Shown here piece by piece: positions 1 to 64,000 of a DNA stretch of 64,000 nt. The position numbers and the translations under genes are program-made. Source of the DNA: Rhodovulum euryhalinum (GTDB lineage: Bacteria > Pseudomonadota > Alphaproteobacteria > Rhodobacterales > Rhodobacteraceae); the NCBI RefSeq assembly GCF_004342445.1, contig NZ_SLWW01000008.1, positions 52,667 to 116,666 of the forward strand. Direction: 5' to 3'. Each line of letters starts with the position of its first letter. The first letter of the stretch is position 1. The notes beneath the pieces are model-generated. The model was not told the DNA's origin. It worked only from the letters and a program-made list of their open reading frames with translations, and ran no database searches.

Positions 1-46
1 CGATGCCGCGGCCGCGGCGGGCGGGACGGCTGTACGGCCCCGGTTT

Positions 47-125
47 CGGCTCGCCTTTGGCGAGCCGACCGACGCGGGGGGCGCTGCCCCCCGCGACCCC
101 CCGGAGTATTTTCACCAAGAAGAAC
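47..125. repeat. Double GC-rich hairpin followed by a short AT-core tail, downstream of the TctA gene
   Basis: Two perfect hairpins lie side by side. Positions 47-55 pair with 59-67 around a TTT loop, and 73-82 pair with 86-95 around a GCT loop. They are followed by an AT-richer tail containing GGAGTATTTT and then CCAAGAAGAA. A similar hairpin-plus-tail occurs at 45773-45825. It lies just past the stop codon of the minus-strand permease gene, so it may act as a transcript end or mRNA-stabilising element. No uninterrupted T-run follows the stems on the minus strand, so a classical intrinsic terminator is not proven. Positions 1-46 hold nothing else that I recognise. Confidence 0.5.
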
Positions 126-146
126 GCCAGACCGGACCACGCCCGG

Positions 147-1691
147 TCAGTCGCGGGTCAGACCGCCCTCGGCGTCTTCGGGCAGGCGCATCCGCCGTTT
201 GAGCCGGGCGCCGAACAGGATCGGCAGGACGAAGCCGATCACCGCTACGGACCAGAGCCCGATCGAGAGCGGCGAGCCCACCAGCACGCTGTAATCCCCG
301 TTCGCGATCTCGACCGCGCGGCGGAAGTTCACCTCCATCTCGTTGCCGAGCAGCGTGCCGAGGATCACCGGCACGAGCGGCACGTCGAGCTTGCGCAAGA
401 CCCAGCCCAGCACACCGAAACCGACCATCACCAGCAGGTCGAAGCTGGACCCCGAGATGCCGTAGATCCCGACGAAGGAGATCATCGCCACGATCGGCAT
501 CAGCACCCGCGGCGGGATCAGCAGCACGCGGGTGAAGAGCCCCACCATCGGGATGTTCATCGCCAGCAGCATGACATTCCCAATGAACAGTGCGGCGATC
601 AGGCCCCAGACGACATCGGGATTGTTGGCGAACAGAAGCGGCCCGGGCGTGACGTTCAGCGCCAAGAGCACCGCCAGCAGGACTGCGGTCGTCCCAGAGC
701 CCGGCACGCCGAGCGCCAGCATCGGCACGAGCGCGCCACCCGCGGCGGCGTTGTTGCCCGCCTCGGGCGCGGCCACGCCGCGGGGATCGCCGGAGCCGAA
801 GGTGCCCTTGCGGTCCACCAGCCGCTTTTCCATCGTGTAGGAGATGAACGAGCCCAGCGACGCCCCGGCCCCGGGCAGCACGCCCGCGATGAATCCCAGG
901 ATCGTGGTGCGCCCCATCGTGGGCAGGCAGGACCGGATCATCGACCAGGGCGGGATGATGCGGCCGATCTCGACCTTGGGCTTGGTCGAGATGTCCCGGT
1001 CGGTGCCGCGGTGTTCGAGGAAGACGAAGACCTCGGACAGGGCGAACAGCCCGACGATGGCCACGAGGAAGTCGATCCCGTCATAGAGGTGCACCTCGCC
1101 GAAGGTGAAGCGCGGCACCCCGGTCTGGGTGTCGACGCCCACCATGGCAAGGCCAAGGCCGAGGGCCGCGGCGAAGGCGGCCTTGGACTGATTCGTCGAG
1201 GACACCCCGCCGAGCGTGGCGAAGGCGAGCGTGAAGAGGGCGAAATATTCCGCCGGGCCGAACAGGAGCGCCACCTTGACGAGTTGCGGCGCCAGCAGCA
1301 CCAGCCCCCAGGTCGCGAAGAAGGCGCCGACGAAGGACGCGACGCCCGACAGCGCCAGCGCCTCGCCCGCCTGGCCCTTCTGGGCCATGGGATAGCCGTC
1401 GAGGCAGGTCATCATCGCCGGTTCGTCGCCGGGGATGTTGAGCAGGATCGAACTGATCCGGCCCCCGTACATCGCCCCGTAGTATACCGAGGTCAGCAGG
1501 ATCAGCGAGGGCGTGGGGCCAAGCCCCAGCGTGAAGGCCAAGGGGATAAGGATGGCCACGCCGTTCGACGGCCCCAGCCCCGGCAGCGCGCCCATGATCG
1601 TGCCGAGGAAACAGCCCATCAGCGCAAGGCCGAGGTTCTGGAAGGTCAGCGCGACGGCGAAGCCGTCGGCGAGATTGGCGAGTGTGTCCAT
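147..1691 (-). CDS. Tripartite tricarboxylate transporter large permease, TctA family (TTT set 1)
   Basis: This 514-residue integral membrane protein is the large (about 12-helix) subunit of a binding-protein-dependent secondary transporter for carboxylates. The two internal family motifs are present as GALPGLGPSNG near residue 31 and a second LPGAGAS copy near residue 270, reflecting the inverted-repeat fold. Length is normal for TctA. It is the last gene of a minus-strand TctC-TctB-TctA operon and begins 9 bases after the TctB stop codon. The substrate cannot be read from the sequence, and no catabolic gene is attached to this set in the window. Confidence 0.93.
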   Translation of the reverse strand: MDTLANLADGFAVALTFQNLGLALMGCFLGTIMGALPGLGPSNGVAILIPLAFTLGLGPTPSLILLTSVYYGAMYGGRISSILLNIPGDEPAMMTCLDGYPMAQKGQAGEALALSGVASFVGAFFATWGLVLLAPQLVKVALLFGPAEYFALFTLAFATLGGVSSTNQSKAAFAAALGLGLAMVGVDTQTGVPRFTFGEVHLYDGIDFLVAIVGLFALSEVFVFLEHRGTDRDISTKPKVEIGRIIPPWSMIRSCLPTMGRTTILGFIAGVLPGAGASLGSFISYTMEKRLVDRKGTFGSGDPRGVAAPEAGNNAAAGGALVPMLALGVPGSGTTAVLLAVLLALNVTPGPLLFANNPDVVWGLIAALFIGNVMLLAMNIPMVGLFTRVLLIPPRVLMPIVAMISFVGIYGISGSSFDLLVMVGFGVLGWVLRKLDVPLVPVILGTLLGNEMEVNFRRAVEIANGDYSVLVGSPLSIGLWSVAVIGFVLPILFGARLKRRMRLPEDAEGGLTRD

Positions 1692-1700
1692 GTCAGCCCC

Positions 1701-2132
1701 CTAGAATCCCAGCGGCCCGCGGGCGAGGCTGAGCCCGAGGATCAGCCGGAACACCACGTAGATGCCGACCGAGGTGCCCAGGCCGATCACGACGCTTTCC
1801 AGCGGCCGCGAGCCCAGCCGCCAGGTCAGGTAGGCCGCCGCAATAGCGGTGGCGATGAGGAAGCCAAGCCCGGGCAGGGCCAGCGCATAGGCGACCATCA
1901 CCAGCGCGGCCATGGCGATCTCGGCCAGCCGGCCGAGCCGGGGCCATTCGGGCTCGGGGTCGGGTTTGACGAGGAACCACAGCGAGGCAAGCCCCATGAT
2001 CGCGGCGATGATCCAGGGAAATACCTTGGGCCCGACCTCGTCGGTGAGGAAGCTTTCCTCGATGATCGCGGCCTGCCAGGCGAAGAAGATCGCCAGCACC
2101 AGCCCGATGCCGCCGAAGATGCGGTCGCTCAT
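1701..2132 (-). CDS. Tripartite tricarboxylate transporter small permease, TctB family (TTT set 1)
   Basis: A 143-residue membrane protein with about four hydrophobic segments and the low conservation typical of TctB, the small permease that partners TctA. The reading frame is open further upstream to 2174. The start at 2132 is preferred because AGGGAGGGG sits about 8 bases before it and the protein then begins MSDRIFGG with a first helix. It lies between the binding-protein gene (55 bases upstream) and the TctA gene. Its identity rests on topology and operon position more than on motifs. Confidence 0.85.
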   Translation of the reverse strand: MSDRIFGGIGLVLAIFFAWQAAIIEESFLTDEVGPKVFPWIIAAIMGLASLWFLVKPDPEPEWPRLGRLAEIAMAALVMVAYALALPGLGFLIATAIAAAYLTWRLGSRPLESVVIGLGTSVGIYVVFRLILGLSLARGPLGF

Positions 2133-2153
2133 GGGCGCCCCTCCCTGTGGCAT

Positions 2154-2179
2154 GGGGGGCACCCGGGCGGGCACCCCCC
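2154..2179 (-). other. Intercistronic hairpin between TctC and TctB genes (set 1)
   Basis: Six G residues (2154-2159) pair with six C residues (2174-2179), and the stem continues inward with two possible G-U pairs and further G-C pairs. It falls between the binding-protein stop codon (2187) and the TctB ribosome-binding site. There is no T-run. Comparable hairpins follow the binding-protein genes at 8098-8121 and 42105-42129, so a role in giving more binding protein than permease is plausible but inferred. Confidence 0.5.
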
Positions 2180-2186
2180 GGCAGGC

Positions 2187-3176
2187 CTATTTCAGGATGC
2201 CGATCTCGCGCGAGAGGCTTTCGATGCTGCCGACCGAGTCGGCCACGAAGGCCTGGAACTCGGCACCCTGCAGGTCGAGCGGGGCGAGCCCGTTGGCCTC
2301 CATCACCGCCTGCCACTCGGGGCTGGCATAGAGTGTGTCGAGCCGGGCCACCCAGTAGTCATAGGCCGCGTCCGACATCCCCCCCGGCGCGTAGAACCCG
2401 CGCCAGTTGGCGCCGATCGCGTCGATCCCCTGCTCGCGCGCGGTGGGGAACTCGGCGAACTCGCCCGCCAGCCGCTCGGGCGCGAGCACGGCCAGCACCT
2501 TGATGTCGCCCGATTCGACGAACCCCTTGGCCTCGGAGAGATCGCCCGTGAAGGCCTGGAGCGAGCCCGCCAGAAGCTGCGTCACCGCCTCGCCGCCGCC
2601 GGCGAACGCGATGTATTTCACCGAACGGACATCGGCGATGCCGGCCTTCTGGGCGGCGATCAGCACCTTGAGGTGGTCCCAGCCGCCGACCGCCGAGCCG
2701 CCGCCGATGGCAATGGAGGAGGGATCGGCCTTCATCTGGGCCATCAGATCGGGCAGGGTCGAGACCGGGCTGTCCTTGGCCACCGCGATCACGCCGTAAT
2801 CGGCGCCGACCGAGCCCAGCCAGCGCACCTGATCCATGGTGTTGCCGGGGAATGCGTTCTGCGCCAGCCGGGTGGCGGTCGCGGACGACGCCGCCACGAT
2901 CAGGTCGTTGTCGTCGTTGCGCTTGTTGACCACCTCGGCATAGGCCACGCCGCCGCCGCCGCCGGACATGTTCACCACCTGCATGGTGGACGGGATCAGG
3001 CCCAGGTCCTGCAACACCTTGCCGACCTGGCGGCAGGTGAAGTCCCAGCCGCCGCCCGGGTTCGCGGGGGCGATACATTCGGGCGTCTCGGGGGTGAAGT
3101 CCTGCGCCGGTGCGGCCAGCGGCGCGGCCGCCAGCGCCAGAACGGCCAGCCCGCGGCGGAACATGTTGACTCTCAT
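2187..3176 (-). CDS. Tripartite tricarboxylate transporter periplasmic binding protein, TctC family (TTT set 1)
   Basis: A 329-residue periplasmic solute-binding protein that captures the carboxylate for the TctAB permease. The N-terminus has a basic start, a hydrophobic Leu/Ala stretch and an APAQ cleavage region, a clear Sec signal peptide. The mature part has the family pattern of a glycine-rich NPGGGWD loop and an IAIGGGSAVGG segment in the ligand cleft. The frame is open to 3302, but the start at 3176 carries a GGGAGGA ribosome-binding site and leaves the signal peptide at the N-terminus. It is the first gene of the set 1 operon. Confidence 0.92.
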   Translation of the reverse strand: MRVNMFRRGLAVLALAAAPLAAPAQDFTPETPECIAPANPGGGWDFTCRQVGKVLQDLGLIPSTMQVVNMSGGGGGVAYAEVVNKRNDDNDLIVAASSATATRLAQNAFPGNTMDQVRWLGSVGADYGVIAVAKDSPVSTLPDLMAQMKADPSSIAIGGGSAVGGWDHLKVLIAAQKAGIADVRSVKYIAFAGGGEAVTQLLAGSLQAFTGDLSEAKGFVESGDIKVLAVLAPERLAGEFAEFPTAREQGIDAIGANWRGFYAPGGMSDAAYDYWVARLDTLYASPEWQAVMEANGLAPLDLQGAEFQAFVADSVGSIESLSREIGILK

Positions 3177-3327
3177 GGCAATCCTCCCTGCGTCTCCGCC
3201 CTTGGGGCGGTCGGTCTTGTGGCGGGGACAGGCATCGCGGCCGTCGCGCTGCGGCGCCGGCGATCCTCCCCTGGCTCCAAGTGTTAAGGGAAGGCCCGGC
3301 ACAGGTCCATCGCTTTGCGCGCGAGGC

Positions 3328-3699
3328 TCAGAGCGGCTTGAGGAACACGAAGCCCGCGCCCGACGCGATCAGGGCAAAGCCGATGGCGTGGTTCCAGGTG
3401 GGCCTTTCGCCGAAATAGAGCCAGGCAAAGATCACGAAGACGACCAGCGTGATCACCTCCTGGATGGTCTTGAGCTGCGCGGGCGACCAGACCTGCGCGC
3501 CGATCCGGTTGGCGGGCACGGCGATCGCGTATTCGATCAGCGCGATCCCCCAGCTGACAAGGATCGCCGCCCAGAGCGCGCTTTGCGGGAACTTGAGGTG
3601 GCCATACCAGGCCAGCGTCATGAAGACGTTGGACAGGCTCAACAGCACGAACGGGGCGAGCGCGGGCCAGAGCGAAACGGCGGTGGCGGGGGGTGTCAT
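3328..3699 (-). CDS. DMT-superfamily small membrane protein (DUF486 family)
   Basis: A 123-residue protein with four predicted transmembrane helices. It matches the DUF486 / 'DMT family protein' group, including the AWYGHLKF segment after helix 1, a NRIGAQ motif and the ending GAGFVFLKPL. Its biochemical role is unknown. It is transcribed in the same direction as TTT set 1 but about 150 bases upstream of the TctC start. It is probably a separate unit, and the intervening 3177-3327 shows no gene. Confidence 0.85.
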   Translation of the reverse strand: MTPPATAVSLWPALAPFVLLSLSNVFMTLAWYGHLKFPQSALWAAILVSWGIALIEYAIAVPANRIGAQVWSPAQLKTIQEVITLVVFVIFAWLYFGERPTWNHAIGFALIASGAGFVFLKPL

Positions 3700-3796
3700 G
3701 GGAGACCTGCGGAATAGGATGCGGCGCGGATCAGCTATGCCGATTCCGCGCGCCGCGCCAAGCGGTCGCTCGGGGACTTGACCGCCCTGCGCCGCG

Positions 3797-6166
3797 TCAG
3801 ATCAGGAAATCGGCCTCCGACAGGTCAGCCAGCGCCACACCGGCCAGGTCGATGGCGCCGCCGCCGGCCGTCACGGTCACGCCAAAGGCGTCTTCGGACA
3901 GGCAGGCCGACGCAAATCCGGCCCAGGACAGGCCAAGGCCCAGGCCGCAGAGGTCGATCAGGTCGAGCCCCGCCGCGAAATCGTCGATCCGGTCGGTACC
4001 GAAGCCCGCCGTATCGAAGACGAAGAGATCGGCCCCCGCGCCGCCGGACAGCACGTCATCGCCCAGGTCGCCGCGCAGCGTGTCGGCCCCTGCTCCGCCC
4101 GCCAGCGCATCATGGCCCGTGCCGCCGTCGAGATGGTCATCGCCGTCATCGCCCGCCAGGACGTCGTTGCCGTCGCCGCCCAGCAGCGTATCGCCGCCCG
4201 CCCCGCCGTAAAGCGCGTCGAACCCGCCCGCGCCGTCCAGCAGGTCATCGTCCGCACCGCCGAAGATCGTGTCGCTGCCCAGCCCGCCGTAAAGCGCATC
4301 CTGCCCTGCACCGCCGTGGATGCGATCATCACCGATCTCGCCGTCGATCCAGTCGGCACCGTCACCGCCATCGATCCGGTCGGCGCCCGCGCCGCCGAGG
4401 ATCGTGTCGTTGCCCAGTTCGCCCAACAGCAGGTCGTCGTCGCCATGACCGAGGATCTCGTCGTCGCCGTCGCCGCCGAAGACCGTGTCCTGACCCGCCC
4501 CGGCATGAAGCCGGTCATTGCCCGCCTCGCCCTCGAGCCGGTCATCGCCAAGCCCGCCGCGCAGCAGGTCGTTGCCCGCCCCGCCCACCAGCAGGTCATC
4601 GCCGTCATTGCCGTAGAGCTTGTCATTGCCGCCATGCCCCAGGATCACGTCCGCCCCGGCGGTGCCGTCGATCGTGTCGGCGCGCGAGCCGCCCTCGACC
4701 GGAGTAGGGTCCGCCGGAACCGGGGTCTTGGCGAGCCGCAGCATCACCACCTCGTAGTCGGCCCCGAAGGCAAAGGACAGCACGTCGCCCTGGACCACGG
4801 GCACGAGCGCCTCCAGCCGCGCCTCCTCGTAGACCATCAGGTCCAGCCCGGTTGCGCCGGGCGGGGTGTCTTCGGACAGCACCGCCGACAGGCGCACCGC
4901 CTCGAGAAGGACGGCATCGGTCAGCAAGCCGAGGTCGAGGTCGATCCCCAGACCGTCGGCCGCGATGTCGTTCGCGGCCAGGAAGATCACCGCCTCGGCG
5001 TCGTTCTCCCAGGCATAGGCCATGGCAAGATCGTCGCGGGTATTGGCCTGGAATCCGTCGACCAGCGCCATCCCCTCGATGTTGCCGGCCATCAGCATCA
5101 ACAGCGCGCCGCCCGGGTCCAGCACGATCGCGCCGTCCACCTCGTGGCTGACCGCGTTGAACTGCTTGCCCGCGATGCCCCAGATCGCCGCGGCGTCCAT
5201 GCCGATCGACTGGTAGGTGGCGAAAAGCTCCAGGTAGGCGCCGGCCGCGCGCAGCCCGTAATCCTGGTAGTTGAGGTTCACATCGGCCAGATCCTGCGCG
5301 GCCTTGCCCACGTTCATCGCCGACATGAACAGCTCGACCCCGGCCCCGTCACCGCCCGCGGCCGTGATGGCGGCACTCCAGGCCGCCAGATAATCGGCGC
5401 GGTTCTGCCAGGCGGTCTCGCCATAGTCCTGGGCATGGGCGTCGGGATCATCCTCGACCTTGTCGATGGCGCCGAAATTGAAGGGCAGCGCGTGCGCCAC
5501 CAGGCTGTCGACATGGACAAGGTTTTCCGGCGCGATCTCGGCGCGGATCGCGGCGTCGTCCGCCGCGTTGGCGCCCATCTGCACCGCGATGGTCAGATCC
5601 GCGCCCAGAATGTTGATCGCGGGCGAGGCCAGCGCCTCGGCGATCGTCGCGATGAAGCGATCCGCGATCGCGCCATAAAGGCCGGGGTCCGCGGCAAGCA
5701 CCGAATGGGCCATGTATTCGTTGCCGATTTCCAGCGTGAAATCCGCAGGCAGTGCACCGTAACGGCCCGAAAGCAGATCCTGCAGGAAGGCCGCAAGCTC
5801 GGCCACGCCGCGGTCGATATCGTCGGCATAGCGCAGGGTTGGGATGATCATCGAGAAGCCAAGCTCGTTCTCGACGCAATGGGCCAGCGTCTCGCTCAGG
5901 TCGGGGCGGACACGATCGGGATCGGGGGTGTTAAGCTGCGTTCCATCGAAAAGACCATCAATATCAAATCCATAGACATCCGGATCGGTCTCGGCCAGCG
6001 TCCCGCCCGGCCAGCGCAGGGTCGACAACCCGAGTTCGGTGAATTGTGCGTCGAACGTACCGAAGCCGGAATAGCCGGTCTGGATTCCGCCGAACTGGTC
6101 TGCCGTGACCGTTTCGGCCCCCACCACGCGATTTCCGAACGCTATGTCGATCCCGAGCGTCTGCAT
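3797..6166 (-). CDS. RTX (haemolysin-type calcium-binding repeat) secreted protein with glycosidase-like N-terminal domain
   Basis: A 789-residue protein. Residues 1 to about 430 resemble a clan-A (TIM barrel) glycoside hydrolase: a LRWPGGT strand near residue 53 and LEIGNEY near residue 145, where Asn-Glu is the usual acid/base pair. A nucleophile Glu is not obvious. Residues about 502-713 hold roughly 23 GGxGxDxhx-type nonapeptides that bind calcium. The C-terminus is a short hydrophobic tail ending DFLI, as in type I secretion substrates. There is no N-terminal signal peptide. The start at 6166 has GGGGAAAGAG upstream. No type I exporter is adjacent. An extracellular polysaccharide-active enzyme is inferred; the family and substrate are not established. 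Confidence 0.78.
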   Translation of the reverse strand: MQTLGIDIAFGNRVVGAETVTADQFGGIQTGYSGFGTFDAQFTELGLSTLRWPGGTLAETDPDVYGFDIDGLFDGTQLNTPDPDRVRPDLSETLAHCVENELGFSMIIPTLRYADDIDRGVAELAAFLQDLLSGRYGALPADFTLEIGNEYMAHSVLAADPGLYGAIADRFIATIAEALASPAINILGADLTIAVQMGANAADDAAIRAEIAPENLVHVDSLVAHALPFNFGAIDKVEDDPDAHAQDYGETAWQNRADYLAAWSAAITAAGGDGAGVELFMSAMNVGKAAQDLADVNLNYQDYGLRAAGAYLELFATYQSIGMDAAAIWGIAGKQFNAVSHEVDGAIVLDPGGALLMLMAGNIEGMALVDGFQANTRDDLAMAYAWENDAEAVIFLAANDIAADGLGIDLDLGLLTDAVLLEAVRLSAVLSEDTPPGATGLDLMVYEEARLEALVPVVQGDVLSFAFGADYEVVMLRLAKTPVPADPTPVEGGSRADTIDGTAGADVILGHGGNDKLYGNDGDDLLVGGAGNDLLRGGLGDDRLEGEAGNDRLHAGAGQDTVFGGDGDDEILGHGDDDLLLGELGNDTILGGAGADRIDGGDGADWIDGEIGDDRIHGGAGQDALYGGLGSDTIFGGADDDLLDGAGGFDALYGGAGGDTLLGGDGNDVLAGDDGDDHLDGGTGHDALAGGAGADTLRGDLGDDVLSGGAGADLFVFDTAGFGTDRIDDFAAGLDLIDLCGLGLGLSWAGFASACLSEDAFGVTVTAGGGAIDLAGVALADLSEADFLI
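4026..4660 (-). repeat. Tandem RTX nonapeptide-coding repeats inside the secreted protein gene
   Basis: About 23 imperfect 27-base units encode GGxGxDxhx-like nonapeptides. The units differ in codon use, so the array is degenerate at DNA level and is coding, not a CRISPR array. These repeats form the calcium beta-roll that folds after export. They are also a likely site for length variation by slippage. Confidence 0.8.
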
Positions 6167-6300
6167 CTCTTTCCCCGCATCCCTGGTCCGGAAGGTCGCG
6201 GCCAGATCATCGCCCAGAGGTTAAGAAACCCTGAAACCACCCTGCCGACATGCGGGGTGTTTGCTGAAAATTCCTGTGGATAAGGGGCATGGCCGCAAGG

Positions 6301-6957
6301 TCAGAGGGCTGCCCTGCGCAGCCCCGCCATCAGGTCGTGGAACTTTTCGCCCTGCACCGCAACATGGCCGCGCAGCGCCGCCGCGGCGCGCTCGGCGTCG
6401 CCCGCGGCCAGCGCATCCACCACCGCCTCATGCTCGGCCATCGACTGCGCCATCCGCCCCCGCGCGCGCAGTTGCAGCCGCCGGAAGGGTTGCAGACGCC
6501 GGTGCAGCCGCCCCGCCTCGGACGCCAGGAACCCGTTGCCGGATTCGCGATAGACGATGCGGTGGAACCCCTCGTTCTCGGCGTAATAGGCATCCGCATC
6601 GCCCCGGCCCAGCGCCGCACGGCAGCGCGCGTTGGCCGCCCGCAACTCGTCCAGCGCCGCGTCCGAGATGCGCCGTGCCGCAAGGCGCCCGCACAGCGCC
6701 TCGATCTCGGCCATCACCTCGAACATCTCGATCAGTTCGACCGGGCCGGGGTGGCGCACGAACACACCCCGGCGCGGTGCATGCTCGACCAGCCCCGATT
6801 GCGCGAGTTTCAGCAAGGCCTCGCGGACCGGCGTGCGCGACACGCCGAACCGATCGGCCAGCCGGTGTTCGTCCAGCCGGTCGCCATCGGCGAATTCGCC
6901 GGTGAGGATCGCCTCCTCGATCTCGCTGGCGATGGTGTCGGCGCGGCGCATATCCAT
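6301..6957 (-). CDS. matR: GntR-family (FCD subfamily) transcriptional regulator of malonate genes, MatR-like
   Basis: A 218-residue regulator. Residues about 1-70 form a winged helix-turn-helix with the GntR signature LADRFGVSRTPVREAL. Residues about 80-210 form an all-helical FCD effector domain with the expected Asp and His metal or ligand positions. It is divergent from the matPQM-matAB operon, and a perfect TTGTATACAA palindrome lies between the two. MatR of rhizobia is known to control malonate genes from a site of this type. I infer that this protein represses the operon, and itself, until malonate or malonyl-CoA binds. A TATACA -10-like box lies only about 7 bases before the ATG, so the leader may be very short. 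Confidence 0.87.
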   Translation of the reverse strand: MDMRRADTIASEIEEAILTGEFADGDRLDEHRLADRFGVSRTPVREALLKLAQSGLVEHAPRRGVFVRHPGPVELIEMFEVMAEIEALCGRLAARRISDAALDELRAANARCRAALGRGDADAYYAENEGFHRIVYRESGNGFLASEAGRLHRRLQPFRRLQLRARGRMAQSMAEHEAVVDALAAGDAERAAAALRGHVAVQGEKFHDLMAGLRRAAL

Positions 6958-7005
6958 GGCACCTGTATAGCAGCAGACCGGATTCGAAATGCAAGGCTGA
7001 ACTTC

Positions 7006-7015
7006 TTGTATACAA
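7006..7015. promoter_or_regulatory. Perfect palindrome TTGTATACAA, probable MatR operator
   Basis: A ten-base perfect palindrome lies in the 149-base gap between divergent matR and matP. Its TTGTATACAA core fits FCD-type GntR operators and closely resembles, from memory, the published rhizobial MatR site. It sits directly before a TTGACA hexamer at 7021-7026, so bound regulator would block the matP promoter. Confidence 0.75.
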
Positions 7016-7020
7016 AATGA

Positions 7021-7049
7021 TTGACAGGCCGGAACCGACCTTCGATGCT
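7021..7049 (+). promoter_or_regulatory. Candidate sigma-70 promoter for matP
   Basis: A consensus -35 hexamer TTGACA at 7021-7026 is followed after 17 bases by a weak -10, GATGCT, at 7044-7049. The -35 lies five bases from the MatR-like palindrome. The -10 is poor, so the exact start point is uncertain. Confidence 0.4.
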
Positions 7050-7106
7050 CAGCCCCGGTGCGGCGTGACTCGGATCGCCGTGGCCGGAACGACCAGGGAG
7101 GAAATC

Positions 7107-8087
7107 ATGAAACCCATCGTCTTGGGCGCGGCTGCCGCGCTCTGCATCGTTGCGGGCAGTGCCGGGGCCACGGACCTGCGCCTGTCGCACCAGTGGTCCA
7201 ACCAGGACATCCGCCACAAGGTCGCGCAGATCGTCGCCGACGAGGTGGCCGCCGCGGGCGTCGATCTGGACATCAAGATCTACGGCTCGTCCTCGCTGTT
7301 CAAGGCGTCCGAACAGTATACGCCGCTGTCCCGCGGCCAGCTGGACATGACGGTTCTGCCGCTGTCCTACGCGGGCGGCCAGCAACCGGCCTACAACCTG
7401 ACGCTGATGCCGGGGCTGGTGAAGAACCACGACCACGCCGCGCGGATGAACGAAAGCCCCTTCATGGAGGCGCTCGAGGCAAAGATGGCCGAGGACGACG
7501 TGATGGTGCTGGTGCATGGCTATCTCGCGGGCGGTTTCGCCGGCAAGGACAAGTGCATCACCAAACCCGCGGACGTGCAGGGCATGCAGATGCGCGCCGC
7601 GGGCAAGGCGTTCGAGCAGATGCTGGCGGGCGCGGGGGCGTCCATCGCCTCGATGGCGTCGTCCGAGATCTACAACGCGATGCAGACCGGCGTGCTGGAC
7701 GCGGTGAACACCTCGTCCTCGTCCTTCGTGTCCTACCGGCTGTTCGAACAGACCGCCTGCTATACCCCCGCGGGCGAGATCGCGCTGTGGTTCATGTACC
7801 AGCCGCTGTTGATGAACAAGACCACCTTCGAGGGGCTGACCGAGTCGCAGCAGGCCGCCCTGCTGGCCGCCGCCGAAAAGGCGCAGGCCTTCTACCTCGA
7901 CGAGGCCAAGAAGGAGGACGCCGCCGCGGCCGAGGTGTTCCGTGCCGCGGGCGTCGAGATCGCCGAGATGACGGCCGAGGATTTCGAGGCCTGGCGCGCG
8001 CTGGCGCAGGAAACCTCCTACAAGGCTTTCGTCGAGGACGTGCCCGACGGGCAGGCGCTGCTGGATCTGGCGCTGGCCGTCGAGTGA
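7107..8087 (+). CDS. matP: TRAP transporter periplasmic binding protein, DctP family (malonate)
   Basis: A 326-residue substrate-binding protein of a TRAP transporter. The N-terminus MKPIVLGAAAALC.. with cleavage near AGA/TDL is a clear signal peptide. The frame is open upstream to 7017, but AGGGAGGAAATC precedes the ATG at 7107. The mature protein has DctP features, including the RLSHQWSNQD start and a QTGVLDAVN segment near the ligand Arg/Asn site. It is followed by matQ, matM, matA and matB, matching the matPQMAB layout known from Sinorhizobium, so malonate is the inferred ligand. Confidence 0.9.
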   Translation: MKPIVLGAAAALCIVAGSAGATDLRLSHQWSNQDIRHKVAQIVADEVAAAGVDLDIKIYGSSSLFKASEQYTPLSRGQLDMTVLPLSYAGGQQPAYNLTLMPGLVKNHDHAARMNESPFMEALEAKMAEDDVMVLVHGYLAGGFAGKDKCITKPADVQGMQMRAAGKAFEQMLAGAGASIASMASSEIYNAMQTGVLDAVNTSSSSFVSYRLFEQTACYTPAGEIALWFMYQPLLMNKTTFEGLTESQQAALLAAAEKAQAFYLDEAKKEDAAAAEVFRAAGVEIAEMTAEDFEAWRALAQETSYKAFVEDVPDGQALLDLALAVE

Positions 8088-8097
8088 CGCAAGGCGT

Positions 8098-8121
8098 CCG
8101 GGCGGCACGCCTGCCGCCCGG
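8098..8121 (+). other. Intercistronic hairpin between matP and matQ
   Basis: Positions 8098-8106 (CCGGGCGGC) pair perfectly with 8113-8121 around a six-base loop. The hairpin begins 10 bases after the matP stop codon and lacks a T-run. Hairpins here in transporter operons are known to protect the upstream mRNA or reduce read-through, giving excess binding protein. That role is inferred. Confidence 0.55.
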
Positions 8122-8144
8122 GGCCGTTCGGGAAAGGTCCTGAC

Positions 8145-8693
8145 ATGTCCACGCAAGTCTTTGGCGGCGCCGCGCCGACGGGCGGGCATCCGTTCCTGCG
8201 CGCCGTCGCCGCGATCTCGACCGTGGCGGGCTGGTGCTCGGCGGCGATGATCGTCGCTGCGGTGGCGATCACCTGCCAGATGATCTTCGTCCGGTTCGTG
8301 CTGAACGGGTCCACAATCTGGCAGACCGAGGCGGTGATCTACCTGATGATCGGCGCCACGCTGGTCGGGCTGGCCTATGTCCAGCGGCTGCGCGGCCACG
8401 TCAATGTCGACCTCGTGCCGCTGGCCCTGCCGCCGCGCCTGCGCCGCGGCTTCGCCGTCACCACGCTGTCGGTCTCGATCCTGATCGTCGGCGTGCTGCT
8501 CTGGTACGGCTTCGAGTTCTGGCATTTCGCGCTGGACCGCGGCTGGCGGTCGCAGACGATCTGGGGCGTGGCATTGTGGAAGCCCTATCTGGCGATCCCG
8601 GTGGGGTTCGGGCTGTTGCTGCTGCAACTGGTGGCCGACCTTTTCGCGCTGGTCAAACGCATCGACACGCCCTTCGGGCTGGAGGAGGTCTGA
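8145..8693 (+). CDS. matQ: TRAP transporter small permease, DctQ family (malonate)
   Basis: A 182-residue protein with four hydrophobic helices. The DctQ signature is present around residues 45-80: an FVRFVLNGSTIWQTEAVIYL region, then RLRGHVNVDLV. It partners the DctM permease in sodium-coupled uptake. The start at 8145 has a GGGAAAGG element about 9 bases upstream. Its stop codon overlaps the matM start by one base (TGATG), so the two subunits are probably translationally coupled. Confidence 0.92.
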   Translation: MSTQVFGGAAPTGGHPFLRAVAAISTVAGWCSAAMIVAAVAITCQMIFVRFVLNGSTIWQTEAVIYLMIGATLVGLAYVQRLRGHVNVDLVPLALPPRLRRGFAVTTLSVSILIVGVLLWYGFEFWHFALDRGWRSQTIWGVALWKPYLAIPVGFGLLLLQLVADLFALVKRIDTPFGLEEV

Positions 8694-10009
8694 TGGACCC
8701 GCTGCTGCTTGGCCTGATCGTCGCAGTGGCGACCGTGCTGGTGCTGTTCTCGGGCATTCCCGTGGCGCTGGGGCTGCTGATCGTCTCGGCGGGGTTTCTC
8801 GTGGTCTTCGACGGCATGCGCTCGCTCGAACTGATGCCCGAGATCCTGTTCGGCAAGCTCGACAATTTCGCGCTGCTGTCGATCCCGATGTTCATCATCA
8901 TGGGCGCGGCCATCGCCTCGACCCGGGCGGGCGCCGACCTGTACGAGGCGCTGGAACGCTGGCTGACCCGGGTGCCCGGCGGGCTTGTCATCTCGAATCT
9001 CGGGGCCTGCGCGCTGTTCTCGGCGATGTCGGGCTCCAGCCCGGCGACCTGCGCGGCGATCGGCAAGATGGGCATCCCCGAGATGCGCAAGCGCGGCTAT
9101 CCCGACAGCGTGGCGGCCGGGTCCATCGCGGCGGGCGGCACGCTGGGCATCCTGATCCCGCCCTCGGTGACGATGATCGTCTACGGCATCGCCACCGAAA
9201 CCTCGATCGGGCGGCTGTTCCTGGCGGGAGTGGTCCCCGGCCTCATGCTGGTCGCGCTGTTCATGGCCTGGTCGATCTATTCGACCTGGAAATCGGGCAA
9301 CATGCAGGTGCTGACCGCCAATCGCTATTCCTGGCGCGAGAAGGTGGAGATTCTGCCCCGCGTCCTGCCCTTCCTCGCGATCATCCTGGGCGTGCTGTTC
9401 GCCATGTATGGCGGCATCGCCACGCCGTCGGAAACCGCGGCGGTCGGCGCGCTGCTGTGCCTGGTGATGGCGATGGTGATCTATTCGCTATGGAGCCCGC
9501 GCGCGATCTGGACGGTGCTGCGCGATTCCACCCGCGAGTCGGTGATGATCCTGTTCATCATCGGCGCCGCGGGGGTGTTCTCGTACATGCTGTCCTCGCT
9601 GTTCATCACCCAGTCGATCGCGGAATGGATCGGCACGTTGCAGGTGAACCGCTGGGTGCTGATGGCGGCAATCAACCTGTTCCTGCTGGTGGCAGGCTTC
9701 TTCCTGCCGCCCGTCGCGGTGATCCTGATGGCCGCGCCGATCCTGCTGCCGATCATCACCACCGCAGGCTTCGATCCGATCTGGTTCGCCGTGGTGCTGA
9801 CCATCAACATGGAGATCGGGCTGATCTCGCCGCCGGTGGGGCTGAACCTCTATGTCATCAACGGCATCGCGCCCGACATCTCGCTTCGCACCATCCTGGT
9901 CGGCTCGCTGCCTTATGTCGGCTGCATGGTGCTGGCGATCGTGCTTCTGTGCCTGTTCCCGGGCCTTGCCACCTGGCTGCCCGATGTCGTGATGGGGCCG
10001 GGGACATGA
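8693..10009 (+). CDS. matM: TRAP transporter large permease, DctM family (malonate)
   Basis: A 438-residue protein with about 12 transmembrane helices. It carries DctM hallmarks: GIPVALGL near residue 20, an SGSSPATCAAIGKMGIPEM loop near residue 108, and the PPSVTMIVYG segment. The start ATG at 8693 overlaps the matQ stop and fits the family N-terminus. The frame remains open far upstream, but that region is matQ in another frame. Its stop overlaps the matA start (ATGA), which ties transport to catabolism. Confidence 0.93.
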   Translation: MDPLLLGLIVAVATVLVLFSGIPVALGLLIVSAGFLVVFDGMRSLELMPEILFGKLDNFALLSIPMFIIMGAAIASTRAGADLYEALERWLTRVPGGLVISNLGACALFSAMSGSSPATCAAIGKMGIPEMRKRGYPDSVAAGSIAAGGTLGILIPPSVTMIVYGIATETSIGRLFLAGVVPGLMLVALFMAWSIYSTWKSGNMQVLTANRYSWREKVEILPRVLPFLAIILGVLFAMYGGIATPSETAAVGALLCLVMAMVIYSLWSPRAIWTVLRDSTRESVMILFIIGAAGVFSYMLSSLFITQSIAEWIGTLQVNRWVLMAAINLFLLVAGFFLPPVAVILMAAPILLPIITTAGFDPIWFAVVLTINMEIGLISPPVGLNLYVINGIAPDISLRTILVGSLPYVGCMVLAIVLLCLFPGLATWLPDVVMGPGT

Positions 10010-11268
10010 CGCTGCTGGCCAACCTGATGTCCACGATCTTCGAGCGCCGCTATGTCGGCGCCGCGCGTGGCGAATGGTCGGGGCTGGCGATGGAGGACCT
10101 GGCCGACCGCCTGCTCGGCAGCCGGGGCGAGGGTTCGGGGCTGGCCATTGCGGGCCAGATCCTCGACCGCTACGCCCGGATGGACGAGGCCGAAAGAACC
10201 GCCTTCTTCACCATGCTGACGACCCGGCTGGATATCGACCCGGACACGGTGCGCGCCGCCCTCGACGCCTACGAGGCCGCCCCCGGGCGCGACAGCTATG
10301 CCGCCTACATGGCGGCGGCCGAACCGCGGCGGCAGGAATTCATACGGCAACTGAACCGCGTGCAGGGCGCCACCGGGCGGCTGGTGGCCATGCGGGCCGA
10401 CCTGCGCCGCCTTGCCCGCGACCATCCGCAGATTGCCGCCCTCGACCTCGATTTCCGCCACCTCTTCGCGTCCTGGTTCAACCGCGGCTTTCTTGTGCTG
10501 TTGCCGATCAGCTGGGAAAGCCCTGCGCATGTGCTGGAAAAGATCATCGCCTACGAGGCGGTGCACGCCATCGACAGCTGGGATGACCTGCGCCGCCGGG
10601 TGCAACCGGCCGACCGGCGCTGTTTCGCCTTCTTCCACCCGGCGATGCCGGACGAGCCGCTGATCTTCGTGCAGGTGGCGCTGACCCGCGGCATCCCCGG
10701 CTCGGTCGATGCGCTGCTGGCCGAAGGCCGCGCGCAGATCGCGGGCGACCAGGCCGATACGGCGGTGTTCTATTCCATCACCAATTGCCAGGCGGGGCTG
10801 GCGGGCATTTCCTTCGGCAATTCGCTGATCAAGCAGGTGGTCCGCGACCTGTCCGCCGAATTGCCGCAGCTCAGGACCTTCGTCACCCTGTCACCGATCC
10901 CCGGGCTGATGGCCTGGCTGAAAGAGGACGCCGCCCGCGCCCGGGCCGCCGCCGCCGACCCCGAGGCGCTGCGCCGCCTTGCCGCGCTGTACCTGACCGA
11001 GGCGAAGGACAACACCGGCGCCCCCCGCGATCCGGTCGCCCGCTTCCACCTGGGCAACGGCGCGCTGGTCCACGCGATCCATGCGGGCGCGGACAGCTCC
11101 GAGGCGGGGCTGGCGCGGTCGGGGGGGGCGATGGTGAACTACCTTTACGATCTGACCCGCATCCCGCAGAACTGCGAGGCGTTCGCGGATTCGCACCAGA
11201 TCGCGGCCTCGGCCCAGATCAAGACCCTCGCCCGCGCCGCCCACAAGACCGAGATCCAAGGGACCTGA
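10006..11268 (+). CDS. matA: Malonyl-CoA decarboxylase
   Basis: A 420-residue enzyme that converts malonyl-CoA to acetyl-CoA and CO2. It has the helical N-terminal domain (residues about 1-110) and the C-terminal acetyltransferase-fold domain. The family blocks are visible: SWESPAHVLEKII, YEAVHAIDSWDDLRRR, and the YSITNCQAGLAGISFGN active-site region with the later FVTLSPIPG. The start at 10006 overlaps the matM stop by four bases. Together with matB, imported malonate becomes malonyl-CoA and then acetyl-CoA. The length is slightly under that of eukaryotic MCD, as is usual in bacteria. Confidence 0.94.
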   Translation: MTLLANLMSTIFERRYVGAARGEWSGLAMEDLADRLLGSRGEGSGLAIAGQILDRYARMDEAERTAFFTMLTTRLDIDPDTVRAALDAYEAAPGRDSYAAYMAAAEPRRQEFIRQLNRVQGATGRLVAMRADLRRLARDHPQIAALDLDFRHLFASWFNRGFLVLLPISWESPAHVLEKIIAYEAVHAIDSWDDLRRRVQPADRRCFAFFHPAMPDEPLIFVQVALTRGIPGSVDALLAEGRAQIAGDQADTAVFYSITNCQAGLAGISFGNSLIKQVVRDLSAELPQLRTFVTLSPIPGLMAWLKEDAARARAAAADPEALRRLAALYLTEAKDNTGAPRDPVARFHLGNGALVHAIHAGADSSEAGLARSGGAMVNYLYDLTRIPQNCEAFADSHQIAASAQIKTLARAAHKTEIQGT

Positions 11269-11271
11269 CCC

Positions 11272-12783
11272 GTGGCAAATCCGCTTTACGACACGCTTTT
11301 CGGCCGCCATGCCGGCCAGACCACGCCCTTCCTGCACCTGCCGGACGGCACCACCCTCAGCCATGACGCCTTCCTGCGAAAGGCCGCGCGCTTCGCCCAC
11401 GCGATCCACGCGCTCGGCCTGACCCATGGCGACCGGCTGGCGGTGCAGGTCGAGAAATCGCCCGCCGCGCTGGCGCTTTATGCCGCCTGCGTGCAGGCGG
11501 GCGTGATCTTCCTGCCGCTGAATACCGCCTATACCCCGGCCGAGGTCAGCTATTTCCTGGAAAACTCGGGCGCTCGGCTGTTCGTCTGCGACGGCGCGCA
11601 TGCCGGCACGCTGACCGCGGTGGCACACAAGGCGGGCAGCCACCTGGCCACGCTGAACGCCGACGGCTCGGGCAGCTTCGCGGTCGCCGCCCATGACATG
11701 CCCGAGGAATTCGACACCGAGCCGCGCGGCGAGGACAACCTGGCGGCCTTTCTCTACACCTCGGGCACCACGGGCCGGTCCAAGGGCGCGATGCTGACCC
11801 AGCGGAACCTGTTGTCGAACGCCGAGGTTCTGGCCGACTGCTGGCGGTTCACGGCCGAGGACGTGCTGCTGCACGCCCTGCCGATCTTTCACACCCACGG
11901 CCTGTTCGTGGCCACCAACATCACGCTGCTGGCGGGCGGCGCGATGATCTTCCTGCCGAAATTCGACATCGACCAGGTGATCGCCGCCCTGCCCCGGGCA
12001 AGCGCGATGATGGGCGTGCCGACCTTCTACACCCGCCTGCTGGACGACCCGCGCTTCACCCGCGACCTGGTCGCCCATTTCCGGCTGTTCGTGTCGGGCT
12101 CGGCGCCGCTGCTGGCGGACACCCACCGCGATTTCGAGGCCCGCACCGGCCACCGTATCCTCGAACGCTACGGTATGACCGAGACCAACATGAACACCTC
12201 GAACCCCTACGAGGGCGAGCGCATCGCGGGCACCGTCGGCCTGCCCCTGCCGGGGGTCGAGTTGAAGATCTGCGACCCCGAGACCGGCGCCGACCTGCCG
12301 CGGGGCGAGATCGGCCAGATCGAGGTGCGCGGCCCCAACGTCTTCAAGGGCTACTGGCAGATGCCGGAAAAGACCCGCGAGGAACTGCGCGAGGACGGGT
12401 TCTTCCTGACCGGCGATCTGGGCCGGATCGACGAGCGGGGCTATGTCCACATCGTTGGCCGCGCCAAGGATCTGATCATCTCGGGCGGCTACAACATCTA
12501 CCCCAAGGAGGTCGAACTGGCGCTCGACGACCAGCCCGGCGTCAAGGAAAGCGCGGTGATCGGCGTGCCCCATCCCGATTTCGGCGAAAGCGTGGTCGCC
12601 GTGCTGGTGCCCGAGGCCGGGGCCAGCCCCGATCCGCAGGCCATCGCCGCGGCGCTGCGCGACCGGCTGGCGGGGTTCAAGCTGCCACGCCGGATCGTGA
12701 CGGTCGAGGAACTGCCGCGCAACACCATGGGCAAGGTGCAGAAGAACATCCTGCGCGAGCGCTACGCCGACAGCTTCACCTGA
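11272..12783 (+). CDS. matB: Malonyl-CoA synthetase (malonate-CoA ligase)
   Basis: A 503-residue ANL-superfamily adenylating enzyme. The ATP-binding P-loop is YTSGTTGRSKGAM near residue 162, and the A5 region YGMTETNMNT is typical of MatB. GYNIYPKEVE lies in the hinge/A8 region, and a C-terminal MGKVQK holds the catalytic lysine. Translation begins at GTG 11272, three bases after the matA stop. The MatB-type residues, the partner matA and the transporter together support malonate as substrate over a longer acid. Confidence 0.94.
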   Translation: MANPLYDTLFGRHAGQTTPFLHLPDGTTLSHDAFLRKAARFAHAIHALGLTHGDRLAVQVEKSPAALALYAACVQAGVIFLPLNTAYTPAEVSYFLENSGARLFVCDGAHAGTLTAVAHKAGSHLATLNADGSGSFAVAAHDMPEEFDTEPRGEDNLAAFLYTSGTTGRSKGAMLTQRNLLSNAEVLADCWRFTAEDVLLHALPIFHTHGLFVATNITLLAGGAMIFLPKFDIDQVIAALPRASAMMGVPTFYTRLLDDPRFTRDLVAHFRLFVSGSAPLLADTHRDFEARTGHRILERYGMTETNMNTSNPYEGERIAGTVGLPLPGVELKICDPETGADLPRGEIGQIEVRGPNVFKGYWQMPEKTREELREDGFFLTGDLGRIDERGYVHIVGRAKDLIISGGYNIYPKEVELALDDQPGVKESAVIGVPHPDFGESVVAVLVPEAGASPDPQAIAAALRDRLAGFKLPRRIVTVEELPRNTMGKVQKNILRERYADSFT

Positions 12784-12836
12784 GAGGTGCGCCGGAAAGC
12801 ACTGGAATGCGCGGCGCCGGTCCCTATGCTGGGGCC

Positions 12837-13502
12837 ATGACGCCGACCCAGACATCGCACGCCCCCGCCCCGCCCCGCCCCGGGCTGTCCGCGGCCCAGC
12901 TTGCCGGGCTGATCGCCTGTCCGCGCTGCGACGCGGTCTATCGCGCGGTGCAGCCCGCGCCGGGCGAACGCGCGGTCTGCATGCGCTGCGACGCGGTGCT
13001 GATCGCGCCCCGCCGCCGCGCGGGCGAGCAGATCATCGCCGTCGCGCTGGCCGTGGTCGTGCTGGTGGTGGCCGCCACGCTTGCCCCCTTCCTCGCCATC
13101 GAGGCGGGCGGGCGGGCGCATGCCAGTTCGGTGCTGGACGCGGCGCTGGCCTTTGCCTCGGCCGGACCGGCCGCGATCCTTGCGCTGGCGGTCGCGGCGC
13201 TGATCGTGTTCATCCCGGTGCTGCGCGCGCTGCTGGTGATCTACGTGCTGGCCCCCATCGTCGCGAACCGCCCGCCCGCGCCCCGGGCCGCCGCCGCGTT
13301 CCGCCTGTCCGAGGCGCTGCGCCCTTGGTCGATGGCCGAGATCTTTGCCATCGGCTGCGCCGTCGCACTGGTCAAGATCGCCGATCTGGCGCAGGTCCAT
13401 TTCGGCCCCGCCTTCTGGATGTTCGCCGCCCTCGTCGTGCTGGTGGTGATCCAGGACGGCTTCATGTGCAGGTATTCGGTATGGAAGTCGCTGGAGCGCT
13501 GA
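12837..13502 (+). CDS. pqiA: Paraquat-inducible protein A-like membrane protein (first PqiA half)
   Basis: A protein of 221 residues (231 if the alternative ATG at 12807 is used). It starts with a rubredoxin-like zinc motif, CPRCD near residue 28 and CMRCD near residue 53, followed by four transmembrane helices. It corresponds to one half of the duplicated E. coli PqiA. A second half is encoded by the next gene, which overlaps it by 22 bases. PqiA proteins work with MCE-domain PqiB in lipid movement between inner and outer membranes. The start choice is uncertain because neither ATG has a strong ribosome-binding site. Confidence 0.85.
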   Translation: MTPTQTSHAPAPPRPGLSAAQLAGLIACPRCDAVYRAVQPAPGERAVCMRCDAVLIAPRRRAGEQIIAVALAVVVLVVAATLAPFLAIEAGGRAHASSVLDAALAFASAGPAAILALAVAALIVFIPVLRALLVIYVLAPIVANRPPAPRAAAAFRLSEALRPWSMAEIFAIGCAVALVKIADLAQVHFGPAFWMFAALVVLVVIQDGFMCRYSVWKSLER

Positions 13503-14134
13503 GAACCGCGCGCGAGATGGGGCTGGTGGCGTGCACCCGCTGCACCCGTGTCTGGCCCGCGGGCACCGGCCGCTGTGCCCGCTGCGGCCAGCGCCTTCAT
13601 TCGCGCGAGCCGAAGGCGCTGCAACGGGTCTGGGCATTCTGGGCGGTCGGGCTGATGGCCTATGTCCCCGCCAATCTCTGGCCGATGCTGGAAACCCGTA
13701 CGCTGGTCTCGACCCAGCACAGCACCATCGTCGGCGGCGCGGTCGAGCTGGCCCGCCACGGCAACTGGGGCATCGCGCTGGTCATCCTGACCGCCTCGGT
13801 GGCGATCCCCGTCGGCAAGTTCCTCGCCATCGCAAGCCTTGCGCTGGGCGTGCGCCACGGCAGCGCACTGCCGCAGGCGCGGCGCCAGCAACTTTACGAG
13901 GTGGTCGAGTATATTGGCCGCTGGTCGATGATCGACGTCTTCGTGGTGGCGATCCTGGCCTCGCTGGTACAATTGGGCGCCGTGGCCCAGGTCAGCCCGG
14001 GACCGGCCAGCCTGTTCTTCGCACTGTCGGTGATCTTCACCATGCTGTCCGCGCAAGGCTTCGACAGCCGGCTGATCTGGGATGCCGAACCCGCGCCGCT
14101 GGCGCCGCCCCTGCCCGGGGGCCGCCCCGCATGA
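13481..14134 (+). CDS. pqiA: Paraquat-inducible protein A-like membrane protein (second PqiA half)
   Basis: A 217-residue protein with two CxxC pairs near the start (ACTRCTRVWP and CARCGQRL) and four helices. The conserved PANLWPML sequence after helix 1 is the PqiA family signature. It starts inside the end of the preceding pqiA gene and ends overlapping the pqiB start (ATGA). The two half-size proteins replace the single fused PqiA of enterobacteria. This split is frequent, so I do not read it as a frameshift. Confidence 0.87.
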   Translation: MEVAGALRTAREMGLVACTRCTRVWPAGTGRCARCGQRLHSREPKALQRVWAFWAVGLMAYVPANLWPMLETRTLVSTQHSTIVGGAVELARHGNWGIALVILTASVAIPVGKFLAIASLALGVRHGSALPQARRQQLYEVVEYIGRWSMIDVFVVAILASLVQLGAVAQVSPGPASLFFALSVIFTMLSAQGFDSRLIWDAEPAPLAPPLPGGRPA

Positions 14135-16215
14135 CCGACCTGCCGCCCGAAACCCCGGTCGAACCCGCCCGCCGCAGCCTGCTCCAGCGGCTGTCCATCG
14201 TCTGGGTGATCCCGGCCGCGGCGCTGGCCATCGCGCTGGGGGTGGCGTGGAACAGCTATGCCGAACGCGGCCCGCTGCTGGAACTGACCTTCCAGACCGC
14301 CTCGGGAATCCGCGCGGGGGAAACCGAACTGCGCTTCCGCGACGTGACCGTGGGGCTGGTCGAAAGCGTGGCCTTCACCGAGGGGCTCGACCGGGTGCTG
14401 GTGGGCGTGCGGCTGGACCGCGACGTGGCCGAATATGTGGACGACGACGCACAGTTCTGGGCGGTTCGCCCCGAGGTGACGCCACAGGGCGTGCGCGGAC
14501 TGGAAACCGTGCTGTCGGGCACCTTCATCGAAGGCATCTGGGACGACACGGCCGAAGGCTTTGTCGCCCGCCACGCCGCCGCGACCGAGCCGCCGTTGAA
14601 CCGCGAGGGCCGCGCGGGGCTGCGGTTGCGGCTGCGCGCGGCGGGAACGGCCACGTTCACCGAGAACGCGCCCATCGTCTATCGCGGCATCGAGGTCGGA
14701 CGGATCGGCCGGGCCGAGGTCTCGGCCGATGGCGCCACGGTCGAGGCCGAGGCCATCGTCTTTGCCCCCCATGACCGGCTGATCTCCTCCTCCACCCGGT
14801 TCTGGGACACGTCCGGGTTCCGCTTCACCCTGGGCCCGGGCGGCGCGCGGCTCGATTTCGATTCCATCGCCTCGCTGGTTTCGGGCGGGATCACCTTCCG
14901 GACCGAGGTCTCGGGCGGCACGCAGGTCGTGCCCGAGGCGCTGTTCACCGTCTATCCCGACGAGGGCGCAGCAAGGGCCAGCGTGTTCGGCGCCGAGGCG
15001 GGCGAGGCGCTGACGCTGACCGCGATCTTTGACGAGAACGTGGCCGGGCTGGCGGTGGACGCGCCGGTCGATCTGGGCGGCATCCGGGTTGGCCGGGTCG
15101 CCGCGCTGTCGGGCATCGTCGATTCCGCGCGGTTCGGCGACGATCGTGTGCGGCTGGCGGTGACGCTGGCGATCCGGCCCGGGCAACTCGGGCTGGGCGA
15201 GGCGGCCGCGGCCGGGGCAGCGCTCGACTACCTCGCGGGGCGGGTCGCCGAGGGGCTGCGTGCGCGGCTCGTCACCGCCTCGATCCTGACCGGCGGGCTC
15301 AAGGTGGAACTGGTCGAGATCGCCGATGCTCCCGCCGCCACGCTCGACCGATCCGCCGCGCCGAACCCGCTGATCCCCACCGCCCCGGCCCGGATCGCCG
15401 ATGTCGCCGCCACCGCCGAAGGACTTTACAACCGCATCAACGCCCTGCCGATCGAACAGGTGATGGACAGCGCCATCGCCGCGCTCGACAACATCGCGCG
15501 GCTGACCGGCAGCGACGACATCCGCGCGGTGCCCGGCGAGGTTCGGGCGCTGCTGGGCGAGGCCCGGGGCATCGTCGGTGCCGAGGAAACGCAAGGCTTG
15601 CCCGCGCGGCTGTCGGCCACGGTGGGCGAACTGGAAACCCTTGTCGGCCGGCTGAACGAAAGCGACGCGGCCGGGCGGCTGAGCGCCGCGATCGACGCGG
15701 CGGCGGCGGCGGCGGGCACCGTGGAAAGCTCGGTCGAGGGCGTGCCCGAGCTGGTCGCGCGACTGACCGCCATCGCAGCCAACGCGGAAACCGTGCCGCT
15801 GGACGAACTGGCCAACCGGCTCTCGGCGCTGATGGATGCCGCCGACCGGCTGATCGACACCGACGCGGCCCGCGCCCTGCCCGCCGATCTGTCCGCCGCG
15901 CTGGCGGAACTGCGCGCCGTGCTGGCCGAACTGCGCGAAGGCGGCGTGGTCGAGAACGCCAACGCCACGCTGGCCTCGGCCCGCGCCGCCGCCGACGACA
16001 TCTCGGCCGCCGCGCAGGATCTGCCGGGCGTGCTGGCCCGCGCCCAAGCCGTGCTGGACGAGGCCGCCGCGACGATCCGCGGCTATGACGCCGCGCGCGG
16101 CGTGGGCCGCGACCTCGGCCCCGCGATCCGCGAGGTGGAGCGCGCGGCCAAGGCCGTCAGCGACCTTGCCCGGACGCTGGAACGCAACCCCAACTCGATC
16201 CTGTTCGGACGCTAG
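14131..16215 (+). CDS. pqiB: MCE-domain intermembrane transport protein PqiB
   Basis: A 694-residue protein with one N-terminal transmembrane helix (about residues 18-40) and three MCE domains at roughly 45-140, 155-270 and 285-400. Each has the FRDVTVGLVE / YRGIEVGRIG / LGGIRVGRV type turn. A long Ala-rich helical region follows to the C-terminus. PqiB forms stacked MCE rings and a needle that bridge the periplasm for lipid transfer. E. coli PqiB is about 546 residues, so the helical part is longer here. The upstream extension of the frame is pqiA in another frame. Confidence 0.92.
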   Translation: MTDLPPETPVEPARRSLLQRLSIVWVIPAAALAIALGVAWNSYAERGPLLELTFQTASGIRAGETELRFRDVTVGLVESVAFTEGLDRVLVGVRLDRDVAEYVDDDAQFWAVRPEVTPQGVRGLETVLSGTFIEGIWDDTAEGFVARHAAATEPPLNREGRAGLRLRLRAAGTATFTENAPIVYRGIEVGRIGRAEVSADGATVEAEAIVFAPHDRLISSSTRFWDTSGFRFTLGPGGARLDFDSIASLVSGGITFRTEVSGGTQVVPEALFTVYPDEGAARASVFGAEAGEALTLTAIFDENVAGLAVDAPVDLGGIRVGRVAALSGIVDSARFGDDRVRLAVTLAIRPGQLGLGEAAAAGAALDYLAGRVAEGLRARLVTASILTGGLKVELVEIADAPAATLDRSAAPNPLIPTAPARIADVAATAEGLYNRINALPIEQVMDSAIAALDNIARLTGSDDIRAVPGEVRALLGEARGIVGAEETQGLPARLSATVGELETLVGRLNESDAAGRLSAAIDAAAAAAGTVESSVEGVPELVARLTAIAANAETVPLDELANRLSALMDAADRLIDTDAARALPADLSAALAELRAVLAELREGGVVENANATLASARAAADDISAAAQDLPGVLARAQAVLDEAAATIRGYDAARGVGRDLGPAIREVERAAKAVSDLARTLERNPNSILFGR

Positions 16216-16217
16216 CC

Positions 16218-16787
16218 ATGACCCACGCCCGCCTTTTCCCCGCCGCGCTTCTCGCCGCGCTTCTGGCCGGCTGTTCCGGCAGCCCCGCGCTCTATACCGT
16301 GCCCGAGGCGCCGGTGGCCGGGCCGCGCCTGCCCTCGGCCTATCGCACGGTGGCGCTGCGCGAGGTGGCGCTGCCCGCCTATGCCGCCTCGGGCGAGATC
16401 CATTTCCGCGGCCTGGATGGGGCGCTGACCTCCTCGCCGGACGTGCTGTGGGCAGACGATCCGACGCGCGCGATCACCGGCGATCTCGCGCGCTATCTGG
16501 GCCAGATGACCGGCGCGACCGTCGCCGCCGAGCCCTGGCCTTTCTTCGACCGCGCCCAGGCCACGCTCGAACTGCGCGTCTCGGACATGCTGGCCGAGGC
16601 GGACGGGCGGTTCCGGCTGGCGGGCCAGTATTTCGTGGCGCCCGAACACGGCGGGCGCGGGCGGTCGGGCAGCTTTGCCCTCGCGATCCCGATCGCGTCC
16701 GGTGCCGGCCCCGCCGCGATTGCGGCGGCGCGCGGGCAGGCGGTACGCGACCTCGCCACGCTGATCGCCCGCGAAGGGTTGCGCTGA
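16218..16787 (+). CDS. pqiC: PqiC-like outer-membrane lipoprotein (ABC-type transport auxiliary)
   Basis: A 189-residue protein with a lipoprotein signal peptide whose lipobox is LLAGC, with lipidation at Cys17. The remaining domain fits the PqiC/YmbA family (ABC-type transport auxiliary component), including SPDVLWADDPTRAI near residue 74. It starts two bases after the pqiB stop and completes the pqiA-A-B-C operon. PqiC is thought to anchor the PqiB needle at the outer membrane. The gap 16788-16914 to the convergent kinase gene has only a weak 6-bp hairpin (16892-16907). Confidence 0.88.
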   Translation: MTHARLFPAALLAALLAGCSGSPALYTVPEAPVAGPRLPSAYRTVALREVALPAYAASGEIHFRGLDGALTSSPDVLWADDPTRAITGDLARYLGQMTGATVAAEPWPFFDRAQATLELRVSDMLAEADGRFRLAGQYFVAPEHGGRGRSGSFALAIPIASGAGPAAIAAARGQAVRDLATLIAREGLR

Positions 16788-16914
16788 CGCCGCAAAGCGA
16801 ATGGCCCGCGCGGGGCGGCGGGTGCCGGTTTTCCGGAAGACGCGGTGTGTCGCGCCAGTGCGCCGCAGGGGGACAGCGCAACAGCCAAGGCGGAACCCGA
16901 AGGTTCCCCGGCGG

Positions 16915-17583
16915 TCAGCCGCCTTCAGCCCCCGCCTGTCCGCCCCGGTCACCGATGACCTGTCCGACCGGCCCGCGCCGCTCGACCACCCGCCGGGCGT
17001 TGGGAATGTCATTGCCCAGCGCCCGCGCGCGCGCCGCCGCCGGGTCAAGCCCATGGTTACGCCAACGCTGCACCAGACGGCGTTCAAGCTCTGGCATCGG
17101 CACATCGAGGAACACGGAATGGTCCCAGAGAGGGCCAAGGCGCCGCCACGGGTCCTCGTCGAGGCAGAGATAGTTTCCCTCGACGACCACCAGCCTTGTG
17201 CCGGGTCCGATCTCGGCCGCCCCGGCGATGGCGATGTCGCGGGCGCGGTCGAAGACCGGCAGGATCACCCGGGGCTCGGTCCGGACGCGGGCCAGCGTCG
17301 CCGCGAACCCGTCGAAATCAAAACTCTCGGGTGCACCCTTGCGCGGCAAGAGCCCGCGCGGTTCCAGCAGCCGATTGTCGAGGTGAAAGCCGTCCATCGG
17401 CAACAGCGCCGCGCCATGGCCGCGGGCGACAAGCGCCGCCGTCACCGCCTCGGCCAGCGTCGATTTCCCCGCCCCGGGCGGACCCGCGATGGCGATCAGG
17501 CGGCGCCGGTCCGCGGGGGGCAGTGCCTCGATGCGCAGGGCAAGTGCGGCGGCGGTTTCGGCGACCCGGGGCGGGACGTCCAT
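16915..17583 (-). CDS. P-loop nucleoside/sugar kinase family protein (uridine kinase / FrcK-YggC type)
   Basis: A 222-residue soluble protein with a Walker A motif GPPGAGKS near residue 34 and MDGFHLDN near residue 68, the Asp-Gly-Phe-His pattern of uridine-kinase/phosphoribulokinase relatives. VVVEGNYLCL near residue 138 is the Walker B-like strand. Relatives are annotated as nucleoside kinases, fructose-system kinase FrcK or YggC; the substrate is not known here. The frame extends to 17610, but the ATG at 17583 has GGAGGA nine bases upstream and is preferred. It is convergent with pqiC. Confidence 0.8.
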   Translation of the reverse strand: MDVPPRVAETAAALALRIEALPPADRRRLIAIAGPPGAGKSTLAEAVTAALVARGHGAALLPMDGFHLDNRLLEPRGLLPRKGAPESFDFDGFAATLARVRTEPRVILPVFDRARDIAIAGAAEIGPGTRLVVVEGNYLCLDEDPWRRLGPLWDHSVFLDVPMPELERRLVQRWRNHGLDPAAARARALGNDIPNARRVVERRGPVGQVIGDRGGQAGAEGG

Positions 17584-17658
17584 CTTCAGCGATCCTCCGT
17601 CAAGGGTCATCCGGTCGCGGCGGAACGGGGATCGCGCGGGCGCCGCACCGGACCGTCC

Positions 17659-18102
17659 CTAGCCCAGCAGGCCGATATCACGGCCATCGACGATGATCGC
17701 GAGGTCCCAGAACCGCGTCAGTTCGGCCTCGACCGCCCGCGCGGCGGCTTCGTCGCCCGCCGGCACGCGTTCGACCCGAAAGCCGAACCGTTCGAACCCC
17801 GACTGGTCGAGCCGCGACAGGATCACCGGGATCACCCGCCGTTCGATCGCCGCAGCCGAAAGGCGCAGCGCCGCCCGGGCCGGATCCGCCAGCGGCTCGG
17901 CGATGCGCACGCCGATCCGCGACAACGTCGCGTCACCTTCGGCCCGCCGCCAGAGCGCGGCCGAGGGAGGCACCGCGCCGCCCGCCGGCAGCATCCGGCC
18001 GTGGGCGGGGCCCGCCGCACCGTCGCGGATCAGCGCATCCAGATCATCGGGCCGGGCGGTCGTGATCCGGCCCAGAACGGCGCTCCATGCCGGATCCATC
18101 AT
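17659..18102 (-). CDS. Uncharacterised 147-residue protein coupled to glycosyltransferase genes
   Basis: I do not recognise this family. The protein begins MMDPAW, has no signal peptide or transmembrane segment, is rich in Ala and Arg, and ends with a strand-like AIIVDGRDIGLLG. It is probably an alpha/beta cytoplasmic protein. The first ATG (18102) overlaps the stop of the upstream glycosyltransferase gene by four bases and has GGGGAGGAT ahead of it. It is therefore very likely the last gene of the glycan operon. A longer frame on the same strand (to 18831) is only a shadow of the glycosyltransferase. Confidence 0.6.
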   Translation of the reverse strand: MMDPAWSAVLGRITTARPDDLDALIRDGAAGPAHGRMLPAGGAVPPSAALWRRAEGDATLSRIGVRIAEPLADPARAALRLSAAAIERRVIPVILSRLDQSGFERFGFRVERVPAGDEAAARAVEAELTRFWDLAIIVDGRDIGLLG

Positions 18103-20165
18103 CCATCCTCCCCGGTGCTCAGGATCAGCCGCGCGGCCTCGGCCGCCCCGGGCGCGGGCAAGTCGACCGCGGCAAGCGCCGTGCGGAACCGAGCGGCCGC
18201 ATCGCCGTCGAGGAAATCGGCCAGCACCCGTTCCAGCCGCAAGAGTTCGGTTTCGGCGATGGTCTCGCACAGGCCGCGTTCGGCCAGCGCCGCGGCGCGG
18301 CGGGCCTGATCGTCGAGATAGGGCGCGCTTTGCGGCAGCAGCACCGCGGGGATGCGATGATAGAGGATCTCGTGGACCGAGTTGTAGCCCGCGGCCGAGA
18401 TCACCAGGTCTGCGGCAAGGCAAAGCGACAGCGCCTCGAAGGTTTGCACCACGCGGGTATTGGGCCAGGCGTAAAGCCCCGCCGACACGTTCGCGCCGGG
18501 CCAGACCACGACGAGGTGCAGGACCCGGCTGGCCACCATCCCCGCGATCGCCTGCAACTGCGCGGTCCGGTCCGACGCGACCCCACCCCCGAGCATCGAG
18601 ATCACCAACCGCTCGAACGGCCGGGCAAACCGTTCGGCGAGGCGTGCGCGCAGGCTGACGGTCGCCCCGGGATCGGCAGCGGCCTGACGGACGATCGGCC
18701 CCACGTAATGCACGCGCGGGCTGAAGCTGTAGATGTCGTTCAGTTCCGGGAACGCCTCGGAGGGCACGATCACCTTGTCGAAGATCCGCTCCCGGTCCAG
18801 CGCGGCGTCGCTCGACTGCCCTTGCGGCCACAGTCCGCGGCGAATCCAGATCGCCGACAGGCTGCGTTCCTGCACCGTGCGGAAGATCGAATCGAAGACA
18901 TAGCCGCCATCGAACACCAGCCGGTCGCCGCGGCCCAGCGTGCGCGACAGGCGGAGATAGCTCAGCACGTCATTGGCGTAGGACTCGGGATGGGCCTCGC
19001 TTTTCTGCACCAGCGGCAGGCAGTCATAGCCGCGCCGCTGGATCATCGGCACGCAGGACGGGAAGGCGGCAAAAACCGGATGAATGTCCCTGGGCATCGC
19101 ATCGGCGATCACCGCGCAGCGTTGCGCATGGCCAAGCCCCACCCCGTTCGTGGGCAGGAACAGCGTGCGGCGCGCGGGGACCGCGGCGGGCGCGGCCGCC
19201 GGGCTGGACGGGACAAGCCCCGCCGCCGTCTCGAGCCGCACGATATCGGCGGCGGTGACCCAGGGCGAGTTGACGACCTGCGCGCCGATCTGGGCGAGGT
19301 TCACGAACACCGTGTCGGTCAGGTAGGGGTCAAGCGCAGCCAGATCCTGCGGCCCCCGCAGCACCGGCGCACCCTGACCGAGGAAGGCCCGGTCCTCGGT
19401 GCAGTCGATCACCACGCCGCCCGACGCCATCAGGCAGACCGCCAGCGCGGCCATCCGCTCGCCCGGGACGCCCTGCCCGAAGACCGCGAAGACATCGGTG
19501 CCCGCAGCCTGCGTGACCGGCGAAAGTTCGGTGAACGTGACCACCGGCAGGTCGTGGTGGCGCGAGCCCCGGATCCGGTCCCGTTGCTCGGCATTGACGA
19601 TCAGCCGCAGGCCGAAGGCCGCGCGCTGGCTCATCTGGGCAAGCAGCGGCAGCACATTCGCCCCCTTGAGCACGTTCGCCCCCAGCGCCACGGTCAGGAC
19701 CGGCACCCGGCCGATCGGGCGCGGCCGGGCGGCACGTTCAGCCAGCAGGGGCGTCTTTGCGCGGGCGATCAGGGGACGGGGCTGAATCTCGGACAGGTCG
19801 ATGACCCTGGGCTCGCGGCCAAGCGCGTAGGCAATCCTCGCACGCGCGCCCAGATAGCCCTGGTGGTCGGCGAACCGCCCGGTGGCGACCACCGGCACAT
19901 CGGGACCCAGCGACCGCTCGCGCAGCGCGGCGAGCACCCGGTCCTCGAGATCCTCGGCCCCGAGCAGGAAGACGGCCTCGACCGACAGATCCCCGGGATC
20001 GACAAGGAAGGGCGCGGCCTCGTAGGTGCGGCCGCGGTCCAGGTCACCGGGCAACCCGCCCGCATCGATCGCCACCCGGTGGCCGCGCGCGGCAAGCTGC
20101 GCGGCAAGGATCAGTTGCGCGTCAAAGGACCGCTGGCTGCGGCTGCCCGCCTCGACAAGGATCAT
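18099..20165 (-). CDS. Large GT-B-fold glycosyltransferase with a MurG/UGT-like C-terminal half
   Basis: A 688-residue cytoplasmic protein in two parts. Residues about 340-688 look like a MurG/GT28-type enzyme: GVGLGHAQRC near the start of the half, SMLGGGVAS, then AAGYNSVHEIL and LLPQSAPYLDDQARR, the nucleotide-sugar-binding block. Residues 1-335 resemble a second, degenerate GT-B unit (MILVEAGSRSQRSF start, later TVALGANVLKGANVLP and FAVFGQGVPGERM). Start and stop codons overlap both neighbours by four bases. Donor and acceptor are unknown. A role in an envelope or secreted glycan is inferred from the partners. Confidence 0.72.
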   Translation of the reverse strand: MILVEAGSRSQRSFDAQLILAAQLAARGHRVAIDAGGLPGDLDRGRTYEAAPFLVDPGDLSVEAVFLLGAEDLEDRVLAALRERSLGPDVPVVATGRFADHQGYLGARARIAYALGREPRVIDLSEIQPRPLIARAKTPLLAERAARPRPIGRVPVLTVALGANVLKGANVLPLLAQMSQRAAFGLRLIVNAEQRDRIRGSRHHDLPVVTFTELSPVTQAAGTDVFAVFGQGVPGERMAALAVCLMASGGVVIDCTEDRAFLGQGAPVLRGPQDLAALDPYLTDTVFVNLAQIGAQVVNSPWVTAADIVRLETAAGLVPSSPAAAPAAVPARRTLFLPTNGVGLGHAQRCAVIADAMPRDIHPVFAAFPSCVPMIQRRGYDCLPLVQKSEAHPESYANDVLSYLRLSRTLGRGDRLVFDGGYVFDSIFRTVQERSLSAIWIRRGLWPQGQSSDAALDRERIFDKVIVPSEAFPELNDIYSFSPRVHYVGPIVRQAAADPGATVSLRARLAERFARPFERLVISMLGGGVASDRTAQLQAIAGMVASRVLHLVVVWPGANVSAGLYAWPNTRVVQTFEALSLCLAADLVISAAGYNSVHEILYHRIPAVLLPQSAPYLDDQARRAAALAERGLCETIAETELLRLERVLADFLDGDAAARFRTALAAVDLPAPGAAEAARLILSTGEDG

Positions 20166-21247
20166 GCCGCCCTGCCCTGAAGTTCACCCGATATGAGCGC
20201 CTCGAACCGGGCGGAAAAAGCCGTCTCGGAATACCGGTCGAGCGCCGCCTGACCGCGCGCCGCCTGCGCCGCGTAGGCCGCCGGATCGGCCACCAGCCGC
20301 GCGATGGCCCCGTCCACCTCGGCAGGCGTGCAGGCCACCACGCCCGGGCCAAATGCGGCGCCGGTCTCGGGGTCGGTCAGCACGACCTTGCCCGCGGCCA
20401 GCGCCTCGGCAATCACCCGGCCAAAGCTTTCGCGCCATGTCGGCGCCGTGAAATACACAAGGAAATCAATCATCCCGAAAAACGCCTCGACCCCGATCGC
20501 GCGGAACGGCAAAAGCGTCCAGTGCGGCCGCAGCACTTCGGCCGCAAGCAGCATGTCCGCCCCGAGGATCACGTTGGCCTCGGCATGCGGCGGAAAGCAA
20601 CGGTCGAGATCGGCAAGCGGTGGAAATTTCTCGAAACTGGGGCGGGAATGTCGTCCGCGACGGTCGCGCGGCAGGACGGCTGGCGCAGTGCGCGGCATCT
20701 CGCAGATGTTGAACCAGTCCGCCTCCAGCACCTTCCAGCACGGGCGCCCGGGCCGGGAGGCCAACCAGTCGGTCACCGTGGCGCGGTTATGCGCCGACAC
20801 CGGCGCGATCGACTTGCTGAGCGCAAGCGAGGCGCGGTCGATCCGGTCGAGGCAGGCAGCCACGTCGAACCCCTCGGCCCCGCCCGGCCGCAGGAAATTC
20901 TCGTGCGCGACGACGACAAGGTGGCGCGCGACGATCCGGCCGCCGAAGGAAGGCTGCGCCTTGAGGAAGACCGGGTTGTGCAGGAGGACAAGATCGGCGC
21001 TGATTTCGGCCGCGTTCCATTCCAGCGGCAGGCCCAGATCGTCCAGCACCTCGCGGAGCGGCGGCGCCACCTGCCGCTCGGGTCCGAGCATCGCCGAACT
21101 GCGGGCATGGACCGTGACCCGCGCCAGCCGCGCGGCAACGCGCAACTCTGCCGCCACCGCCGCCGATGTGCCGCCCGAGAAACGCGGGTCGATCACATAG
21201 GCAAGGTGCGGCGCGCGCGGCTGGCGGGGCGTTCCGGGTGCAGCCAT
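20162..21247 (-). CDS. Glycosyltransferase family 4-like protein
   Basis: A 361-residue GT-B enzyme. The hallmark retaining-GT4 EX7E motif is present as ESFGRVIAEALAAGK near residue 272, followed by VVLTDPETGAAFG. An N-terminal GGTS loop near residue 26 fits the acceptor-side domain. The start at 21247 lies five bases after the preceding stop codon, and the end overlaps the next glycosyltransferase. The nucleotide sugar is not predictable. The pairing with the large GT-B protein suggests consecutive steps on one glycan. Confidence 0.82.
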   Translation of the reverse strand: MAAPGTPRQPRAPHLAYVIDPRFSGGTSAAVAAELRVAARLARVTVHARSSAMLGPERQVAPPLREVLDDLGLPLEWNAAEISADLVLLHNPVFLKAQPSFGGRIVARHLVVVAHENFLRPGGAEGFDVAACLDRIDRASLALSKSIAPVSAHNRATVTDWLASRPGRPCWKVLEADWFNICEMPRTAPAVLPRDRRGRHSRPSFEKFPPLADLDRCFPPHAEANVILGADMLLAAEVLRPHWTLLPFRAIGVEAFFGMIDFLVYFTAPTWRESFGRVIAEALAAGKVVLTDPETGAAFGPGVVACTPAEVDGAIARLVADPAAYAAQAARGQAALDRYSETAFSARFEALISGELQGRAA

Positions 21248-21252
21248 CGGGG

Positions 21253-21576
21253 TCAGTAGATCCCGGGGAACGCGGCCCCGCGGGACACCACGCCGTCCCT
21301 CTGTTCAAGGGGCGGAGCAGCCACGAAATCGACCCTCAGCCGCCCGCCGGACACGGTCGTGGCAAATCTCCGCAGTTCCGCCGACAGCTCGTCCTCGCCC
21401 AGCAGCAGGTCGGGGTTCTGCTCGAGAAACGCAAGCAGCCCGCGCGTGTCGTTGCGCGTCAGAAGCGCATCAATGACGCGCAGCTGATCAAGCGTCGGTT
21501 CGGCCGCCCGCGCCGCGAGCGATCCGACGATCAGCATGAGCCCCGTCACGATGGCGATCAGTCTTCTATCGGGCAT
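21253..21576 (-). CDS. Small secreted hypothetical protein in the glycosyltransferase operon
   Basis: A 107-residue protein. A signal peptide (about residues 1-25, cleaving near ARA/AEP) precedes an acidic helical segment (TLDQLRVIDALLTRN...FLEQNPDLLLGEDEL) and a short C-terminal tail. No known domain is recognised. The ATG at 21576 is chosen over 21591 because of GAGGAACG upstream. It lies between the membrane protein gene (72 bases upstream) and the GT4 gene (5 bases downstream), so it is likely co-expressed and periplasmic. Confidence 0.65.
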   Translation of the reverse strand: MPDRRLIAIVTGLMLIVGSLAARAAEPTLDQLRVIDALLTRNDTRGLLAFLEQNPDLLLGEDELSAELRRFATTVSGGRLRVDFVAAPPLEQRDGVVSRGAAFPGIY

Positions 21577-21648
21577 GCCCGTTCCTCGCACCCTTCTGGT
21601 TGCCGCGGCCTGCCCCCCGGGGCCGTTCCCTGATATCCCGTCCCTTGG

Positions 21649-23583
21649 TCATGGGCCAGCCGCCTGTCTGAGCTTGCGGATCAGCCGGGTCTTCAGCCGC
21701 GCGGCGATCTGGGCGTCGGTGGGCTGTGCGCTGCGGCGGATGGCAACGGGCTTTGCCACCTGGGCCGGCGCCCGGGACGGGCCCGCAAGCCAAAGCTCGA
21801 GCCGCCCCGGCAGCGGCTTGCGCGCCAAATCGGTGAAGTCGCGCACCACCGCACCAATCTCCGCGGCCAGCGTCTCGGCTGCCGCGGCATCACCGCGGTG
21901 GAAGTACCGCACATCCGTCTCGGCCAGCCTGACCTGCACCCGCGCGGGATCGGCCAGCCGGTAGCCGACCCCGGTCAGCGTCTCGGTCAGCGCGCCAAGC
22001 GTGTCCTCTGCAAGGGCGCTTGGCGCATAAACACTGACAAGAACATCGGGCACGGGCGGGCGCGGCGGTGGCGGCGCCGCGGCGGGCTGCGGGTCGGGTG
22101 GCCTGCCGATGTCGAGCCGACCGTGCGGCGCGCGCGGAACGGCGAACGAGACGCCCGGCGCCTCGACCCGTGGCAGCGCGCGCCCGGAAGCGGTCGCGGC
22201 GGGAACCGCTCCGGGATCGGCTTTCGACCAGACCGCGGCAATCGGCTGCGGCACAGGCGGCGCGAAACCGGCCGGACCCGGCTCGGGCAGGGCCGGCTGC
22301 GGGGCGGGAGACGGGAAAGCGGGGGTACCGAGCACGGCAAGCAAATGCCGCGGCGCGGGCTCGGCCTCGGGACTGGCCAGCGGGACGAGCCTGGCCGCAA
22401 GCACCGGGACAGGCCGGGCCGGCGGCTGTGGCGCGGCCTCGTCAGGTGCCGTTACGACGGGCCGCCGACCGGGCGCCGGAAAGCCGGGAAGCCCGGCCGG
22501 AGCTGCGGCCAAGACGGGGGCTGGGGCCGGTTCGGCGGCCGGCCCGGTCAGCGCGTCGGCGTCGGTCAGGACCGCAGGCCGTTCCGGCGGGCCAGGCGCC
22601 ACGGGCAAAAGACCCGATCCGGCCGTTTCGGTGCGGAGCCGCAGCAGCACCGGCAGACCGACAACACCGCGCTCGGCAAACGCGGTGGTTTCGACGGGTG
22701 TCTCGGTGGCGGGTACCATAGGGGCGGCGATCCGCATTGCCACCACCGGCGCGGAGGCGGCGGGCCCCTCGGCAAGAGGCGGCGCGGGCGGTGGCGCCCC
22801 GGGAGCCGCGGTCCGCGGGGGCTCGGCCATGGCGACGGGTGCCGGTACCGATGCCGGAGCGGCAGGCGCGGGCGCCTTGGCCAGCGTCGCGCCCGCACGC
22901 TCCAGCAGAGCCGGCAGTTGCATCGCCCCGATACCGACGGCCAGCCCCATCCCGAACGCACCTGCAACGAGCACCGTCCACCGGCTTCGGTCGCGCGCGG
23001 GGGCTGCGGCGTCGCGCTGGCCGGCGCGCGCCCGGGCAAGCGCGGTCTCGAGCCGGGGTGCCATCGGCACGGCGAGCGCAGGACCGGGGCCGACCGGCGC
23101 GGCCATGGCGGGCGGCTGCCCGAACGCGGGCTGCGGCGCGGAAGCAGCAGCCCGCCGCGGCACATCGGCGGCATGCGGCACGGGGCGATTCGGCTCGGCC
23201 ATGGGTGGCGGGGCGGGCGGCACCTGACGGAACGGCGCGTCAAGACCGACGCCGCGCTCTACCGCGCCGGCCTCAGCCTCGCGCAGCGCCCGCAGCGCGG
23301 CGACGACGCGCGCAGCCCCCTGCCCCGGCGTGGCAGGCGCGGTGTGAACCTCGGAACACAGCTGCGCAGGCTTTGCCTGGGCGGCCTTCGCGGCAAGGGC
23401 CTTCTCGCGCTGGCGACGCGCCTCATCAAGGCGCTTCTCCCACGCCTCGGAGTTCAGGAGTTCGACTATCCTCGCGCGATCATCGCCGCAAACGCCGGAA
23501 ACCGACGGCGATGACCCCGCACCCGTCCTCTCGCCCATCGAATCCCAACCCCCCAAAGTGGGATACCCGGCCAGCAAAAGCAT
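21649..23583 (-). CDS. Pro/Ala-rich single-pass membrane protein with a C-terminal LytR_C-like domain
   Basis: A protein of 644 residues, or 629 if the ATG at 23538 is used; neither start has a strong ribosome-binding site. Residues about 40-110 are charged and helical. One transmembrane helix lies at about 201-224 (WTVLVAGAFGMGLAVGIGAM). Residues 230-505 are a low-complexity Pro/Ala/Val stalk. Residues about 514-590 resemble the LytR/CpsA/Psr C-terminal domain: an initial VLVSVYAPS strand, TLTGVGYRLADP, and VRYFHRGDAAAAETLA. A periplasmic stalk reaching the wall or a nascent glycan is inferred. It is the first gene of the glycan operon. Confidence 0.65.
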   Translation of the reverse strand: MLLLAGYPTLGGWDSMGERTGAGSSPSVSGVCGDDRARIVELLNSEAWEKRLDEARRQREKALAAKAAQAKPAQLCSEVHTAPATPGQGAARVVAALRALREAEAGAVERGVGLDAPFRQVPPAPPPMAEPNRPVPHAADVPRRAAASAPQPAFGQPPAMAAPVGPGPALAVPMAPRLETALARARAGQRDAAAPARDRSRWTVLVAGAFGMGLAVGIGAMQLPALLERAGATLAKAPAPAAPASVPAPVAMAEPPRTAAPGAPPPAPPLAEGPAASAPVVAMRIAAPMVPATETPVETTAFAERGVVGLPVLLRLRTETAGSGLLPVAPGPPERPAVLTDADALTGPAAEPAPAPVLAAAPAGLPGFPAPGRRPVVTAPDEAAPQPPARPVPVLAARLVPLASPEAEPAPRHLLAVLGTPAFPSPAPQPALPEPGPAGFAPPVPQPIAAVWSKADPGAVPAATASGRALPRVEAPGVSFAVPRAPHGRLDIGRPPDPQPAAAPPPPRPPVPDVLVSVYAPSALAEDTLGALTETLTGVGYRLADPARVQVRLAETDVRYFHRGDAAAAETLAAEIGAVVRDFTDLARKPLPGRLELWLAGPSRAPAQVAKPVAIRRSAQPTDAQIAARLKTRLIRKLRQAAGP

Positions 23584-23618
23584 CGCGGCATCATCGGGAG
23601 AAAACGTCCCCCGTGCAG

Positions 23619-23639
23619 ATGCGGAATGGCAGTCCGCAT
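23619..23639. promoter_or_regulatory. Inverted repeat ATGCGGA-N7-TCCGCAT upstream of the LytR_C-like protein gene
   Basis: Seven-base perfect arms at 23619-23625 and 23633-23639 are separated by seven bases. The repeat lies just downstream of the candidate promoter at 23652-23680. It could be an operator or a leader hairpin. No regulator is encoded next to it. Confidence 0.45.
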
Positions 23640-23651
23640 CCCCCGTCTGTC

Positions 23652-23680
23652 ATCATACGCAAACGGCACCCACGGAACAA
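23652..23680 (-). promoter_or_regulatory. Candidate sigma-70 promoter for the glycan operon
   Basis: Read on the minus strand, TTGTTC (23680-23675) and TATGAT (23657-23652) are separated by 17 bases. The -10 matches five of six consensus bases. Transcription would begin near 23645. This supports the glycan genes as a unit separate from the dehydratase gene that ends at 23734. Confidence 0.4.
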
Positions 23681-23733
23681 CGCCGCAATTCCGTCACAAT
23701 CCGTTCCCGTGGCGGCACCACCGGGGACGGAGG

Positions 23734-25455
23734 TCAGGCGCTGCCGCTGACGGGCTTGAGAAAGGCGAAGTCGCAGCCCTCGTCGGCCTGAAGCACGTGC
23801 TCGGCATAGAGCCGGTCATAGCCCCGCCGCGCCTCGGGCGGCACGATGCCGGGGCTCCAGTCCGCGCGGCGGCGGTCGAGTTCCGCGTCGTCCACCAGCA
23901 GGTCGATCCGCTTCCCTGCCACCGACAGGCGGATCCGGTCGCCCGTGCGCACCAGCGCCAGCGGCCCGCCGATCGCGGCCTCGGGGGCGACATGCAGGAC
24001 GATGGTGCCGAAGGCGGTGCCCGACATCCGCGCGTCCGAAATGCGGATCATGTCCTTGAGCCCCTTCGACGACAGCTTCTTCGGGATCGGCAGATAGCCC
24101 GCCTCGGGCATGCCGGAGGCGCTTTTCGGCCCGGCGTTCTGCAGCACCATGATGTCGTCGGCGGTGATGTCGAGATCGGGGTCGTCGATGCGCGCGGCGA
24201 GGTCTTCGAGCGAGGAAAAGACCACCGCCCTGCCCTCGTGCTCGAACAGGCTTTTGTCGGCGGCCGAGCGTTTCAGGATCGCGCCCCGCGGCGCGAGGTT
24301 GCCGAACAGCGCGACGAGGCCGCCCTGAGGTTCCAGCGGCGCTTCGGCCGAGGCGATCACGTTGCGGTCGACAAAGCCGGGATCGGTTTCCAGCCGGTCC
24401 CCCAGCGTTTCGCCGGTGACGGTCAGCGTGTCGAGATGCAGCAAGGGTTTCAGTTCGCGCAGCACGGCCCCTACCCCGCCCGCGAAGAAGAAATCCTCCA
24501 TGTAGTGGTTGCCCACCGGTTTGAGGTTCACCAGCACCGGGGTTTCGTCGGAAAGTTCATTGAGGCGGGCGAGCGGAATGTCGATCCCAAGCCGTCCGGC
24601 GACCGCGGTCAGGTGGATGACCGCGTTGGTGGACCCGCCCAGCGCCAGCAGCACCCGCAGCGCGTTCTCGACCGATTTCCCGGTGATGACCTGGCTGGGC
24701 CGGATCGGATGATCGATCATCCTTGCGGCGGCCAGCCCCGAGGCCTCGGCCGCGCGCAGGCGGTCGGCATGGACCGCCGGGATCGCCGCGGTTCCGGGCA
24801 GCGCCATGCCCAGCGTCTCGGCGATGCAGGCCATGGTCGACGCCGTGCCCATAACCGCGCAGGTGCCCGCGGTGGTGGCCAGCCGCCCCTCGATCTCGTT
24901 GATTTCCGCGGTGGAAATCTCGCCCGCGCGATACTTGCCCCAGAAGCGGCGGCAATCGGTGCAGGCGCCCAGCCGTTCAGTGCCATAGCGCGAGGTCATC
25001 ATCGGCCCGGCGACCAGTTGCACCGCCGGCAGGTCGGCCGAGGCCGCACCCATCAGCTGGGCGGGCACCGTTTTGTCACAGCCGCCCACCAGCACGACGG
25101 CATCCATCGGCTGGGCGCGGATCATCTCCTCGGTGTCCATGGCCATGAGGTTGCGGAATTTCAGGCTGGTGGGGTTCAGGAACACCTCGCCCAGCGAGAT
25201 GGTGGGAAACTCGATGGGCAGCCCGCCACCCAGCAGGACGCCGCGTTTGACGGCCTCGATCAACTCGGGGAAATGCCGGTGGCAGTTGTTGAAACCCGAC
25301 GCGCTGTTGGCGATGCCGACGATGGGTTTCTTCAGCACCTCGCGGGAGTAGCCCATCGAGGCTGCGAAGGAGTTGCGCAGGTAGACCGAGAAATCGCGGT
25401 CGCCGTAATTCGTGAGACCGCGGGCAAGGCCCCGGTCCGTGGTTTCGTCACTCAT
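23734..25455 (-). CDS. IlvD/Edd-family dehydratase (sugar-acid dehydratase type)
   Basis: A 573-residue iron-sulfur dehydratase that removes water from a 2,3-dihydroxy acid to give a 2-keto-3-deoxy acid. The three cluster cysteines are visible: Cys58 in NNCHR, Cys126 in GGCDKT and Cys199 in TAGTCAVMGT. The GCDKTVPAQLMGAASADLP context is closer to pentonate/hexonate dehydratases than to biosynthetic IlvD. It is the last gene of the long catabolic cluster and starts nine bases after the aldehyde dehydrogenase stop. The actual sugar or cyclic acid is not determined. Confidence 0.85.
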   Translation of the reverse strand: MSDETTDRGLARGLTNYGDRDFSVYLRNSFAASMGYSREVLKKPIVGIANSASGFNNCHRHFPELIEAVKRGVLLGGGLPIEFPTISLGEVFLNPTSLKFRNLMAMDTEEMIRAQPMDAVVLVGGCDKTVPAQLMGAASADLPAVQLVAGPMMTSRYGTERLGACTDCRRFWGKYRAGEISTAEINEIEGRLATTAGTCAVMGTASTMACIAETLGMALPGTAAIPAVHADRLRAAEASGLAAARMIDHPIRPSQVITGKSVENALRVLLALGGSTNAVIHLTAVAGRLGIDIPLARLNELSDETPVLVNLKPVGNHYMEDFFFAGGVGAVLRELKPLLHLDTLTVTGETLGDRLETDPGFVDRNVIASAEAPLEPQGGLVALFGNLAPRGAILKRSAADKSLFEHEGRAVVFSSLEDLAARIDDPDLDITADDIMVLQNAGPKSASGMPEAGYLPIPKKLSSKGLKDMIRISDARMSGTAFGTIVLHVAPEAAIGGPLALVRTGDRIRLSVAGKRIDLLVDDAELDRRRADWSPGIVPPEARRGYDRLYAEHVLQADEGCDFAFLKPVSGSA

Positions 25456-25464
25456 TTTAAACCC

Positions 25465-26907
25465 TTACCGCGCGAGCTTCATCTTGACGTATTTCGGATC
25501 GAGATAATCGTGGAGGCCCAGCGACCCGCCCTCGCGGCCCATCCCGCTTTCCTTGATGCCGCCGAAGGGGGCTTCGGCGGTGGCGAGCAGCATCTCGTTC
25601 ACGCCGATCATGCCGCATTCGAGGTCTTCGTAGGCTTTCGTCGCCGTGGTCAGGTCATTCGAGAAGACGTAGCCCGCCAGCCCGAAGGGCAGCGAGTTCG
25701 CCCGTTCCATCACCTCGTCATAGGTGCGGAAGGGGGTGATGGGGGCGATGGGGCCGAAGGGTTCCTCGCGCATCACGCGGGCGTCGTCGGGGACGTGGCC
25801 CAGCACCGTGGGCGCAAAGAAGAAGCCGCGGTTGATGCCCTCGGGGCGGCGGCCGCCGGCGAGGATTTCCGCGCCCCGGTCCACCGCGTCGGCCACGAGG
25901 TCCTGGATGGTCGAGAGGCCGCGGGCATTCGCCATCGGGCCCATCTGCACGCCCTCGTCGAGGCCGCGACCCAGCTTCAGCCCGTTCGCCACCTCGGCGA
26001 AGCGCTTGGAGAACCGGTCGTAAAGGGAGTCGTGGACGTAGAACCGGGTGGGCGAGATGCAGACCTGGCCGCAATTGCGGAACTTGGTGGCGGCGCAGGT
26101 CTCGGCGACTTTCTCGGGGTCGACATCGTCGAAGATCAGCACCGGGCCGTGGCCGCCCAGTTCCATCGACACGCGTTTGACGCCGTCAGCGGCCAGCCGC
26201 AGGATCTCCTTGCCGACGGGGACCGACCCCGTGACCGACACCTTGCGCACGATGGGCGAGGCGATCAGGCGCTCGGCGATCAGGCCGGAATTGCCGGTCA
26301 GGAAGTTGACCGCCCCCGCGGGCACGCCCGCATCGTGGCAGGCGCGGATGAGGGCGGCGCAGGAGGCGGGGGCCTCGCCCGCGGGTTTCACGATGATCGA
26401 ACAGCCCGCGCCGAGGGCGGCGGCGATCTTGCGCGCCGGGAGCAGCGCGGGGAAGTTCCAGGCGCTGAAGGCGGCGACCACGCCCACGGGTTGATGGATC
26501 ACGGCCATGCGGGCATCGGGCGTGCGCGCCTCGATGATCTGGCCGTAGATGCGCTTGGTCTCCTCGGCATACCATTCGAACTGGTCGGCGGCGGCGCCTG
26601 TCTCGCCCCGCGCCTCGGCCAGCGGCTTGCCGGTTTCCAGCGACATCAGCGTGGCGATCTCGTCCACGCGGGCGCGGATCAGGTCCGCCGCGCGGCGCAG
26701 TATCGCGCCGCGCTCCCACGTCCCGGTCTGGCGCCACTGGGCAAAGCCCGCCCTGGCGGCGGCAAGGGCCGCGTCGATATCGGCCTCGGTCGCCACCGCG
26801 ATGGTGCCAAGCTGCTCCTCGGTCGCGGGGTCGTGGACGCCACGGGTCGCCCCGTCGCTGGCCGCGCGCCAGTCGCCGCCGATGAACAGGTCCAGATCGT
26901 GATACAT
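25465..26907 (-). CDS. NAD(P)-dependent aldehyde dehydrogenase (succinate-semialdehyde-dehydrogenase type)
   Basis: A 480-residue class I aldehyde dehydrogenase. The catalytic set is intact: Asn151 in AWNFP, Glu249 in MELGGHGP and the nucleophile Cys283 in NCGQVCIS. The overall pattern (PVGVVAAFSAWNFP, PFGGIKESGMGREGG) resembles succinate- or ketoglutarate-semialdehyde dehydrogenases. The frame is open to 27051, but the ATG at 26907 has GAGGGACAC upstream and lies eight bases after the upstream gene. In this cluster it probably oxidises a semialdehyde released late in the pathway. Confidence 0.9.
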   Translation of the reverse strand: MYHDLDLFIGGDWRAASDGATRGVHDPATEEQLGTIAVATEADIDAALAAARAGFAQWRQTGTWERGAILRRAADLIRARVDEIATLMSLETGKPLAEARGETGAAADQFEWYAEETKRIYGQIIEARTPDARMAVIHQPVGVVAAFSAWNFPALLPARKIAAALGAGCSIIVKPAGEAPASCAALIRACHDAGVPAGAVNFLTGNSGLIAERLIASPIVRKVSVTGSVPVGKEILRLAADGVKRVSMELGGHGPVLIFDDVDPEKVAETCAATKFRNCGQVCISPTRFYVHDSLYDRFSKRFAEVANGLKLGRGLDEGVQMGPMANARGLSTIQDLVADAVDRGAEILAGGRRPEGINRGFFFAPTVLGHVPDDARVMREEPFGPIAPITPFRTYDEVMERANSLPFGLAGYVFSNDLTTATKAYEDLECGMIGVNEMLLATAEAPFGGIKESGMGREGGSLGLHDYLDPKYVKMKLAR

Positions 26908-26914
26908 GTGTCCC

Positions 26915-28813
26915 TCAGATGTTCTGTTGCAGGTAGCGCGACTGGACGTCGTCGACCCAGTTGCCGACATTCCAGCTGCCATAGGCGCCCATTTCCGAAA
27001 TCGGATCGCGCCCGTTGTAGACGGGGATATGGACCAGCGAGAGCCCGTCATGGGCGTGGGCCTGTTGCAGCGCCGCCTCGAGGTCCTTGAGTGAATGGCC
27101 GCCGTAAAGCGCCTTCACCCCCGCGACCGCGGCGGCCATCTTGACGTAGTCGACGGCGACGCTGTCGTTCGTGGCGAATTCCACGCCGTATTGCGCGTAT
27201 TGCAGGCCGGTGATCGCGGCCATCCGGCGGTTGTCGAAGAGCGCGATCATGCCGCGCACCCCATGTTCCACCGCGTCGATCAGCACCTGCGGGTTCATCA
27301 TGAACGACCCGTCGCCGGTGAAGGCGATGGCGTATTTCGGGTCGCGCGCGCCCGCCGCGCCCATCAGCGCCGAGACCGCGAAACCCATATAGGAGGCGCC
27401 GGTTTCGGTGAAGGTTTCGCCCGGCGCGTCATCCTCAACGATCTGGAAGCCGTTGGCCTGCACGTCGCCCGCGTCGAAGAACTTGATGGCATCGTGGGCC
27501 TTGGCGAAACGGGCGACCGCGCCGATGGCGGCGGGCTGGGTGAGGCAGTCGCGCCCGAAGGTCGCGTCGTGCAAGGGCGGCGCCGAGAGGCGGCTTTGCT
27601 TGAAGGCGGTCCATTCGGCTTTCTTGGCGGCGCAGGCGGCGAGCCACTCGGGCCGCTCGGCCCGTTCGGTGGCGGCGATCAGGCGCTCGGCCACCGCGCC
27701 CACGTCGCCGGGCAGGCAGATGGTGTTGGCGTAGTGGCTGACATCGTCCAGATCGCCGTTGATGTTGATGACAGCGCGCGCGTTCGGATAGCCCACGCCC
27801 GAGCAATCGGCCTGGCAGACGCCGCGGGAGCCCGCGAAGATCACCAGGTCGGCCTCTTCCATCGCGAAATTGCCGCTGATCGAGCCCTTGGAGCCGCCCA
27901 CATGCATGTTCTGCGGATGCGCGTCGGGCAACACGCCGGTGGAGCCGGGCGACAGGACCACCGCCGCGCCCAGGTGTTCGGCCAGCCGCCGGATCGCCCC
28001 GGGCGCGCCGCGGGTGCCGCCACCGGCCTTGATCACGGGGCGTTCGGCTTTCGCCAGCAGCTCCCCTGCCCGCTCGAACACGCCGCTGCCGCCCGCGGGG
28101 GCCATGCGCGGCACGTCCAGCCGGCCAGGCAGCGTGGCGAGGTTCAGTTCGGCCTGCTGCGGCTGGGTGTTGATCGGCAGAAGGATGTAGAACGGCCCGG
28201 CCTTGTAGGGGTGATGGGTGCAGGCGGTGCCGCGGCGCAGGCATTCGCGCAAGGCTTCGGGCGTGTGGAGCGTGTAGGACTGGCCCATCAGCGCGGTGAT
28301 CCGGCCGAACATGCCCTGTTCGGGCTTGGGCACCTGCTGCATGTTGTAGCCCTCGCCCCGGGTCGTCTCGTCGCCGTAGATGTGGTAGACGCCGATGCCG
28401 TTCGAGGCGGCCGCGAGCGAGCCCGCCATCGCCTGCAGCGCGCCCGGCCCGATCGACGTGACCACGGCGGGGGTTTCGCCGTAGACCCAGGCGTGCGCCG
28501 TGGCGGCATGTGCCATCTCGACCTCGTTGCGGCAGTGGATCACGCTGACCTGCCCCTCCTCGGCATAGACGCGCAGCACGTTGCCCAGATCGGTCGAGCC
28601 ATGGCCGAAGATCGCGAAGAAGGTGCGCACCCCCTGCCGCAACAGGCCCAGCACCAGCCCCTCGGACAGCGTCAGCGTGGCCTGCGCGGGCAGGCGGCCG
28701 GCGGCCAGCGCCTGGGCGACGCCCCCGGATTCGGCCAGCGCGCGGGCACGCTCGCGCATCTGGGCCTCAAGGGGCGTATCGGGGCGGTCATTCGGATGGG
28801 GTGACTGAAGCAC
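26915..28813 (-). CDS. Thiamine diphosphate-dependent enzyme, IolD-like (acetolactate synthase superfamily)
   Basis: A 632-residue ThDP enzyme. Features shared with IolD (cyclic 1,2-dione hydrolase of inositol catabolism) are IFGHG near residue 68, RNEVEMAHAA near 95 with the catalytic Glu97, TSIGPGA near 119, and a C-terminal YGSWNVG. GDGSFMMN is the Mg-ThDP-binding block. It starts within the last 26 bases of the TctA gene; an ATG at 28759 is an alternative. IolD cleaves a C-C bond in a cyclic diketone, so a ring-opening step is inferred. Its substrate could still be acyclic. Confidence 0.82.
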   Translation of the reverse strand: MLQSPHPNDRPDTPLEAQMRERARALAESGGVAQALAAGRLPAQATLTLSEGLVLGLLRQGVRTFFAIFGHGSTDLGNVLRVYAEEGQVSVIHCRNEVEMAHAATAHAWVYGETPAVVTSIGPGALQAMAGSLAAASNGIGVYHIYGDETTRGEGYNMQQVPKPEQGMFGRITALMGQSYTLHTPEALRECLRRGTACTHHPYKAGPFYILLPINTQPQQAELNLATLPGRLDVPRMAPAGGSGVFERAGELLAKAERPVIKAGGGTRGAPGAIRRLAEHLGAAVVLSPGSTGVLPDAHPQNMHVGGSKGSISGNFAMEEADLVIFAGSRGVCQADCSGVGYPNARAVININGDLDDVSHYANTICLPGDVGAVAERLIAATERAERPEWLAACAAKKAEWTAFKQSRLSAPPLHDATFGRDCLTQPAAIGAVARFAKAHDAIKFFDAGDVQANGFQIVEDDAPGETFTETGASYMGFAVSALMGAAGARDPKYAIAFTGDGSFMMNPQVLIDAVEHGVRGMIALFDNRRMAAITGLQYAQYGVEFATNDSVAVDYVKMAAAVAGVKALYGGHSLKDLEAALQQAHAHDGLSLVHIPVYNGRDPISEMGAYGSWNVGNWVDDVQSRYLQQNI

Positions 28814-30320
28814 TTGCCTTGTCCTCCGTTCTGCGGGCGGAAAGCGTGGCGCGGGTGGCGCGGACGACCTGGGTGCCGACGATCAGCACCGCGAGGCCCA
28901 GGAACACGGCGGCGGGAAGGGATCCGACGAAGACCGACGGATCGCCTTCGGACAGGATCATGGCGGTGCGGAACTCGCGCTCGATCGCGGGGCCAAGCAC
29001 GAGGCCCAGGATGATCGGCGTCAGCGGGATGCCGACCCGCATCAGCCCGTAGGCCATGGCCCCCAGCACCGCGACCGAGATCACGTCGAAGACCGAGTTG
29101 CGGATCGCGAAGGCGCCATAGGCGCACATGATGATGATCCCGACCGCCAGAAGGTGGGCGGGCACGCGCAGCACCTGCACGAAGAAGCGGATGCCCAGAA
29201 GCTGGATCGCGACGACCGAGACATAGGCCACGATGATGGCAAGGTAGATCTGGTAGATCTCGCCGGGGTTCTGGATGAACAGCATGGGCCCCGGGATCAG
29301 ACCGTGGATCAGCAGCCCCGACAGCAGGATCGCGGTGGCCGGGTCCCCGGGGATGCCCAAGGACAGCAGCGGGATCATCGCGCCCCCCGTCACCGCGTTG
29401 TTCGCGGTTTCGGGCGCGACGACGCCCGCCATCTCGCCCTTGCCGAAGCGTTCGGGGCGTTTCGAGGATTTCTGCGCATGGGCATAGGCCAGGAACGCCG
29501 CGATCGGCCCGCCCGTGCCGGGGATCGCGCCGATGCCCGTGCCCAGCAGCGCGCAGCGCAGCATCAGCCAGAAATCCCGCAGGATGTCGCGGATGGTGGG
29601 CAGTTCGGCGCGGACATCGGCCACCGCCTCGATCCGGCGACCGCCGGTGTAGTGGTCGACAAAGGCGTCGATCACGTGCGGCACGGCGAAAAGCGCGATC
29701 ATGGCGACCAGCAGGCTGATGCCCTGCTGCATCACCACCGTGCCGAAGGTCAGCCGCTGCACGCCCTCCATCTCGTCGATGCCGATGGTCATCACCATCA
29801 GCCCCAGCACACCCGCGATCAGCCCCTTGACCAGCGATTTCTGCGCCAGCCCGCAGATCGTCGACAGCCCGAAGACCAGCAGGCCGAAGGTCTCGGCCGG
29901 GCCGAAGCGCAGCGCCAGTTTCGCCACCATGTCGACCGAGACGACCATCACGATCAGGCTGACGATGCCGCCGAAGGCCGAGGCCACGACCGCCGTGCCC
30001 AGCGCCAGCGACGCCTTGCCCCGGCGCGTCAGCGGATAGCCGTCCAGCACCGTCGCCGCCGCCGAGGGCGTCCCGGGGATGCCCAGCAGGATCGCCGGGA
30101 CCGAGCCCCCGGTCATGCCGCCGATATAGGTGCCGAGCAACAGCCCGATGGCCGGCGCGGTCTCCAGCGAAAAGGACATCGGCACCACCAGCGCCATGGC
30201 CACCGTGAAGGTCAGCCCCGGGATCGCCCCGAAGATCACCCCCAGAAGCGTGCCCGCCAGGACCGCCAGAAGGGCCGCGGGCGCAAGCGCCACCTGGGCT
30301 GCGGTCAGCAAGAGGTCCAT
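28788..30320 (-). CDS. Tripartite tricarboxylate transporter large permease, TctA family (TTT set 2)
   Basis: A 510-residue membrane protein with the paired TctA motifs: GAIPGLTFT near residue 31 and GAIPGTGGP near residue 261, plus a VAPETANNAVTGG loop. About 12 helices are expected. Its 3' end overlaps the start of the IolD-like gene by 26 bases, which links transport to catabolism in one transcript. The gap to TctB (30321-30375) contains a G/C hairpin. Confidence 0.93.
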   Translation of the reverse strand: MDLLLTAAQVALAPAALLAVLAGTLLGVIFGAIPGLTFTVAMALVVPMSFSLETAPAIGLLLGTYIGGMTGGSVPAILLGIPGTPSAAATVLDGYPLTRRGKASLALGTAVVASAFGGIVSLIVMVVSVDMVAKLALRFGPAETFGLLVFGLSTICGLAQKSLVKGLIAGVLGLMVMTIGIDEMEGVQRLTFGTVVMQQGISLLVAMIALFAVPHVIDAFVDHYTGGRRIEAVADVRAELPTIRDILRDFWLMLRCALLGTGIGAIPGTGGPIAAFLAYAHAQKSSKRPERFGKGEMAGVVAPETANNAVTGGAMIPLLSLGIPGDPATAILLSGLLIHGLIPGPMLFIQNPGEIYQIYLAIIVAYVSVVAIQLLGIRFFVQVLRVPAHLLAVGIIIMCAYGAFAIRNSVFDVISVAVLGAMAYGLMRVGIPLTPIILGLVLGPAIEREFRTAMILSEGDPSVFVGSLPAAVFLGLAVLIVGTQVVRATRATLSARRTEDKASASVTPSE

Positions 30321-30375
30321 GGGTTCCTTCCCGTCGTTGAACGGCGGGCCCCGGGATGCGGGCCCCGCCGCGCGT

Positions 30376-30888
30376 TCAGAAGAGCGATATCCAGGTGCCC
30401 CGCGGCATGTAGGCGCCGAGCACCTGACCGAAGGCGAGCCACGCGCCCACCGCGATCCCCAGCGCCATGCCCGCCACGATCAGAGGGCGGCGTTCGCCGA
30501 GGACGACCACCAGCGTCGCCGCCACGGTCAGCGCGGTCGCGGGCAGGAAGCCGATCTTCTGCATCAGCACGCCGTAGACCGCGATGATACCGCAGACCGC
30601 CGCGACCAGCCCGAGCCGCAACCCGGTCGAGACCGTGGCGCCCGCGGGCGGGTCGTCGTCCTCGGCGTCCGCGGGCGGGGGACTGCCGCGCAACCCCCGG
30701 CCGAACAGCACCGCCGACAGCACCGCCAGCGCGACCCCGAGCCAGAACGGAAAGGCTCGGGGCCCGATGCCGTCGAAGCCCGGCGGCACCGTCCGCCAGA
30801 CCGTCGCCGTCCAGGCCAGCGCGAACAGCAGAAGGATGCCCCCCGCGATCAGGTCCAGGCGGCGGCTCTGGTCGGGCTCCGCGCTCAT
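30376..30888 (-). CDS. Tripartite tricarboxylate transporter small permease, TctB family (TTT set 2)
   Basis: A 170-residue protein with four hydrophobic helices and the TctB pattern of a first helix, a GPRAFPFWLG loop near residue 42 and a helical pair at the end. It begins four bases after the TctC gene and precedes TctA, so all three transport subunits are present. A short hydrophilic linker between helices 2 and 3 is Asp/Pro-rich, as is common. Confidence 0.87.
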   Translation of the reverse strand: MSAEPDQSRRLDLIAGGILLLFALAWTATVWRTVPPGFDGIGPRAFPFWLGVALAVLSAVLFGRGLRGSPPPADAEDDDPPAGATVSTGLRLGLVAAVCGIIAVYGVLMQKIGFLPATALTVAATLVVVLGERRPLIVAGMALGIAVGAWLAFGQVLGAYMPRGTWISLF

Positions 30889-30892
30889 CGGA

Positions 30893-31855
30893 TCACTGCG
30901 CCTTGAGGCCGAGCTGGCCCATCAGGTCCGCGATCGTCCTGTCGTCGCGGGCGATCAGCTCGCCGAAGGCGGCGTGATCGGCATAGTCGACCTCGAAGCC
31001 GATGGTCTGCGCGGCGGCCTTGAACTCCTCGCTTTCGGTGGCCATCTTCGCGGCCTCCTCCAGCTTGGCGACCGTCTCGGGTGGCGTGCCCGCGGGCGCG
31101 GCCAGGCCCCGCCACATCACCAGATCCAGGCCCTCGGCCCCGCTTTCGGCGCAGCTCGGCACGTCGGGCAGTTGCGATATCCGCTTGGCCGAGGTGACGC
31201 ACAGGATCTTGAGCGTGCCCGCCTCGTGGTGCGAGATGAACTGGCCCGGCCATTGCAGCGCGGCGTCCAGACGGCCTGCGATCAGCTCGACCGGCGCGCG
31301 GCCCTGGTCATAGGGGACGTGCACGGCCATGTCCGACAGCCCCACCGCGGCGAGGATCGCCTCGGTCGACAGGTGCGTGAACGACCCCTTGCCCGAGGCC
31401 CCGACCTTCAGCTTGGCGCCGCTCGCCTTGATGTCGGCGGCCATGTCGGCCAGCGAATCCCAGCCGGAATCGGCACGCACCGCAAAGGCCGGCACCTCGA
31501 CCGAGATCTTGGCGATGGGCTGGAACGCGGTATGGTCGAAGCCGATCTTGCCGCCGTGATAGCTGGTGCTGATCGAGTTCGAGTTCCAGACGATGTTGTA
31601 GCCGTCCGCGGCCGTGCCGTGGACATGCTGATAGCCGACCGCCCCGCCGCCGCCGGTGCGCGCGACCGGCACCACAGGTTCGGGCATGTGCTTGGACATC
31701 AGGTCCGCCAGCAACTGCCCGATGGTCTGGGCGGTGCTGCCGAACAGGATGGTCATCTCGACCGGCTTTTCCGGAAACTCGGCCCGGGCCGGGGCCGCAA
31801 GGCCCACGGCCATCGCCGCCGACACAAGGACGGACGCGAAAATCCCCTTCGTCAT
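30893..31855 (-). CDS. Tripartite tricarboxylate transporter periplasmic binding protein, TctC family (TTT set 2)
   Basis: A 320-residue binding protein with a clean signal peptide (cleavage near ARA/EFP, residue 26). The TctC ligand-loop pattern is ILFGSTAQT near residue 36 and RTGGGGAVGYQ near residue 65. AGGGAGGAG precedes the ATG at 31855. It sits directly downstream of the isomerase/epimerase gene inside the catabolic cluster, so its ligand is probably the pathway substrate. A carboxylate group is likely but not proven. Confidence 0.91.
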   Translation of the reverse strand: MTKGIFASVLVSAAMAVGLAAPARAEFPEKPVEMTILFGSTAQTIGQLLADLMSKHMPEPVVPVARTGGGGAVGYQHVHGTAADGYNIVWNSNSISTSYHGGKIGFDHTAFQPIAKISVEVPAFAVRADSGWDSLADMAADIKASGAKLKVGASGKGSFTHLSTEAILAAVGLSDMAVHVPYDQGRAPVELIAGRLDAALQWPGQFISHHEAGTLKILCVTSAKRISQLPDVPSCAESGAEGLDLVMWRGLAAPAGTPPETVAKLEEAAKMATESEEFKAAAQTIGFEVDYADHAAFGELIARDDRTIADLMGQLGLKAQ

Positions 31856-31962
31856 CGTGGTTCTCCTCCCTCTCGAAATGCCGCTTGGCGCGGCGTGCGG
31901 CAGTCCTCCACTGCCAGTTCATTCTGCGGCTCGCCCCTCCCGCGGGCGACCCGTCCCTTTGG

Positions 31963-32895
31963 TCAGTCTGGTCGCTGGGACAGCGCCCAGGCGTCGCGGA
32001 TCACCCGCTTGGCGTTGGCCATGATCACCTCGGAGACCTCGCCGGCCAGCACGGGCCGCACCTCGGCGCTGACCACCGGGCGCACGGGCTTGTCGAAGAA
32101 GCCGACCTTGCGAAGCTCCCTGAAGAAGGTCACGACCTCGGGCGTATCCGTCTCGCCGCCGGGGATGCCGAAGCGGGGCTGGATGTCGCCATAGGCGGGG
32201 TGCGACTTGTCGCGGAAGGCGCAGTTGCCCAGGTGCACGGCGTCCAGCCACTCGGCCATGAGGGGAATGCTTTCCTCGGGCTTTTCGTCGAGCAGCGGGA
32301 AATGGCTGAGATCGGTCAGCAGGCCGAAATTCGGGTAGTCCGGGCGAATGGCCTTGGCGATGTCCACCGCATCCCCCACCGGGCCGATCAGGTTCTTCTT
32401 GTCGATGCCGCGGTCGAAGATCTTCAGCGTGAAGGCCAGCCCGTCCTTCTCCTCGGCCGCGTAGTCAAGGATCTGGTGCAGCGAGTCGATCAGCAACTTC
32501 TTGGCCTCGTCGCGCTTGGCGTCGCCCGGGTCCTTGCCGGCGATCAGGCGGACCACCTCGGCGCCGAGCTGGCGCGCCTCGTCCACCGCGCTCTTGATCT
32601 CCTGCACCGCCTTGGCACGTTCGCCCGTGTCGAAATGGTTGAGGTTCAGCTTGTTGGTCAGCGATTTCGGCTGGGTGGCATAGGCGACCGACAGGTGGCT
32701 CTGGTCCAGCAGGTGACGGGCGGTGTTCCTGACCCGGTAATCCTTCATCCAGCCCACCTCGACGGCGGTCCAGAACTCGTCGGCGCAGATCTTCTCCAGC
32801 GTCTCGACGATGGGCCCCGCGCCCGTCTCGATGCCGGGGAAGGCCTTGAAATGGACGATGCCGACCCGCATCGCGCTGTACATCGAGGTTTCCAT
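31963..32895 (-). CDS. Sugar phosphate isomerase/epimerase family TIM-barrel protein (AP endonuclease 2-like fold)
   Basis: A 310-residue protein of the xylose-isomerase-like TIM barrel superfamily. Visible metal-site candidates include a Glu in AVEVGWMKDY near residue 45, FGLLTDLSHFPLL near residue 203 (Asp and His) and DAVHLGN near residue 229 (His). The family includes IolE-type inosose dehydratases, hydroxypyruvate isomerases and epimerases, and the sequence alone does not choose between them. The ATG at 32895 has AGGGAGAG upstream and is preferred over 32931. It lies 37 bases before nothing but the next transport genes, within the same operon. Confidence 0.8.
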   Translation of the reverse strand: METSMYSAMRVGIVHFKAFPGIETGAGPIVETLEKICADEFWTAVEVGWMKDYRVRNTARHLLDQSHLSVAYATQPKSLTNKLNLNHFDTGERAKAVQEIKSAVDEARQLGAEVVRLIAGKDPGDAKRDEAKKLLIDSLHQILDYAAEEKDGLAFTLKIFDRGIDKKNLIGPVGDAVDIAKAIRPDYPNFGLLTDLSHFPLLDEKPEESIPLMAEWLDAVHLGNCAFRDKSHPAYGDIQPRFGIPGGETDTPEVVTFFRELRKVGFFDKPVRPVVSAEVRPVLAGEVSEVIMANAKRVIRDAWALSQRPD

Positions 32896-32937
32896 GCTCT
32901 CTCCCTGTCCCTCGTGCCGCCCTCGCGGCACCCCTTG

Positions 32938-33957
32938 CTATTCCGCGGCCTCGCGGGCGGCCGCCGCGCGGGCCTGTTTCTCGGCGATGGCCGCCAGCAC
33001 CTTTTCCGGCGTCGCGGGCAGCGACCGGATGCGCACGCCCACCGCGTCGTGGATCGCGTTGATGATCGCGGGCGCGGTCGGCACCAGCGCGGGCTCGCCG
33101 ATCCCCTTGGCGCCCAGCGGGCTGAGGGGGTCGGGGTCCTCGACCAGGATCGAGGTGATCTCGGGCACGTCCAGCGCGGTCGGCAGGATGTATTTCGCGA
33201 ACCCATGCGTCACCGGATGGCCGTTCGCGGTCTGGTAATCCTCCATCAGCGCCTGGCCCAGGCCCTGCACCACACCGCCCTCGATCTGGCCCTCGACGCC
33301 GCGGGGGTTGATGACCCGGCCCACGTCATGGGCGGCCCAGAGGCCGAGGACCTGCACCTCTCCGGTCACCGTATCGACCTCGACCTCGGCGACCTGGGTG
33401 CCGAAGACATAGGCCTGCCAGGGCGCCCCCGAGCCGTCCTCGGGGTTCAGCCCCGTGCCGTGCGCGGCGAAATGTCCCGCGCCCACCGGCACCACGCCGC
33501 GCCGTTTGCACAGGTCCACCGCCTCGGCCATGGTCATGGCGAGGTTGGTGCCCTCGGCGCGCAACTCGCCGTCGAAGGCGACCAGCGTGCCCGCGTCCAC
33601 CTCCCAATGGGCGGCGATTTCCGCGAACAGCCGGGCCTTCGCCTCGCGGCAGGCGAGCGCCACGGAATTGCCGATCATGTAGGTCTGGCGCGTGGCGCCC
33701 GCATGGGCCGCCTCGGGCGAGCGCGCGGTATCGTTGTCGCCGATGGTCACGTCCTCGGGGCGGATGCCCAGTTCCTCGGCGGCGATCTGGGCGAGCACCG
33801 TCAGGATGCCCTCGCCGATCTCGGTCACGCCGGTCACCACCTTGGCGGTGCCGCCGTCATCCAGTTCCGCCCAGGCGCCGGCGCGGTCCACCGTGGCGGT
33901 CCGCGCGATGCCGTACCAGCTTGCCGCGACGCCGCGGCCGCGCATCTTGCGTTGCAT
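32938..33957 (-). CDS. Molybdenum hydroxylase large subunit, C-terminal part (xanthine dehydrogenase family)
   Basis: A 339-residue protein equal to the second half of a xanthine-dehydrogenase-family molybdopterin subunit. It contains the molybdopterin-binding segments TGVTEIGEG and SPEAAHAGATRQTY, and GAKGIGEPA at 282-290, where Glu288 is the catalytic base. Its ATG overlaps the stop of the upstream gene by one base (TGATG), so the two halves are probably translated in coupled fashion. Split molybdopterin subunits are known in nicotinate dehydrogenase of Eubacterium (NdhL/NdhM). A recent frameshift in a once-fused gene is the alternative. Confidence 0.85.
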   Translation of the reverse strand: MQRKMRGRGVAASWYGIARTATVDRAGAWAELDDGGTAKVVTGVTEIGEGILTVLAQIAAEELGIRPEDVTIGDNDTARSPEAAHAGATRQTYMIGNSVALACREAKARLFAEIAAHWEVDAGTLVAFDGELRAEGTNLAMTMAEAVDLCKRRGVVPVGAGHFAAHGTGLNPEDGSGAPWQAYVFGTQVAEVEVDTVTGEVQVLGLWAAHDVGRVINPRGVEGQIEGGVVQGLGQALMEDYQTANGHPVTHGFAKYILPTALDVPEITSILVEDPDPLSPLGAKGIGEPALVPTAPAIINAIHDAVGVRIRSLPATPEKVLAAIAEKQARAAAAREAAE

Positions 33958-35834
33958 CAGGCCACCCTTTCCTTGCTGTCCTTCGGCGTCTCGAACCGCG
34001 CGCCCAGCGTGCAGGGCGCCCGCGTGCCCGGGCCCCCAAGGTCGCCCCGCATCGGTCCGCGCATGGTGGGCGCACCCGGCTCCCAGCGTGACGCCTGTTC
34101 GGCCGCCTCCAGCACCCGGTCGATCGAGGCCGAGGTCAGCCGTTGCTGCGTGTGGGTGAGCGAGCCCGCCCGCATCATGTTGCGCCGCCGGATCTCGAAC
34201 GGGTCGAGGCCCAACCGTTCGGCGGCGATGTCCATCATGCTTTCGGTGGCGAACTGCGCCTGCATGCCGCCGAAGGTGCGGAAGGCACCCGACGGCGTGT
34301 TGTTGGTGTAGACGGCGGTGGTGTCGACCTGGAGGTTCTCGATCTCGTAGGGGCCGCAGGACAGGATCGCTGCCTTGCGCATCACGCCCTCGGACGACAT
34401 GCCATAGGCGCCGCCATCGGACAGCATCTCGAACCGGATCGCGGTGATGCGGCCGTCCTTCGTCAGCCCCATGCGGTATTTCACGCGGGAGGGGTGGCGT
34501 TTGGCCGAGGCGATGATCGATTCCTCGCGGGTGAAGACGAGGCGCACGGGGCGGTCGGTCTTCATCGCGGCCAAGGCCAGCATGCCCTGGTAGATCATGT
34601 CCTCCTTGCCGCCGAAGCCGCCGCCGACGGGCGACATGATGAAGCGCACCTTGTTGATGGGCCTCGCGATGATCTCGGACAGCATGTGGCGGTGGTGGGT
34701 GATGTTCTGGCTGGGCGAAATGACGGTCACGACGTCATCGGCATCCACGTAGGCCAGCCCCGCCTCGGGTTCGAGATAGGCATGTTCGACCTGCTGGGTC
34801 GAGAATTCGTCCTCGAGGATCAGGTCGGCCTCGGCGAAGCCCTTGTCCACGTCGCCCTTCCGGATCGGGATGTGCTTCACCACGTTGTCGGGGGCGTAGT
34901 CGTGGATGACGGGCGCGCCGGGTCTCAGCGCGTCCTCGGGGTCGAAGAGGCCCGGCAATTCCCGGTACTCGACCCTGATCTTCGCAAGCGCGCGGCGGGC
35001 GGTGGCGACGTCCTCGGCGGCCACCGCGGCGACCGCCTCGCCGACATGGCGAACCTTGCCGCGGGCCATCACCGGCTGGTCATGGACGAAGACGCCGAAG
35101 CCGTCCTTGCCCGGCACATCGGCCGAGGTAATGACGCAGGCCACGCCCTCCACCGCCTCGGCCTCGGAGGTGTCGATGGAGACGATCTCGGCATGGGCAT
35201 GGGGCGAGCGCAGGACGGCCATGTGCAGCATGCCCGGCATCACCATGTCGCCCGCGTATTTCAGCCGCCCGGTCACCTTGGAGGGCGCATCCAGCCGCCG
35301 GACATTGTGGCCGATATAGCTCTCGCCCACGCCTTCCGGCTCCAGCACGGCGGGGCTGGCGCGGCCCGTCACCACGTCGCGGGCGAGCGCCACGGCCTCG
35401 ATGATCTTGGTATACCCCGTGCAGCGGCAGATATTGCCGCCCATGCGTTCCTTGATCTCGTCAAGGCTGGCCTCGGGCGCCTCGCGCAGCAGCGAGGTCG
35501 CGGCCATCACCATGCCGGGGATACAATAGCCGCACTGGCTGGCCCCGGTCTTGTGGAACGCCTTCTGGAGGACGTCCAGTTCGCCCGGCCTGGCCAGCCC
35601 CTCGACGGTCTGGATATCGGCGCCTTGCGCCTTGGCGGCGGGCATCAGGCAGGATTTCACCAGCTTGCCATCGACGAACACGCTACAGGTGCCGCATTCC
35701 CCGGCGCCGCAGCCTTCCTTGGTGCCGGTCAGGTTGAGTTCATCGCGCAGGAAATCCAGCAGGCGCTGGCCGGGGTCGGCACGGCGCGTCACCTTGCGGC
35801 CGTTCACCCGCATGTCCAGTGTCATCTCAGGCAT
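33957..35834 (-). CDS. Fused [2Fe-2S] subunit and N-terminal molybdopterin subunit of a molybdenum hydroxylase
   Basis: A 625-residue fusion. Residues 1-160 form the two-cluster iron-sulfur subunit with all eight cysteines (42, 47, 50, 62 and 101, 104, 136, 138; motifs GCGAGECGTC, CGYC, CRCTGY). Residues about 165-625 are the N-terminal half of the molybdopterin subunit, with DAPSKVTGRLKYAGD and PVGGGFGGKED. The protein then stops before the catalytic-Glu half. The frame is open to 35975, but AAGGAGG precedes the ATG at 35834. With the FAD subunit and the next gene it makes one enzyme that hydroxylates an aldehyde or ring carbon. The substrate is unknown. Confidence 0.88.
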   Translation of the reverse strand: MPEMTLDMRVNGRKVTRRADPGQRLLDFLRDELNLTGTKEGCGAGECGTCSVFVDGKLVKSCLMPAAKAQGADIQTVEGLARPGELDVLQKAFHKTGASQCGYCIPGMVMAATSLLREAPEASLDEIKERMGGNICRCTGYTKIIEAVALARDVVTGRASPAVLEPEGVGESYIGHNVRRLDAPSKVTGRLKYAGDMVMPGMLHMAVLRSPHAHAEIVSIDTSEAEAVEGVACVITSADVPGKDGFGVFVHDQPVMARGKVRHVGEAVAAVAAEDVATARRALAKIRVEYRELPGLFDPEDALRPGAPVIHDYAPDNVVKHIPIRKGDVDKGFAEADLILEDEFSTQQVEHAYLEPEAGLAYVDADDVVTVISPSQNITHHRHMLSEIIARPINKVRFIMSPVGGGFGGKEDMIYQGMLALAAMKTDRPVRLVFTREESIIASAKRHPSRVKYRMGLTKDGRITAIRFEMLSDGGAYGMSSEGVMRKAAILSCGPYEIENLQVDTTAVYTNNTPSGAFRTFGGMQAQFATESMMDIAAERLGLDPFEIRRRNMMRAGSLTHTQQRLTSASIDRVLEAAEQASRWEPGAPTMRGPMRGDLGGPGTRAPCTLGARFETPKDSKERVA

Positions 35835-36732
35835 GGAGAGCCTCCTTGCGTTGGGCGACACGCGCCCGCTCTGCGGCCTCTTCCAGCGCGGCGCAGACAA
35901 AGCCCGGCACCACGCGGCGGCGATAGTCGACGCGGCTCCGCGAGGCGACGCGGGCAGCCGTGGCCGCGGCGGCATCTTCGATCAGGCGGGTGTCGACCGG
36001 TTCGCCCTTCAGACGGTCCTCGATATCGCGCAGGCGTTCCGGCACCGGGCCGACACCGCCCAAGGCGAGGCGCACGTCCGCGAAGCGGGTGCCGGTCTCG
36101 TCCAGTTTCACCAGGGCGGCGACGCAGGCGACGGAAATGACCAGCGAGCGGCGCTGGCCGACCTTCTGGAACGACGCGCCATAGCCGTCGGCGCAGTCGA
36201 GCGTCACGGAATTCACAAGCTCGCCGGGAGCAAGCCGCGTGGCGCCGGGGCCGGTCACGAAATCCTCGACCCGCATGGTGCGGCACAGGATGTGATCGCC
36301 CGCCCAGCGGCACAGTTCCAGTTCGCCGTTCAGCGCAAGGACGGGCGGCGTGCCGTCGGCCGCCGGAGAGGCGTTCACCAGGTTGCCCGCCAGCGTCGCC
36401 TGCTGGCGGATCTGGTCGTCGGCGAACCAGACCGCGCAATGGGGCATCACCGGCAGCCAGCGAGCGAGTTGCGCGTCGTCCAGGAAATCCTGCCAGACGG
36501 TGTTGGCGCCCAGTCGGACCCGGGAACCATGACGTTCATGGCCCTGCAATTCCGCGACCCGGCTGAGGTCGATCCCCAGCGGCAGGTCCACGTCGCCCGC
36601 GCGCCCCTCGCGCGCCCAGGGCAGGATGTCGGTCGCGCCCGCCACCAGCCGCGCGCCCTCGGGGGCATCCGCCCACAGCGCCAGCGCCTCGGGCAGCGTC
36701 GCGGGCATCTCGTATCGGTCGAATGTCAGCAT
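35827..36732 (-). CDS. FAD-binding subunit of a molybdenum hydroxylase (xanthine dehydrogenase family medium subunit)
   Basis: A 301-residue protein with the vanillyl-alcohol-oxidase-type FAD domain: VAGATDILPW near residue 29 and GNLVNASPAADG near residue 116, the two FAD-contact motifs of CoxM-type subunits. A C-terminal domain (about 175-285) follows. The start at 36732 is preferred over 36756 because it is nearest the family N-terminus and has a purine-rich AGGGGCCAGGGAC leader. Its end overlaps the iron-sulfur fusion gene by eight bases. It passes electrons from the iron-sulfur clusters to an acceptor. Confidence 0.9.
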   Translation of the reverse strand: MLTFDRYEMPATLPEALALWADAPEGARLVAGATDILPWAREGRAGDVDLPLGIDLSRVAELQGHERHGSRVRLGANTVWQDFLDDAQLARWLPVMPHCAVWFADDQIRQQATLAGNLVNASPAADGTPPVLALNGELELCRWAGDHILCRTMRVEDFVTGPGATRLAPGELVNSVTLDCADGYGASFQKVGQRRSLVISVACVAALVKLDETGTRFADVRLALGGVGPVPERLRDIEDRLKGEPVDTRLIEDAAAATAARVASRSRVDYRRRVVPGFVCAALEEAAERARVAQRKEALHA

Positions 36733-36792
36733 GTCCCTGGCCCCTCCCTTGGCCATGGACGGGGCCGCCTGTCCCGGGGCGGCCCCGAAGGG

Positions 36793-37956
36793 TCATTCGG
36801 CGGCCACGCGCCTGGCCTCGGCGTGCTTGTTCTTCACCACGACCTTGATCGCGTCCTCGACCCGGTCCTTGGCGTAGCGGATCGCCTCCTTGAGGTCCTC
36901 CATCTCGAAGGTATGGGTGTGGATCAGCGTGGCGTCGAACCGCTTCTGCCGCATGAACGCCTCGGCCCGATGGGTCGCGGATTTCCCTTCGCCGCGAATC
37001 CCGTAGACGTAGATGTTGTTGCGCACCAGATGCGCCACGTCGACCTGCGGCGGCTCGCCCGGGAAGGCGGCGAGGCAGACCTTGCCGCCGCGGTTGACCA
37101 TCTGGCAGGCCTCGTTGATCGCGTTGGCCGCGGCGGAACATTCCAGCACGTAATCGACGCCCACCCCGCCGTTCAGACGCTTGACCGCCTCGACCGGGTC
37201 CTCGTTGCGGACGTTGACGACGTAATCGGCGCCCAGCTTCTTGCCCATTTCCAGCCGGTTGTCGCGGGTGCCGGTCAGGATGACGGGCTGCGCGCCCAGC
37301 GCCTTGGCGACCGCCACGCCCAGAAGGCCGATCGGGCCGGGCCCCGTGACCACCACGCTTTCGCCCGCGACCAGCCCGCCAAGCTCGGTCAGGCCATACA
37401 TCGCGGTGCCGGCGGTCACGACCAGCGTCGCCTCCTCGTCCGACATGCTGTCATCGACATGGATCAGCGTGTTGATGTTGTTGACCTGGTATTCGCAGAA
37501 CCCACCATCGGTGGTGAAGCCGTTGGCGCGGTGGCCCTTGTCCACGTCGCCGTAATTCTTGCCGTAGTTGTGGCAGGACGTGTACATGCCCTGCCGGCAA
37601 CGCTTGCACTGGCCGCAGCCGGCGTGGATTTCCACGGTCACCCGCTCGCCGATCCTGTATTCATCGACGCCCGGGCCCAGCGCCACCACGGTGCCCATGT
37701 ATTCGTGCCCCGGCGTGAAGTTCTTGTTGAAGGGCGCACCGCCCTCGATCTGGGCCGGCGGCCCGTGATAGATGATCTCGAGGTCGGTCGCGCAGATCGC
37801 CACCGCGTCGATCCGGACCAGCACCTCGGCCCGCTTCGGCACCGGTACCGGCTTCTCGGCAAGCGTCAGCTCGCCCGGATCGCCCAGCACCCAGGCCTTC
37901 ATCGTCTCGGGGATCGGATAGGCGCTATCCGTCCTTACGCCCGCTGGCATCGCCAT
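36793..37956 (-). CDS. Zinc-dependent alcohol dehydrogenase (MDR superfamily)
   Basis: A 387-residue medium-chain dehydrogenase. The catalytic-zinc ligands are Cys in AICATD and GHEYMG, and the structural-zinc cysteines are in GCGQCKRCRQGMYTSC. The Rossmann motif is GPGPIGLLGVAVA near residue 200. AAGGGAGGAAAT precedes the ATG at 37956. It is the first catabolic gene after the IclR regulator and likely oxidises a secondary alcohol of the imported compound. It resembles threonine/sorbitol-type dehydrogenases, but the substrate is not assigned. Confidence 0.9.
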   Translation of the reverse strand: MAMPAGVRTDSAYPIPETMKAWVLGDPGELTLAEKPVPVPKRAEVLVRIDAVAICATDLEIIYHGPPAQIEGGAPFNKNFTPGHEYMGTVVALGPGVDEYRIGERVTVEIHAGCGQCKRCRQGMYTSCHNYGKNYGDVDKGHRANGFTTDGGFCEYQVNNINTLIHVDDSMSDEEATLVVTAGTAMYGLTELGGLVAGESVVVTGPGPIGLLGVAVAKALGAQPVILTGTRDNRLEMGKKLGADYVVNVRNEDPVEAVKRLNGGVGVDYVLECSAAANAINEACQMVNRGGKVCLAAFPGEPPQVDVAHLVRNNIYVYGIRGEGKSATHRAEAFMRQKRFDATLIHTHTFEMEDLKEAIRYAKDRVEDAIKVVVKNKHAEARRVAAE

Positions 37957-38023
37957 CTGGATTTCCTCCCTTTGGTCCCTGTTTTCCCGTGTCTTTCCCG
38001 CTTCAGATGTGCCGCCCCTCTCC

Positions 38024-38881
38024 CTAGTGGCGGCTCAGACGCAGCCGGTCCGACAGCTTGCGGGCGCAGCCCACGACCTCTTGCGCGACATGCTCGCGGC
38101 AAGGTTCGGTCGCCAGCGCCACCGGCATCGAGGCCGAGATCGAGGCGATCACCGCGCCCTTCTCGTCCCTGAGCGCCGCGCCATAGCAGACCACGCCCGT
38201 CTTCAACTCCTCGTTGTCGACCGCAAAGCCGTTGCGGCGGACCCAGCGCAACTCCTCGGTCAGATCCGCAAGACTGGTGATCGTCCGGTCGGTGAAGCGT
38301 TGCAGCCCGTTTTCCGAGATGATCTTGAGCACCTGGTCCTCGGGCAGCCAGGCAAGGATCGCCTTGCCCGTGGCCGTGGCATGGGCCGCGCGCATCTTGA
38401 CCACCTCGTCGGCCTCGATCACGTGGGTCTCGGCCACGTTGGCCTTGAACCGGGTCACCAGCGCGGCGCCCTGCATCTCGGCCAGTTGCACGCTCAGCCC
38501 CAACTGGCCCGACAGGCCGATCAGGTCGGTGCGCGCGAAATCGGACAGGTCCGCCTTGCGTGCGTTGGTCTCGGTCAGTTCCTGCAACCGCGAGGACAGC
38601 ATGTATCCACGGTTGCGCCCGGCGTTCAGCACATAGCCACGCTCGACCAGGGTGGCGATCAGGTGGTGGCAGGTCGAGACGTTCAGCCCGGCGCGGGCCG
38701 CGACCTCGCCCAGCGCCAGCGCATCCGGCGCGGCGGCGAGGATCTCGATGATCGTCAGGGCACGTTCGACCGACTGGATGCGCCGTGCGCCCTTGTCGGC
38801 GGACGCGTCCGACGCGCCCCCGGCGGCAAGCCCCGCCGGCCCGTCCTGCCGCACGGCATGTGTTCGCGCAGTTTCGGTCAC
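38024..38881 (-). CDS. IclR-family transcriptional regulator
   Basis: A 285-residue regulator with an N-terminal winged helix-turn-helix (LGEVAARAGLNVSTCHHLIATL near residue 55) and a C-terminal GAF-like IclR effector domain containing RMRAAHATATGKAILAWL-type sequence. The frame is open to 38911, but GTG at 38881 has GGGGAGGA six bases upstream and is preferred. It is transcribed toward the alcohol dehydrogenase and the rest of the catabolic cluster and may be cotranscribed with it. Two near-palindromes lie upstream (38935-38968). It probably senses a pathway intermediate. Confidence 0.9.
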   Translation of the reverse strand: MTETARTHAVRQDGPAGLAAGGASDASADKGARRIQSVERALTIIEILAAAPDALALGEVAARAGLNVSTCHHLIATLVERGYVLNAGRNRGYMLSSRLQELTETNARKADLSDFARTDLIGLSGQLGLSVQLAEMQGAALVTRFKANVAETHVIEADEVVKMRAAHATATGKAILAWLPEDQVLKIISENGLQRFTDRTITSLADLTEELRWVRRNGFAVDNEELKTGVVCYGAALRDEKGAVIASISASMPVALATEPCREHVAQEVVGCARKLSDRLRLSRH

Positions 38882-38934
38882 GATGTCCTCCCCGCACAGA
38901 CGCTGGCCCATGGTTGGATTCGCGTCAAGTTATT

Positions 38935-38948
38935 TTCTATATATCGAA
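38935..38948. promoter_or_regulatory. Near-palindrome TTCTATATATCGAA upstream of the iclR gene
   Basis: Twelve of fourteen positions are symmetric about an ATATAT core. It lies 54 bases before the GTG start of the IclR-type gene, in an unusually AT-rich stretch. It is a candidate operator for that regulator; the IclR family often binds such palindromes near its own promoter. Confidence 0.4.
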
Positions 38949-38953
38949 GTGTA

Positions 38954-38968
38954 TTTGACATTGTGAAA
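38954..38968. promoter_or_regulatory. Near-palindrome TTTGACATTGTGAAA between the iclR and BLUF genes
   Basis: Twelve of fourteen paired positions are symmetric around a central T. It is spaced about 19-20 bases, roughly two helical turns, from the centre of the upstream near-palindrome. The pair could be a double operator for the IclR-type regulator, controlling both divergent genes. Confidence 0.4.
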
Positions 38969-38987
38969 TAAACTCCAAAATGTTCGC

Positions 38988-39015
38988 TTGACTTGTCGAG
39001 ATGCAGTCCTATACC
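38988..39015 (+). promoter_or_regulatory. Candidate sigma-70 promoter for the BLUF gene
   Basis: TTGACT at 38988-38993 and TATACC at 39010-39015 are separated by 16 bases. The predicted start near 39022 would leave a leader of about 38 bases before the GTG at 39060. Confidence 0.4.
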
Positions 39016-39059
39016 GCCCCATCAGGGAGGCCCCGCCACCTGGAACCGGAGCGCTGCAC

Positions 39060-39503
39060 GTGAGCACCCATTACATCGTCTATGTCAGCCAGGCGGACTC
39101 GGCGCTGACGCCGAAGGATCTCGAGAACATTCTCGAGAGTGCGCACAGCTACAATCCACGGCACGGGATCACCGGAGTCCTGCTGTTCGCCGAGGGCGAG
39201 GGGCGCTATCGCGGCAGCTTCATGCAACTGCTCGAGGGCGACGAGGCCGCAATCGAGGCACTGCGCAAGCGCATCTTCTCGGACCCGCGGCACCACACCA
39301 AGATCGTGCTGGAACGCGGCGTTAAGGACAAGCGCGACTTCCCCGACTGGTCGATGGCCTTCCGCACGGTCGAGAAATCCGACCTGCGCCACCACCCCCG
39401 CTTTGCCGAGCTGTGCGCGCCACATTTCCAGGACCGCTGCGGCCCCGGCGGGATGCAGGGCGCGCTGTCGTTCCTGTGCGATTTCTGGCACGAGGCGGCC
39501 TGA
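39060..39503 (+). CDS. BLUF-domain blue-light sensor protein (FAD-binding)
   Basis: A 147-residue single-domain BLUF protein. The flavin-pocket residues are visible: the Tyr in IVYVSQA, the Asn in SYNPRHGITG, and the Gln in SFMQLLEG. Trp and Met in PDWSMAF near residue 107 correspond to the signalling strand. A C-terminal helical cap follows, and no output domain is attached, so it acts through a partner protein. GTG at 39060 is chosen because it places the domain at the N-terminus; a TTG at 38988 is an alternative. The downstream gene is convergent with a gap of only 13 bases. Confidence 0.9.
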   Translation: MSTHYIVYVSQADSALTPKDLENILESAHSYNPRHGITGVLLFAEGEGRYRGSFMQLLEGDEAAIEALRKRIFSDPRHHTKIVLERGVKDKRDFPDWSMAFRTVEKSDLRHHPRFAELCAPHFQDRCGPGGMQGALSFLCDFWHEAA

Positions 39504-39516
39504 CCCCGCCCGACCC

Positions 39517-40926
39517 TCAGCTTTCGTAGCGGGTCTTGCCGCGCCGCTTGGCGTCGATCGGAAGGATGATGTGCATCGGCTGATGCGCACGCTGCGAACA
39601 GGCCTGGCGCGGGCAGATGTGGCAGGCGATCCCGATCCTCGCCACCGTGCCCGCCTCGCGGTCCAGGTTGATCGAGCGGGCATAGCCGATGCGGTGGGCG
39701 TCGGAGCGTTCGCAGCCGAGCGCCACGACAAGGCGGTTGTCCTGCAGATGCCGGCCCAGCACCGGTCGCGGCGAGGTGCGGCCGAAGGTGAAGAACTGCG
39801 CCCCGTCGGGCATCTCGACCAGTTGGGGCAGCACCATGTCGGGCATGGCAAAGGCGTTGTGGATGTTCCAGACCGGGCAGGACCCGCCCTTTTCCGCCAG
39901 CGCAAAGGGGGTGGCATTGACCCGCTTGGTCACGTTGCCGGCCTTGTCGATCCTGAGCAGGAAGAACCCGATTCCCCGCGCCCCGTCGCGTTGCAGCGTC
40001 GTCAACCGGTGGCCCACCTGTTCGAAGGTCGTGCCGAAGGCGGCGGCCAGCCGGTCGATGTCATAGGCGGTCTTCTCGGCCAGTTCGAGGAATGGCATGT
40101 AGGGCATCAGCAGGGCAGCGGCGAAGTAGTTGGCCAGTTCGACCCGGCAGCGGGCGCGCGCCTGCTCGGTCGCGATCCCGCTTTCGGCGATCAGATCGTC
40201 CAGCAGGCCGGGCAGTTCGACCAGGGCCAGAACATGGGCGACCTGGAACACCCGGTTGGGATGATCCAGCGCCTCGGACAGCAGCACCCTGCCTGCGCTG
40301 TCGTCGAACACGCGCAGCGTGTCGGGCATCTCGTCGATGCCGGTCTGGCGCACGTCGATCTGGAACTTCACCCTGAGATAGCGCTTGAGCAGCGCATACA
40401 TGTCGTCCGGCGCGCCGACGATCTGGCGGCGGATCTCTTCGGCCGCCGCCTCGAGCGCGGCGAAATAGTTCGAGTTGTCGCGGAAGAAGTCGTGGATCAG
40501 CGTCTCGGGCGAGGAACTGAGCAGATCGCCCGCCGCCGCGGCGTCGCCCAGCCGCGAGAGACGTTCGACCGCGCTGCGGTGGCTGCGATAAAGCTGAAGA
40601 AACAGGTCGACCAGCCGCGGCGCATGATCCACCGCGCCACGAAGTTCCGGCAGGTCGGGCCGGTCGCGGACAAAGGCGGGATCGGCCACGGCCGAGCGCA
40701 GTTCCGCCAGCCGCGCGGCATCGCGATCACTCAGCAACTCGCGCATGTCGATACCATAGGCCTCGGTCAGGGCCATCAGGACCGGCACCGACAGGGCGCG
40801 CTGGTTGTTCTCCAGAAGGTTCACATAGGCCGGGCTGATCTTCAGCCGACGGGCCATCTCGGCCTGGGTGTGGCCATGGTCGCGGCGCAGCTGCCGCAGT
40901 TGTGATCCGATCAGGGCCTTCCGCAT
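39517..40926 (-). CDS. XRE-family regulator of the ScfR/RamB/PccR short-chain acyl type
   Basis: A 469-residue regulator. Residues 5-62 form a Cro/CI helix-turn-helix (HTQAEMARRLKISPAYVNLLEN). Residues about 190-300 are an ImmA/IrrE-like domain in which the peptidase HExxH is replaced (FQVAHVLALVEL). The C-terminus has a cysteine set, CHICPRQAC, with CPVW and GCER upstream. Known relatives (RamB, PccR) control acetate or propionyl-CoA genes by sensing acyl-CoA. The ATG at 40926 gives a normal length; the frame is open further upstream. It is divergent from TTT set 3 and an acyl-CoA ligase, which it probably controls. Confidence 0.85.
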   Translation of the reverse strand: MRKALIGSQLRQLRRDHGHTQAEMARRLKISPAYVNLLENNQRALSVPVLMALTEAYGIDMRELLSDRDAARLAELRSAVADPAFVRDRPDLPELRGAVDHAPRLVDLFLQLYRSHRSAVERLSRLGDAAAAGDLLSSSPETLIHDFFRDNSNYFAALEAAAEEIRRQIVGAPDDMYALLKRYLRVKFQIDVRQTGIDEMPDTLRVFDDSAGRVLLSEALDHPNRVFQVAHVLALVELPGLLDDLIAESGIATEQARARCRVELANYFAAALLMPYMPFLELAEKTAYDIDRLAAAFGTTFEQVGHRLTTLQRDGARGIGFFLLRIDKAGNVTKRVNATPFALAEKGGSCPVWNIHNAFAMPDMVLPQLVEMPDGAQFFTFGRTSPRPVLGRHLQDNRLVVALGCERSDAHRIGYARSINLDREAGTVARIGIACHICPRQACSQRAHQPMHIILPIDAKRRGKTRYES

Positions 40927-40927
40927 G

Positions 40928-40944
40928 TTTACAACATTACAAAA
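40928..40944. promoter_or_regulatory. TTGTAA direct repeat at the start of the ScfR-like regulator gene
   Basis: On the minus strand TTGTAATG is followed immediately by TTGTAAAC, an eight-base-spaced direct repeat, with its end two bases from the ATG. Direct repeats of TTTGCAAA type are known for PccR. This could be an autoregulatory site. Confidence 0.35.
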
Positions 40945-40952
40945 TGATAGGC

Positions 40953-40979
40953 TTGTTGTCTTCACTCTTATCACAACAA
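40953..40979. promoter_or_regulatory. Inverted repeat TTGTTGT-N13-ACAACAA in the divergent regulatory region of TTT set 3
   Basis: Seven-base perfect arms at 40953-40959 and 40973-40979 have centres 20 bases apart, two turns of the helix. They lie between the divergent regulator and the TctC gene, so a dimeric regulator could bind here. The rest of 40980-41103 shows only the TctC ribosome-binding site (AGGGAGGAAG). Confidence 0.45.
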
Positions 40980-41103
40980 CCCTTTTAGGTGTGGAATTTT
41001 CTGCCTGCGCCGTAATTCTCGGGACATGAAATGGCGCAGCCGGGTTGGCCTGCGAACGGATCGTACCGCGTTGACGTTGCCGTTTCGAACAGGGAGGAAG
41101 AAC

Positions 41104-42084
41104 ATGATCAACACATTCACACGCCGTGGTGCCATGGCGCTGATGGCTTCGGCCGCACTCGTGCTGGGGGCGCCCGCCTCCGCCGAATCGTGGAAGCCCA
41201 ACAAGCCCGTAGAGATGGTCATCATGGCCGGGGCCGGCGGCGGCGCCGACCTTCTGGCGCGGCTGTTCCAGTCGATCATCCAGAAGAACGACTTCTCGCC
41301 GATGCCGGTGCTGCCGGTGAACAAGGGCGGCGGGTCGGGTGCAGAGGCGCTGCGCTATCTCAAGGACAAGGAAGGCGACGCCCACATCATCATGGCGACG
41401 CTGAACAGCTATTACACCACGCCGCTCCGGACCAATATCGGCGTCGATATCGAGGAATTCACGCCGCTGGCGCGGATGGCGAACGACAACTTCATCCTCT
41501 GGGTCAGCGCCGAGAGCGACATCCAGAACCTGGACGATTTCGTGGCCGCGGTGAAGGAAGCCGGCGACAGCTTCAAGATGGGCGGCACGGGGACCGGGCA
41601 GGAGGACAGCCTTGTGACCGCGATGCTCGAGAACGAGTTCGGCATCAAGTTCACCTATGTGCCCTTCGAGGGCGGCGGCACGGTGGCCAAGAACCTGGTC
41701 GGCAACCACATCGACTCGACGGTGAACAACCCGGCCGAGCAGATGGGCTTCTACAAGGCCGGAAAGTCCCGTCCGATCGCCACCTTCTCGGAAGAGCGGC
41801 TGGAGGCCTTCCCGGACGTGCCCACCATGCGCGAGCTTGGCCATGACGTGGTCTACACGATGCAGCGCAGCTTTGTCGGGCCCAAGGACATGCCCGCCGA
41901 GGCCGCGGCCTTCTACACCGAGATGTTCGAGAAACTGAGCCAGACCGAGGAATGGCAGACCTACGCCGCCGACGAGGCGCTGGACGCGACGTTCCTCAGC
42001 GGCGACGCCTTGCAGGAGTTCCTGCTGAACGGCCGCGAGGTGCACCGGGAAATCCTGGCCGGCATGGGCGAACTCGGCTCCTGA
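41104..42084 (+). CDS. Tripartite tricarboxylate transporter periplasmic binding protein, TctC family (TTT set 3)
   Basis: A 326-residue periplasmic protein with a signal peptide (MINTFTRRGAMALMASAALV..., cleavage near ASA/ESW). The basic RR pair could be read as Tat-like, but it lacks the full motif. TctC loop features are MAGAGGGADLLAR near residue 41 and GGTGTGQED near residue 160. The ATG at 41104 has AGGGAGGAAG upstream. It is the first gene of a five-gene plus-strand unit and is followed by a strong hairpin. Confidence 0.92.
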   Translation: MINTFTRRGAMALMASAALVLGAPASAESWKPNKPVEMVIMAGAGGGADLLARLFQSIIQKNDFSPMPVLPVNKGGGSGAEALRYLKDKEGDAHIIMATLNSYYTTPLRTNIGVDIEEFTPLARMANDNFILWVSAESDIQNLDDFVAAVKEAGDSFKMGGTGTGQEDSLVTAMLENEFGIKFTYVPFEGGGTVAKNLVGNHIDSTVNNPAEQMGFYKAGKSRPIATFSEERLEAFPDVPTMRELGHDVVYTMQRSFVGPKDMPAEAAAFYTEMFEKLSQTEEWQTYAADEALDATFLSGDALQEFLLNGREVHREILAGMGELGS

Positions 42085-42104
42085 GCCGCCCTGCCCCGTC
42101 ACAG

Positions 42105-42129
42105 CCGGGCGGACCTTGTGTCCGCCCGG
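42105..42129 (+). other. Intercistronic hairpin between TctC and TctB genes (set 3)
   Basis: A perfect ten-base stem (42105-42114 with 42120-42129) closes a five-base CTTGT loop, 20 bases after the TctC stop codon. It is nearly the same stem sequence (CCGGGCGG) as the matP-matQ hairpin at 8098-8121. No T-run follows. Confidence 0.6.
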
Positions 42130-42163
42130 TCCTTCGTGTCCAGCGACCATCAACGGAGCCGCC

Positions 42164-42655
42164 ATGCTCGCCGCCGATCGCATCATCGCGCTCGCCCTCA
42201 TGGGCCTTTCGATCTACTTCATGTGGCACGCCACGGTCCTGCCGATCGGCTGGGAAGAGGGCGCGGGACCGGGGGGCGGGGCATTTCCGTTCTGGCTGTC
42301 GGCGGCAATGCTGGCCGCCTCGGCGATCATCCTGATCCGCAGCTTCATCTCGCACCCGCACGAGGGCGAGAGGTTCTTCCCCGATGCCGACGCGATCCCG
42401 CAGGTGGCGGGCGTTGCGGGGCTGCTGATCGCGACCATCGCGGCGATCCCCTTCGTCGGCGCCTACGTCGCGCTGATGGCCTTCATGGCGATTTACCTGC
42501 GCGTCTTCGGCCGGCACGGATGGACGCTGATCGCGATCCTGACGCTGGCCACGCCGGTCTTCCTGTTCTTCTTCTTTGAGGTGACGCTGAAGATCCTTCT
42601 GCCCAAGGGCCTGACCGAACCGCTGTTCATCCCGCTCTACGCGGCATTCTTCTGA
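42164..42655 (+). CDS. Tripartite tricarboxylate transporter small permease, TctB family (TTT set 3)
   Basis: A 163-residue protein with four hydrophobic helices. The EGAGPGGGAFPFWLS loop after helix 1 is the TctB signature. The start at 42164 is supported by ACGGAGCC upstream and by the family N-terminus; the frame is open to 42116. A Phe-rich stretch (VFLFFFFEV) near residue 130 forms the last helix but one. The TctA gene follows after 13 bases. Confidence 0.88.
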   Translation: MLAADRIIALALMGLSIYFMWHATVLPIGWEEGAGPGGGAFPFWLSAAMLAASAIILIRSFISHPHEGERFFPDADAIPQVAGVAGLLIATIAAIPFVGAYVALMAFMAIYLRVFGRHGWTLIAILTLATPVFLFFFFEVTLKILLPKGLTEPLFIPLYAAFF

Positions 42656-42668
42656 GGAGGGCCGGACC

Positions 42669-44186
42669 ATGGAAATCCTGTCGCTTCTCGCCGACGGCTT
42701 CGCCACCTCGCTGACGCCGATCAACATCATGGTCGTGGTGATCGGGGTCACGGCGGGCCTGTTCATCGGGGCCATGCCGGGGCTCGGATCGGTCAACGGC
42801 GTGGCGATCGTGCTGCCGCTGACCTTCATCGTGCCGCCGTCTTCGGCGATCATCCTGCTGGCGGCGATCTATTACGGCGCGATGTATGGCGGTGCAATCA
42901 GTTCGATCCTGCTGGGCATCCCCGGCGCCTCGACCGCGGTCGCGACCACGTTCGACGGCCGGCCGATGGCGCAGCAGGGCAAGGCGGGGCTGGCGCTGAT
43001 CGCGGCGGCCGTGGCGTCCTTCGTGGGCGGCACGATCTCGGTCATCCTGTTCACGCTGTTCGCGGTGCCGCTGGCCGACCTGGCGCTGGCCTTCGGCCCG
43101 GCCGAGGAATTCGCCCTGGTGCTGATGGCGTTCACCACCTTCGTGGGGCTGGGCGGCGACGACGTGATGAAGACCATAGTGATGATCTGCCTCGGCCTCG
43201 TGCTGTCCACCGTCGGGCTGGACCTGATCTCGGGCCAGCCGCGGCTGATCTTCGGCGACCTGCCGGGTTTCTACTCGGGGATCAGCTTCCTGGTGCTGGC
43301 GATCGGTGTCTACGGTGTCGGTGAGGTGCTCTACACCATCGAGACCTCGCGCACAGCGCCCTCGGTCACCGCGGCCAAGCTGACCATGCGCGCGCTCGGC
43401 GAGGGCATCCGCGAGATGAACAAGCTGTGGAAGACGATGAGCTTCGGCTCGTTCCTCGGCTTTTTCGTCGGCATGCTGCCGGCCGCCGGCGCAACCCCCG
43501 CCGCGCTGATGAGCTATGGCCTGGCCAAGACCTTCTCGAAGAAGCCCGAGACCTTCGGGCGCGGCAATATCGAGGGCGTGGCCGCGCCCGAGACGGCGAA
43601 CAACGCGGCCTCGACCGGCTCGCTTCTGCCGATGCTGACGCTGGGCATCCCCGGCTCGCCCACCACCGCGCTGCTGCTGGGCGGCATGGTGATGTGGGGG
43701 CTGGTGCCGGGGCCCATGCTGTTCATCGAAGAGCCCGATTTCGTCTGGGGCCTGATCAGTTCGCTCTATACCGCCAACGTGGCGGCGGTGGTCATCAACA
43801 TCGCGCTGATCCCGCTGTTCGTCTGGGCGCTGCGGATGCCGTTCTCCGTGCTCTGCACGGTGGTGCTGGTATTGTGCATCGTCGGCGGGTATGCGCCCAG
43901 CCAGAAGCTGCACGATGTCTGGCTGATCGCGGGCTTCGGCATCGCGGGCTATGTCCTGCGCAAGGCGGACTATCCGCTGGCGCCGCTGGTGCTGGCCATT
44001 GTGCTGGGCCCGCTGATGGAGAAAAGCTTTCGCCAGGCACTGATCAGTTCACAGGGAGACATGATGACCTTCGTCGAACGGCCGCTGTCGGCGACTTTCG
44101 TGGGGCTGTCGGTTCTGTTCTTCGTGTTGCCGGTGATCAAGCTGGTCCGGCAGCGCAAATCCAAATCCCCGGCGCCGGCCGAGTGA
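42669..44186 (+). CDS. Tripartite tricarboxylate transporter large permease, TctA family (TTT set 3)
   Basis: A 505-residue permease of about 12 helices with paired motifs GAMPGLGSVNGVA near residue 34 and GMLPAAGATP near residue 271, followed by AAPETANNAASTGS. The ATG at 42669 has GAGGAGGGCC upstream. It is the membrane partner of the preceding TctB and TctC. An acyl-CoA ligase gene follows after 46 bases, suggesting that the imported acid is activated with CoA. Confidence 0.93.
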   Translation: MEILSLLADGFATSLTPINIMVVVIGVTAGLFIGAMPGLGSVNGVAIVLPLTFIVPPSSAIILLAAIYYGAMYGGAISSILLGIPGASTAVATTFDGRPMAQQGKAGLALIAAAVASFVGGTISVILFTLFAVPLADLALAFGPAEEFALVLMAFTTFVGLGGDDVMKTIVMICLGLVLSTVGLDLISGQPRLIFGDLPGFYSGISFLVLAIGVYGVGEVLYTIETSRTAPSVTAAKLTMRALGEGIREMNKLWKTMSFGSFLGFFVGMLPAAGATPAALMSYGLAKTFSKKPETFGRGNIEGVAAPETANNAASTGSLLPMLTLGIPGSPTTALLLGGMVMWGLVPGPMLFIEEPDFVWGLISSLYTANVAAVVINIALIPLFVWALRMPFSVLCTVVLVLCIVGGYAPSQKLHDVWLIAGFGIAGYVLRKADYPLAPLVLAIVLGPLMEKSFRQALISSQGDMMTFVERPLSATFVGLSVLFFVLPVIKLVRQRKSKSPAPAE

Positions 44187-44232
44187 TCGGCCGGGCGACC
44201 GGATCGGGCAAGACCAAGGAGAGGGTATTCAG

Positions 44233-45765
44233 GTGACGACCATCAAGGCACTCCTGCACGGACATGATGCGAACAGCCCCGCGATCGGCGCGCCGGGCCG
44301 CGGCTGGCTGAGCTATGGCGATCTGCGCGCGCTGGCGGACAAGGTCGCGGGACAGTTGCACAAGGCAGGCGTGGGGCGCGGAGACCGGGTGGCGATCGTG
44401 CTGCCGAACGGGCCGGAAATGGCGACCGCCTTCGTGACCGTCGCCCAGGCGGCGACCACGGCGCCGCTGAATCCCGCGTATCGCGAGGACGAATACGCCT
44501 TCTACCTCGACGACCTGAAGGCCAAGGCGATCGTTCTGGCCGAGGGCTATGACGGCCCGGCGCTGGCGGCCGCACACCGTGCGGGCCTGACCGTGCTGCG
44601 CCTGGCGTCCGACCCCGCCCAGCCCGCGGGCAGCTTCGATCTGCGGCCCGAGGGCGGCGGCGGCACCTGCGACACCTCCGAGCCGCAGGCGGACGATGTG
44701 GCGCTGATCCTGCACACCTCGGGCACCACCTCGCGGCCCAAGATCGTGCCCCTGCTGCAAACGAACGTCGCGGCCTCGGCGGGCAACATCGCCCGCTCGC
44801 TGGACCTGACGCCCGCGGACCGCTGCCTGAACGTGATGCCGCTGTTCCATATCCACGGGCTGGTCGCGGCGGTCACCGCCTCGCTGTCGGCGGGCGCCTC
44901 GATCTGGTGCGCGCCGGGCTTCGACGCGCTGAAGTTCTTTGGCTGGCTGGCCGATGCGAAACCCACCTGGTACACGGCCGTGCCGACCATGCACCAGGCG
45001 ATCCTGAGCCGCGCGGGCCGCAACAAGGACATCATCGAGGCCGCGCGCCTGCGGTTCCTGAGGTCCTCGTCGGCCTCGCTGCCCGCGCAGGTGATGAAGG
45101 AACTGGAAGAGACCTTCGACGCGCCCGTGGTCGAGGCCTATGGCATGACCGAAGCCAGCCACCAGATGTGCTGCAACCCGCTGCCGCGGGGCGCGCAGAA
45201 GCCGGGCTCGGTCGGTGTCGAGGCGGGCCCGCTGGTGCGCACCGCCCATGAGGTCGAGGACCGGCTGGTCGAGGGTACCGGCGAGGTGGTGATCTCGGGC
45301 CCCAACGTGACGCCGGGCTACGAGGGCAACCCCGACGCGAACGCCAAGAGCTTCTTCGAGGCGGATGGCCGGCGCTGGTTCCGCACCGGCGACCAGGGCG
45401 CGTTCGACGAGGACGGCTATCTGCACCTGACCGGGCGGTTGAAGGAGATCATCAACCGCGGCGGCGAGAAGGTGAGCCCGCTGGAAGTCGACGGCGTGCT
45501 GATGGAACACCCGGCGATCGCGCAATGCGTGACCTTCGCCCTGCCCCACCCCAAGCTGGGCGAAGAGGTCGCCGCGGCGGTGGTGCTGCGGGAGGGCATG
45601 GAGGCGACCGAACGCGAGATCCGCGACTTCGCGGCCGCGCGGGTGGCCGACTTCAAGGTGCCGCGCAAGGTGGTGATCCTTGACGAGATCCCGAAGGGCG
45701 CGACCGGCAAGCTGCAGCGGATCGGCCTGGCCGAGAAGCTGGGGCTGGTCGAAGGCGCGGCCTGA
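44233..45765 (+). CDS. AMP-dependent acyl-CoA synthetase, oxalyl-CoA-synthetase-like (Pcs60/AAE3 type)
   Basis: A 510-residue ANL-family ligase. The ATP loop is LHTSGTTSRPKIVPL near residue 158, A5 is YGMTEASHQM, the hinge is GRLKEIINRGGEKVSP, and the catalytic Lys lies in PKGATGKLQR. The block LNPAYREDEYAFYLDDLKAK resembles yeast Pcs60 and plant AAE3 oxalyl-CoA synthetases, so a small dicarboxylate is a reasonable substrate, though not proven. No oxalyl-CoA decarboxylase or formyl-CoA transferase is in the window. Translation begins at GTG 44233 with AAGGAGAGG upstream. Confidence 0.85.
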   Translation: MTTIKALLHGHDANSPAIGAPGRGWLSYGDLRALADKVAGQLHKAGVGRGDRVAIVLPNGPEMATAFVTVAQAATTAPLNPAYREDEYAFYLDDLKAKAIVLAEGYDGPALAAAHRAGLTVLRLASDPAQPAGSFDLRPEGGGGTCDTSEPQADDVALILHTSGTTSRPKIVPLLQTNVAASAGNIARSLDLTPADRCLNVMPLFHIHGLVAAVTASLSAGASIWCAPGFDALKFFGWLADAKPTWYTAVPTMHQAILSRAGRNKDIIEAARLRFLRSSSASLPAQVMKELEETFDAPVVEAYGMTEASHQMCCNPLPRGAQKPGSVGVEAGPLVRTAHEVEDRLVEGTGEVVISGPNVTPGYEGNPDANAKSFFEADGRRWFRTGDQGAFDEDGYLHLTGRLKEIINRGGEKVSPLEVDGVLMEHPAIAQCVTFALPHPKLGEEVAAAVVLREGMEATEREIRDFAAARVADFKVPRKVVILDEIPKGATGKLQRIGLAEKLGLVEGAA

Positions 45766-45772
45766 AAGGGGG

Positions 45773-45825
45773 GCCCGGCCTGCGGCCGGGCTGCCTCCGG
45801 CGGGGATATTTGAAGCCAGAAGAAG
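45773..45825. repeat. GC hairpin with AT-core tail, second copy of the element at 47-125
   Basis: An eight-base perfect stem (45773-45780 with 45784-45791) around TGC is followed by CGGCGGGGATATTTGAAG and then CCAGAAGAAG. This hairpin, G-rich spacer, [GA]GTATTT/GATATTT core and CCA(G)AAGAA tail match the element at the window start. It lies 7 bases after the ligase stop codon and could end or protect that transcript. Confidence 0.5.
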
Positions 45826-45871
45826 CTGGAAGCGGCGGGCGCGAGTCCGCGGCGAAGCGAGGGATTAGGCC

Positions 45872-46852
45872 ATGAAGATTTGTGTGTTCGGCGCCGGCGC
45901 CATCGGCGGCTACATGGGCGCCAAGCTGGCGCAGGCCGGCGCCAAGGTCAGCCTGGTGGCGCGCGGGCCGCACCTGGCGGCGATGCAGGAAAAGGGGCTG
46001 CGCCTGATCGAGGAGGAGAGCGGCACCGACGTGACCGTGCCGGTCACCGCGTCCGACAACGCGGCCGACCTGGGCCCGCAGGATTACGTGATCGTCACCC
46101 TCAAGGCCCATTCGGTGCCGCCGGTGGTCGACAAGATGAAGCCCCTGATCGGCGAGGGCACGACCATCGTGTCGGGCGTGAACGGCGTGCCGTGGTGGTA
46201 TTTCCACAAGATCGGCGGCCCGCTGGAGGGCACGCGGCTGGCCTCGGTCGATCCGGGCGACGCGCAATGGAACGGGTTCGGCCCCGACCGGGTGCTGGGC
46301 TGCGTGGTCTATCCGGCGGCCGAGGTGATCGAGCCGGGCGTGGTCAAGCATATCGAGGGCAACCGGTTTTCGCTGGGCGAGCCGGACGGGTCGAAATCCG
46401 AACGCGCAGTGCGGCTGTCCGAGGCGCTGGCGGCGGCGGGGCTGAAGGCGCCGGTGCGGCCCAAGCTGCGCGACGAGATCTGGGTCAAGCTGTGGGGCAA
46501 CCTGTCGTTCAACCCGATCTCGGCGCTGACGCATGCGACGCTGGACGTGCTGTGCACCGATCCGGGGACGCGCGGCGTGGCGCGGGCGATGATGCTGGAG
46601 GCGCAACAGATCGCCGAGGCGCTGGGGGTGAAGTTCCCCATCGACGTGGACCGCCGGATCGACGGCGGCGCGGCCGTGGGCGCGCACCGAACCTCGATGC
46701 TGCAGGACCTGGACATGGGCCGACCGATGGAGATCGACGCGCTGGTCCGGTCGGTGCAGGAGCTGGGCCGGGTCACCGGCACGCCGACGCCCACGATCGA
46801 CACGGTGCTGGCACTGGTGACGCTGAGGGCGCGGGTGGCCGGGCTTTACTGA
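45872..46852 (+). CDS. 2-dehydropantoate 2-reductase family protein (ApbA/PanE-like)
   Basis: A 326-residue NADPH-dependent reductase. It has the N-terminal Rossmann motif GAGAIGGYMGAKLA (residues 7-20), the TLKAHSVPP segment near residue 86, and KLWGNLSFNPISALTHAT near residue 208, which holds the family's conserved Lys and Asn. PanE reduces ketopantoate in pantothenate synthesis. This paralogue follows a transporter-ligase unit, so it may instead reduce another 2-keto acid. GAGGG lies about 10 bases before the ATG. It ends at a bidirectional terminator. Confidence 0.85.
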   Translation: MKICVFGAGAIGGYMGAKLAQAGAKVSLVARGPHLAAMQEKGLRLIEEESGTDVTVPVTASDNAADLGPQDYVIVTLKAHSVPPVVDKMKPLIGEGTTIVSGVNGVPWWYFHKIGGPLEGTRLASVDPGDAQWNGFGPDRVLGCVVYPAAEVIEPGVVKHIEGNRFSLGEPDGSKSERAVRLSEALAAAGLKAPVRPKLRDEIWVKLWGNLSFNPISALTHATLDVLCTDPGTRGVARAMMLEAQQIAEALGVKFPIDVDRRIDGGAAVGAHRTSMLQDLDMGRPMEIDALVRSVQELGRVTGTPTPTIDTVLALVTLRARVAGLY

Positions 46853-46887
46853 GCGGCGCGGCCAGTGGCATGGGGTGATACGAAAAA

Positions 46888-46911
46888 GGGGCGCCCGATG
46901 GCGGGCGCCCC
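46888..46911 (-). terminator. Intrinsic terminator for the DegP-like gene, possibly bidirectional
   Basis: A perfect ten-base stem (46888-46897 with 46902-46911) closes a four-base loop, ATGG. On the minus strand it is followed by TTTTTCG, the expected U-tract, for the protease gene that ends at 46938. The plus-strand panE-like gene ends at 46852 and may use the same stem. Confidence 0.8.
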
Positions 46912-46937
46912 GTCGTCTGTTCCGGCAGCGCGCGGGA

Positions 46938-48419
46938 TCAGCCCTTTTCGACCACCGACAATGCGACGAAGCGCGGCTCGCCCTGGCGGCGGACCAGCAG
47001 CAGCAGCGACTTGCGCCCGGCGTCGCGCGCCTCTTCGATCCGGTCCGTCAGATCCTTGACGCTGGCCACCTTGCGCTGGCCCGCCTCGGTGATCAGATCC
47101 CCCGCGCGCAGGCCCTTTTCGTAGGCCTCGCCCATCTCGTCGATATCCTTGACCACCAGCCCCTCGGCCGTGGCGCCAAGGTCGAGTTGCTGGCGCAGTT
47201 CGTCGGTAACCGGCGACAGCGTCATGCCGAGCATCTCCCGCTCCTGCGGCGGGGCGGAGTCGGGCGAGGCGACGGCGGGCACAGCACCTTCGGCGGTCTC
47301 GCGGCGGCCGAGCGTGATCGCCAGCGTCTCGATCTCGCCGTTGCGGAAGACCGTGACTTCGACGCTTTTTCCGACCGCGGTATTGCCCACCCGGCGGACC
47401 AGCCCGCGGGTATCGGCCACATCGGCGCCGTCGAAGGACAGGATCACGTCACCCGATTCCATGCCGGCCTCGGCGGCCGGCCCCTCGGGCACGTCGGTCA
47501 CCAGCGCGCCGCGTGCCTTTTCGAGGCCCAGGGCCTCGGCCATGTCGGGGGTCACGTCCTGGATGCGCACGCCAAGCCAGCCACGCCGCGTCTCGCCGAA
47601 TTCCTTGAGCTGGTCGACGACATTCGTCACCACCGCCGACGACATCGCAAAGCCGATGCCGATCGAACCGCCGGTGGGCGACAGGATCGCGGTGTTCACG
47701 CCGACGACCTCGCCCTCCATGTTGAACAAGGGCCCGCCCGAGTTGCCGCGGTTGATGGCCGCGTCGGTCTGGATGTAGTCGTCATAGGTTCCCGACAGCG
47801 CCCGGCCGCGGGCCGAGACGATTCCCGCCGAGACAGAAAATCCCTGGCCCAGCGGGTTGCCCATCGCCATCACCCAGTCGCCCACGCGCATCGCATCGGA
47901 ATCGCCGAAGGGGACGAAGGGCAGCGGGTCGTCGCTCTCGATCTTCAGCAGCGCAATGTCGGTCTTCGCGTCGGTGCCGACAACCGTCGCCTCGAGAATC
48001 TGGCCCGAGAAGAACTCGATCTCGATCTCGTCGGCCTTCTCGATCACGTGGTTGTTGGTGACGATGTAGCCGTCGGGCGAGATCACGAAGCCCGAGCCCA
48101 GCGCCTGGCTGCGGCGCGGCGGGCGCTGGCCGTCCGGCCCCTCGGGGTTCATGAAGTCGCGGAAGAAATCCTCGAAGGGCGACCCTTCGGGCACCATGGG
48201 CGTCACGCCGGTATGGCCTGCGATGGTCGTCGAGGTGGTGATGTTCACCACCGCCGGGCTGACCTGATCGGCGAGGTCGGCAAAGCTTTCGGGGGCGGCC
48301 CGGGCCAGCGCCAGGCTTGCCTGGCCCAACACGAGGGCTACGGCAAGCATCAGCGCCCAGACCGGGCGAAGCCGCGCCTGCGCGCCGGGGACTGCGATGG
48401 AAATGACCTGCGATGTCAC
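46938..48419 (-). CDS. DegP/HtrA (Do) family periplasmic serine endopeptidase
   Basis: A 493-residue periplasmic protease/chaperone. A signal peptide covers about residues 1-40. The trypsin-like domain has the triad His in TNNHVIEK, Asp in TDIALLKI and Ser in GNSGGPLFN. Two PDZ domains follow (about 295-385 and 400-490), with the WLGVRIQDVTPDMA and LGMTLSPVTDEL starts. GTG at 48419 is preferred because AGGAGGAACC lies upstream; the longer frame to 48587 would bury the signal peptide. It lies downstream of hflK-hflC, as is common in alphaproteobacteria, pointing to a shared membrane-quality-control role. Confidence 0.92.
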   Translation of the reverse strand: MTSQVISIAVPGAQARLRPVWALMLAVALVLGQASLALARAAPESFADLADQVSPAVVNITTSTTIAGHTGVTPMVPEGSPFEDFFRDFMNPEGPDGQRPPRRSQALGSGFVISPDGYIVTNNHVIEKADEIEIEFFSGQILEATVVGTDAKTDIALLKIESDDPLPFVPFGDSDAMRVGDWVMAMGNPLGQGFSVSAGIVSARGRALSGTYDDYIQTDAAINRGNSGGPLFNMEGEVVGVNTAILSPTGGSIGIGFAMSSAVVTNVVDQLKEFGETRRGWLGVRIQDVTPDMAEALGLEKARGALVTDVPEGPAAEAGMESGDVILSFDGADVADTRGLVRRVGNTAVGKSVEVTVFRNGEIETLAITLGRRETAEGAVPAVASPDSAPPQEREMLGMTLSPVTDELRQQLDLGATAEGLVVKDIDEMGEAYEKGLRAGDLITEAGQRKVASVKDLTDRIEEARDAGRKSLLLLVRRQGEPRFVALSVVEKG

Positions 48420-48564
48420 GCGTGGTTCCTCCTGGTTTCGGTCCTGGCAGGCCCGGCGTCCCCATGGGCGCGGACCTCTCTGCCCTGCGATATGAAACGC
48501 GGCGGGCATCGTGCAACTCAATGCCCGTCGCGGCGCGTCAACTGGGCGTGATGAGCGCAGTGTT

Positions 48565-48759
48565 TCACCCCGCAAGCCGTTGGGCAAGCCAAACGAGGGC
48601 CGTGCCCAACGCTACCGCGGCGAGGCCGATCATGCGCCGCGTTTCGGGCGGGATCTGGCGGATCAGGTCCACCACGTCGTCAAGACGCGAAGGGGCCAGT
48701 GCGAACACCAGCCCCTCCACCACCAGAACCAGCCCTATGGCCAGAACGACGAAGCTCAT
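48565..48759 (-). CDS. DUF2065 family small membrane protein (YjeT-like)
   Basis: A 64-residue protein with two transmembrane helices (about 2-20 and 42-60) joined by a conserved RLDDVVDLIRQIPPETRR loop, the DUF2065 pattern. Its start overlaps the hflC stop by four bases. In many proteobacteria this family sits right after hflC. Its function is unknown. Confidence 0.88.
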   Translation of the reverse strand: MSFVVLAIGLVLVVEGLVFALAPSRLDDVVDLIRQIPPETRRMIGLAAVALGTALVWLAQRLAG

Positions 48760-49661
48760 TGCGCCGCCGCGTCCCCGATGCCGGCGCGCGACCGGTCTGC
48801 GCCCTTGAGATAGTCAAAGAACTCGCTGTCCGGTGTCATCACCATCGACGAGTTCCCGCCGGTCAGCGCGGTCTCGTAGGCGCTGAGCGAGCGGTAGAAG
48901 GCAAAGAACTCGGGGTCGGCGCCGAAGGCTTCTGCGTAGACCCGGTTCCGTTCGGCATCCGCCTCGCCTCGTGTGATCTGCGCCACGCGCTCGGCGTCGG
49001 ACACCAGTTCCACCACGGTCCGGTCGGCCAGCGCCCGCACCCGCTGCGCGGCCTCGTTCCCGCGGGCGATCTCGTCGGCGGCCTCGCGTTCACGCTCGGC
49101 CCGCATCCGGGCGAAGGTCGCTTCCAGGTTCTGCTCGGGCAGGTTGGTCTGCTTGAGCCGCACGTCGACCACGTCGAGCCCGAGGCTGCGCGCCAGCGCG
49201 CGCGACTGGTCGCGGATCCGGGTCATCAGCTCGCGCCGGTCCTCGGACAGGATCGTGTCGGACGTCACCTGATCGGCACCCAGCACCTCGCGGATCTGGG
49301 CGTTGAGGATCGACGAAAGCCGATCCTCGGCCGCCCGCAACCCGCCGACACCGACCGCCTGGCGGAACTGCACAACGTCGGAGATGCGGAACCGCGCGAA
49401 GGCGTCGACCACCAGGCGCCGGTCGTCCGAGGGCGTGACCTCGATCACGTCGGTATCCAGCGACAGGATGCGGTCGTCGTATTTCACGACTTCCTGGATC
49501 AGCGGGATCTTGAAGGCGAGCCCGGGCTGCTCCTTCACGGCCTTGATCTGGCCGAATTGCAGCACCAGCGCCTTCTCGCGCTCGTCCACGACGAAGACCG
49601 AGGACAGCCCGAGGATCAGCGCCACGAACAGGATCGGCAGAAGAAACAAGGATTTGCGCAT
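48756..49661 (-). CDS. hflC: HflC, SPFH-domain membrane modulator of FtsH protease
   Basis: A 301-residue protein with one N-terminal transmembrane helix (about 5-24) and a periplasmic SPFH/prohibitin domain (about 20-200; AKVVDEREKALVLQFG-like start). A coiled coil follows, with LARMRAEREREAADEIARGNEAAQ. HflC pairs with HflK to form a large cage around FtsH. It begins two bases after the hflK stop codon. Length is close to the usual 290-335 residues. Confidence 0.95.
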   Translation of the reverse strand: MRKSLFLLPILFVALILGLSSVFVVDEREKALVLQFGQIKAVKEQPGLAFKIPLIQEVVKYDDRILSLDTDVIEVTPSDDRRLVVDAFARFRISDVVQFRQAVGVGGLRAAEDRLSSILNAQIREVLGADQVTSDTILSEDRRELMTRIRDQSRALARSLGLDVVDVRLKQTNLPEQNLEATFARMRAEREREAADEIARGNEAAQRVRALADRTVVELVSDAERVAQITRGEADAERNRVYAEAFGADPEFFAFYRSLSAYETALTGGNSSMVMTPDSEFFDYLKGADRSRAGIGDAAAQ

Positions 49662-49663
49662 GA

Positions 49664-50791
49664 TCAGTTCTCCCCGCCAGTGGTGTTGCGGCGCAACTCG
49701 TTCAGCGGCAGGTAGGGCACGACGCCCTGGCCGCCCTCGCCGCCGATGATCGCGTTGTCGAGAATGGTCTTGTCCACCTCGCCCATCACCTTTTCCATGG
49801 TTTCCAGGTAAAGCCGCTTGCGCGTCACCTCGGGCGCCTTCTCGTATTCGGCCAGAACCGCGCTGAACCGGCTGGCCTCACCCAGCGCCTCGTTCACCAC
49901 GCGGGCGCGATAGCCTTCGGCAAGCTCGACGATCTGTGCCGCGTTACCACGCGCCTCGGCAACCACCTGGTTGGCATAGGCGTCGGCCTGGCGTTGCAGC
50001 CGGTCACGTTCCTGTTCCGCGGCCTGCACCTCGCGGAAGCTGTCGATCACCTCGGCGGGCGGGTCCGCCTTGTCGAGGTTGACGCGGACGACGGTGATAC
50101 CGCTTTCGTATTCGTCCAGCGTCGCCTGGATGCTTTCGCGCGCGGTGTCTGCAATGAGGCCCCGGTCACGGTTCAGGATCGGCGCCAGGGTAGAGGCGGC
50201 GATGATCTCGCGCATCACCGATTCCGACACGGCCTGCACGGTCAGTTGCGGGTCGCGGATATTGAACAGCACCTTGGCCGGGTCGTTGATGTTCCAGACC
50301 ACCTGGAAGTCGATATCGACGATATTCGCATCGGTGGTCAGCATCAGCCCTTCCTCGGCCCCGCCGCGGCGCTGGCCGATGGTCTCGGTCCGTTCGCTGG
50401 TGACATTGATCACCTCGCGCGTGATGACCGGCCAGGGCGCAAAGTTGAGGCCTGGGCTGCCCGTGGCGTGATACTTGCCGAGGAAGAGTTCGACGGACTG
50501 CTCTTCGGGCCGGACCGTGTAGAACGAGGCGAAGACCCAGACCGCCGCCGCCGCCAGAAGGCCCAGCACGATGCCACCCCGGGTCAGCTTCGGCCCGCCG
50601 CCGCGGCCGCCACGGCCACCCATCAGGACGCGCAGCTGTTCCTGTCCGCGGCGCATCAGCTCGTCGATTTCCGGGATCTGGGGCGGCTCGCCGCCCGGGC
50701 CACGGCCACCGCCGCCCCCGCCAGAACCGCGGTTGCCGCCGCCCTGCCCAGAGCCTCCGCTTCCCCAGGGGCCGCCACTATTTCCAGCCAT
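49664..50791 (-). CDS. hflK: HflK, SPFH-domain membrane modulator of FtsH protease
   Basis: A 375-residue protein. Residues 1-35 are Gly-rich, typical of the HflK cytoplasmic tail, followed by a MRRGQEQLRVLMGGRGG segment. The transmembrane helix is at about 73-92 (GIVLGLLAAAAVWVFASFY). The SPFH domain (about 93-290) and coiled coil with EVQAAEQERDRLQRQADAYA follow. It is first in the hflK-hflC-DUF2065 operon. A perfect palindrome, GGTTCGCGAACC, lies 35 bases upstream (50826-50837). Confidence 0.95.
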   Translation of the reverse strand: MAGNSGGPWGSGGSGQGGGNRGSGGGGGGRGPGGEPPQIPEIDELMRRGQEQLRVLMGGRGGRGGGPKLTRGGIVLGLLAAAAVWVFASFYTVRPEEQSVELFLGKYHATGSPGLNFAPWPVITREVINVTSERTETIGQRRGGAEEGLMLTTDANIVDIDFQVVWNINDPAKVLFNIRDPQLTVQAVSESVMREIIAASTLAPILNRDRGLIADTARESIQATLDEYESGITVVRVNLDKADPPAEVIDSFREVQAAEQERDRLQRQADAYANQVVAEARGNAAQIVELAEGYRARVVNEALGEASRFSAVLAEYEKAPEVTRKRLYLETMEKVMGEVDKTILDNAIIGGEGGQGVVPYLPLNELRRNTTGGEN

Positions 50792-50825
50792 GCAGGTCTT
50801 ACCTCTTCTGTTGCTCTTGTCGCTC

Positions 50826-50837
50826 GGTTCGCGAACC
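50826..50837. promoter_or_regulatory. Palindrome GGTTCGCGAACC upstream of hflK
   Basis: A perfect twelve-base palindrome lies in the 87-base gap between the gor stop codon and the hflK start. It would fall in the hflK promoter region. It does not fit the alphaproteobacterial LexA direct-repeat site. Its function is unknown. Confidence 0.3.
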
Positions 50838-50878
50838 CGTGTGACCTAACTGGTCGTCCGGGGATCGAATTCAACCCG

Positions 50879-52246
50879 TCATCCGAAGGTCCTGACTGGC
50901 GCCTTGAGCGTCACCAGTTCCTCGGCCATCGTGGGATGCACCGCGACCGTCCGGTCGAAATCCTCCTTGGTCGCGCCCATCCGGATCGCGATGGCGGCCA
51001 ACTGGATCATCTCGCCCGCGTGGTCGGCCACGATATGGCAGCCCAGAACCTTGCGTGTGCTGGCGCAGACGATCAGCTTCATCAGCACCCGGTCCTCGCG
51101 CCCGGCAAAGCCCGACTGCATCGGCCGGAACGCGGTCGCGTAGATCTCGACGGGGCCGTGCGCGCGGGCCTCTTCCTCGGTCTGGCCGATGGTGCCGAAC
51201 TCGGGCTGGGTGAACACCGCGCCGGGCACCAGCGTGTGATCGGCCCGCGTCGGATTGCCCTTGAACACGGTCTCGACGAAGGCCGCGCCCTCGCGGATCG
51301 CCACGGGGGTCAGGTTGATCCGGTCGGTCACGTCGCCCACGGCATAGATCGAAGGCACGGCGGTCTGGGAATAGCCGTCCACCTCGACCGCGCCATTCTG
51401 CTTCAGGCCCACGCCAAGCTCGGCAAGGCCCAGCCCTTGGGTATTGGGCACCCGGCCCGTCGCGTACAGCACCGCGTCGAACACCGCGTCATGGCCGTCG
51501 GTGGATTTCACCCACAACCCGTCCTCGACCCGGTCGATCCGCTGCACGTTGCAGCCCAGCCGCAGGTCGATGCCCTGCTGCTGCATCGCCCCCGCGATAT
51601 GCCCCCGCGCCTCCTCATCAAAGCCGCGCAGGATCTGGGCGCCACGGTAATATTGCGTGACCTCAACACCCAGCCCGTTGAGGATGCAGGCAAACTCGCA
51701 CGCGATATAGCCGCCGCCGACGATCAAGATCCTGCCGGGCAGCGTCTCGAACCGGAACACCTCGTTCGAGGTGATCGTGTGCTCGACCCCCGGGAACTCG
51801 GGCACGAAGGGCCGCCCGCCGGTCGCGACCAGGATATGGCGCGCGGTCTTTTCGATGCCGTCGGCCAGCCGCACGGTATGCGGATCGGCCAGCACCGCGC
51901 GGGTGTCGAAGATCTCCACCCCCGCCTTTTCCAGGTTGCCCCTGTAAATGCCCTCGAGCCGGTTCAGTTCCGCATCCAGCTTGCCCCGGAACGCCGTCCA
52001 GTCGAAGCCGCCCGCGCTCACGTCCCAGCCATAGGCGCGCGCATCCTGCATGGCGCCCGCATAGCCCGAGGCGAAGACCATCAGCTTTTTCGGCACGCAG
52101 CCGCGGATCACGCAGGTGCCGCCCATGCGGTATTCCTCGGCAAGCCCCACCCGGGCGCCCGCCTCGGCCGCCGCCAGCCTGGCCGCGCGCACGCCGCCCG
52201 AGCCGCCGCCGATGACGAAGAGATCGTAGTCGAACGCCATGGCCAT
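50879..52246 (-). CDS. gor: Glutathione-disulfide reductase
   Basis: A flavoprotein of 455 residues (453 if the ATG at 52240 is used) that reduces oxidised glutathione with NADPH. The FAD motif is VIGGGSGGVRAARLA near residue 10, and the redox-active disulfide is GGTCVIRGCVPKK near residue 42. The NADPH motif is VGGGYIACEFACI near residue 173, and the C-terminal HPTMAEELV carries the catalytic His-Glu of the dimer partner. The gene follows rpiA with a few bases between them. A longer frame to 52351 lies over rpiA and is not used. Confidence 0.94.
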   Translation of the reverse strand: MAMAFDYDLFVIGGGSGGVRAARLAAAEAGARVGLAEEYRMGGTCVIRGCVPKKLMVFASGYAGAMQDARAYGWDVSAGGFDWTAFRGKLDAELNRLEGIYRGNLEKAGVEIFDTRAVLADPHTVRLADGIEKTARHILVATGGRPFVPEFPGVEHTITSNEVFRFETLPGRILIVGGGYIACEFACILNGLGVEVTQYYRGAQILRGFDEEARGHIAGAMQQQGIDLRLGCNVQRIDRVEDGLWVKSTDGHDAVFDAVLYATGRVPNTQGLGLAELGVGLKQNGAVEVDGYSQTAVPSIYAVGDVTDRINLTPVAIREGAAFVETVFKGNPTRADHTLVPGAVFTQPEFGTIGQTEEEARAHGPVEIYATAFRPMQSGFAGREDRVLMKLIVCASTRKVLGCHIVADHAGEMIQLAAIAIRMGATKEDFDRTVAVHPTMAEELVTLKAPVRTFG

Positions 52247-52250
52247 CGGC

Positions 52251-53033
52251 TCAGATGTTGCTGAACAGGTTGTCGCCGTCGGCGAACGCCACGCGATCCT
52301 CGGCGACGGTCCCGGCGGTGATGTCGCGGATTTCCACCCGGCCGTCGCCATGGCCGATCACCACCACGTCGCAGATGTCGATGAACAGGCCGTTCTCGAC
52401 CACGCCGGGGATCTGGTTGATCAGAAGCGACAGCTGCCGCGGGTTGCCGATGCGTTTGAGATGCAGGTCGAGGATGCGGTTGCCCTCGTCGGTGACGAAG
52501 GGCGCCGTGCCATCCATGCGCAAGGTCACCTCGCGGCCCAGCACGTCAAGCCCCTCCAGCGCCTCTTCGACCAGCTTGCGCGTGGCGGTCCAGCCGAAAG
52601 AGATCACCTCGACCGGCAGCGGGAAGGCGCCCAGATGTGCCACCTCCTTGGCCGGGTCGGCGATCACGATCATCCGGTCGGACGCGGTCGCAACGATCTT
52701 TTCCTGCAGATGCGCACCGCCCCCGCCCTTGATCAGATTCAGCTCCGCGTCGAACTCGTCGGCGCCGTCGATGGTCAGGTCCAGCCAGCCCGCCTCGTCC
52801 AGCGAGATCACCTCGATCCCCATCTCGCGCGCCAGATCCGCGGTTCGGGTCGAGGTCGGCACGCCCTTGATCCGCAGCCCCTCGTCGCGCACCCGCTCGC
52901 CCAGGCAGCGCACCATCCAGGCGGCCGTCGATCCGGTGCCAAGCCCGACCTTCATGCCGCTTTCGACAAAGGCGCTGGCGCGCTTGGCGGCGGCGAACTT
53001 GGCCTTGTCTATGGGGGAAAGCTCTCCGGGCAT
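52251..53033 (-). CDS. rpiA: Ribose-5-phosphate isomerase A
   Basis: A 260-residue enzyme that interconverts ribose-5-phosphate and ribulose-5-phosphate. Family blocks are present: VGLGTGSTAAWM near residue 30 (phosphate loop), DGADEFDAELNLIKGGGGAHLQEKIVA near residue 90 with the catalytic Asp and Lys/Glu residues, and FPLPVEVISFGW. It starts a probable two-gene operon with gor, which links the pentose-phosphate pathway with NADPH-dependent redox. Length is slightly above the E. coli enzyme (219) because of a C-terminal tail. Confidence 0.95.
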   Translation of the reverse strand: MPGELSPIDKAKFAAAKRASAFVESGMKVGLGTGSTAAWMVRCLGERVRDEGLRIKGVPTSTRTADLAREMGIEVISLDEAGWLDLTIDGADEFDAELNLIKGGGGAHLQEKIVATASDRMIVIADPAKEVAHLGAFPLPVEVISFGWTATRKLVEEALEGLDVLGREVTLRMDGTAPFVTDEGNRILDLHLKRIGNPRQLSLLINQIPGVVENGLFIDICDVVVIGHGDGRVEIRDITAGTVAEDRVAFADGDNLFSNI

Positions 53034-53197
53034 GGGCAGGTCTCCTCTCTCGGGTCCTTGCCCTTATAGGCAAGAAGGATCAGGGCCGCGAGGGGCAATT
53101 GCGCGGACCGCGGCCAACGCGGCGCGGTCCGCGACGCGTCGCTTTCGGGATGGAAAGCGCGCGCGGGCGTGCCACCTTTGGACAAAGGGAGGCAATC

Positions 53198-54574
53198 ATG
53201 TACCTGTCCGTCTTCGACATCTTCAAGATCGGGATCGGCCCGTCGTCCTCGCACACGATGGGACCGATGGTGGCGGCCGCACGGTTTCTGGACCTGTTGC
53301 GCGCCTCGCCCTTCCACGCCCACGGGCTGCGCGCGTCGCTGCATGGCTCGCTGGCCTTCACGGGCGTGGGCCATGCCACCGACCGGGCGGTGATCCTCGG
53401 CCTCGACGGGGTGATACCGCAAACCTACGACGCCGAGGCGGCCGAGACCGCCCTGGCCCGCATCCGGCGCGAGGGACGCGTCGCGCCCGAAGGGCTGGGC
53501 CCGCTGGTCTTCGATCCGGCGCGCGACCTGGTGTTCGACTATGACCGGGCATTGCCCGGCCACGCGAACGGCATGATCCTCAGCGCCACGGACGCGCAGG
53601 GCGACGTGATCCTGGCCGAGACCTACTATTCCATCGGCGGCGGCTTCGTGCGCAGCGCGGCGGAACTGGACTCGGGCGACGCCGACGATGAGGCAGGCGC
53701 CCCCGTCCCCTACCCGTTCCACAACGCCGCCGAGATGCTTGACATGGCCGCGCGCTCGGGCCGGTCAATCGCCCAGATGAAGCGGGCCAACGAACTGACG
53801 CTGCGCAGCCCCAGGGTGCTTGATGACGGGCTCGCGGCGATCTGGGCGGCGATGACCGGGTGCATCGACCGGGGGCTTGCCACCGGCGGCACCCTGCCCG
53901 GCGGGCTGAACATCCGCCGCCGCGCCCACGCGATCCACCAGACGCTGCTGGCCGAGCGCGGGCTGAACCTGACGCCGCCCCACACGATCAACGACTGGAT
54001 GAGCGTCTACGCCATGGCCGTGAACGAGGAGAACGCCGCCGGGGGCCAGGTGGTCACGGCCCCCACCAATGGCGCGGCGGGCGTGGTGCCCGCCACGATC
54101 CGCTACTGGCTGGACCATGTGCCCGGCGCGCAGCCCTCGAAGGTGGGGGACTTTCTGCTGACCGCAGCGGCGATCGGCGGGATCATCAAGCGCAACGCCT
54201 CGATCTCGGGCGCCGAATGTGGCTGCCAGGCCGAGGTCGGCTCGGCCGCGGCGATGGCGGCGGCGGGGCTGGCGGCGGTGATGGGCGGCAGCCCGGCCCA
54301 TGTCGAGAACGCCGCCGAGATCGCGCTGGAGCATCACCTCGGCATGACCTGCGACCCGGTCAAGGGGCTGGTACAGGTGCCCTGCATCGAGCGGAACGGG
54401 CTTGGCGCGATCAAGGCGGTCTCGGCGGCCTCGCTGGCGCTGCGGGGGACGGGCGAGCATTTCATGCCGCTCGACAACTGCATCGAGGCGATGCGCCAGA
54501 CCGGCCGGGACATGAGCGACAAGTACAAGGAAACCGCCCTCGGCGGGCTTGCCGTGAACGTGCCGAACTGCTGA
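53198..54574 (+). CDS. sdaA: L-serine ammonia-lyase (L-serine dehydratase), iron-sulfur type
   Basis: A 458-residue single-chain enzyme that converts L-serine to pyruvate and ammonia. The N-terminal beta domain has [20 protein letters not shown] (residues 4-23). The catalytic alpha domain has [13 protein letters not shown], the cluster-binding [13 protein letters not shown] and [16 protein letters not shown], which together carry the [4Fe-4S] cysteines. AAAGGGAGG precedes the ATG at 53198; the frame is open to 53099. It is divergent from rpiA, and the 164-base gap shows no other gene. Confidence 0.95.
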
Positions 54575-54642
54575 GACAGCCGCGGCCGGGACAGTACGAA
54601 TGACGCTGGACGCGGCGGCGCAGACCGGTGCAACACTCTGCC

Positions 54643-55557
54643 ATGATCCACGCCCCCGACCGCATCGTCCCCGGCATCCTGCTGATGATCGGCTTTACCG
54701 TCACCGCGCCGGTGATGGACAGTTTCGCCAAGCTCGCCGCGGCAGATATCCCCGTGGGCCAGATCGTCGCCGCGCGCTTTGCCGTCCAGATCGTGCTGCT
54801 TTTCCCCGTCGCCGCGGCGCTGGGGACACTGGCCCGGCCCGGCGCGCGCGAGGCCGCGCAGCACCTTGCGCGCGCGGGCCTGATCGTTGCGGCCACCACC
54901 GCCTTTTTCGCCGCGCTTCGGTCGATGCCGCTGGCCGATGCAATCGCGATCTTCTTTGTCGAGCCGTTCATCCTGACGCTGCTGGGCGCGCTGGTGCTGG
55001 GCGAATCCGTGGGCTGGCGCCGGGTGGTTGCCTGTCTCGTCGGCTTTGGCGGTGCGCTGATGGTGATCCGGCCCAGCTTTGCCGCCTTCGGGGCCGTGGC
55101 GTTGTTGCCGCTGCTGACCGCGTTCTGCTTTGCCTGCTACGTGGTGCTGACCCGCCATGTCGCGCGGCAAAGCCATCCGGTGGCGTTGCAGGCCTGGACC
55201 GCGCTGGCCGCCTGCGTGATCGTGCTGCCCGCGCTGGTGCTGTTCGATGGCTCGGGCGTCGCGCCGCTGGACCCGGTGATGCCGCAAGGCGTGTTCTGGC
55301 TGTGGCTGCTGGGCGTGGGGCTTGCCGCAACGATCTCGCACCTGTTCATCAGCGCGGCGCTGCGGCTTGCCCCGACCGCGGTGATCGCGCCGCTGCAATA
55401 TCTGGAAATCGTCGCCGCCGCGGCACTCGGCTACCTGATCTTCGACGACCTGCCCGACGCGCAGTCCTTCGCGGGCATCGCGATCATCATGGGCGCGGGG
55501 CTCTATGTCTTCCTGCGCGAGCGTCACCTCAGCCGCCCGCCGCCGCCCCCGCCATGA
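54643..55557 (+). CDS. DMT-superfamily transporter, EamA domain
   Basis: A 304-residue membrane protein with about ten helices in two EamA repeats (residues about 8-135 and 145-290). The second contains the typical APLQYLEIVAAAALGYLIFDD block. The substrate is unknown; relatives export amino acids or metabolites. The ATG at 54643 fits the start of helix 1; a GTG at 54628 is an alternative, and neither has a strong ribosome-binding site. The 3' end overlaps the convergent thiamine pyrophosphokinase gene by 29 bases. Confidence 0.88.
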   Translation: MIHAPDRIVPGILLMIGFTVTAPVMDSFAKLAAADIPVGQIVAARFAVQIVLLFPVAAALGTLARPGAREAAQHLARAGLIVAATTAFFAALRSMPLADAIAIFFVEPFILTLLGALVLGESVGWRRVVACLVGFGGALMVIRPSFAAFGAVALLPLLTAFCFACYVVLTRHVARQSHPVALQAWTALAACVIVLPALVLFDGSGVAPLDPVMPQGVFWLWLLGVGLAATISHLFISAALRLAPTAVIAPLQYLEIVAAAALGYLIFDDLPDAQSFAGIAIIMGAGLYVFLRERHLSRPPPPPP

Positions 55558-56206
55558 CCGCCTCGGCGGTGGCCTCGAGTTCGGCCTCGGGCAGGATGGC
55601 GATCATCGCGCCCGACCCGATCCGGATCCGCACCGGCCCCGTCACCTCGTTCGAGGTGCCGATCCGCCCGTCCGGCGCGAAGTCGATCCCGCCGATCGGC
55701 CAGCGCAAGCCCTCGCTTTCGCCCTGCACCGGGCCAAGCGGGAACAACGACAGGCGCGAGCCCGGCGGCGGGGCGAGACACAGCTCGGGCGGGCAGAGGA
55801 AACAGATATCCGCCTCGCCCACCAGGATGCAGCGCCGGTCGGGGTGGCGGGCCAGCACGTTCATCGCCGCAAGCGCATGGTCGATCCGCGCGCCCATGAA
55901 GCCGACCCCCAGGATCAGCGGGGCCGCAACCGCCCGCAGGCATTTCTCGAAATCGGTGCTGTCCTGCTCGGTGACATGGTGCAGCCGGTCGGGAGGCAGC
56001 GTCGCGCGGGCCCGGTCCGAGATCGAGTCGAAATCCCCGATCACCAGCCGGGGCATCAGCCCGGCCGCCAGCGCCAGATCGGCGCCGCCATCGGCCGCGA
56101 CCACCTCGGCGGCCAGGCGGCACACACGCGCAAGGTGATTCGGGTTAATGAAACCTCCGCCGATGATTGCGATTGCGGCGGGACTGTGGAGCAATTGTGG
56201 CGACAT
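55529..56206 (-). CDS. thiN: Thiamine pyrophosphokinase (thiamine diphosphokinase)
   Basis: A 225-residue enzyme that transfers pyrophosphate from ATP to thiamine. The catalytic domain has ADGGADLAL near residue 38, VIGDFDSIS near residue 55 (metal and thiamine-contact Asp residues) and EQDSTDFEKCL near residue 79. The C-terminal beta-sandwich domain contains SLFPLGPV and GTSNEVTG. The first ATG at 56206 is used; it has little ribosome-binding sequence. Its product cofactor would also serve the IolD-like enzyme elsewhere in the window, though no link is needed. Confidence 0.92.
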   Translation of the reverse strand: MSPQLLHSPAAIAIIGGGFINPNHLARVCRLAAEVVAADGGADLALAAGLMPRLVIGDFDSISDRARATLPPDRLHHVTEQDSTDFEKCLRAVAAPLILGVGFMGARIDHALAAMNVLARHPDRRCILVGEADICFLCPPELCLAPPPGSRLSLFPLGPVQGESEGLRWPIGGIDFAPDGRIGTSNEVTGPVRIRIGSGAMIAILPEAELEATAEAVMAGAAAGG

Positions 56207-56301
56207 CGTGGCAGCAATGGGTCAGGATTGGGTCCGGCGCAACCAAAACACTGAAAAATCCACTAAAAAACCGCTTTCTGTTCATCTTTGAGAACCACAC
56301 T

Positions 56302-58305
56302 ATGGTAAACATAAGGGAATTGGTGCGCGGAGAAAGCGAGCGGCTTATGGTTGGTGCGAGTAAGATCCTTACCGTGTCCTACGGCACCTTTTCGTGCACC
56401 CTCGAAGGGTTCGAGGATTCCTTCGACACGATGAAGGCGATTGCCGAGTATTTCCGTGACCTCGCGGCGGATGATCGCTATTTCGGGGCCGAACCGCCAA
56501 CCCCCGATGCAGAGATGCTGCAACGCATCGCCGAACGCGAGATCCGCAAGCGGGTCGAGGCGCGGGTGGGAGAGGACGGCATCGTGCTGCGGCCCGCGGC
56601 ACTGCCGGGGGACGATGGCCCGCCGGTCTTCGCCGACGAGGCGCCCGAGGCACGGTCGATCCATGCCGACCCGATGCCCGCATCCAGGACGCGCCCGGAG
56701 GACGAACCGGAATCGGTCGCGGCCAAACTTGCCCGGATCCGCGCCGTGGTCGAGAAGGCCCGCAGCGCAGCCCCGGCCATGTATGGCGAGCCGGGCTCGG
56801 GCAATGACCTCGATGCGATCCGCCCCGCCCCCCGGACGGAGGGTCCCCCCGACCCAAAGTTGCCTGATCCGGCTGCAGAAGCGCCGGAACGACGCCATGC
56901 CCGTCCGGCCGCAGAACCGCGCGCCGAGACTGGAGACGCAGCCGCCGAAGCCGAGGCCGGCAGCCCCAAGGGTGCGGGGCCTTCCTTCCTGGCGGAGAGG
57001 GGCGTTGCGGCGACCGGGATCGGCATCCCGGCAGAAACGGTCGTTGCAGACGTGCAGGCCCCGGGAGCGATCCCGTACGGGACCGGGTCCAGTGATGCCG
57101 CGGGCGCGGCCGCCCGCGTCCTGACGGTACTGGGAACCGCTGGTCGGCCCGCCTCCGGCCTCGGCCCCGAGGCAACCGCCGCGCCGCGCGCCCGCGCCCG
57201 GGTACTGAAGCTCAAGCGAGAGGATCTCGCGGTGCACTGGCCCGCCGCAGCCCCCCACCCCGTTGCCCGGCCGCCCGCCGCGGCAGCACAGGATGAAGCC
57301 CGCCTTCCAGCGGCGCTGGAAGCCGAGCTTCAGGCGGAACTGGCCGCACTCCGCGCCGAGTTCGACAGTCCCGACGCCGGGTTGGCCAAGGTGGAAACCT
57401 CGCCCCCCCGACAAGGCCCCCTGTTGCTGCAAAGCCCGGTTCAAAGCCCGTCTCCGCCCCCCTCGCATCCGGCCGCCAAGGCCGATGCAGCGCCGGAGAT
57501 GACCGAAAGCGGCGAAGAGGCAGGGGACAACCTGTCTGCGGGCAGCATGGCGGACGCCGGTACGGCCAGTACCAAAGAGGGCCTGCCCGAGGCCGGCCGC
57601 GAACAGGTCGAGATTGCGTTGCAGCGGCTGTGGGATGAGACCAACACCAAGCTGGAGGGCGTCGAGCAGAAGCGCCGCCGCGCCTCGATCGCGCATCTGA
57701 AGGCCGCCGTCGCGGCGACCTTTGCCGACCGCAAGGCCGGTGCCGGGCCCGAAGGCAGGGCCGACGAGGAACGCGACCGCCGCCCCTACCGCCAGGTGCT
57801 CGCCAAGGTCGTGCGCGGCAACCGCGAGGCGACGGCCACCGACCACCCCGACGGGTCAGGCCGGCTTGCGCCGCTTATGCTGGTGTCGGAACAGCGCATC
57901 GACCAGCCACAGCCCGACCCGCGTACCGCACACGAGGCGATCCGCCCGCGTCGCGTTTCGGCGGGCGGGGACGACAAGGCCATCCCGGATGCCGCTCTCG
58001 CCAGGTCGAGCAGCTTCGAGACATTCGTCGCCGAGCGTGGCACGACCGGGATCACCGGCGTGCTGGAGGCGGCAGCGGCCTTCCTGCACCAGCACGAGGG
58101 ACAGGACCATTTCTCGCGCCCGCAGGTGCTGCGCGTGGCGATGGACCATCTGGGCCGGGACATCCCGCGTGAGGACGTCCTGCGCGCCTTTGGCAGCCTG
58201 CTCCGGATCGGCACGTTCAAGAAGTTGCGGCGGGGCGATTTCGTTCTGGCGTCGCGCGACAAGGGCGGAGACGCCTCCGAGGCTGCGCAGCGCCGCCACG
58301 CCTGA
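56302..58305 (+). CDS. Uncharacterised 667-residue protein conserved in Rhodobacterales (sometimes labelled CheA-like)
   Basis: I recognise this only as a Rhodobacterales family; relatives often carry an unsupported 'chemotaxis' label. Residues about 15-90 form a conserved block (KILTVSYGTFSCTLEGFEDSF, then MKAIAEYFRDLA and RYFGAEPPTPDAEML). Residues about 95-420 are low-complexity Ala/Pro-rich. Residues about 430-520 contain helices with WDETNTKLEGVEQKRRRASI. The last 120 residues form a winged-helix-like block ending in LLRIGTFKKLRRGDFVLAS. No transmembrane segment or histidine-kinase motif is visible. The ATG at 56302 is chosen because it starts the conserved region. Confidence 0.72.
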   Translation: MVNIRELVRGESERLMVGASKILTVSYGTFSCTLEGFEDSFDTMKAIAEYFRDLAADDRYFGAEPPTPDAEMLQRIAEREIRKRVEARVGEDGIVLRPAALPGDDGPPVFADEAPEARSIHADPMPASRTRPEDEPESVAAKLARIRAVVEKARSAAPAMYGEPGSGNDLDAIRPAPRTEGPPDPKLPDPAAEAPERRHARPAAEPRAETGDAAAEAEAGSPKGAGPSFLAERGVAATGIGIPAETVVADVQAPGAIPYGTGSSDAAGAAARVLTVLGTAGRPASGLGPEATAAPRARARVLKLKREDLAVHWPAAAPHPVARPPAAAAQDEARLPAALEAELQAELAALRAEFDSPDAGLAKVETSPPRQGPLLLQSPVQSPSPPPSHPAAKADAAPEMTESGEEAGDNLSAGSMADAGTASTKEGLPEAGREQVEIALQRLWDETNTKLEGVEQKRRRASIAHLKAAVAATFADRKAGAGPEGRADEERDRRPYRQVLAKVVRGNREATATDHPDGSGRLAPLMLVSEQRIDQPQPDPRTAHEAIRPRRVSAGGDDKAIPDAALARSSSFETFVAERGTTGITGVLEAAAAFLHQHEGQDHFSRPQVLRVAMDHLGRDIPREDVLRAFGSLLRIGTFKKLRRGDFVLASRDKGGDASEAAQRRHA

Positions 58306-58332
58306 ACCGCGGGTTGGATGCGACGGGCGTCG

Positions 58333-58586
58333 TCAGCGCCGGGTCGTTTTGCCGGGGTCCTGCGGGGTCGGCGCGGCGTCGGGATCGGGTTGCCCTATGC
58401 CCCGGAAGACGAAACGGAACGGCAGCGCCCAGACAATCCCCAGCACGACATAGACCAGTAGCTCGACCCAGAACGGCGGCCGCCCGATCAGGTTCATCAC
58501 CGTCACCGCGGTCACGACATAGGCGGGCAGCCCGATCAGGAGGATCACGAGCGACCAGCGGCGGCGTGCTTTCCAGGACAGGGCCA

Positions 58587-58587
<1 letters not shown>
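58333..58587 (-). CDS. DUF2842 family small membrane protein
   Basis: An 84-residue protein with two transmembrane helices (about 13-34 and 40-62). The KARRRWSLVILL start and the ALPFRFVFRG sequence after helix 2 match DUF2842, an alphaproteobacterial family of unknown function. Its ATG overlaps the purA stop by one base (TGATG), so it is likely translationally coupled to purA. The Pro/Thr-rich tail is hydrophilic. Confidence 0.87.
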
Positions 58588-59879
<1,292 letters not shown>

Positions 59880-59980
59880 GGCCCTGCTCCTTGCGATGCC
59901 CCGTGCAAACCCGCGCCGGTATATCGGGCTGCGACGACGAGGCAAGCCGATTTTTCGCGGGACGCTTGCGGCCGGGGCGC

Positions 59981-60000
59981 TAGACTGCGCCCCGAGTCGG
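59981..60000 (+). promoter_or_regulatory. 20-base element upstream of the first DUF6524-like gene (copy 1)
   Basis: TAGACTGCGCCCCGAGTCGG at this position matches 60516-60535 at 17 of 20 bases. Each copy precedes one of the two tandem paralogues. In this copy TAGACT also sits in the loop of a seven-base stem (59974-59980 with 59987-59993). It may be a conserved promoter or leader element duplicated with the gene. Confidence 0.4.
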
Positions 60001-60023
60001 ACCGGAACGGAGGATGTCCACAG

Positions 60024-60422
60024 ATGCCGGGATTGCTGCTGCGCTGCCTGATCGCCTTCGTACTCCTGTCGCTGACCTACAACCCGACGCGGTGGAACTT
60101 CGTCCACTGGGCTCGGGGCGCCTGGGCCGAGGACATGCCGATGGTGGCGCTGGCGGGGCTGTTGCTGCTGACGGGCTACGTGATCTACCTGCGCGCCACG
60201 CTGCGCTCGATCGGCGCGTTCGGCATGGCGCTGGTGGCCGCCCTGGTGGCGGCGCTTCTGTGGGTGCTGGTCGACCGCGGCTTTGTCAGCCTCGACAATC
60301 CGGGGCTGAACACCTGGATCGGAATCGCCGCCTTGTCCGTGATTCTGGGCGTCGGACTGTCCTGGAGCCTGATCCGCCGCCGGCTGTCCGGACAGGCCGA
60401 TGTCGACGACGTGGACGAGTGA
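60024..60422 (+). CDS. DUF6524-like four-helix membrane protein, first of a tandem pair
   Basis: A 132-residue protein with four hydrophobic helices. The N-terminus ([26 protein letters not shown]) closely parallels the next gene product (ILRWVLAFILLAATYNPTTYNYITWA), so the pair arose by duplication. The function of this Rhodobacterales-rich family is unknown. GGAGGATG lies about nine bases before the ATG at 60024. A Leu/Ala-rich core and an acidic tail (ADVDDVDE) end the protein. Confidence 0.82.
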
Positions 60423-60515
60423 CGCAGGGGCAGTCCAGTTGTCGCACCCCCTTGCCAGAACGCACCTGCGACGATGAGACCGGCCAATTCTGGCCTCAGG
60501 CGGTCTATCCAGAGT

Positions 60516-60535
60516 TAGACTCTGCCGCGAGTCGG
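60516..60535 (+). promoter_or_regulatory. 20-base element upstream of the second DUF6524-like gene (copy 2)
   Basis: TAGACTCTGCCGCGAGTCGG at this position is the second copy of the element at 59981-60000. It lies 34 bases before the ATG at 60570, and a TATAAC hexamer follows at 60549-60554. The spacing to the ATG differs between copies (23 and 34 bases). Confidence 0.4.
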
Positions 60536-60569
60536 CAACTGTCTAGGATATAACCGCGGAGGACGACAA

Positions 60570-60959
60570 ATGTCCGGATTCATTCTTCGGTGGGTGCTAG
60601 CCTTCATCCTGTTGGCTGCCACCTACAACCCGACGACCTACAACTACATCACCTGGGCCCAGGCCAATTTCGAAACCGACAACAAGGCGCTCGTCGTCGG
60701 CATCGGCGTGATGCTGGGGCTGGCCATCCTGATGTACCTCGTCACCATGCTCAGGACGATGGGCCTGGTGGGGCTGGTGCTGGTGGTGATCATCCTCGGG
60801 CTTCTTGCCTACATCCTTCAGATGAAGGGCGTGATCGACACCGGCCTGACCGCCACCAATATCTGGGGCGGCCTCGCCGTGATCTCGCTGCTGCTCGCGA
60901 TTGCGACCAGCATGGGCGGAAGCAGCAAGAAGAAAGCCACCTCGAAGGCCAGCGCCTGA
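60570..60959 (+). CDS. DUF6524-like four-helix membrane protein, second of a tandem pair
   Basis: A 129-residue protein with four helices, paralogous to the preceding gene across the first helix and the TYNPT motif (residues 18-22). The tail is basic (SSKKKATSKASA), unlike the acidic tail of its neighbour, so the pair have diverged at the cytoplasmic end. GCGGAGGACG precedes the ATG. The function is unknown. The next gene, secG, begins 64 bases downstream across a hairpin. Confidence 0.83.
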   Translation: MSGFILRWVLAFILLAATYNPTTYNYITWAQANFETDNKALVVGIGVMLGLAILMYLVTMLRTMGLVGLVLVVIILGLLAYILQMKGVIDTGLTATNIWGGLAVISLLLAIATSMGGSSKKKATSKASA

Positions 60960-60970
60960 GGGGTTGCGGG

Positions 60971-61019
60971 GGCGGCCCGTTGGGCTTAGGTAGACCGCCA
61001 GACCAAGCCCGGGGCCGCC
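60971..61019 (+). other. Long imperfect hairpin directly upstream of secG
   Basis: GGCGGCCC (60971-60978) and GGGCTT (60982-60987) pair with AAGCCC (61005-61010) and GGGCCGCC (61012-61019). That gives 14 base pairs with one small internal loop and a 17-base terminal loop. It starts 12 bases after the DUF6524-like stop and ends four bases before the secG ATG, so it could mask the ribosome-binding site. No T-run follows, which argues against a simple terminator. Confidence 0.5.
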
Positions 61020-61023
61020 TCGC

Positions 61024-61407
61024 ATGGAAAACATTATCCTTATCGTCCACCTGATCCTTGCGCTTTGCCTCATCGGCATCGTGCTGTTGCAGCGCAGCGA
61101 AGGGGGTGGGCTCGGTATGGGCGGCGGCGGGGCAATCACCGGCCGCTCCCCCTCGACACCGCTGGGCAAGCTGACCTGGTTCTTCGCCATCTGCTTCATC
61201 GGCACCTCGATCGTGCTGACGATCATTGCCGCGCAGAACGCCGCGGGCACCTCGGTCATCGACCGGATCGGCGGCAGCCCGGCCCAGACCGAACAGTCCA
61301 CCCCCACGGAAACGGCGCCGGGCCTGCCCTCGGGCGAGGACCTGTTGCCGCCCGCGCCCGTGGCCCCCGGCGGCGACGCGCCGCTGATGCCGCCGCGCGC
61401 CGACTGA
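61024..61407 (+). CDS. secG: Preprotein translocase subunit SecG
   Basis: A 127-residue inner-membrane protein with two helices (about 2-21 and 53-74) around the conserved [17 protein letters not shown] loop (residues 20-36). The C-terminus is a Pro/Ala-rich tail, common in alphaproteobacteria. SecG assists SecYE and SecA during export. It lies upstream of pyrG, but a promoter-like pair and 253 bases separate the two, so they are probably separate transcripts. Confidence 0.94.
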
Positions 61408-61553
61408 TCCGCCCCTGACACCGCCGGTTTCGCCGCGGCATCCCGCGGCGCGGCCGGCCCTGCGCCAGCACCCGAACCTTCGCTGGCAAGGCGCGGATTT
61501 TCCACAAGCAGTTGAGGCGAAACCGAAATCCTTAACAGCATCTTGCGGTCCGG

Positions 61554-61582
61554 TTGCGGACGGCCGCAGAATCCACTATAGC
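61554..61582 (+). promoter_or_regulatory. Candidate sigma-70 promoter for pyrG
   Basis: TTGCGG (61554-61559) and TATAGC (61577-61582) are separated by 17 bases. A start near 61589 would leave a leader of about 70 bases before the pyrG ATG at 61661. The rest of the secG-pyrG gap (61408-61553) shows no gene or clear terminator. Confidence 0.5.
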
Positions 61583-61660
61583 TTGAATCCCGTGATACCG
61601 CGGCGTCTCGGCGCCGAATCGGGCAGTCAGGCAAGCAAATCACGGGGGCACGCCAGCCAA

Positions 61661-63304
61661 ATGGCACGGTTCATCTTCATCACGGGCGGCGTGGTCTCGT
61701 CGTTGGGCAAGGGTCTGGCCTCGGCGGCGCTGGGGGCATTGTTGCAGGCGCGCGGATTCAGCGTGCGGCTGCGAAAGCTCGACCCCTATCTGAACGTCGA
61801 CCCGGGCACGATGAGCCCGTTCGAGCATGGCGAGGTCTTCGTCACCGATGACGGGGCCGAGACCGACCTGGACCTCGGCCATTACGAGCGCTTCACCGGG
61901 GTGGCCGCGCGCGCAACCGACTCGGTCAGTTCGGGGCGCATCTATTCCAACGTGCTGGAAAAGGAACGCCGCGGCGACTACCTCGGCAAGACCATCCAGG
62001 TGATCCCGCACGTGACCAACGAGATCAAGGACTTCATCCGCATCGGCGAGGACGAGGTCGATTTCATGCTGTGCGAGATCGGCGGCACGGTCGGCGATAT
62101 CGAGGGGCTGCCCTTCTTCGAGGCGATCCGCCAGTTCGGCCAGGACAAGCCGCGCGGGCAGTGCATCTTCATGCACCTCACGCTGTTGCCCTATATCCGT
62201 GCATCCGGCGAGTTGAAGACCAAGCCCACCCAGCACTCGGTCAAGGAACTGCGCTCGATCGGCATCGCGCCCGACGTTCTGGTCTGCCGGTCCGAAGGGC
62301 CGATCCCGGCCAAGGAGCGCGAAAAGCTGGCGCTGTTCTGCAATGTGCGCCCCGACGCCGTGATCGCCGCGCAGGATCTGAAGTCGATCTACGAGGCGCC
62401 GCTTGCCTATCACCGCGAGGGGCTGGACCAGGCGGTGCTTGACGCTTTCCAGATCAGCCCCGCGCCGAAACCCGATCTCTCGAAATGGGAGGACGTGTCC
62501 GACCGCATCTTCAACGCCGAGGGCGAGGTGCGGGTGGCCATCGTCGGCAAGTATACCCAGTTGGAAGACGCCTACAAATCCATCGCCGAGGCGCTGACCC
62601 ATGGCGGCATGGCCAACCGCGTCCGGGTCAAGGCAGAATGGATCGACGCCGAGATCTTCGAGCGCGAAGACCCCTCGCCCTGGCTTGAGGGGTTCCACGC
62701 GATCCTGGTGCCCGGCGGGTTCGGCGAACGCGGCACCGAGGGCAAGATCAAGGCCGCCGAGTTCGCCCGCACCCGCAAGATCCCCTATCTGGGTATCTGT
62801 CTGGGCATGCAGATGGCAGTCATCGAGGCGGCGCGGAACGTAGCGCAGTTGACCGACGCGGGATCCGAGGAATTCGACCACGAGGCGGGGAAAAAGCGCT
62901 TCACACCCGTCGTCTATCACCTCAAGGAATGGGTGCAGGGCAACGCCACCGTCACCCGCAAGGCAGACGACGCCAAGGGCGGCACGATGCGGCTGGGCAG
63001 CTATACCGCCCATCTGGCCGAAGGGTCGCGGGTGGCTGGCATCTATGGCACGACCGTAATCGAGGAACGCCACCGCCACCGTTACGAAGTGGACATCAAG
63101 TACCGCGACAAGCTGGAGGCATGTGGCCTCGTGTTCTCGGGAATGTCGCCCGACGGCCGCCTGCCCGAGATCGTCGAGTGGAAGGACCATCCCTGGTTCA
63201 TCGGCGTGCAGTTCCACCCGGAACTGAAATCCAAACCCTTCGCGCCGCATCCGCTGTTCGCCGATTTCGTGCGCGCCGCGGTCGAGGTGTCGCGGCTGGT
63301 CTGA
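61661..63304 (+). CDS. pyrG: CTP synthase (glutamine-hydrolysing)
   Basis: A 547-residue enzyme that aminates UTP to CTP. Residues about 1-270 form the synthetase domain with [15 protein letters not shown] (residues 8-22) and [13 protein letters not shown]. Residues about 295-540 form the class I glutamine amidotransferase domain, with the nucleophile Cys in LGICLGMQ near residue 382 and the His-Glu pair in VQFHPELKS near the end. The ATG at 61661 starts the family N-terminus; the upstream 26 codons are not conserved. Length is standard. Confidence 0.97.
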
Positions 63305-63327
63305 GACCGGCCGCGGGGGCGCGCGGG

Positions 63328-64000
63328 ATGCTGTCCTACCAGCACATCTACCACGCGGGAAACCTCGCCGACGTGCACAAGCACGCGCTTCTGTGCGCGA
63401 TGCTCGACTACCTGACCCGCAAGGACAAGCCGCTCAGCTATATCGAGACCCATGCGGGCCGCGGCCTTTACGACCTGGCCGCGCCCGAGGCGGTCAGGAC
63501 CGGCGAGGCCGCGCGGGGCATCGTCGCGATGGAACCGCGGCTGCCCGCCGGCCACCCCTATCTCCGGCGCCTTGCCGAGGTCCGCGCGCGGTTCGGCGCG
63601 ACCGCCTATCCCGGTTCGCCGCTGCTGGCCGCGCTGTCGCTGCGCCCCGGCGACGTGATCCACCTGGCCGAGTTGCACCCGCAGGAATTCCGTACGCTTG
63701 CCGACGTGATGGCCCCCTTCGGCGCCCATCTGCGCCAGGAAGACGGGTTCCGGGCGGCAAGCGCGATCGCGCCACCGGTGCCCCGGCGCGGCCTGATGCT
63801 GATCGACCCCAGCTTCGAGGTGAAGGCCGATTATGCCGCGATCCCGGGGCACATGGCCGCGATCCATCGCAAGTGGAATGTCGGCACGCTGGCGCTGTGG
63901 TATCCGATCCTGCCCGCCGCGCCCCATGCCCCTATGGTCGCCGCGCTGTGCGAAAGCTTCCCCGGCGCGCTGGCCCATGAGGTCCGCTTTGCCCCCGCGC
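63328..64000 (+). CDS. rlmJ: 23S rRNA (adenine2030-N6)-methyltransferase RlmJ, cut by the window end
   Basis: The first 224 codons of a gene that runs past the window. The N-terminus SYQHIYHAGNLADVHKHALL (residues 3-22) is the RlmJ signature, followed by ETHAGRGLYDL near residue 41 (SAM site). LMLIDPSFEVKADY near residue 156 holds the catalytic D-P-x-[FY] motif. The full protein is usually about 260-280 residues, so roughly 40-50 residues are missing. It begins 23 bases after the pyrG stop. Confidence 0.92.
   Translation, partial: MLSYQHIYHAGNLADVHKHALLCAMLDYLTRKDKPLSYIETHAGRGLYDLAAPEAVRTGEAARGIVAMEPRLPAGHPYLRRLAEVRARFGATAYPGSPLLAALSLRPGDVIHLAELHPQEFRTLADVMAPFGAHLRQEDGFRAASAIAPPVPRRGLMLIDPSFEVKADYAAIPGHMAAIHRKWNVGTLALWYPILPAAPHAPMVAALCESFPGALAHEVRFAPA

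Follow-up and report, generated by a model that had tools for sequence, protein, structure and literature searches.

A run of twelve co-directional minus-strand genes in Rhodovulum, recovered from the open reading frame list and a Pfam profile search at positions 23734-38911 of the window (the whole stretch of 64,000 nucleotides that was analysed), may form a catabolic operon linked to an IclR regulator and laterally patchy in its distribution. Its substrate would be an organic hydroxy acid, which would be imported, oxidised and split, with a fragment then passed on to a central metabolite. We give this reading a probability of about 0.5. The genes are co-directional, an alcohol dehydrogenase, a Mo hydroxylase and a ThDP enzyme are linked among close relatives, the active-site motifs are intact and the importer is exchanged between loci. 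The parts are familiar, but a search of the open-licence literature found no described pathway that combines them, nor a characterised pathway whose genes are orthologous and identically ordered. The rival readings differ mostly in the class of substrate.

Both the substrate and the order of reactions are inferred. The transporter TctABC would import the acid, a Zn-dependent alcohol dehydrogenase (Zn-ADH) would convert a secondary alcohol to a ketone, and a Mo hydroxylase of the xanthine/nicotinate dehydrogenase type may add one more oxygen, taken from water. After this, the IolD-related ThDP enzyme could cleave the C-C bond adjoining the carbonyl to give an aldehyde, which the aldehyde dehydrogenase (ALDH) would take to a 2,3-dihydroxy acid. 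Dehydration of the latter by the IlvD-type enzyme would yield a 2-oxo acid that feeds into central metabolism. In some lineages only, a TIM barrel protein may interconvert stereoisomers or an aldose/ketose pair.

The spacing between the twelve genes is -26 to 107 bp. All ORFs of the original prediction are present and their Pfam families agree with the earlier list, as does the left end of the span it gave (23734-38881), whilst the right end has to be moved, the longest frame of the IclR-family regulator (38024..38911; PF01614, PF09339) starting at 38911. The best NCBIfam match of this regulator is BhcR, at 132 bits and thus short of the cut-off of 350.

The cluster is a real unit, as the linkage of the Zn-ADH, Mo, ThDP, ALDH and IlvD genes recurs in long loci. 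The 80 loci sampled ranked highest among 219 when these were ordered by ThDP identity, a selection that favours close kin, and 53 of these 80 are long; in these 53, the three Mo hydroxylase genes adjoin the ThDP gene in every case (53/53), the Zn-ADH is found in 51, the ALDH in 42, the IlvD in 39 and the TIM barrel in 14, with the type of importer also variable. The 11/53 loci without an ALDH and the 14/53 without an IlvD beside the ThDP gene count against the hydroxy-acid operon. The arrangement is more than chance, gene order being conserved across loci of Rhodobacterales, Hyphomicrobiales and Burkholderiales. The operon occurs in many Alphaproteobacteria and some Burkholderiales, and within Rhodovulum it is patchy (4/15 other genomes). 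A chance juxtaposition of unrelated operons is ruled out for the ADH-Mo-ThDP core by its linkage in close relatives, the tail and front end being separable nonetheless.

The importer has all three components of a tripartite tricarboxylate transporter (TTT), the solute-binding protein TctC (30893..31855; PF03401) and the membrane subunits TctB (30376..30888; PF07331) and TctA (28788..30320; PF01970). In an Afipia locus (L076) DctA takes its place; importers are exchanged between loci, and both are of types used for acids. Of the original prediction, a single catabolic unit that is inherited together and probably serves an acid is supported, with its IolD-, IolM- and IolO-related proteins and these acid-type importers.

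The Zn-ADH (36793..37956; PF08240, PF00107) has a catalytic-type Cys55/His84/Glu85 and the four-Cys structural motif, and its NCBIfam matches, Tdh at 214 bits and IolM (NF041097) at 193 bits, are both below cut-off, which for IolM is 450. It is followed by a Mo hydroxylase of three genes, encoding an FAD subunit (35827..36756; PF00941, PF03450), a large Mo subunit in which the [2Fe-2S] domains and the N-terminal Mo half-domain, MoCoBD_1, are fused (33957..35834; PF00111, PF01799, PF01315, PF02738), and a subunit with the C-terminal half, MoCoBD_2, and a GAKGIGEP motif (32938..33957; PF20256). The longest frame of the large subunit extends to 35975, but the start is probably near 35834, since in this frame the FeS domain is not reached until residue 56. 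The two Mo halves are a single chain in three loci (L051, L067, L070), all from MAGs, and would therefore form one Mo subunit. An FAD domain, two [2Fe-2S] domains, MoCoBD domains and the active-site Glu place the enzyme in the xanthine dehydrogenase family; KGIGEP is kept in 59/59 rows of the C-terminal half, the window included, and GGGFGGKE, whose Glu is common to mammalian xanthine dehydrogenase, in 68/68 large subunits, with an AFR[TS]FG motif in 64/68. Such an enzyme has no clear chemical role in a sugar-acid route, a further point against the hydroxy-acid operon.

It is the Mo hydroxylase that brings in a carboxylated N-heterocycle as substrate, with the ring opened by this enzyme as in nicotinate fermentation. 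The nearest solved chains are 3hrd_A to the large subunit (322.6 bits) and 3hrd_B to the C-terminal half (255.4 bits), both halves of one enzyme split at the same place, the conserved GGGFGGKE Glu and AFR[TS]FG motif are in keeping with it, and lactonase-like and cyclase-family genes are nearby in loci of the L080 type. However, the twelve genes include no family of ring reductases, amidases or deaminases, nor was any nicotinate pathway gene recognised there, the tail lies beside sugar-type importers in Labrenzia, and a dihydroxy acid is what an IlvD enzyme should require as substrate, thus we consider this substrate rather improbable.

The ThDP enzyme (26915..28813; PF02775, PF00205, PF02776) is predicted to be a C-C lyase or hydrolase. 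The GHG motif at 70-72 and Glu97 are invariant in 32/32 rows, with Glu97 aligning to the Glu of acetolactate synthase that presumably has the catalytic role. The nearest of the 25 NCBIfam models listed is IolD (TIGR04377), at 184 bits well below the cut-off of 715, whilst a second protein encoded elsewhere in the genome reaches 923 bits with this model; the enzyme is 27% identical to IolD and the GHG motif is common to both. In a tree of 23 rows, with four long branches and a root for drawing only, 16 rows (three IolD and 13 of the window's ThDP family) group at 99/98 against AHAS/GCL-like, Thalassospira and haloarchaeal rows, and the window's family itself is supported at 100/100 on a long stem. 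As judged from sequence the enzyme belongs to a family separate from IolD that branches on the same side as IolD. It is not a glyoxylate carboligase, this being ruled out by Glu97 at the acetolactate synthase Glu position, by IolD as the nearest model and by an identity of 22% to the ThDP enzyme of Enterococcus gilvus, for which glyoxylate carboligase is the first model (636 bits); among the 25 models listed for the window enzyme glyoxylate carboligase is absent. The five more distant ThDP relatives that were examined have no Mo genes of the window kind beside the ThDP gene, which also argues against the hydroxy-acid operon, and one of them (G051) is also without ALDH and IlvD.

Downstream of the ThDP gene are the SSADH-like NAD(P) ALDH (25465..26907; PF00171) and the IlvD/Edd dehydratase of sugar-acid type (23734..25455; PF00920, PF24877). 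The longest frame of the ALDH extends to 27051, but its start is probably near 26907, since the alignments to related proteins mostly set in at residues 45-49 of that frame, with one at residue 11. The Glu and Cys motifs of the ALDH are present and it scores 507 bits with the SSADH model (TIGR01780), not reaching the cut-off of 646. The IlvD-type enzyme matches PRK06131 at 829 bits, above the cut-off of 539, and the nearest solved structure is 8ej0 at 549 bits, with L-arabinonate dehydratase at 528 bits. Its three Cys of the [2Fe-2S] type are Cys58, 126 and 199, each one number below Cys59, 127 and 200 of L-arabinonate dehydratase as given in PMC9795676.

We read ThDP-ALDH-IlvD as a reusable tail and ADH-Mo-TTT as one of several front ends. 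The tail occurs in Salipiger with TRAP and a 2-hydroxy-3-oxopropionate-reductase-like enzyme (145 bits), in Labrenzia with Gfo/Idh and annotated sugar ABC and TRAP genes, and in Sinorhizobium mexicanum next to Gfo/Idh, with Gfo/Idh and a TIM barrel in a further locus (G322). For the 14 long loci without a linked IlvD, 13 genomes could be searched and all 13 have an IlvD relative of 58-75%, nine of them at 73-75%. Six of these nine copies were fetched and their surroundings differ, containing sugar-nucleotide, glycosyltransferase-like or Gfo/Idh-like genes, therefore they may serve something else and the unlinked copies are not accepted as proof of a shared pathway. In the genome of L075 a 63% IlvD has TctC-like proteins and an aldolase/lyase-like protein of the DapA family in its vicinity.

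By Pfam family no aldolase or thiolase is among the twelve genes. Ten further genes beside related clusters, of peptidase, radical SAM, MFS, binding-protein, porin, AMP-ligase and deacetylase families, include no aldolase and have no family in common; therefore the cluster, originally taken for a complete pathway, is not supported as one. A search for the HpcH/HpaI family in the Rhodovulum genome gave three matches, on contigs C5, C16 and C7, all outside the window.

A shorter hydroxy-acid route, at the level of tartronate semialdehyde, glyceraldehyde or hydroxypyruvate with IlvD converting glycerate to pyruvate in the last step, would draw on the Salipiger reductase-like enzyme, on an IclR regulator nearest BhcR and on DctA in place of TTT. 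In Enterococcus gilvus a relative of the TIM barrel (37%) lies between the ThDP enzyme nearest glyoxylate carboligase and genes for D-2-hydroxyacid dehydrogenase and glycerate kinase, with an allantoinase ~4 kb upstream of the gene group. The low identity of the window's ThDP enzyme to that of Enterococcus, an Enterococcus TIM barrel that matches no NCBIfam model at 1e-10, a glycerate activity that for the 8ej0 enzyme is presumed, and model scores that are all below cut-off make this route quite unlikely.

The TIM barrel (31963..32931) is xylose-isomerase-like, with a ketose 3-epimerase fold, and is accessory. The only models it matched were IolO (NF041099), at 46 bits against a cut-off of 300, and hydroxypyruvate isomerase at 19 bits, and it matches the structure 2zvr, thus by sequence it is nearer to IolO and the ketose epimerases than to IolE. 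The proposal of an IolE-fold protein as a core part fails on these matches and on the presence of the barrel in so few of the long loci. At E<=1e-3, Paenibacillus IolG, IolE, IolB and IolC queries gave no tblastn match within the 64-kb window, in agreement with the absence of iolB, iolC and iolG homologues noted earlier, and only IolD matched (28%); canonical iolG/D/E/B/C relatives are sited elsewhere in the genome.

The likeness to inositol catabolism originally suggested therefore survives in the IolD-, IolM- and IolO-related proteins, and gives way where the ThDP enzyme stands in a family apart from IolD and the canonical iol relatives lie elsewhere. It had led to a route for a carboxylated cyclitol or sugar acid, in which, on the inositol model, the ring would be oxidised, an IolD-like step would open a cyclic 1,2-dione to give an aldehyde acid, and this would be oxidised to a diacid and dehydrated. 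The place of the ThDP enzyme in the tree and its GHG motif agree with such a route, as do the IolM and IolO scores, the Gfo/Idh enzymes beside the ThDP family in other loci (107-171 bits with IolG) and a Thermus locus in which relatives of the ADH and TIM barrel occur with a creatininase-family protein (100 bits with IolN). All of these scores are far below curated cut-offs, however, the iol relatives missing from the window are found elsewhere in the genome, and we know of no counterpart of the Mo hydroxylase in inositol routes, which makes the cyclitol route unlikely. Less probable still is that ThDP-ALDH-IlvD serves IolD-type ring cleavage as a tail without phosphorylated intermediates, taking a cyclic dione to an aldehyde acid, a deoxy-aldarate and a 2-oxo-4-hydroxy diacid, which an unlinked aldolase would split to pyruvate and a semialdehyde, replacing IolB-IolC-IolJ, with the Zn-ADH and split Mo hydroxylase preparing the carboxylated ring. 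If true, this would be, as far as we know, the first use of a Mo hydroxylase in cyclitol-acid catabolism.

Such an operon would imply a natural acid with a breakdown route that has yet to be described, and the ThDP family, being conserved across several front ends, could give a new C-C cleaving biocatalyst. The related loci make the question of the substrate testable in culturable environmental strains.

Amongst known systems, myo-inositol catabolism (iolGEDBCJA) shares with the cluster an IolD-related ThDP enzyme (27%, same side of the tree) and an NAD-type oxidation before the ThDP step, whereas Mo hydroxylase, ALDH, IlvD and TTT import set the window cluster apart, along with the lack of IolG, IolE, IolB and IolC relatives in the window. 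The inositol pathway of Thermotoga maritima is IolG-IolM-IolN-IolO, which the Zn-ADH (193 bits with IolM) and the TIM barrel (46 bits with IolO, structure 2zvr) resemble with scores far below cut-offs, and no IolN-type hydrolase is among the twelve genes. Nicotinate dehydrogenase (3hrd), which we take to be the Eubacterium barkeri enzyme with subunits named NdhFSLM, has its Mo domain divided between two polypeptides at the corresponding position, but has a separate small FeS subunit where the window cluster has FeS domains fused to the MoCoBD_1 subunit, and GGGFGGKL where the window has GGGFGGKE. Cyclohexane-1,2-dione hydrolase (2pgn), presumably from Azoarcus, is alike in its ThDP superfamily and in the type of reaction proposed, with a score of 51.6 bits to the window's ThDP enzyme, lower than acetolactate synthase (6lpi) at 108 bits. 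Compared with the oxidative non-phosphorylative pentose pathways, as described in PMC9795676, the cluster has neither a sugar lactonase nor a 2-keto-3-deoxy-acid dehydratase among its twelve genes and adds a ThDP enzyme and a Mo hydroxylase to what the two have in common, an ALDH and an IlvD/Edd dehydratase, which in those pathways acts on pentonate.

The twelve minus-strand genes at 23734-38911 of the window (C8:52667-116666 within a 3.79-Mb assembly) are interpreted here as a putative oxidative acid-catabolism operon that includes a ThDP enzyme family without assigned function. The enzyme families themselves are known, and the open-licence literature yielded no description of their combination, in keeping with the original prediction, which knew of no pathway with this exact set. 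The minus-strand row of named families that it described is borne out by ORFs and domain scans, the transcription order being IclR, Zn-ADH, the Mo hydroxylase subunits Mo-FAD, FeS+Mo-N (large) and Mo-C (small), a TIM barrel, TctC, TctB, TctA, ThDP, ALDH and IlvD. Intergenic spacing is -26 to 107 bp, computed with the ALDH start at 26910; with Met49 of the long frame as first residue the start is 26907. No aldolase was found in the twelve-gene cluster, which counts against the proposed pathway. Two genes after IlvD are annotated in Phaeobacter (L093) as NAD(P) transhydrogenase alpha and beta, with the same protein clusters in L017, L018, L023, L024, L030, L038 and L055, and the pair could balance NADH/NADPH from the pathway.

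Divergent from the cluster is a second set of tripartite tricarboxylate transporter (TTT) genes, TctC, TctB and TctA (41026-46852, plus strand), followed by acyl-CoA-ligase-like (AMP-binding) and ketopantoate-reductase-like genes. Between the two lies an 894-aa frame (39517-42201, minus strand) with ScfRs/RamB-like short-chain acyl-CoA regulator domains in residues 431-892; the gene is probably shorter, because upstream this frame runs across the plus-strand TctC.

The best named match to the ThDP protein is from Rhodovulum marinum (95%). When it was scanned against one genome per species 219 related stretches were obtained, the best 80 being taken as loci, a selection by ThDP identity that is biased toward close kin and includes many short contigs. 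Counting a gene as present when a match covers half of the query at 45% identity or more, all three Mo genes (FAD, large, small) accompany ThDP in all 53 long loci (at least 21.5 kb). ADH is present in 51 of these (in L051 and L083 the locus end truncates it), ALDH in 42, IlvD in 39, TctA in 32 and TIM in 14, whilst the counts for IclR (34), TctC (32) and TctB (7) are too low as many of their matches fall below 45%. For all of the best 80 of 219 the counts are MoL 72, MoS 72, MoFAD 70, ADH 68, ALDH 61, IlvD 58, TctA 47, IclR 46, TctC 45, TIM 18 and TctB 10. Distribution is patchy within the genus, 4 of 15 other genomes being positive at E<=1e-150 (61 genomes including its own), with 0 of 45 further relatives positive at that threshold; across the phylum 4 of 398 genomes are positive at E<=1e-100, its own counted.

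Evidence against the proposed pathway includes gaps in the ThDP-ALDH-IlvD tail, as 14 of the 53 long loci are without a nearby IlvD and 11 without ALDH. Thirteen of the 14 IlvD-lacking genomes were searched and IlvD occurs elsewhere at 73-75% identity in nine and at 58-63% in the other four. Eight of these 13 unlinked regions were read, L138-L143 with the 73-75% copy and L144 and L145 with the 58-63% copy, neighbour proteins being scanned for L138, L139 and L144. In L139, L142 and L143 IlvD adjoins sugar-aminotransferase-, acetyltransferase- and glycosyltransferase-like genes of the same protein clusters, L138, L140 and L141 have a Gfo/Idh-like gene close by, and a 690-717-aa protein with no NCBIfam match is common to L138-L143. 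As the neighbourhoods differ, the unlinked IlvD may have a separate role in these genomes, and their lineages may have an incomplete tail.

The likeness to inositol catabolism holds only in part. A 23-row tree places IolD and the window ThDP family together (99/98) against AHAS/GCL-like, Thalassospira and haloarchaeal rows, the family forming its own clade (100/100) on a long stem, although four outer rows have long branches. Against this, the ThDP protein scores 184 bits with the IolD model (cut-off 715) and is 27% identical to IolD proteins, and all IolM, IolO, IolN and IolG comparisons are far below cut-off. Contig C15 of the same genome carries relatives of Paenibacillus IolG (46%), IolD (48%; 923 bits with the IolD model), IolE (40%), IolB (52%) and IolC (33%), which makes it unlikely that the window cluster serves as this genome's inositol pathway. 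GHG 70-72 and Glu97 are invariant in 32 of 32 ThDP members, and as this holds across several kinds of neighbourhood we infer that the family shares one reaction.

These neighbourhoods differ in their front ends, the genes proposed to act first (here Zn-ADH, Mo hydroxylase and TTT). In Salipiger the row consists of IclR, ThDP, an enzyme resembling 2-hydroxy-3-oxopropionate reductase (145 bits, cut-off 341), a protein of heme-binding type, an epimerase-like TIM barrel, TRAP, ALDH and IlvD. Labrenzia and Sinorhizobium mexicanum share IclR, Gfo/Idh, ThDP, ALDH and IlvD, the former with TRAP farther along and an ABC sugar importer on the opposite strand, the latter with putative ABC importer ORFs and a Gfo/Idh scoring 107 bits with the IolG model. 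Genome G322 has Gfo/Idh (171 bits with IolG, cut-off 355), TIM barrel, ThDP, ALDH, IlvD, an IclR relative and putative sugar ABC importer ORFs; in G051 Gfo/Idh and TIM accompany ThDP, with neither ALDH nor IlvD adjoining it. In Afipia L076 DctA (539 bits, cut-off 513) replaces the TTT genes, and in L077 and L081 this position is taken by an ORF that nearly matches DctA in length. The row of Pseudolabrys-type loci includes lactonase-like, Gfo/Idh and alpha/beta hydrolase cluster members (one of each scanned). L080 (12153-21845) and similar loci of this type also carry a second, divergently oriented IclR-linked set comprising amidohydrolase, cyclase-family, SDR and 3-hydroxyacyl-CoA-dehydrogenase-like genes with putative branched-chain-type ABC importer ORFs.

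Plasmid records suggest that ADH and TIM form an older pair. Apart from one Phaeobacter plasmid that carries the cluster, ADH above 60% was seen only in six Thermus records (62%), and the same six have a TIM relative of 54%. In the one Thermus region read TTT, class II aldolase, Tm-1-like and creatininase-family proteins (the last 100 bits with IolN, cut-off 245) lie beside them. An Enterococcus gilvus TIM relative (37%) is flanked by a GCL-like ThDP gene and hydroxyacid dehydrogenase/glycerate kinase genes.

Gene content, linkage and active-site motifs are direct observations, and a mechanism can be proposed in which an acid would be imported, a secondary alcohol oxidised and oxygen inserted in a Mo-dependent step, after which the ThDP enzyme would cleave a C-C bond to give an aldehyde that would be oxidised and the product dehydrated. 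The order ADH, Mo, ThDP, ALDH, IlvD is suggested by the chemistry and by the exchange of front ends. The mechanism as a whole is given a probability of roughly one half, with the substrate class split between a cyclitol or sugar acid, a short hydroxy acid and an N-heterocyclic acid.

XdhC-family genes, of the type linked to Mo-hydroxylase maturation, occur near the cluster in two loci (L066:15203-16210 and L093:18696-19622). The genome has a second Mo hydroxylase 42% identical to the small subunit (G000:C8:12438-13409; L112, L121), lying within an ORF of 1,166 aa some 39 kb away from where the window begins and followed by putative branched-chain-type ABC importer ORFs. For the cluster enzyme KGIGEP is present in 59 of 59 small-subunit rows (window row counted), and GGGFGGKE and AFR[TS]FG in 68 and 64 of 68 large subunits; in xanthine dehydrogenase the matching residues are purine-binding. 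The closest solved chains for both Mo halves are those of nicotinate dehydrogenase 3hrd (large 322.6 bits, small 255.4 bits), in which the Mo domain is divided at the same point, whereas the window enzyme has its FeS domains fused to the large half, and in three MAGs (L051, L067, L070) one chain of 963-982 aa joins both halves. In alignments the Glu of GGGFGGKE is common to mammalian xanthine dehydrogenase, whilst 3hrd has Leu.
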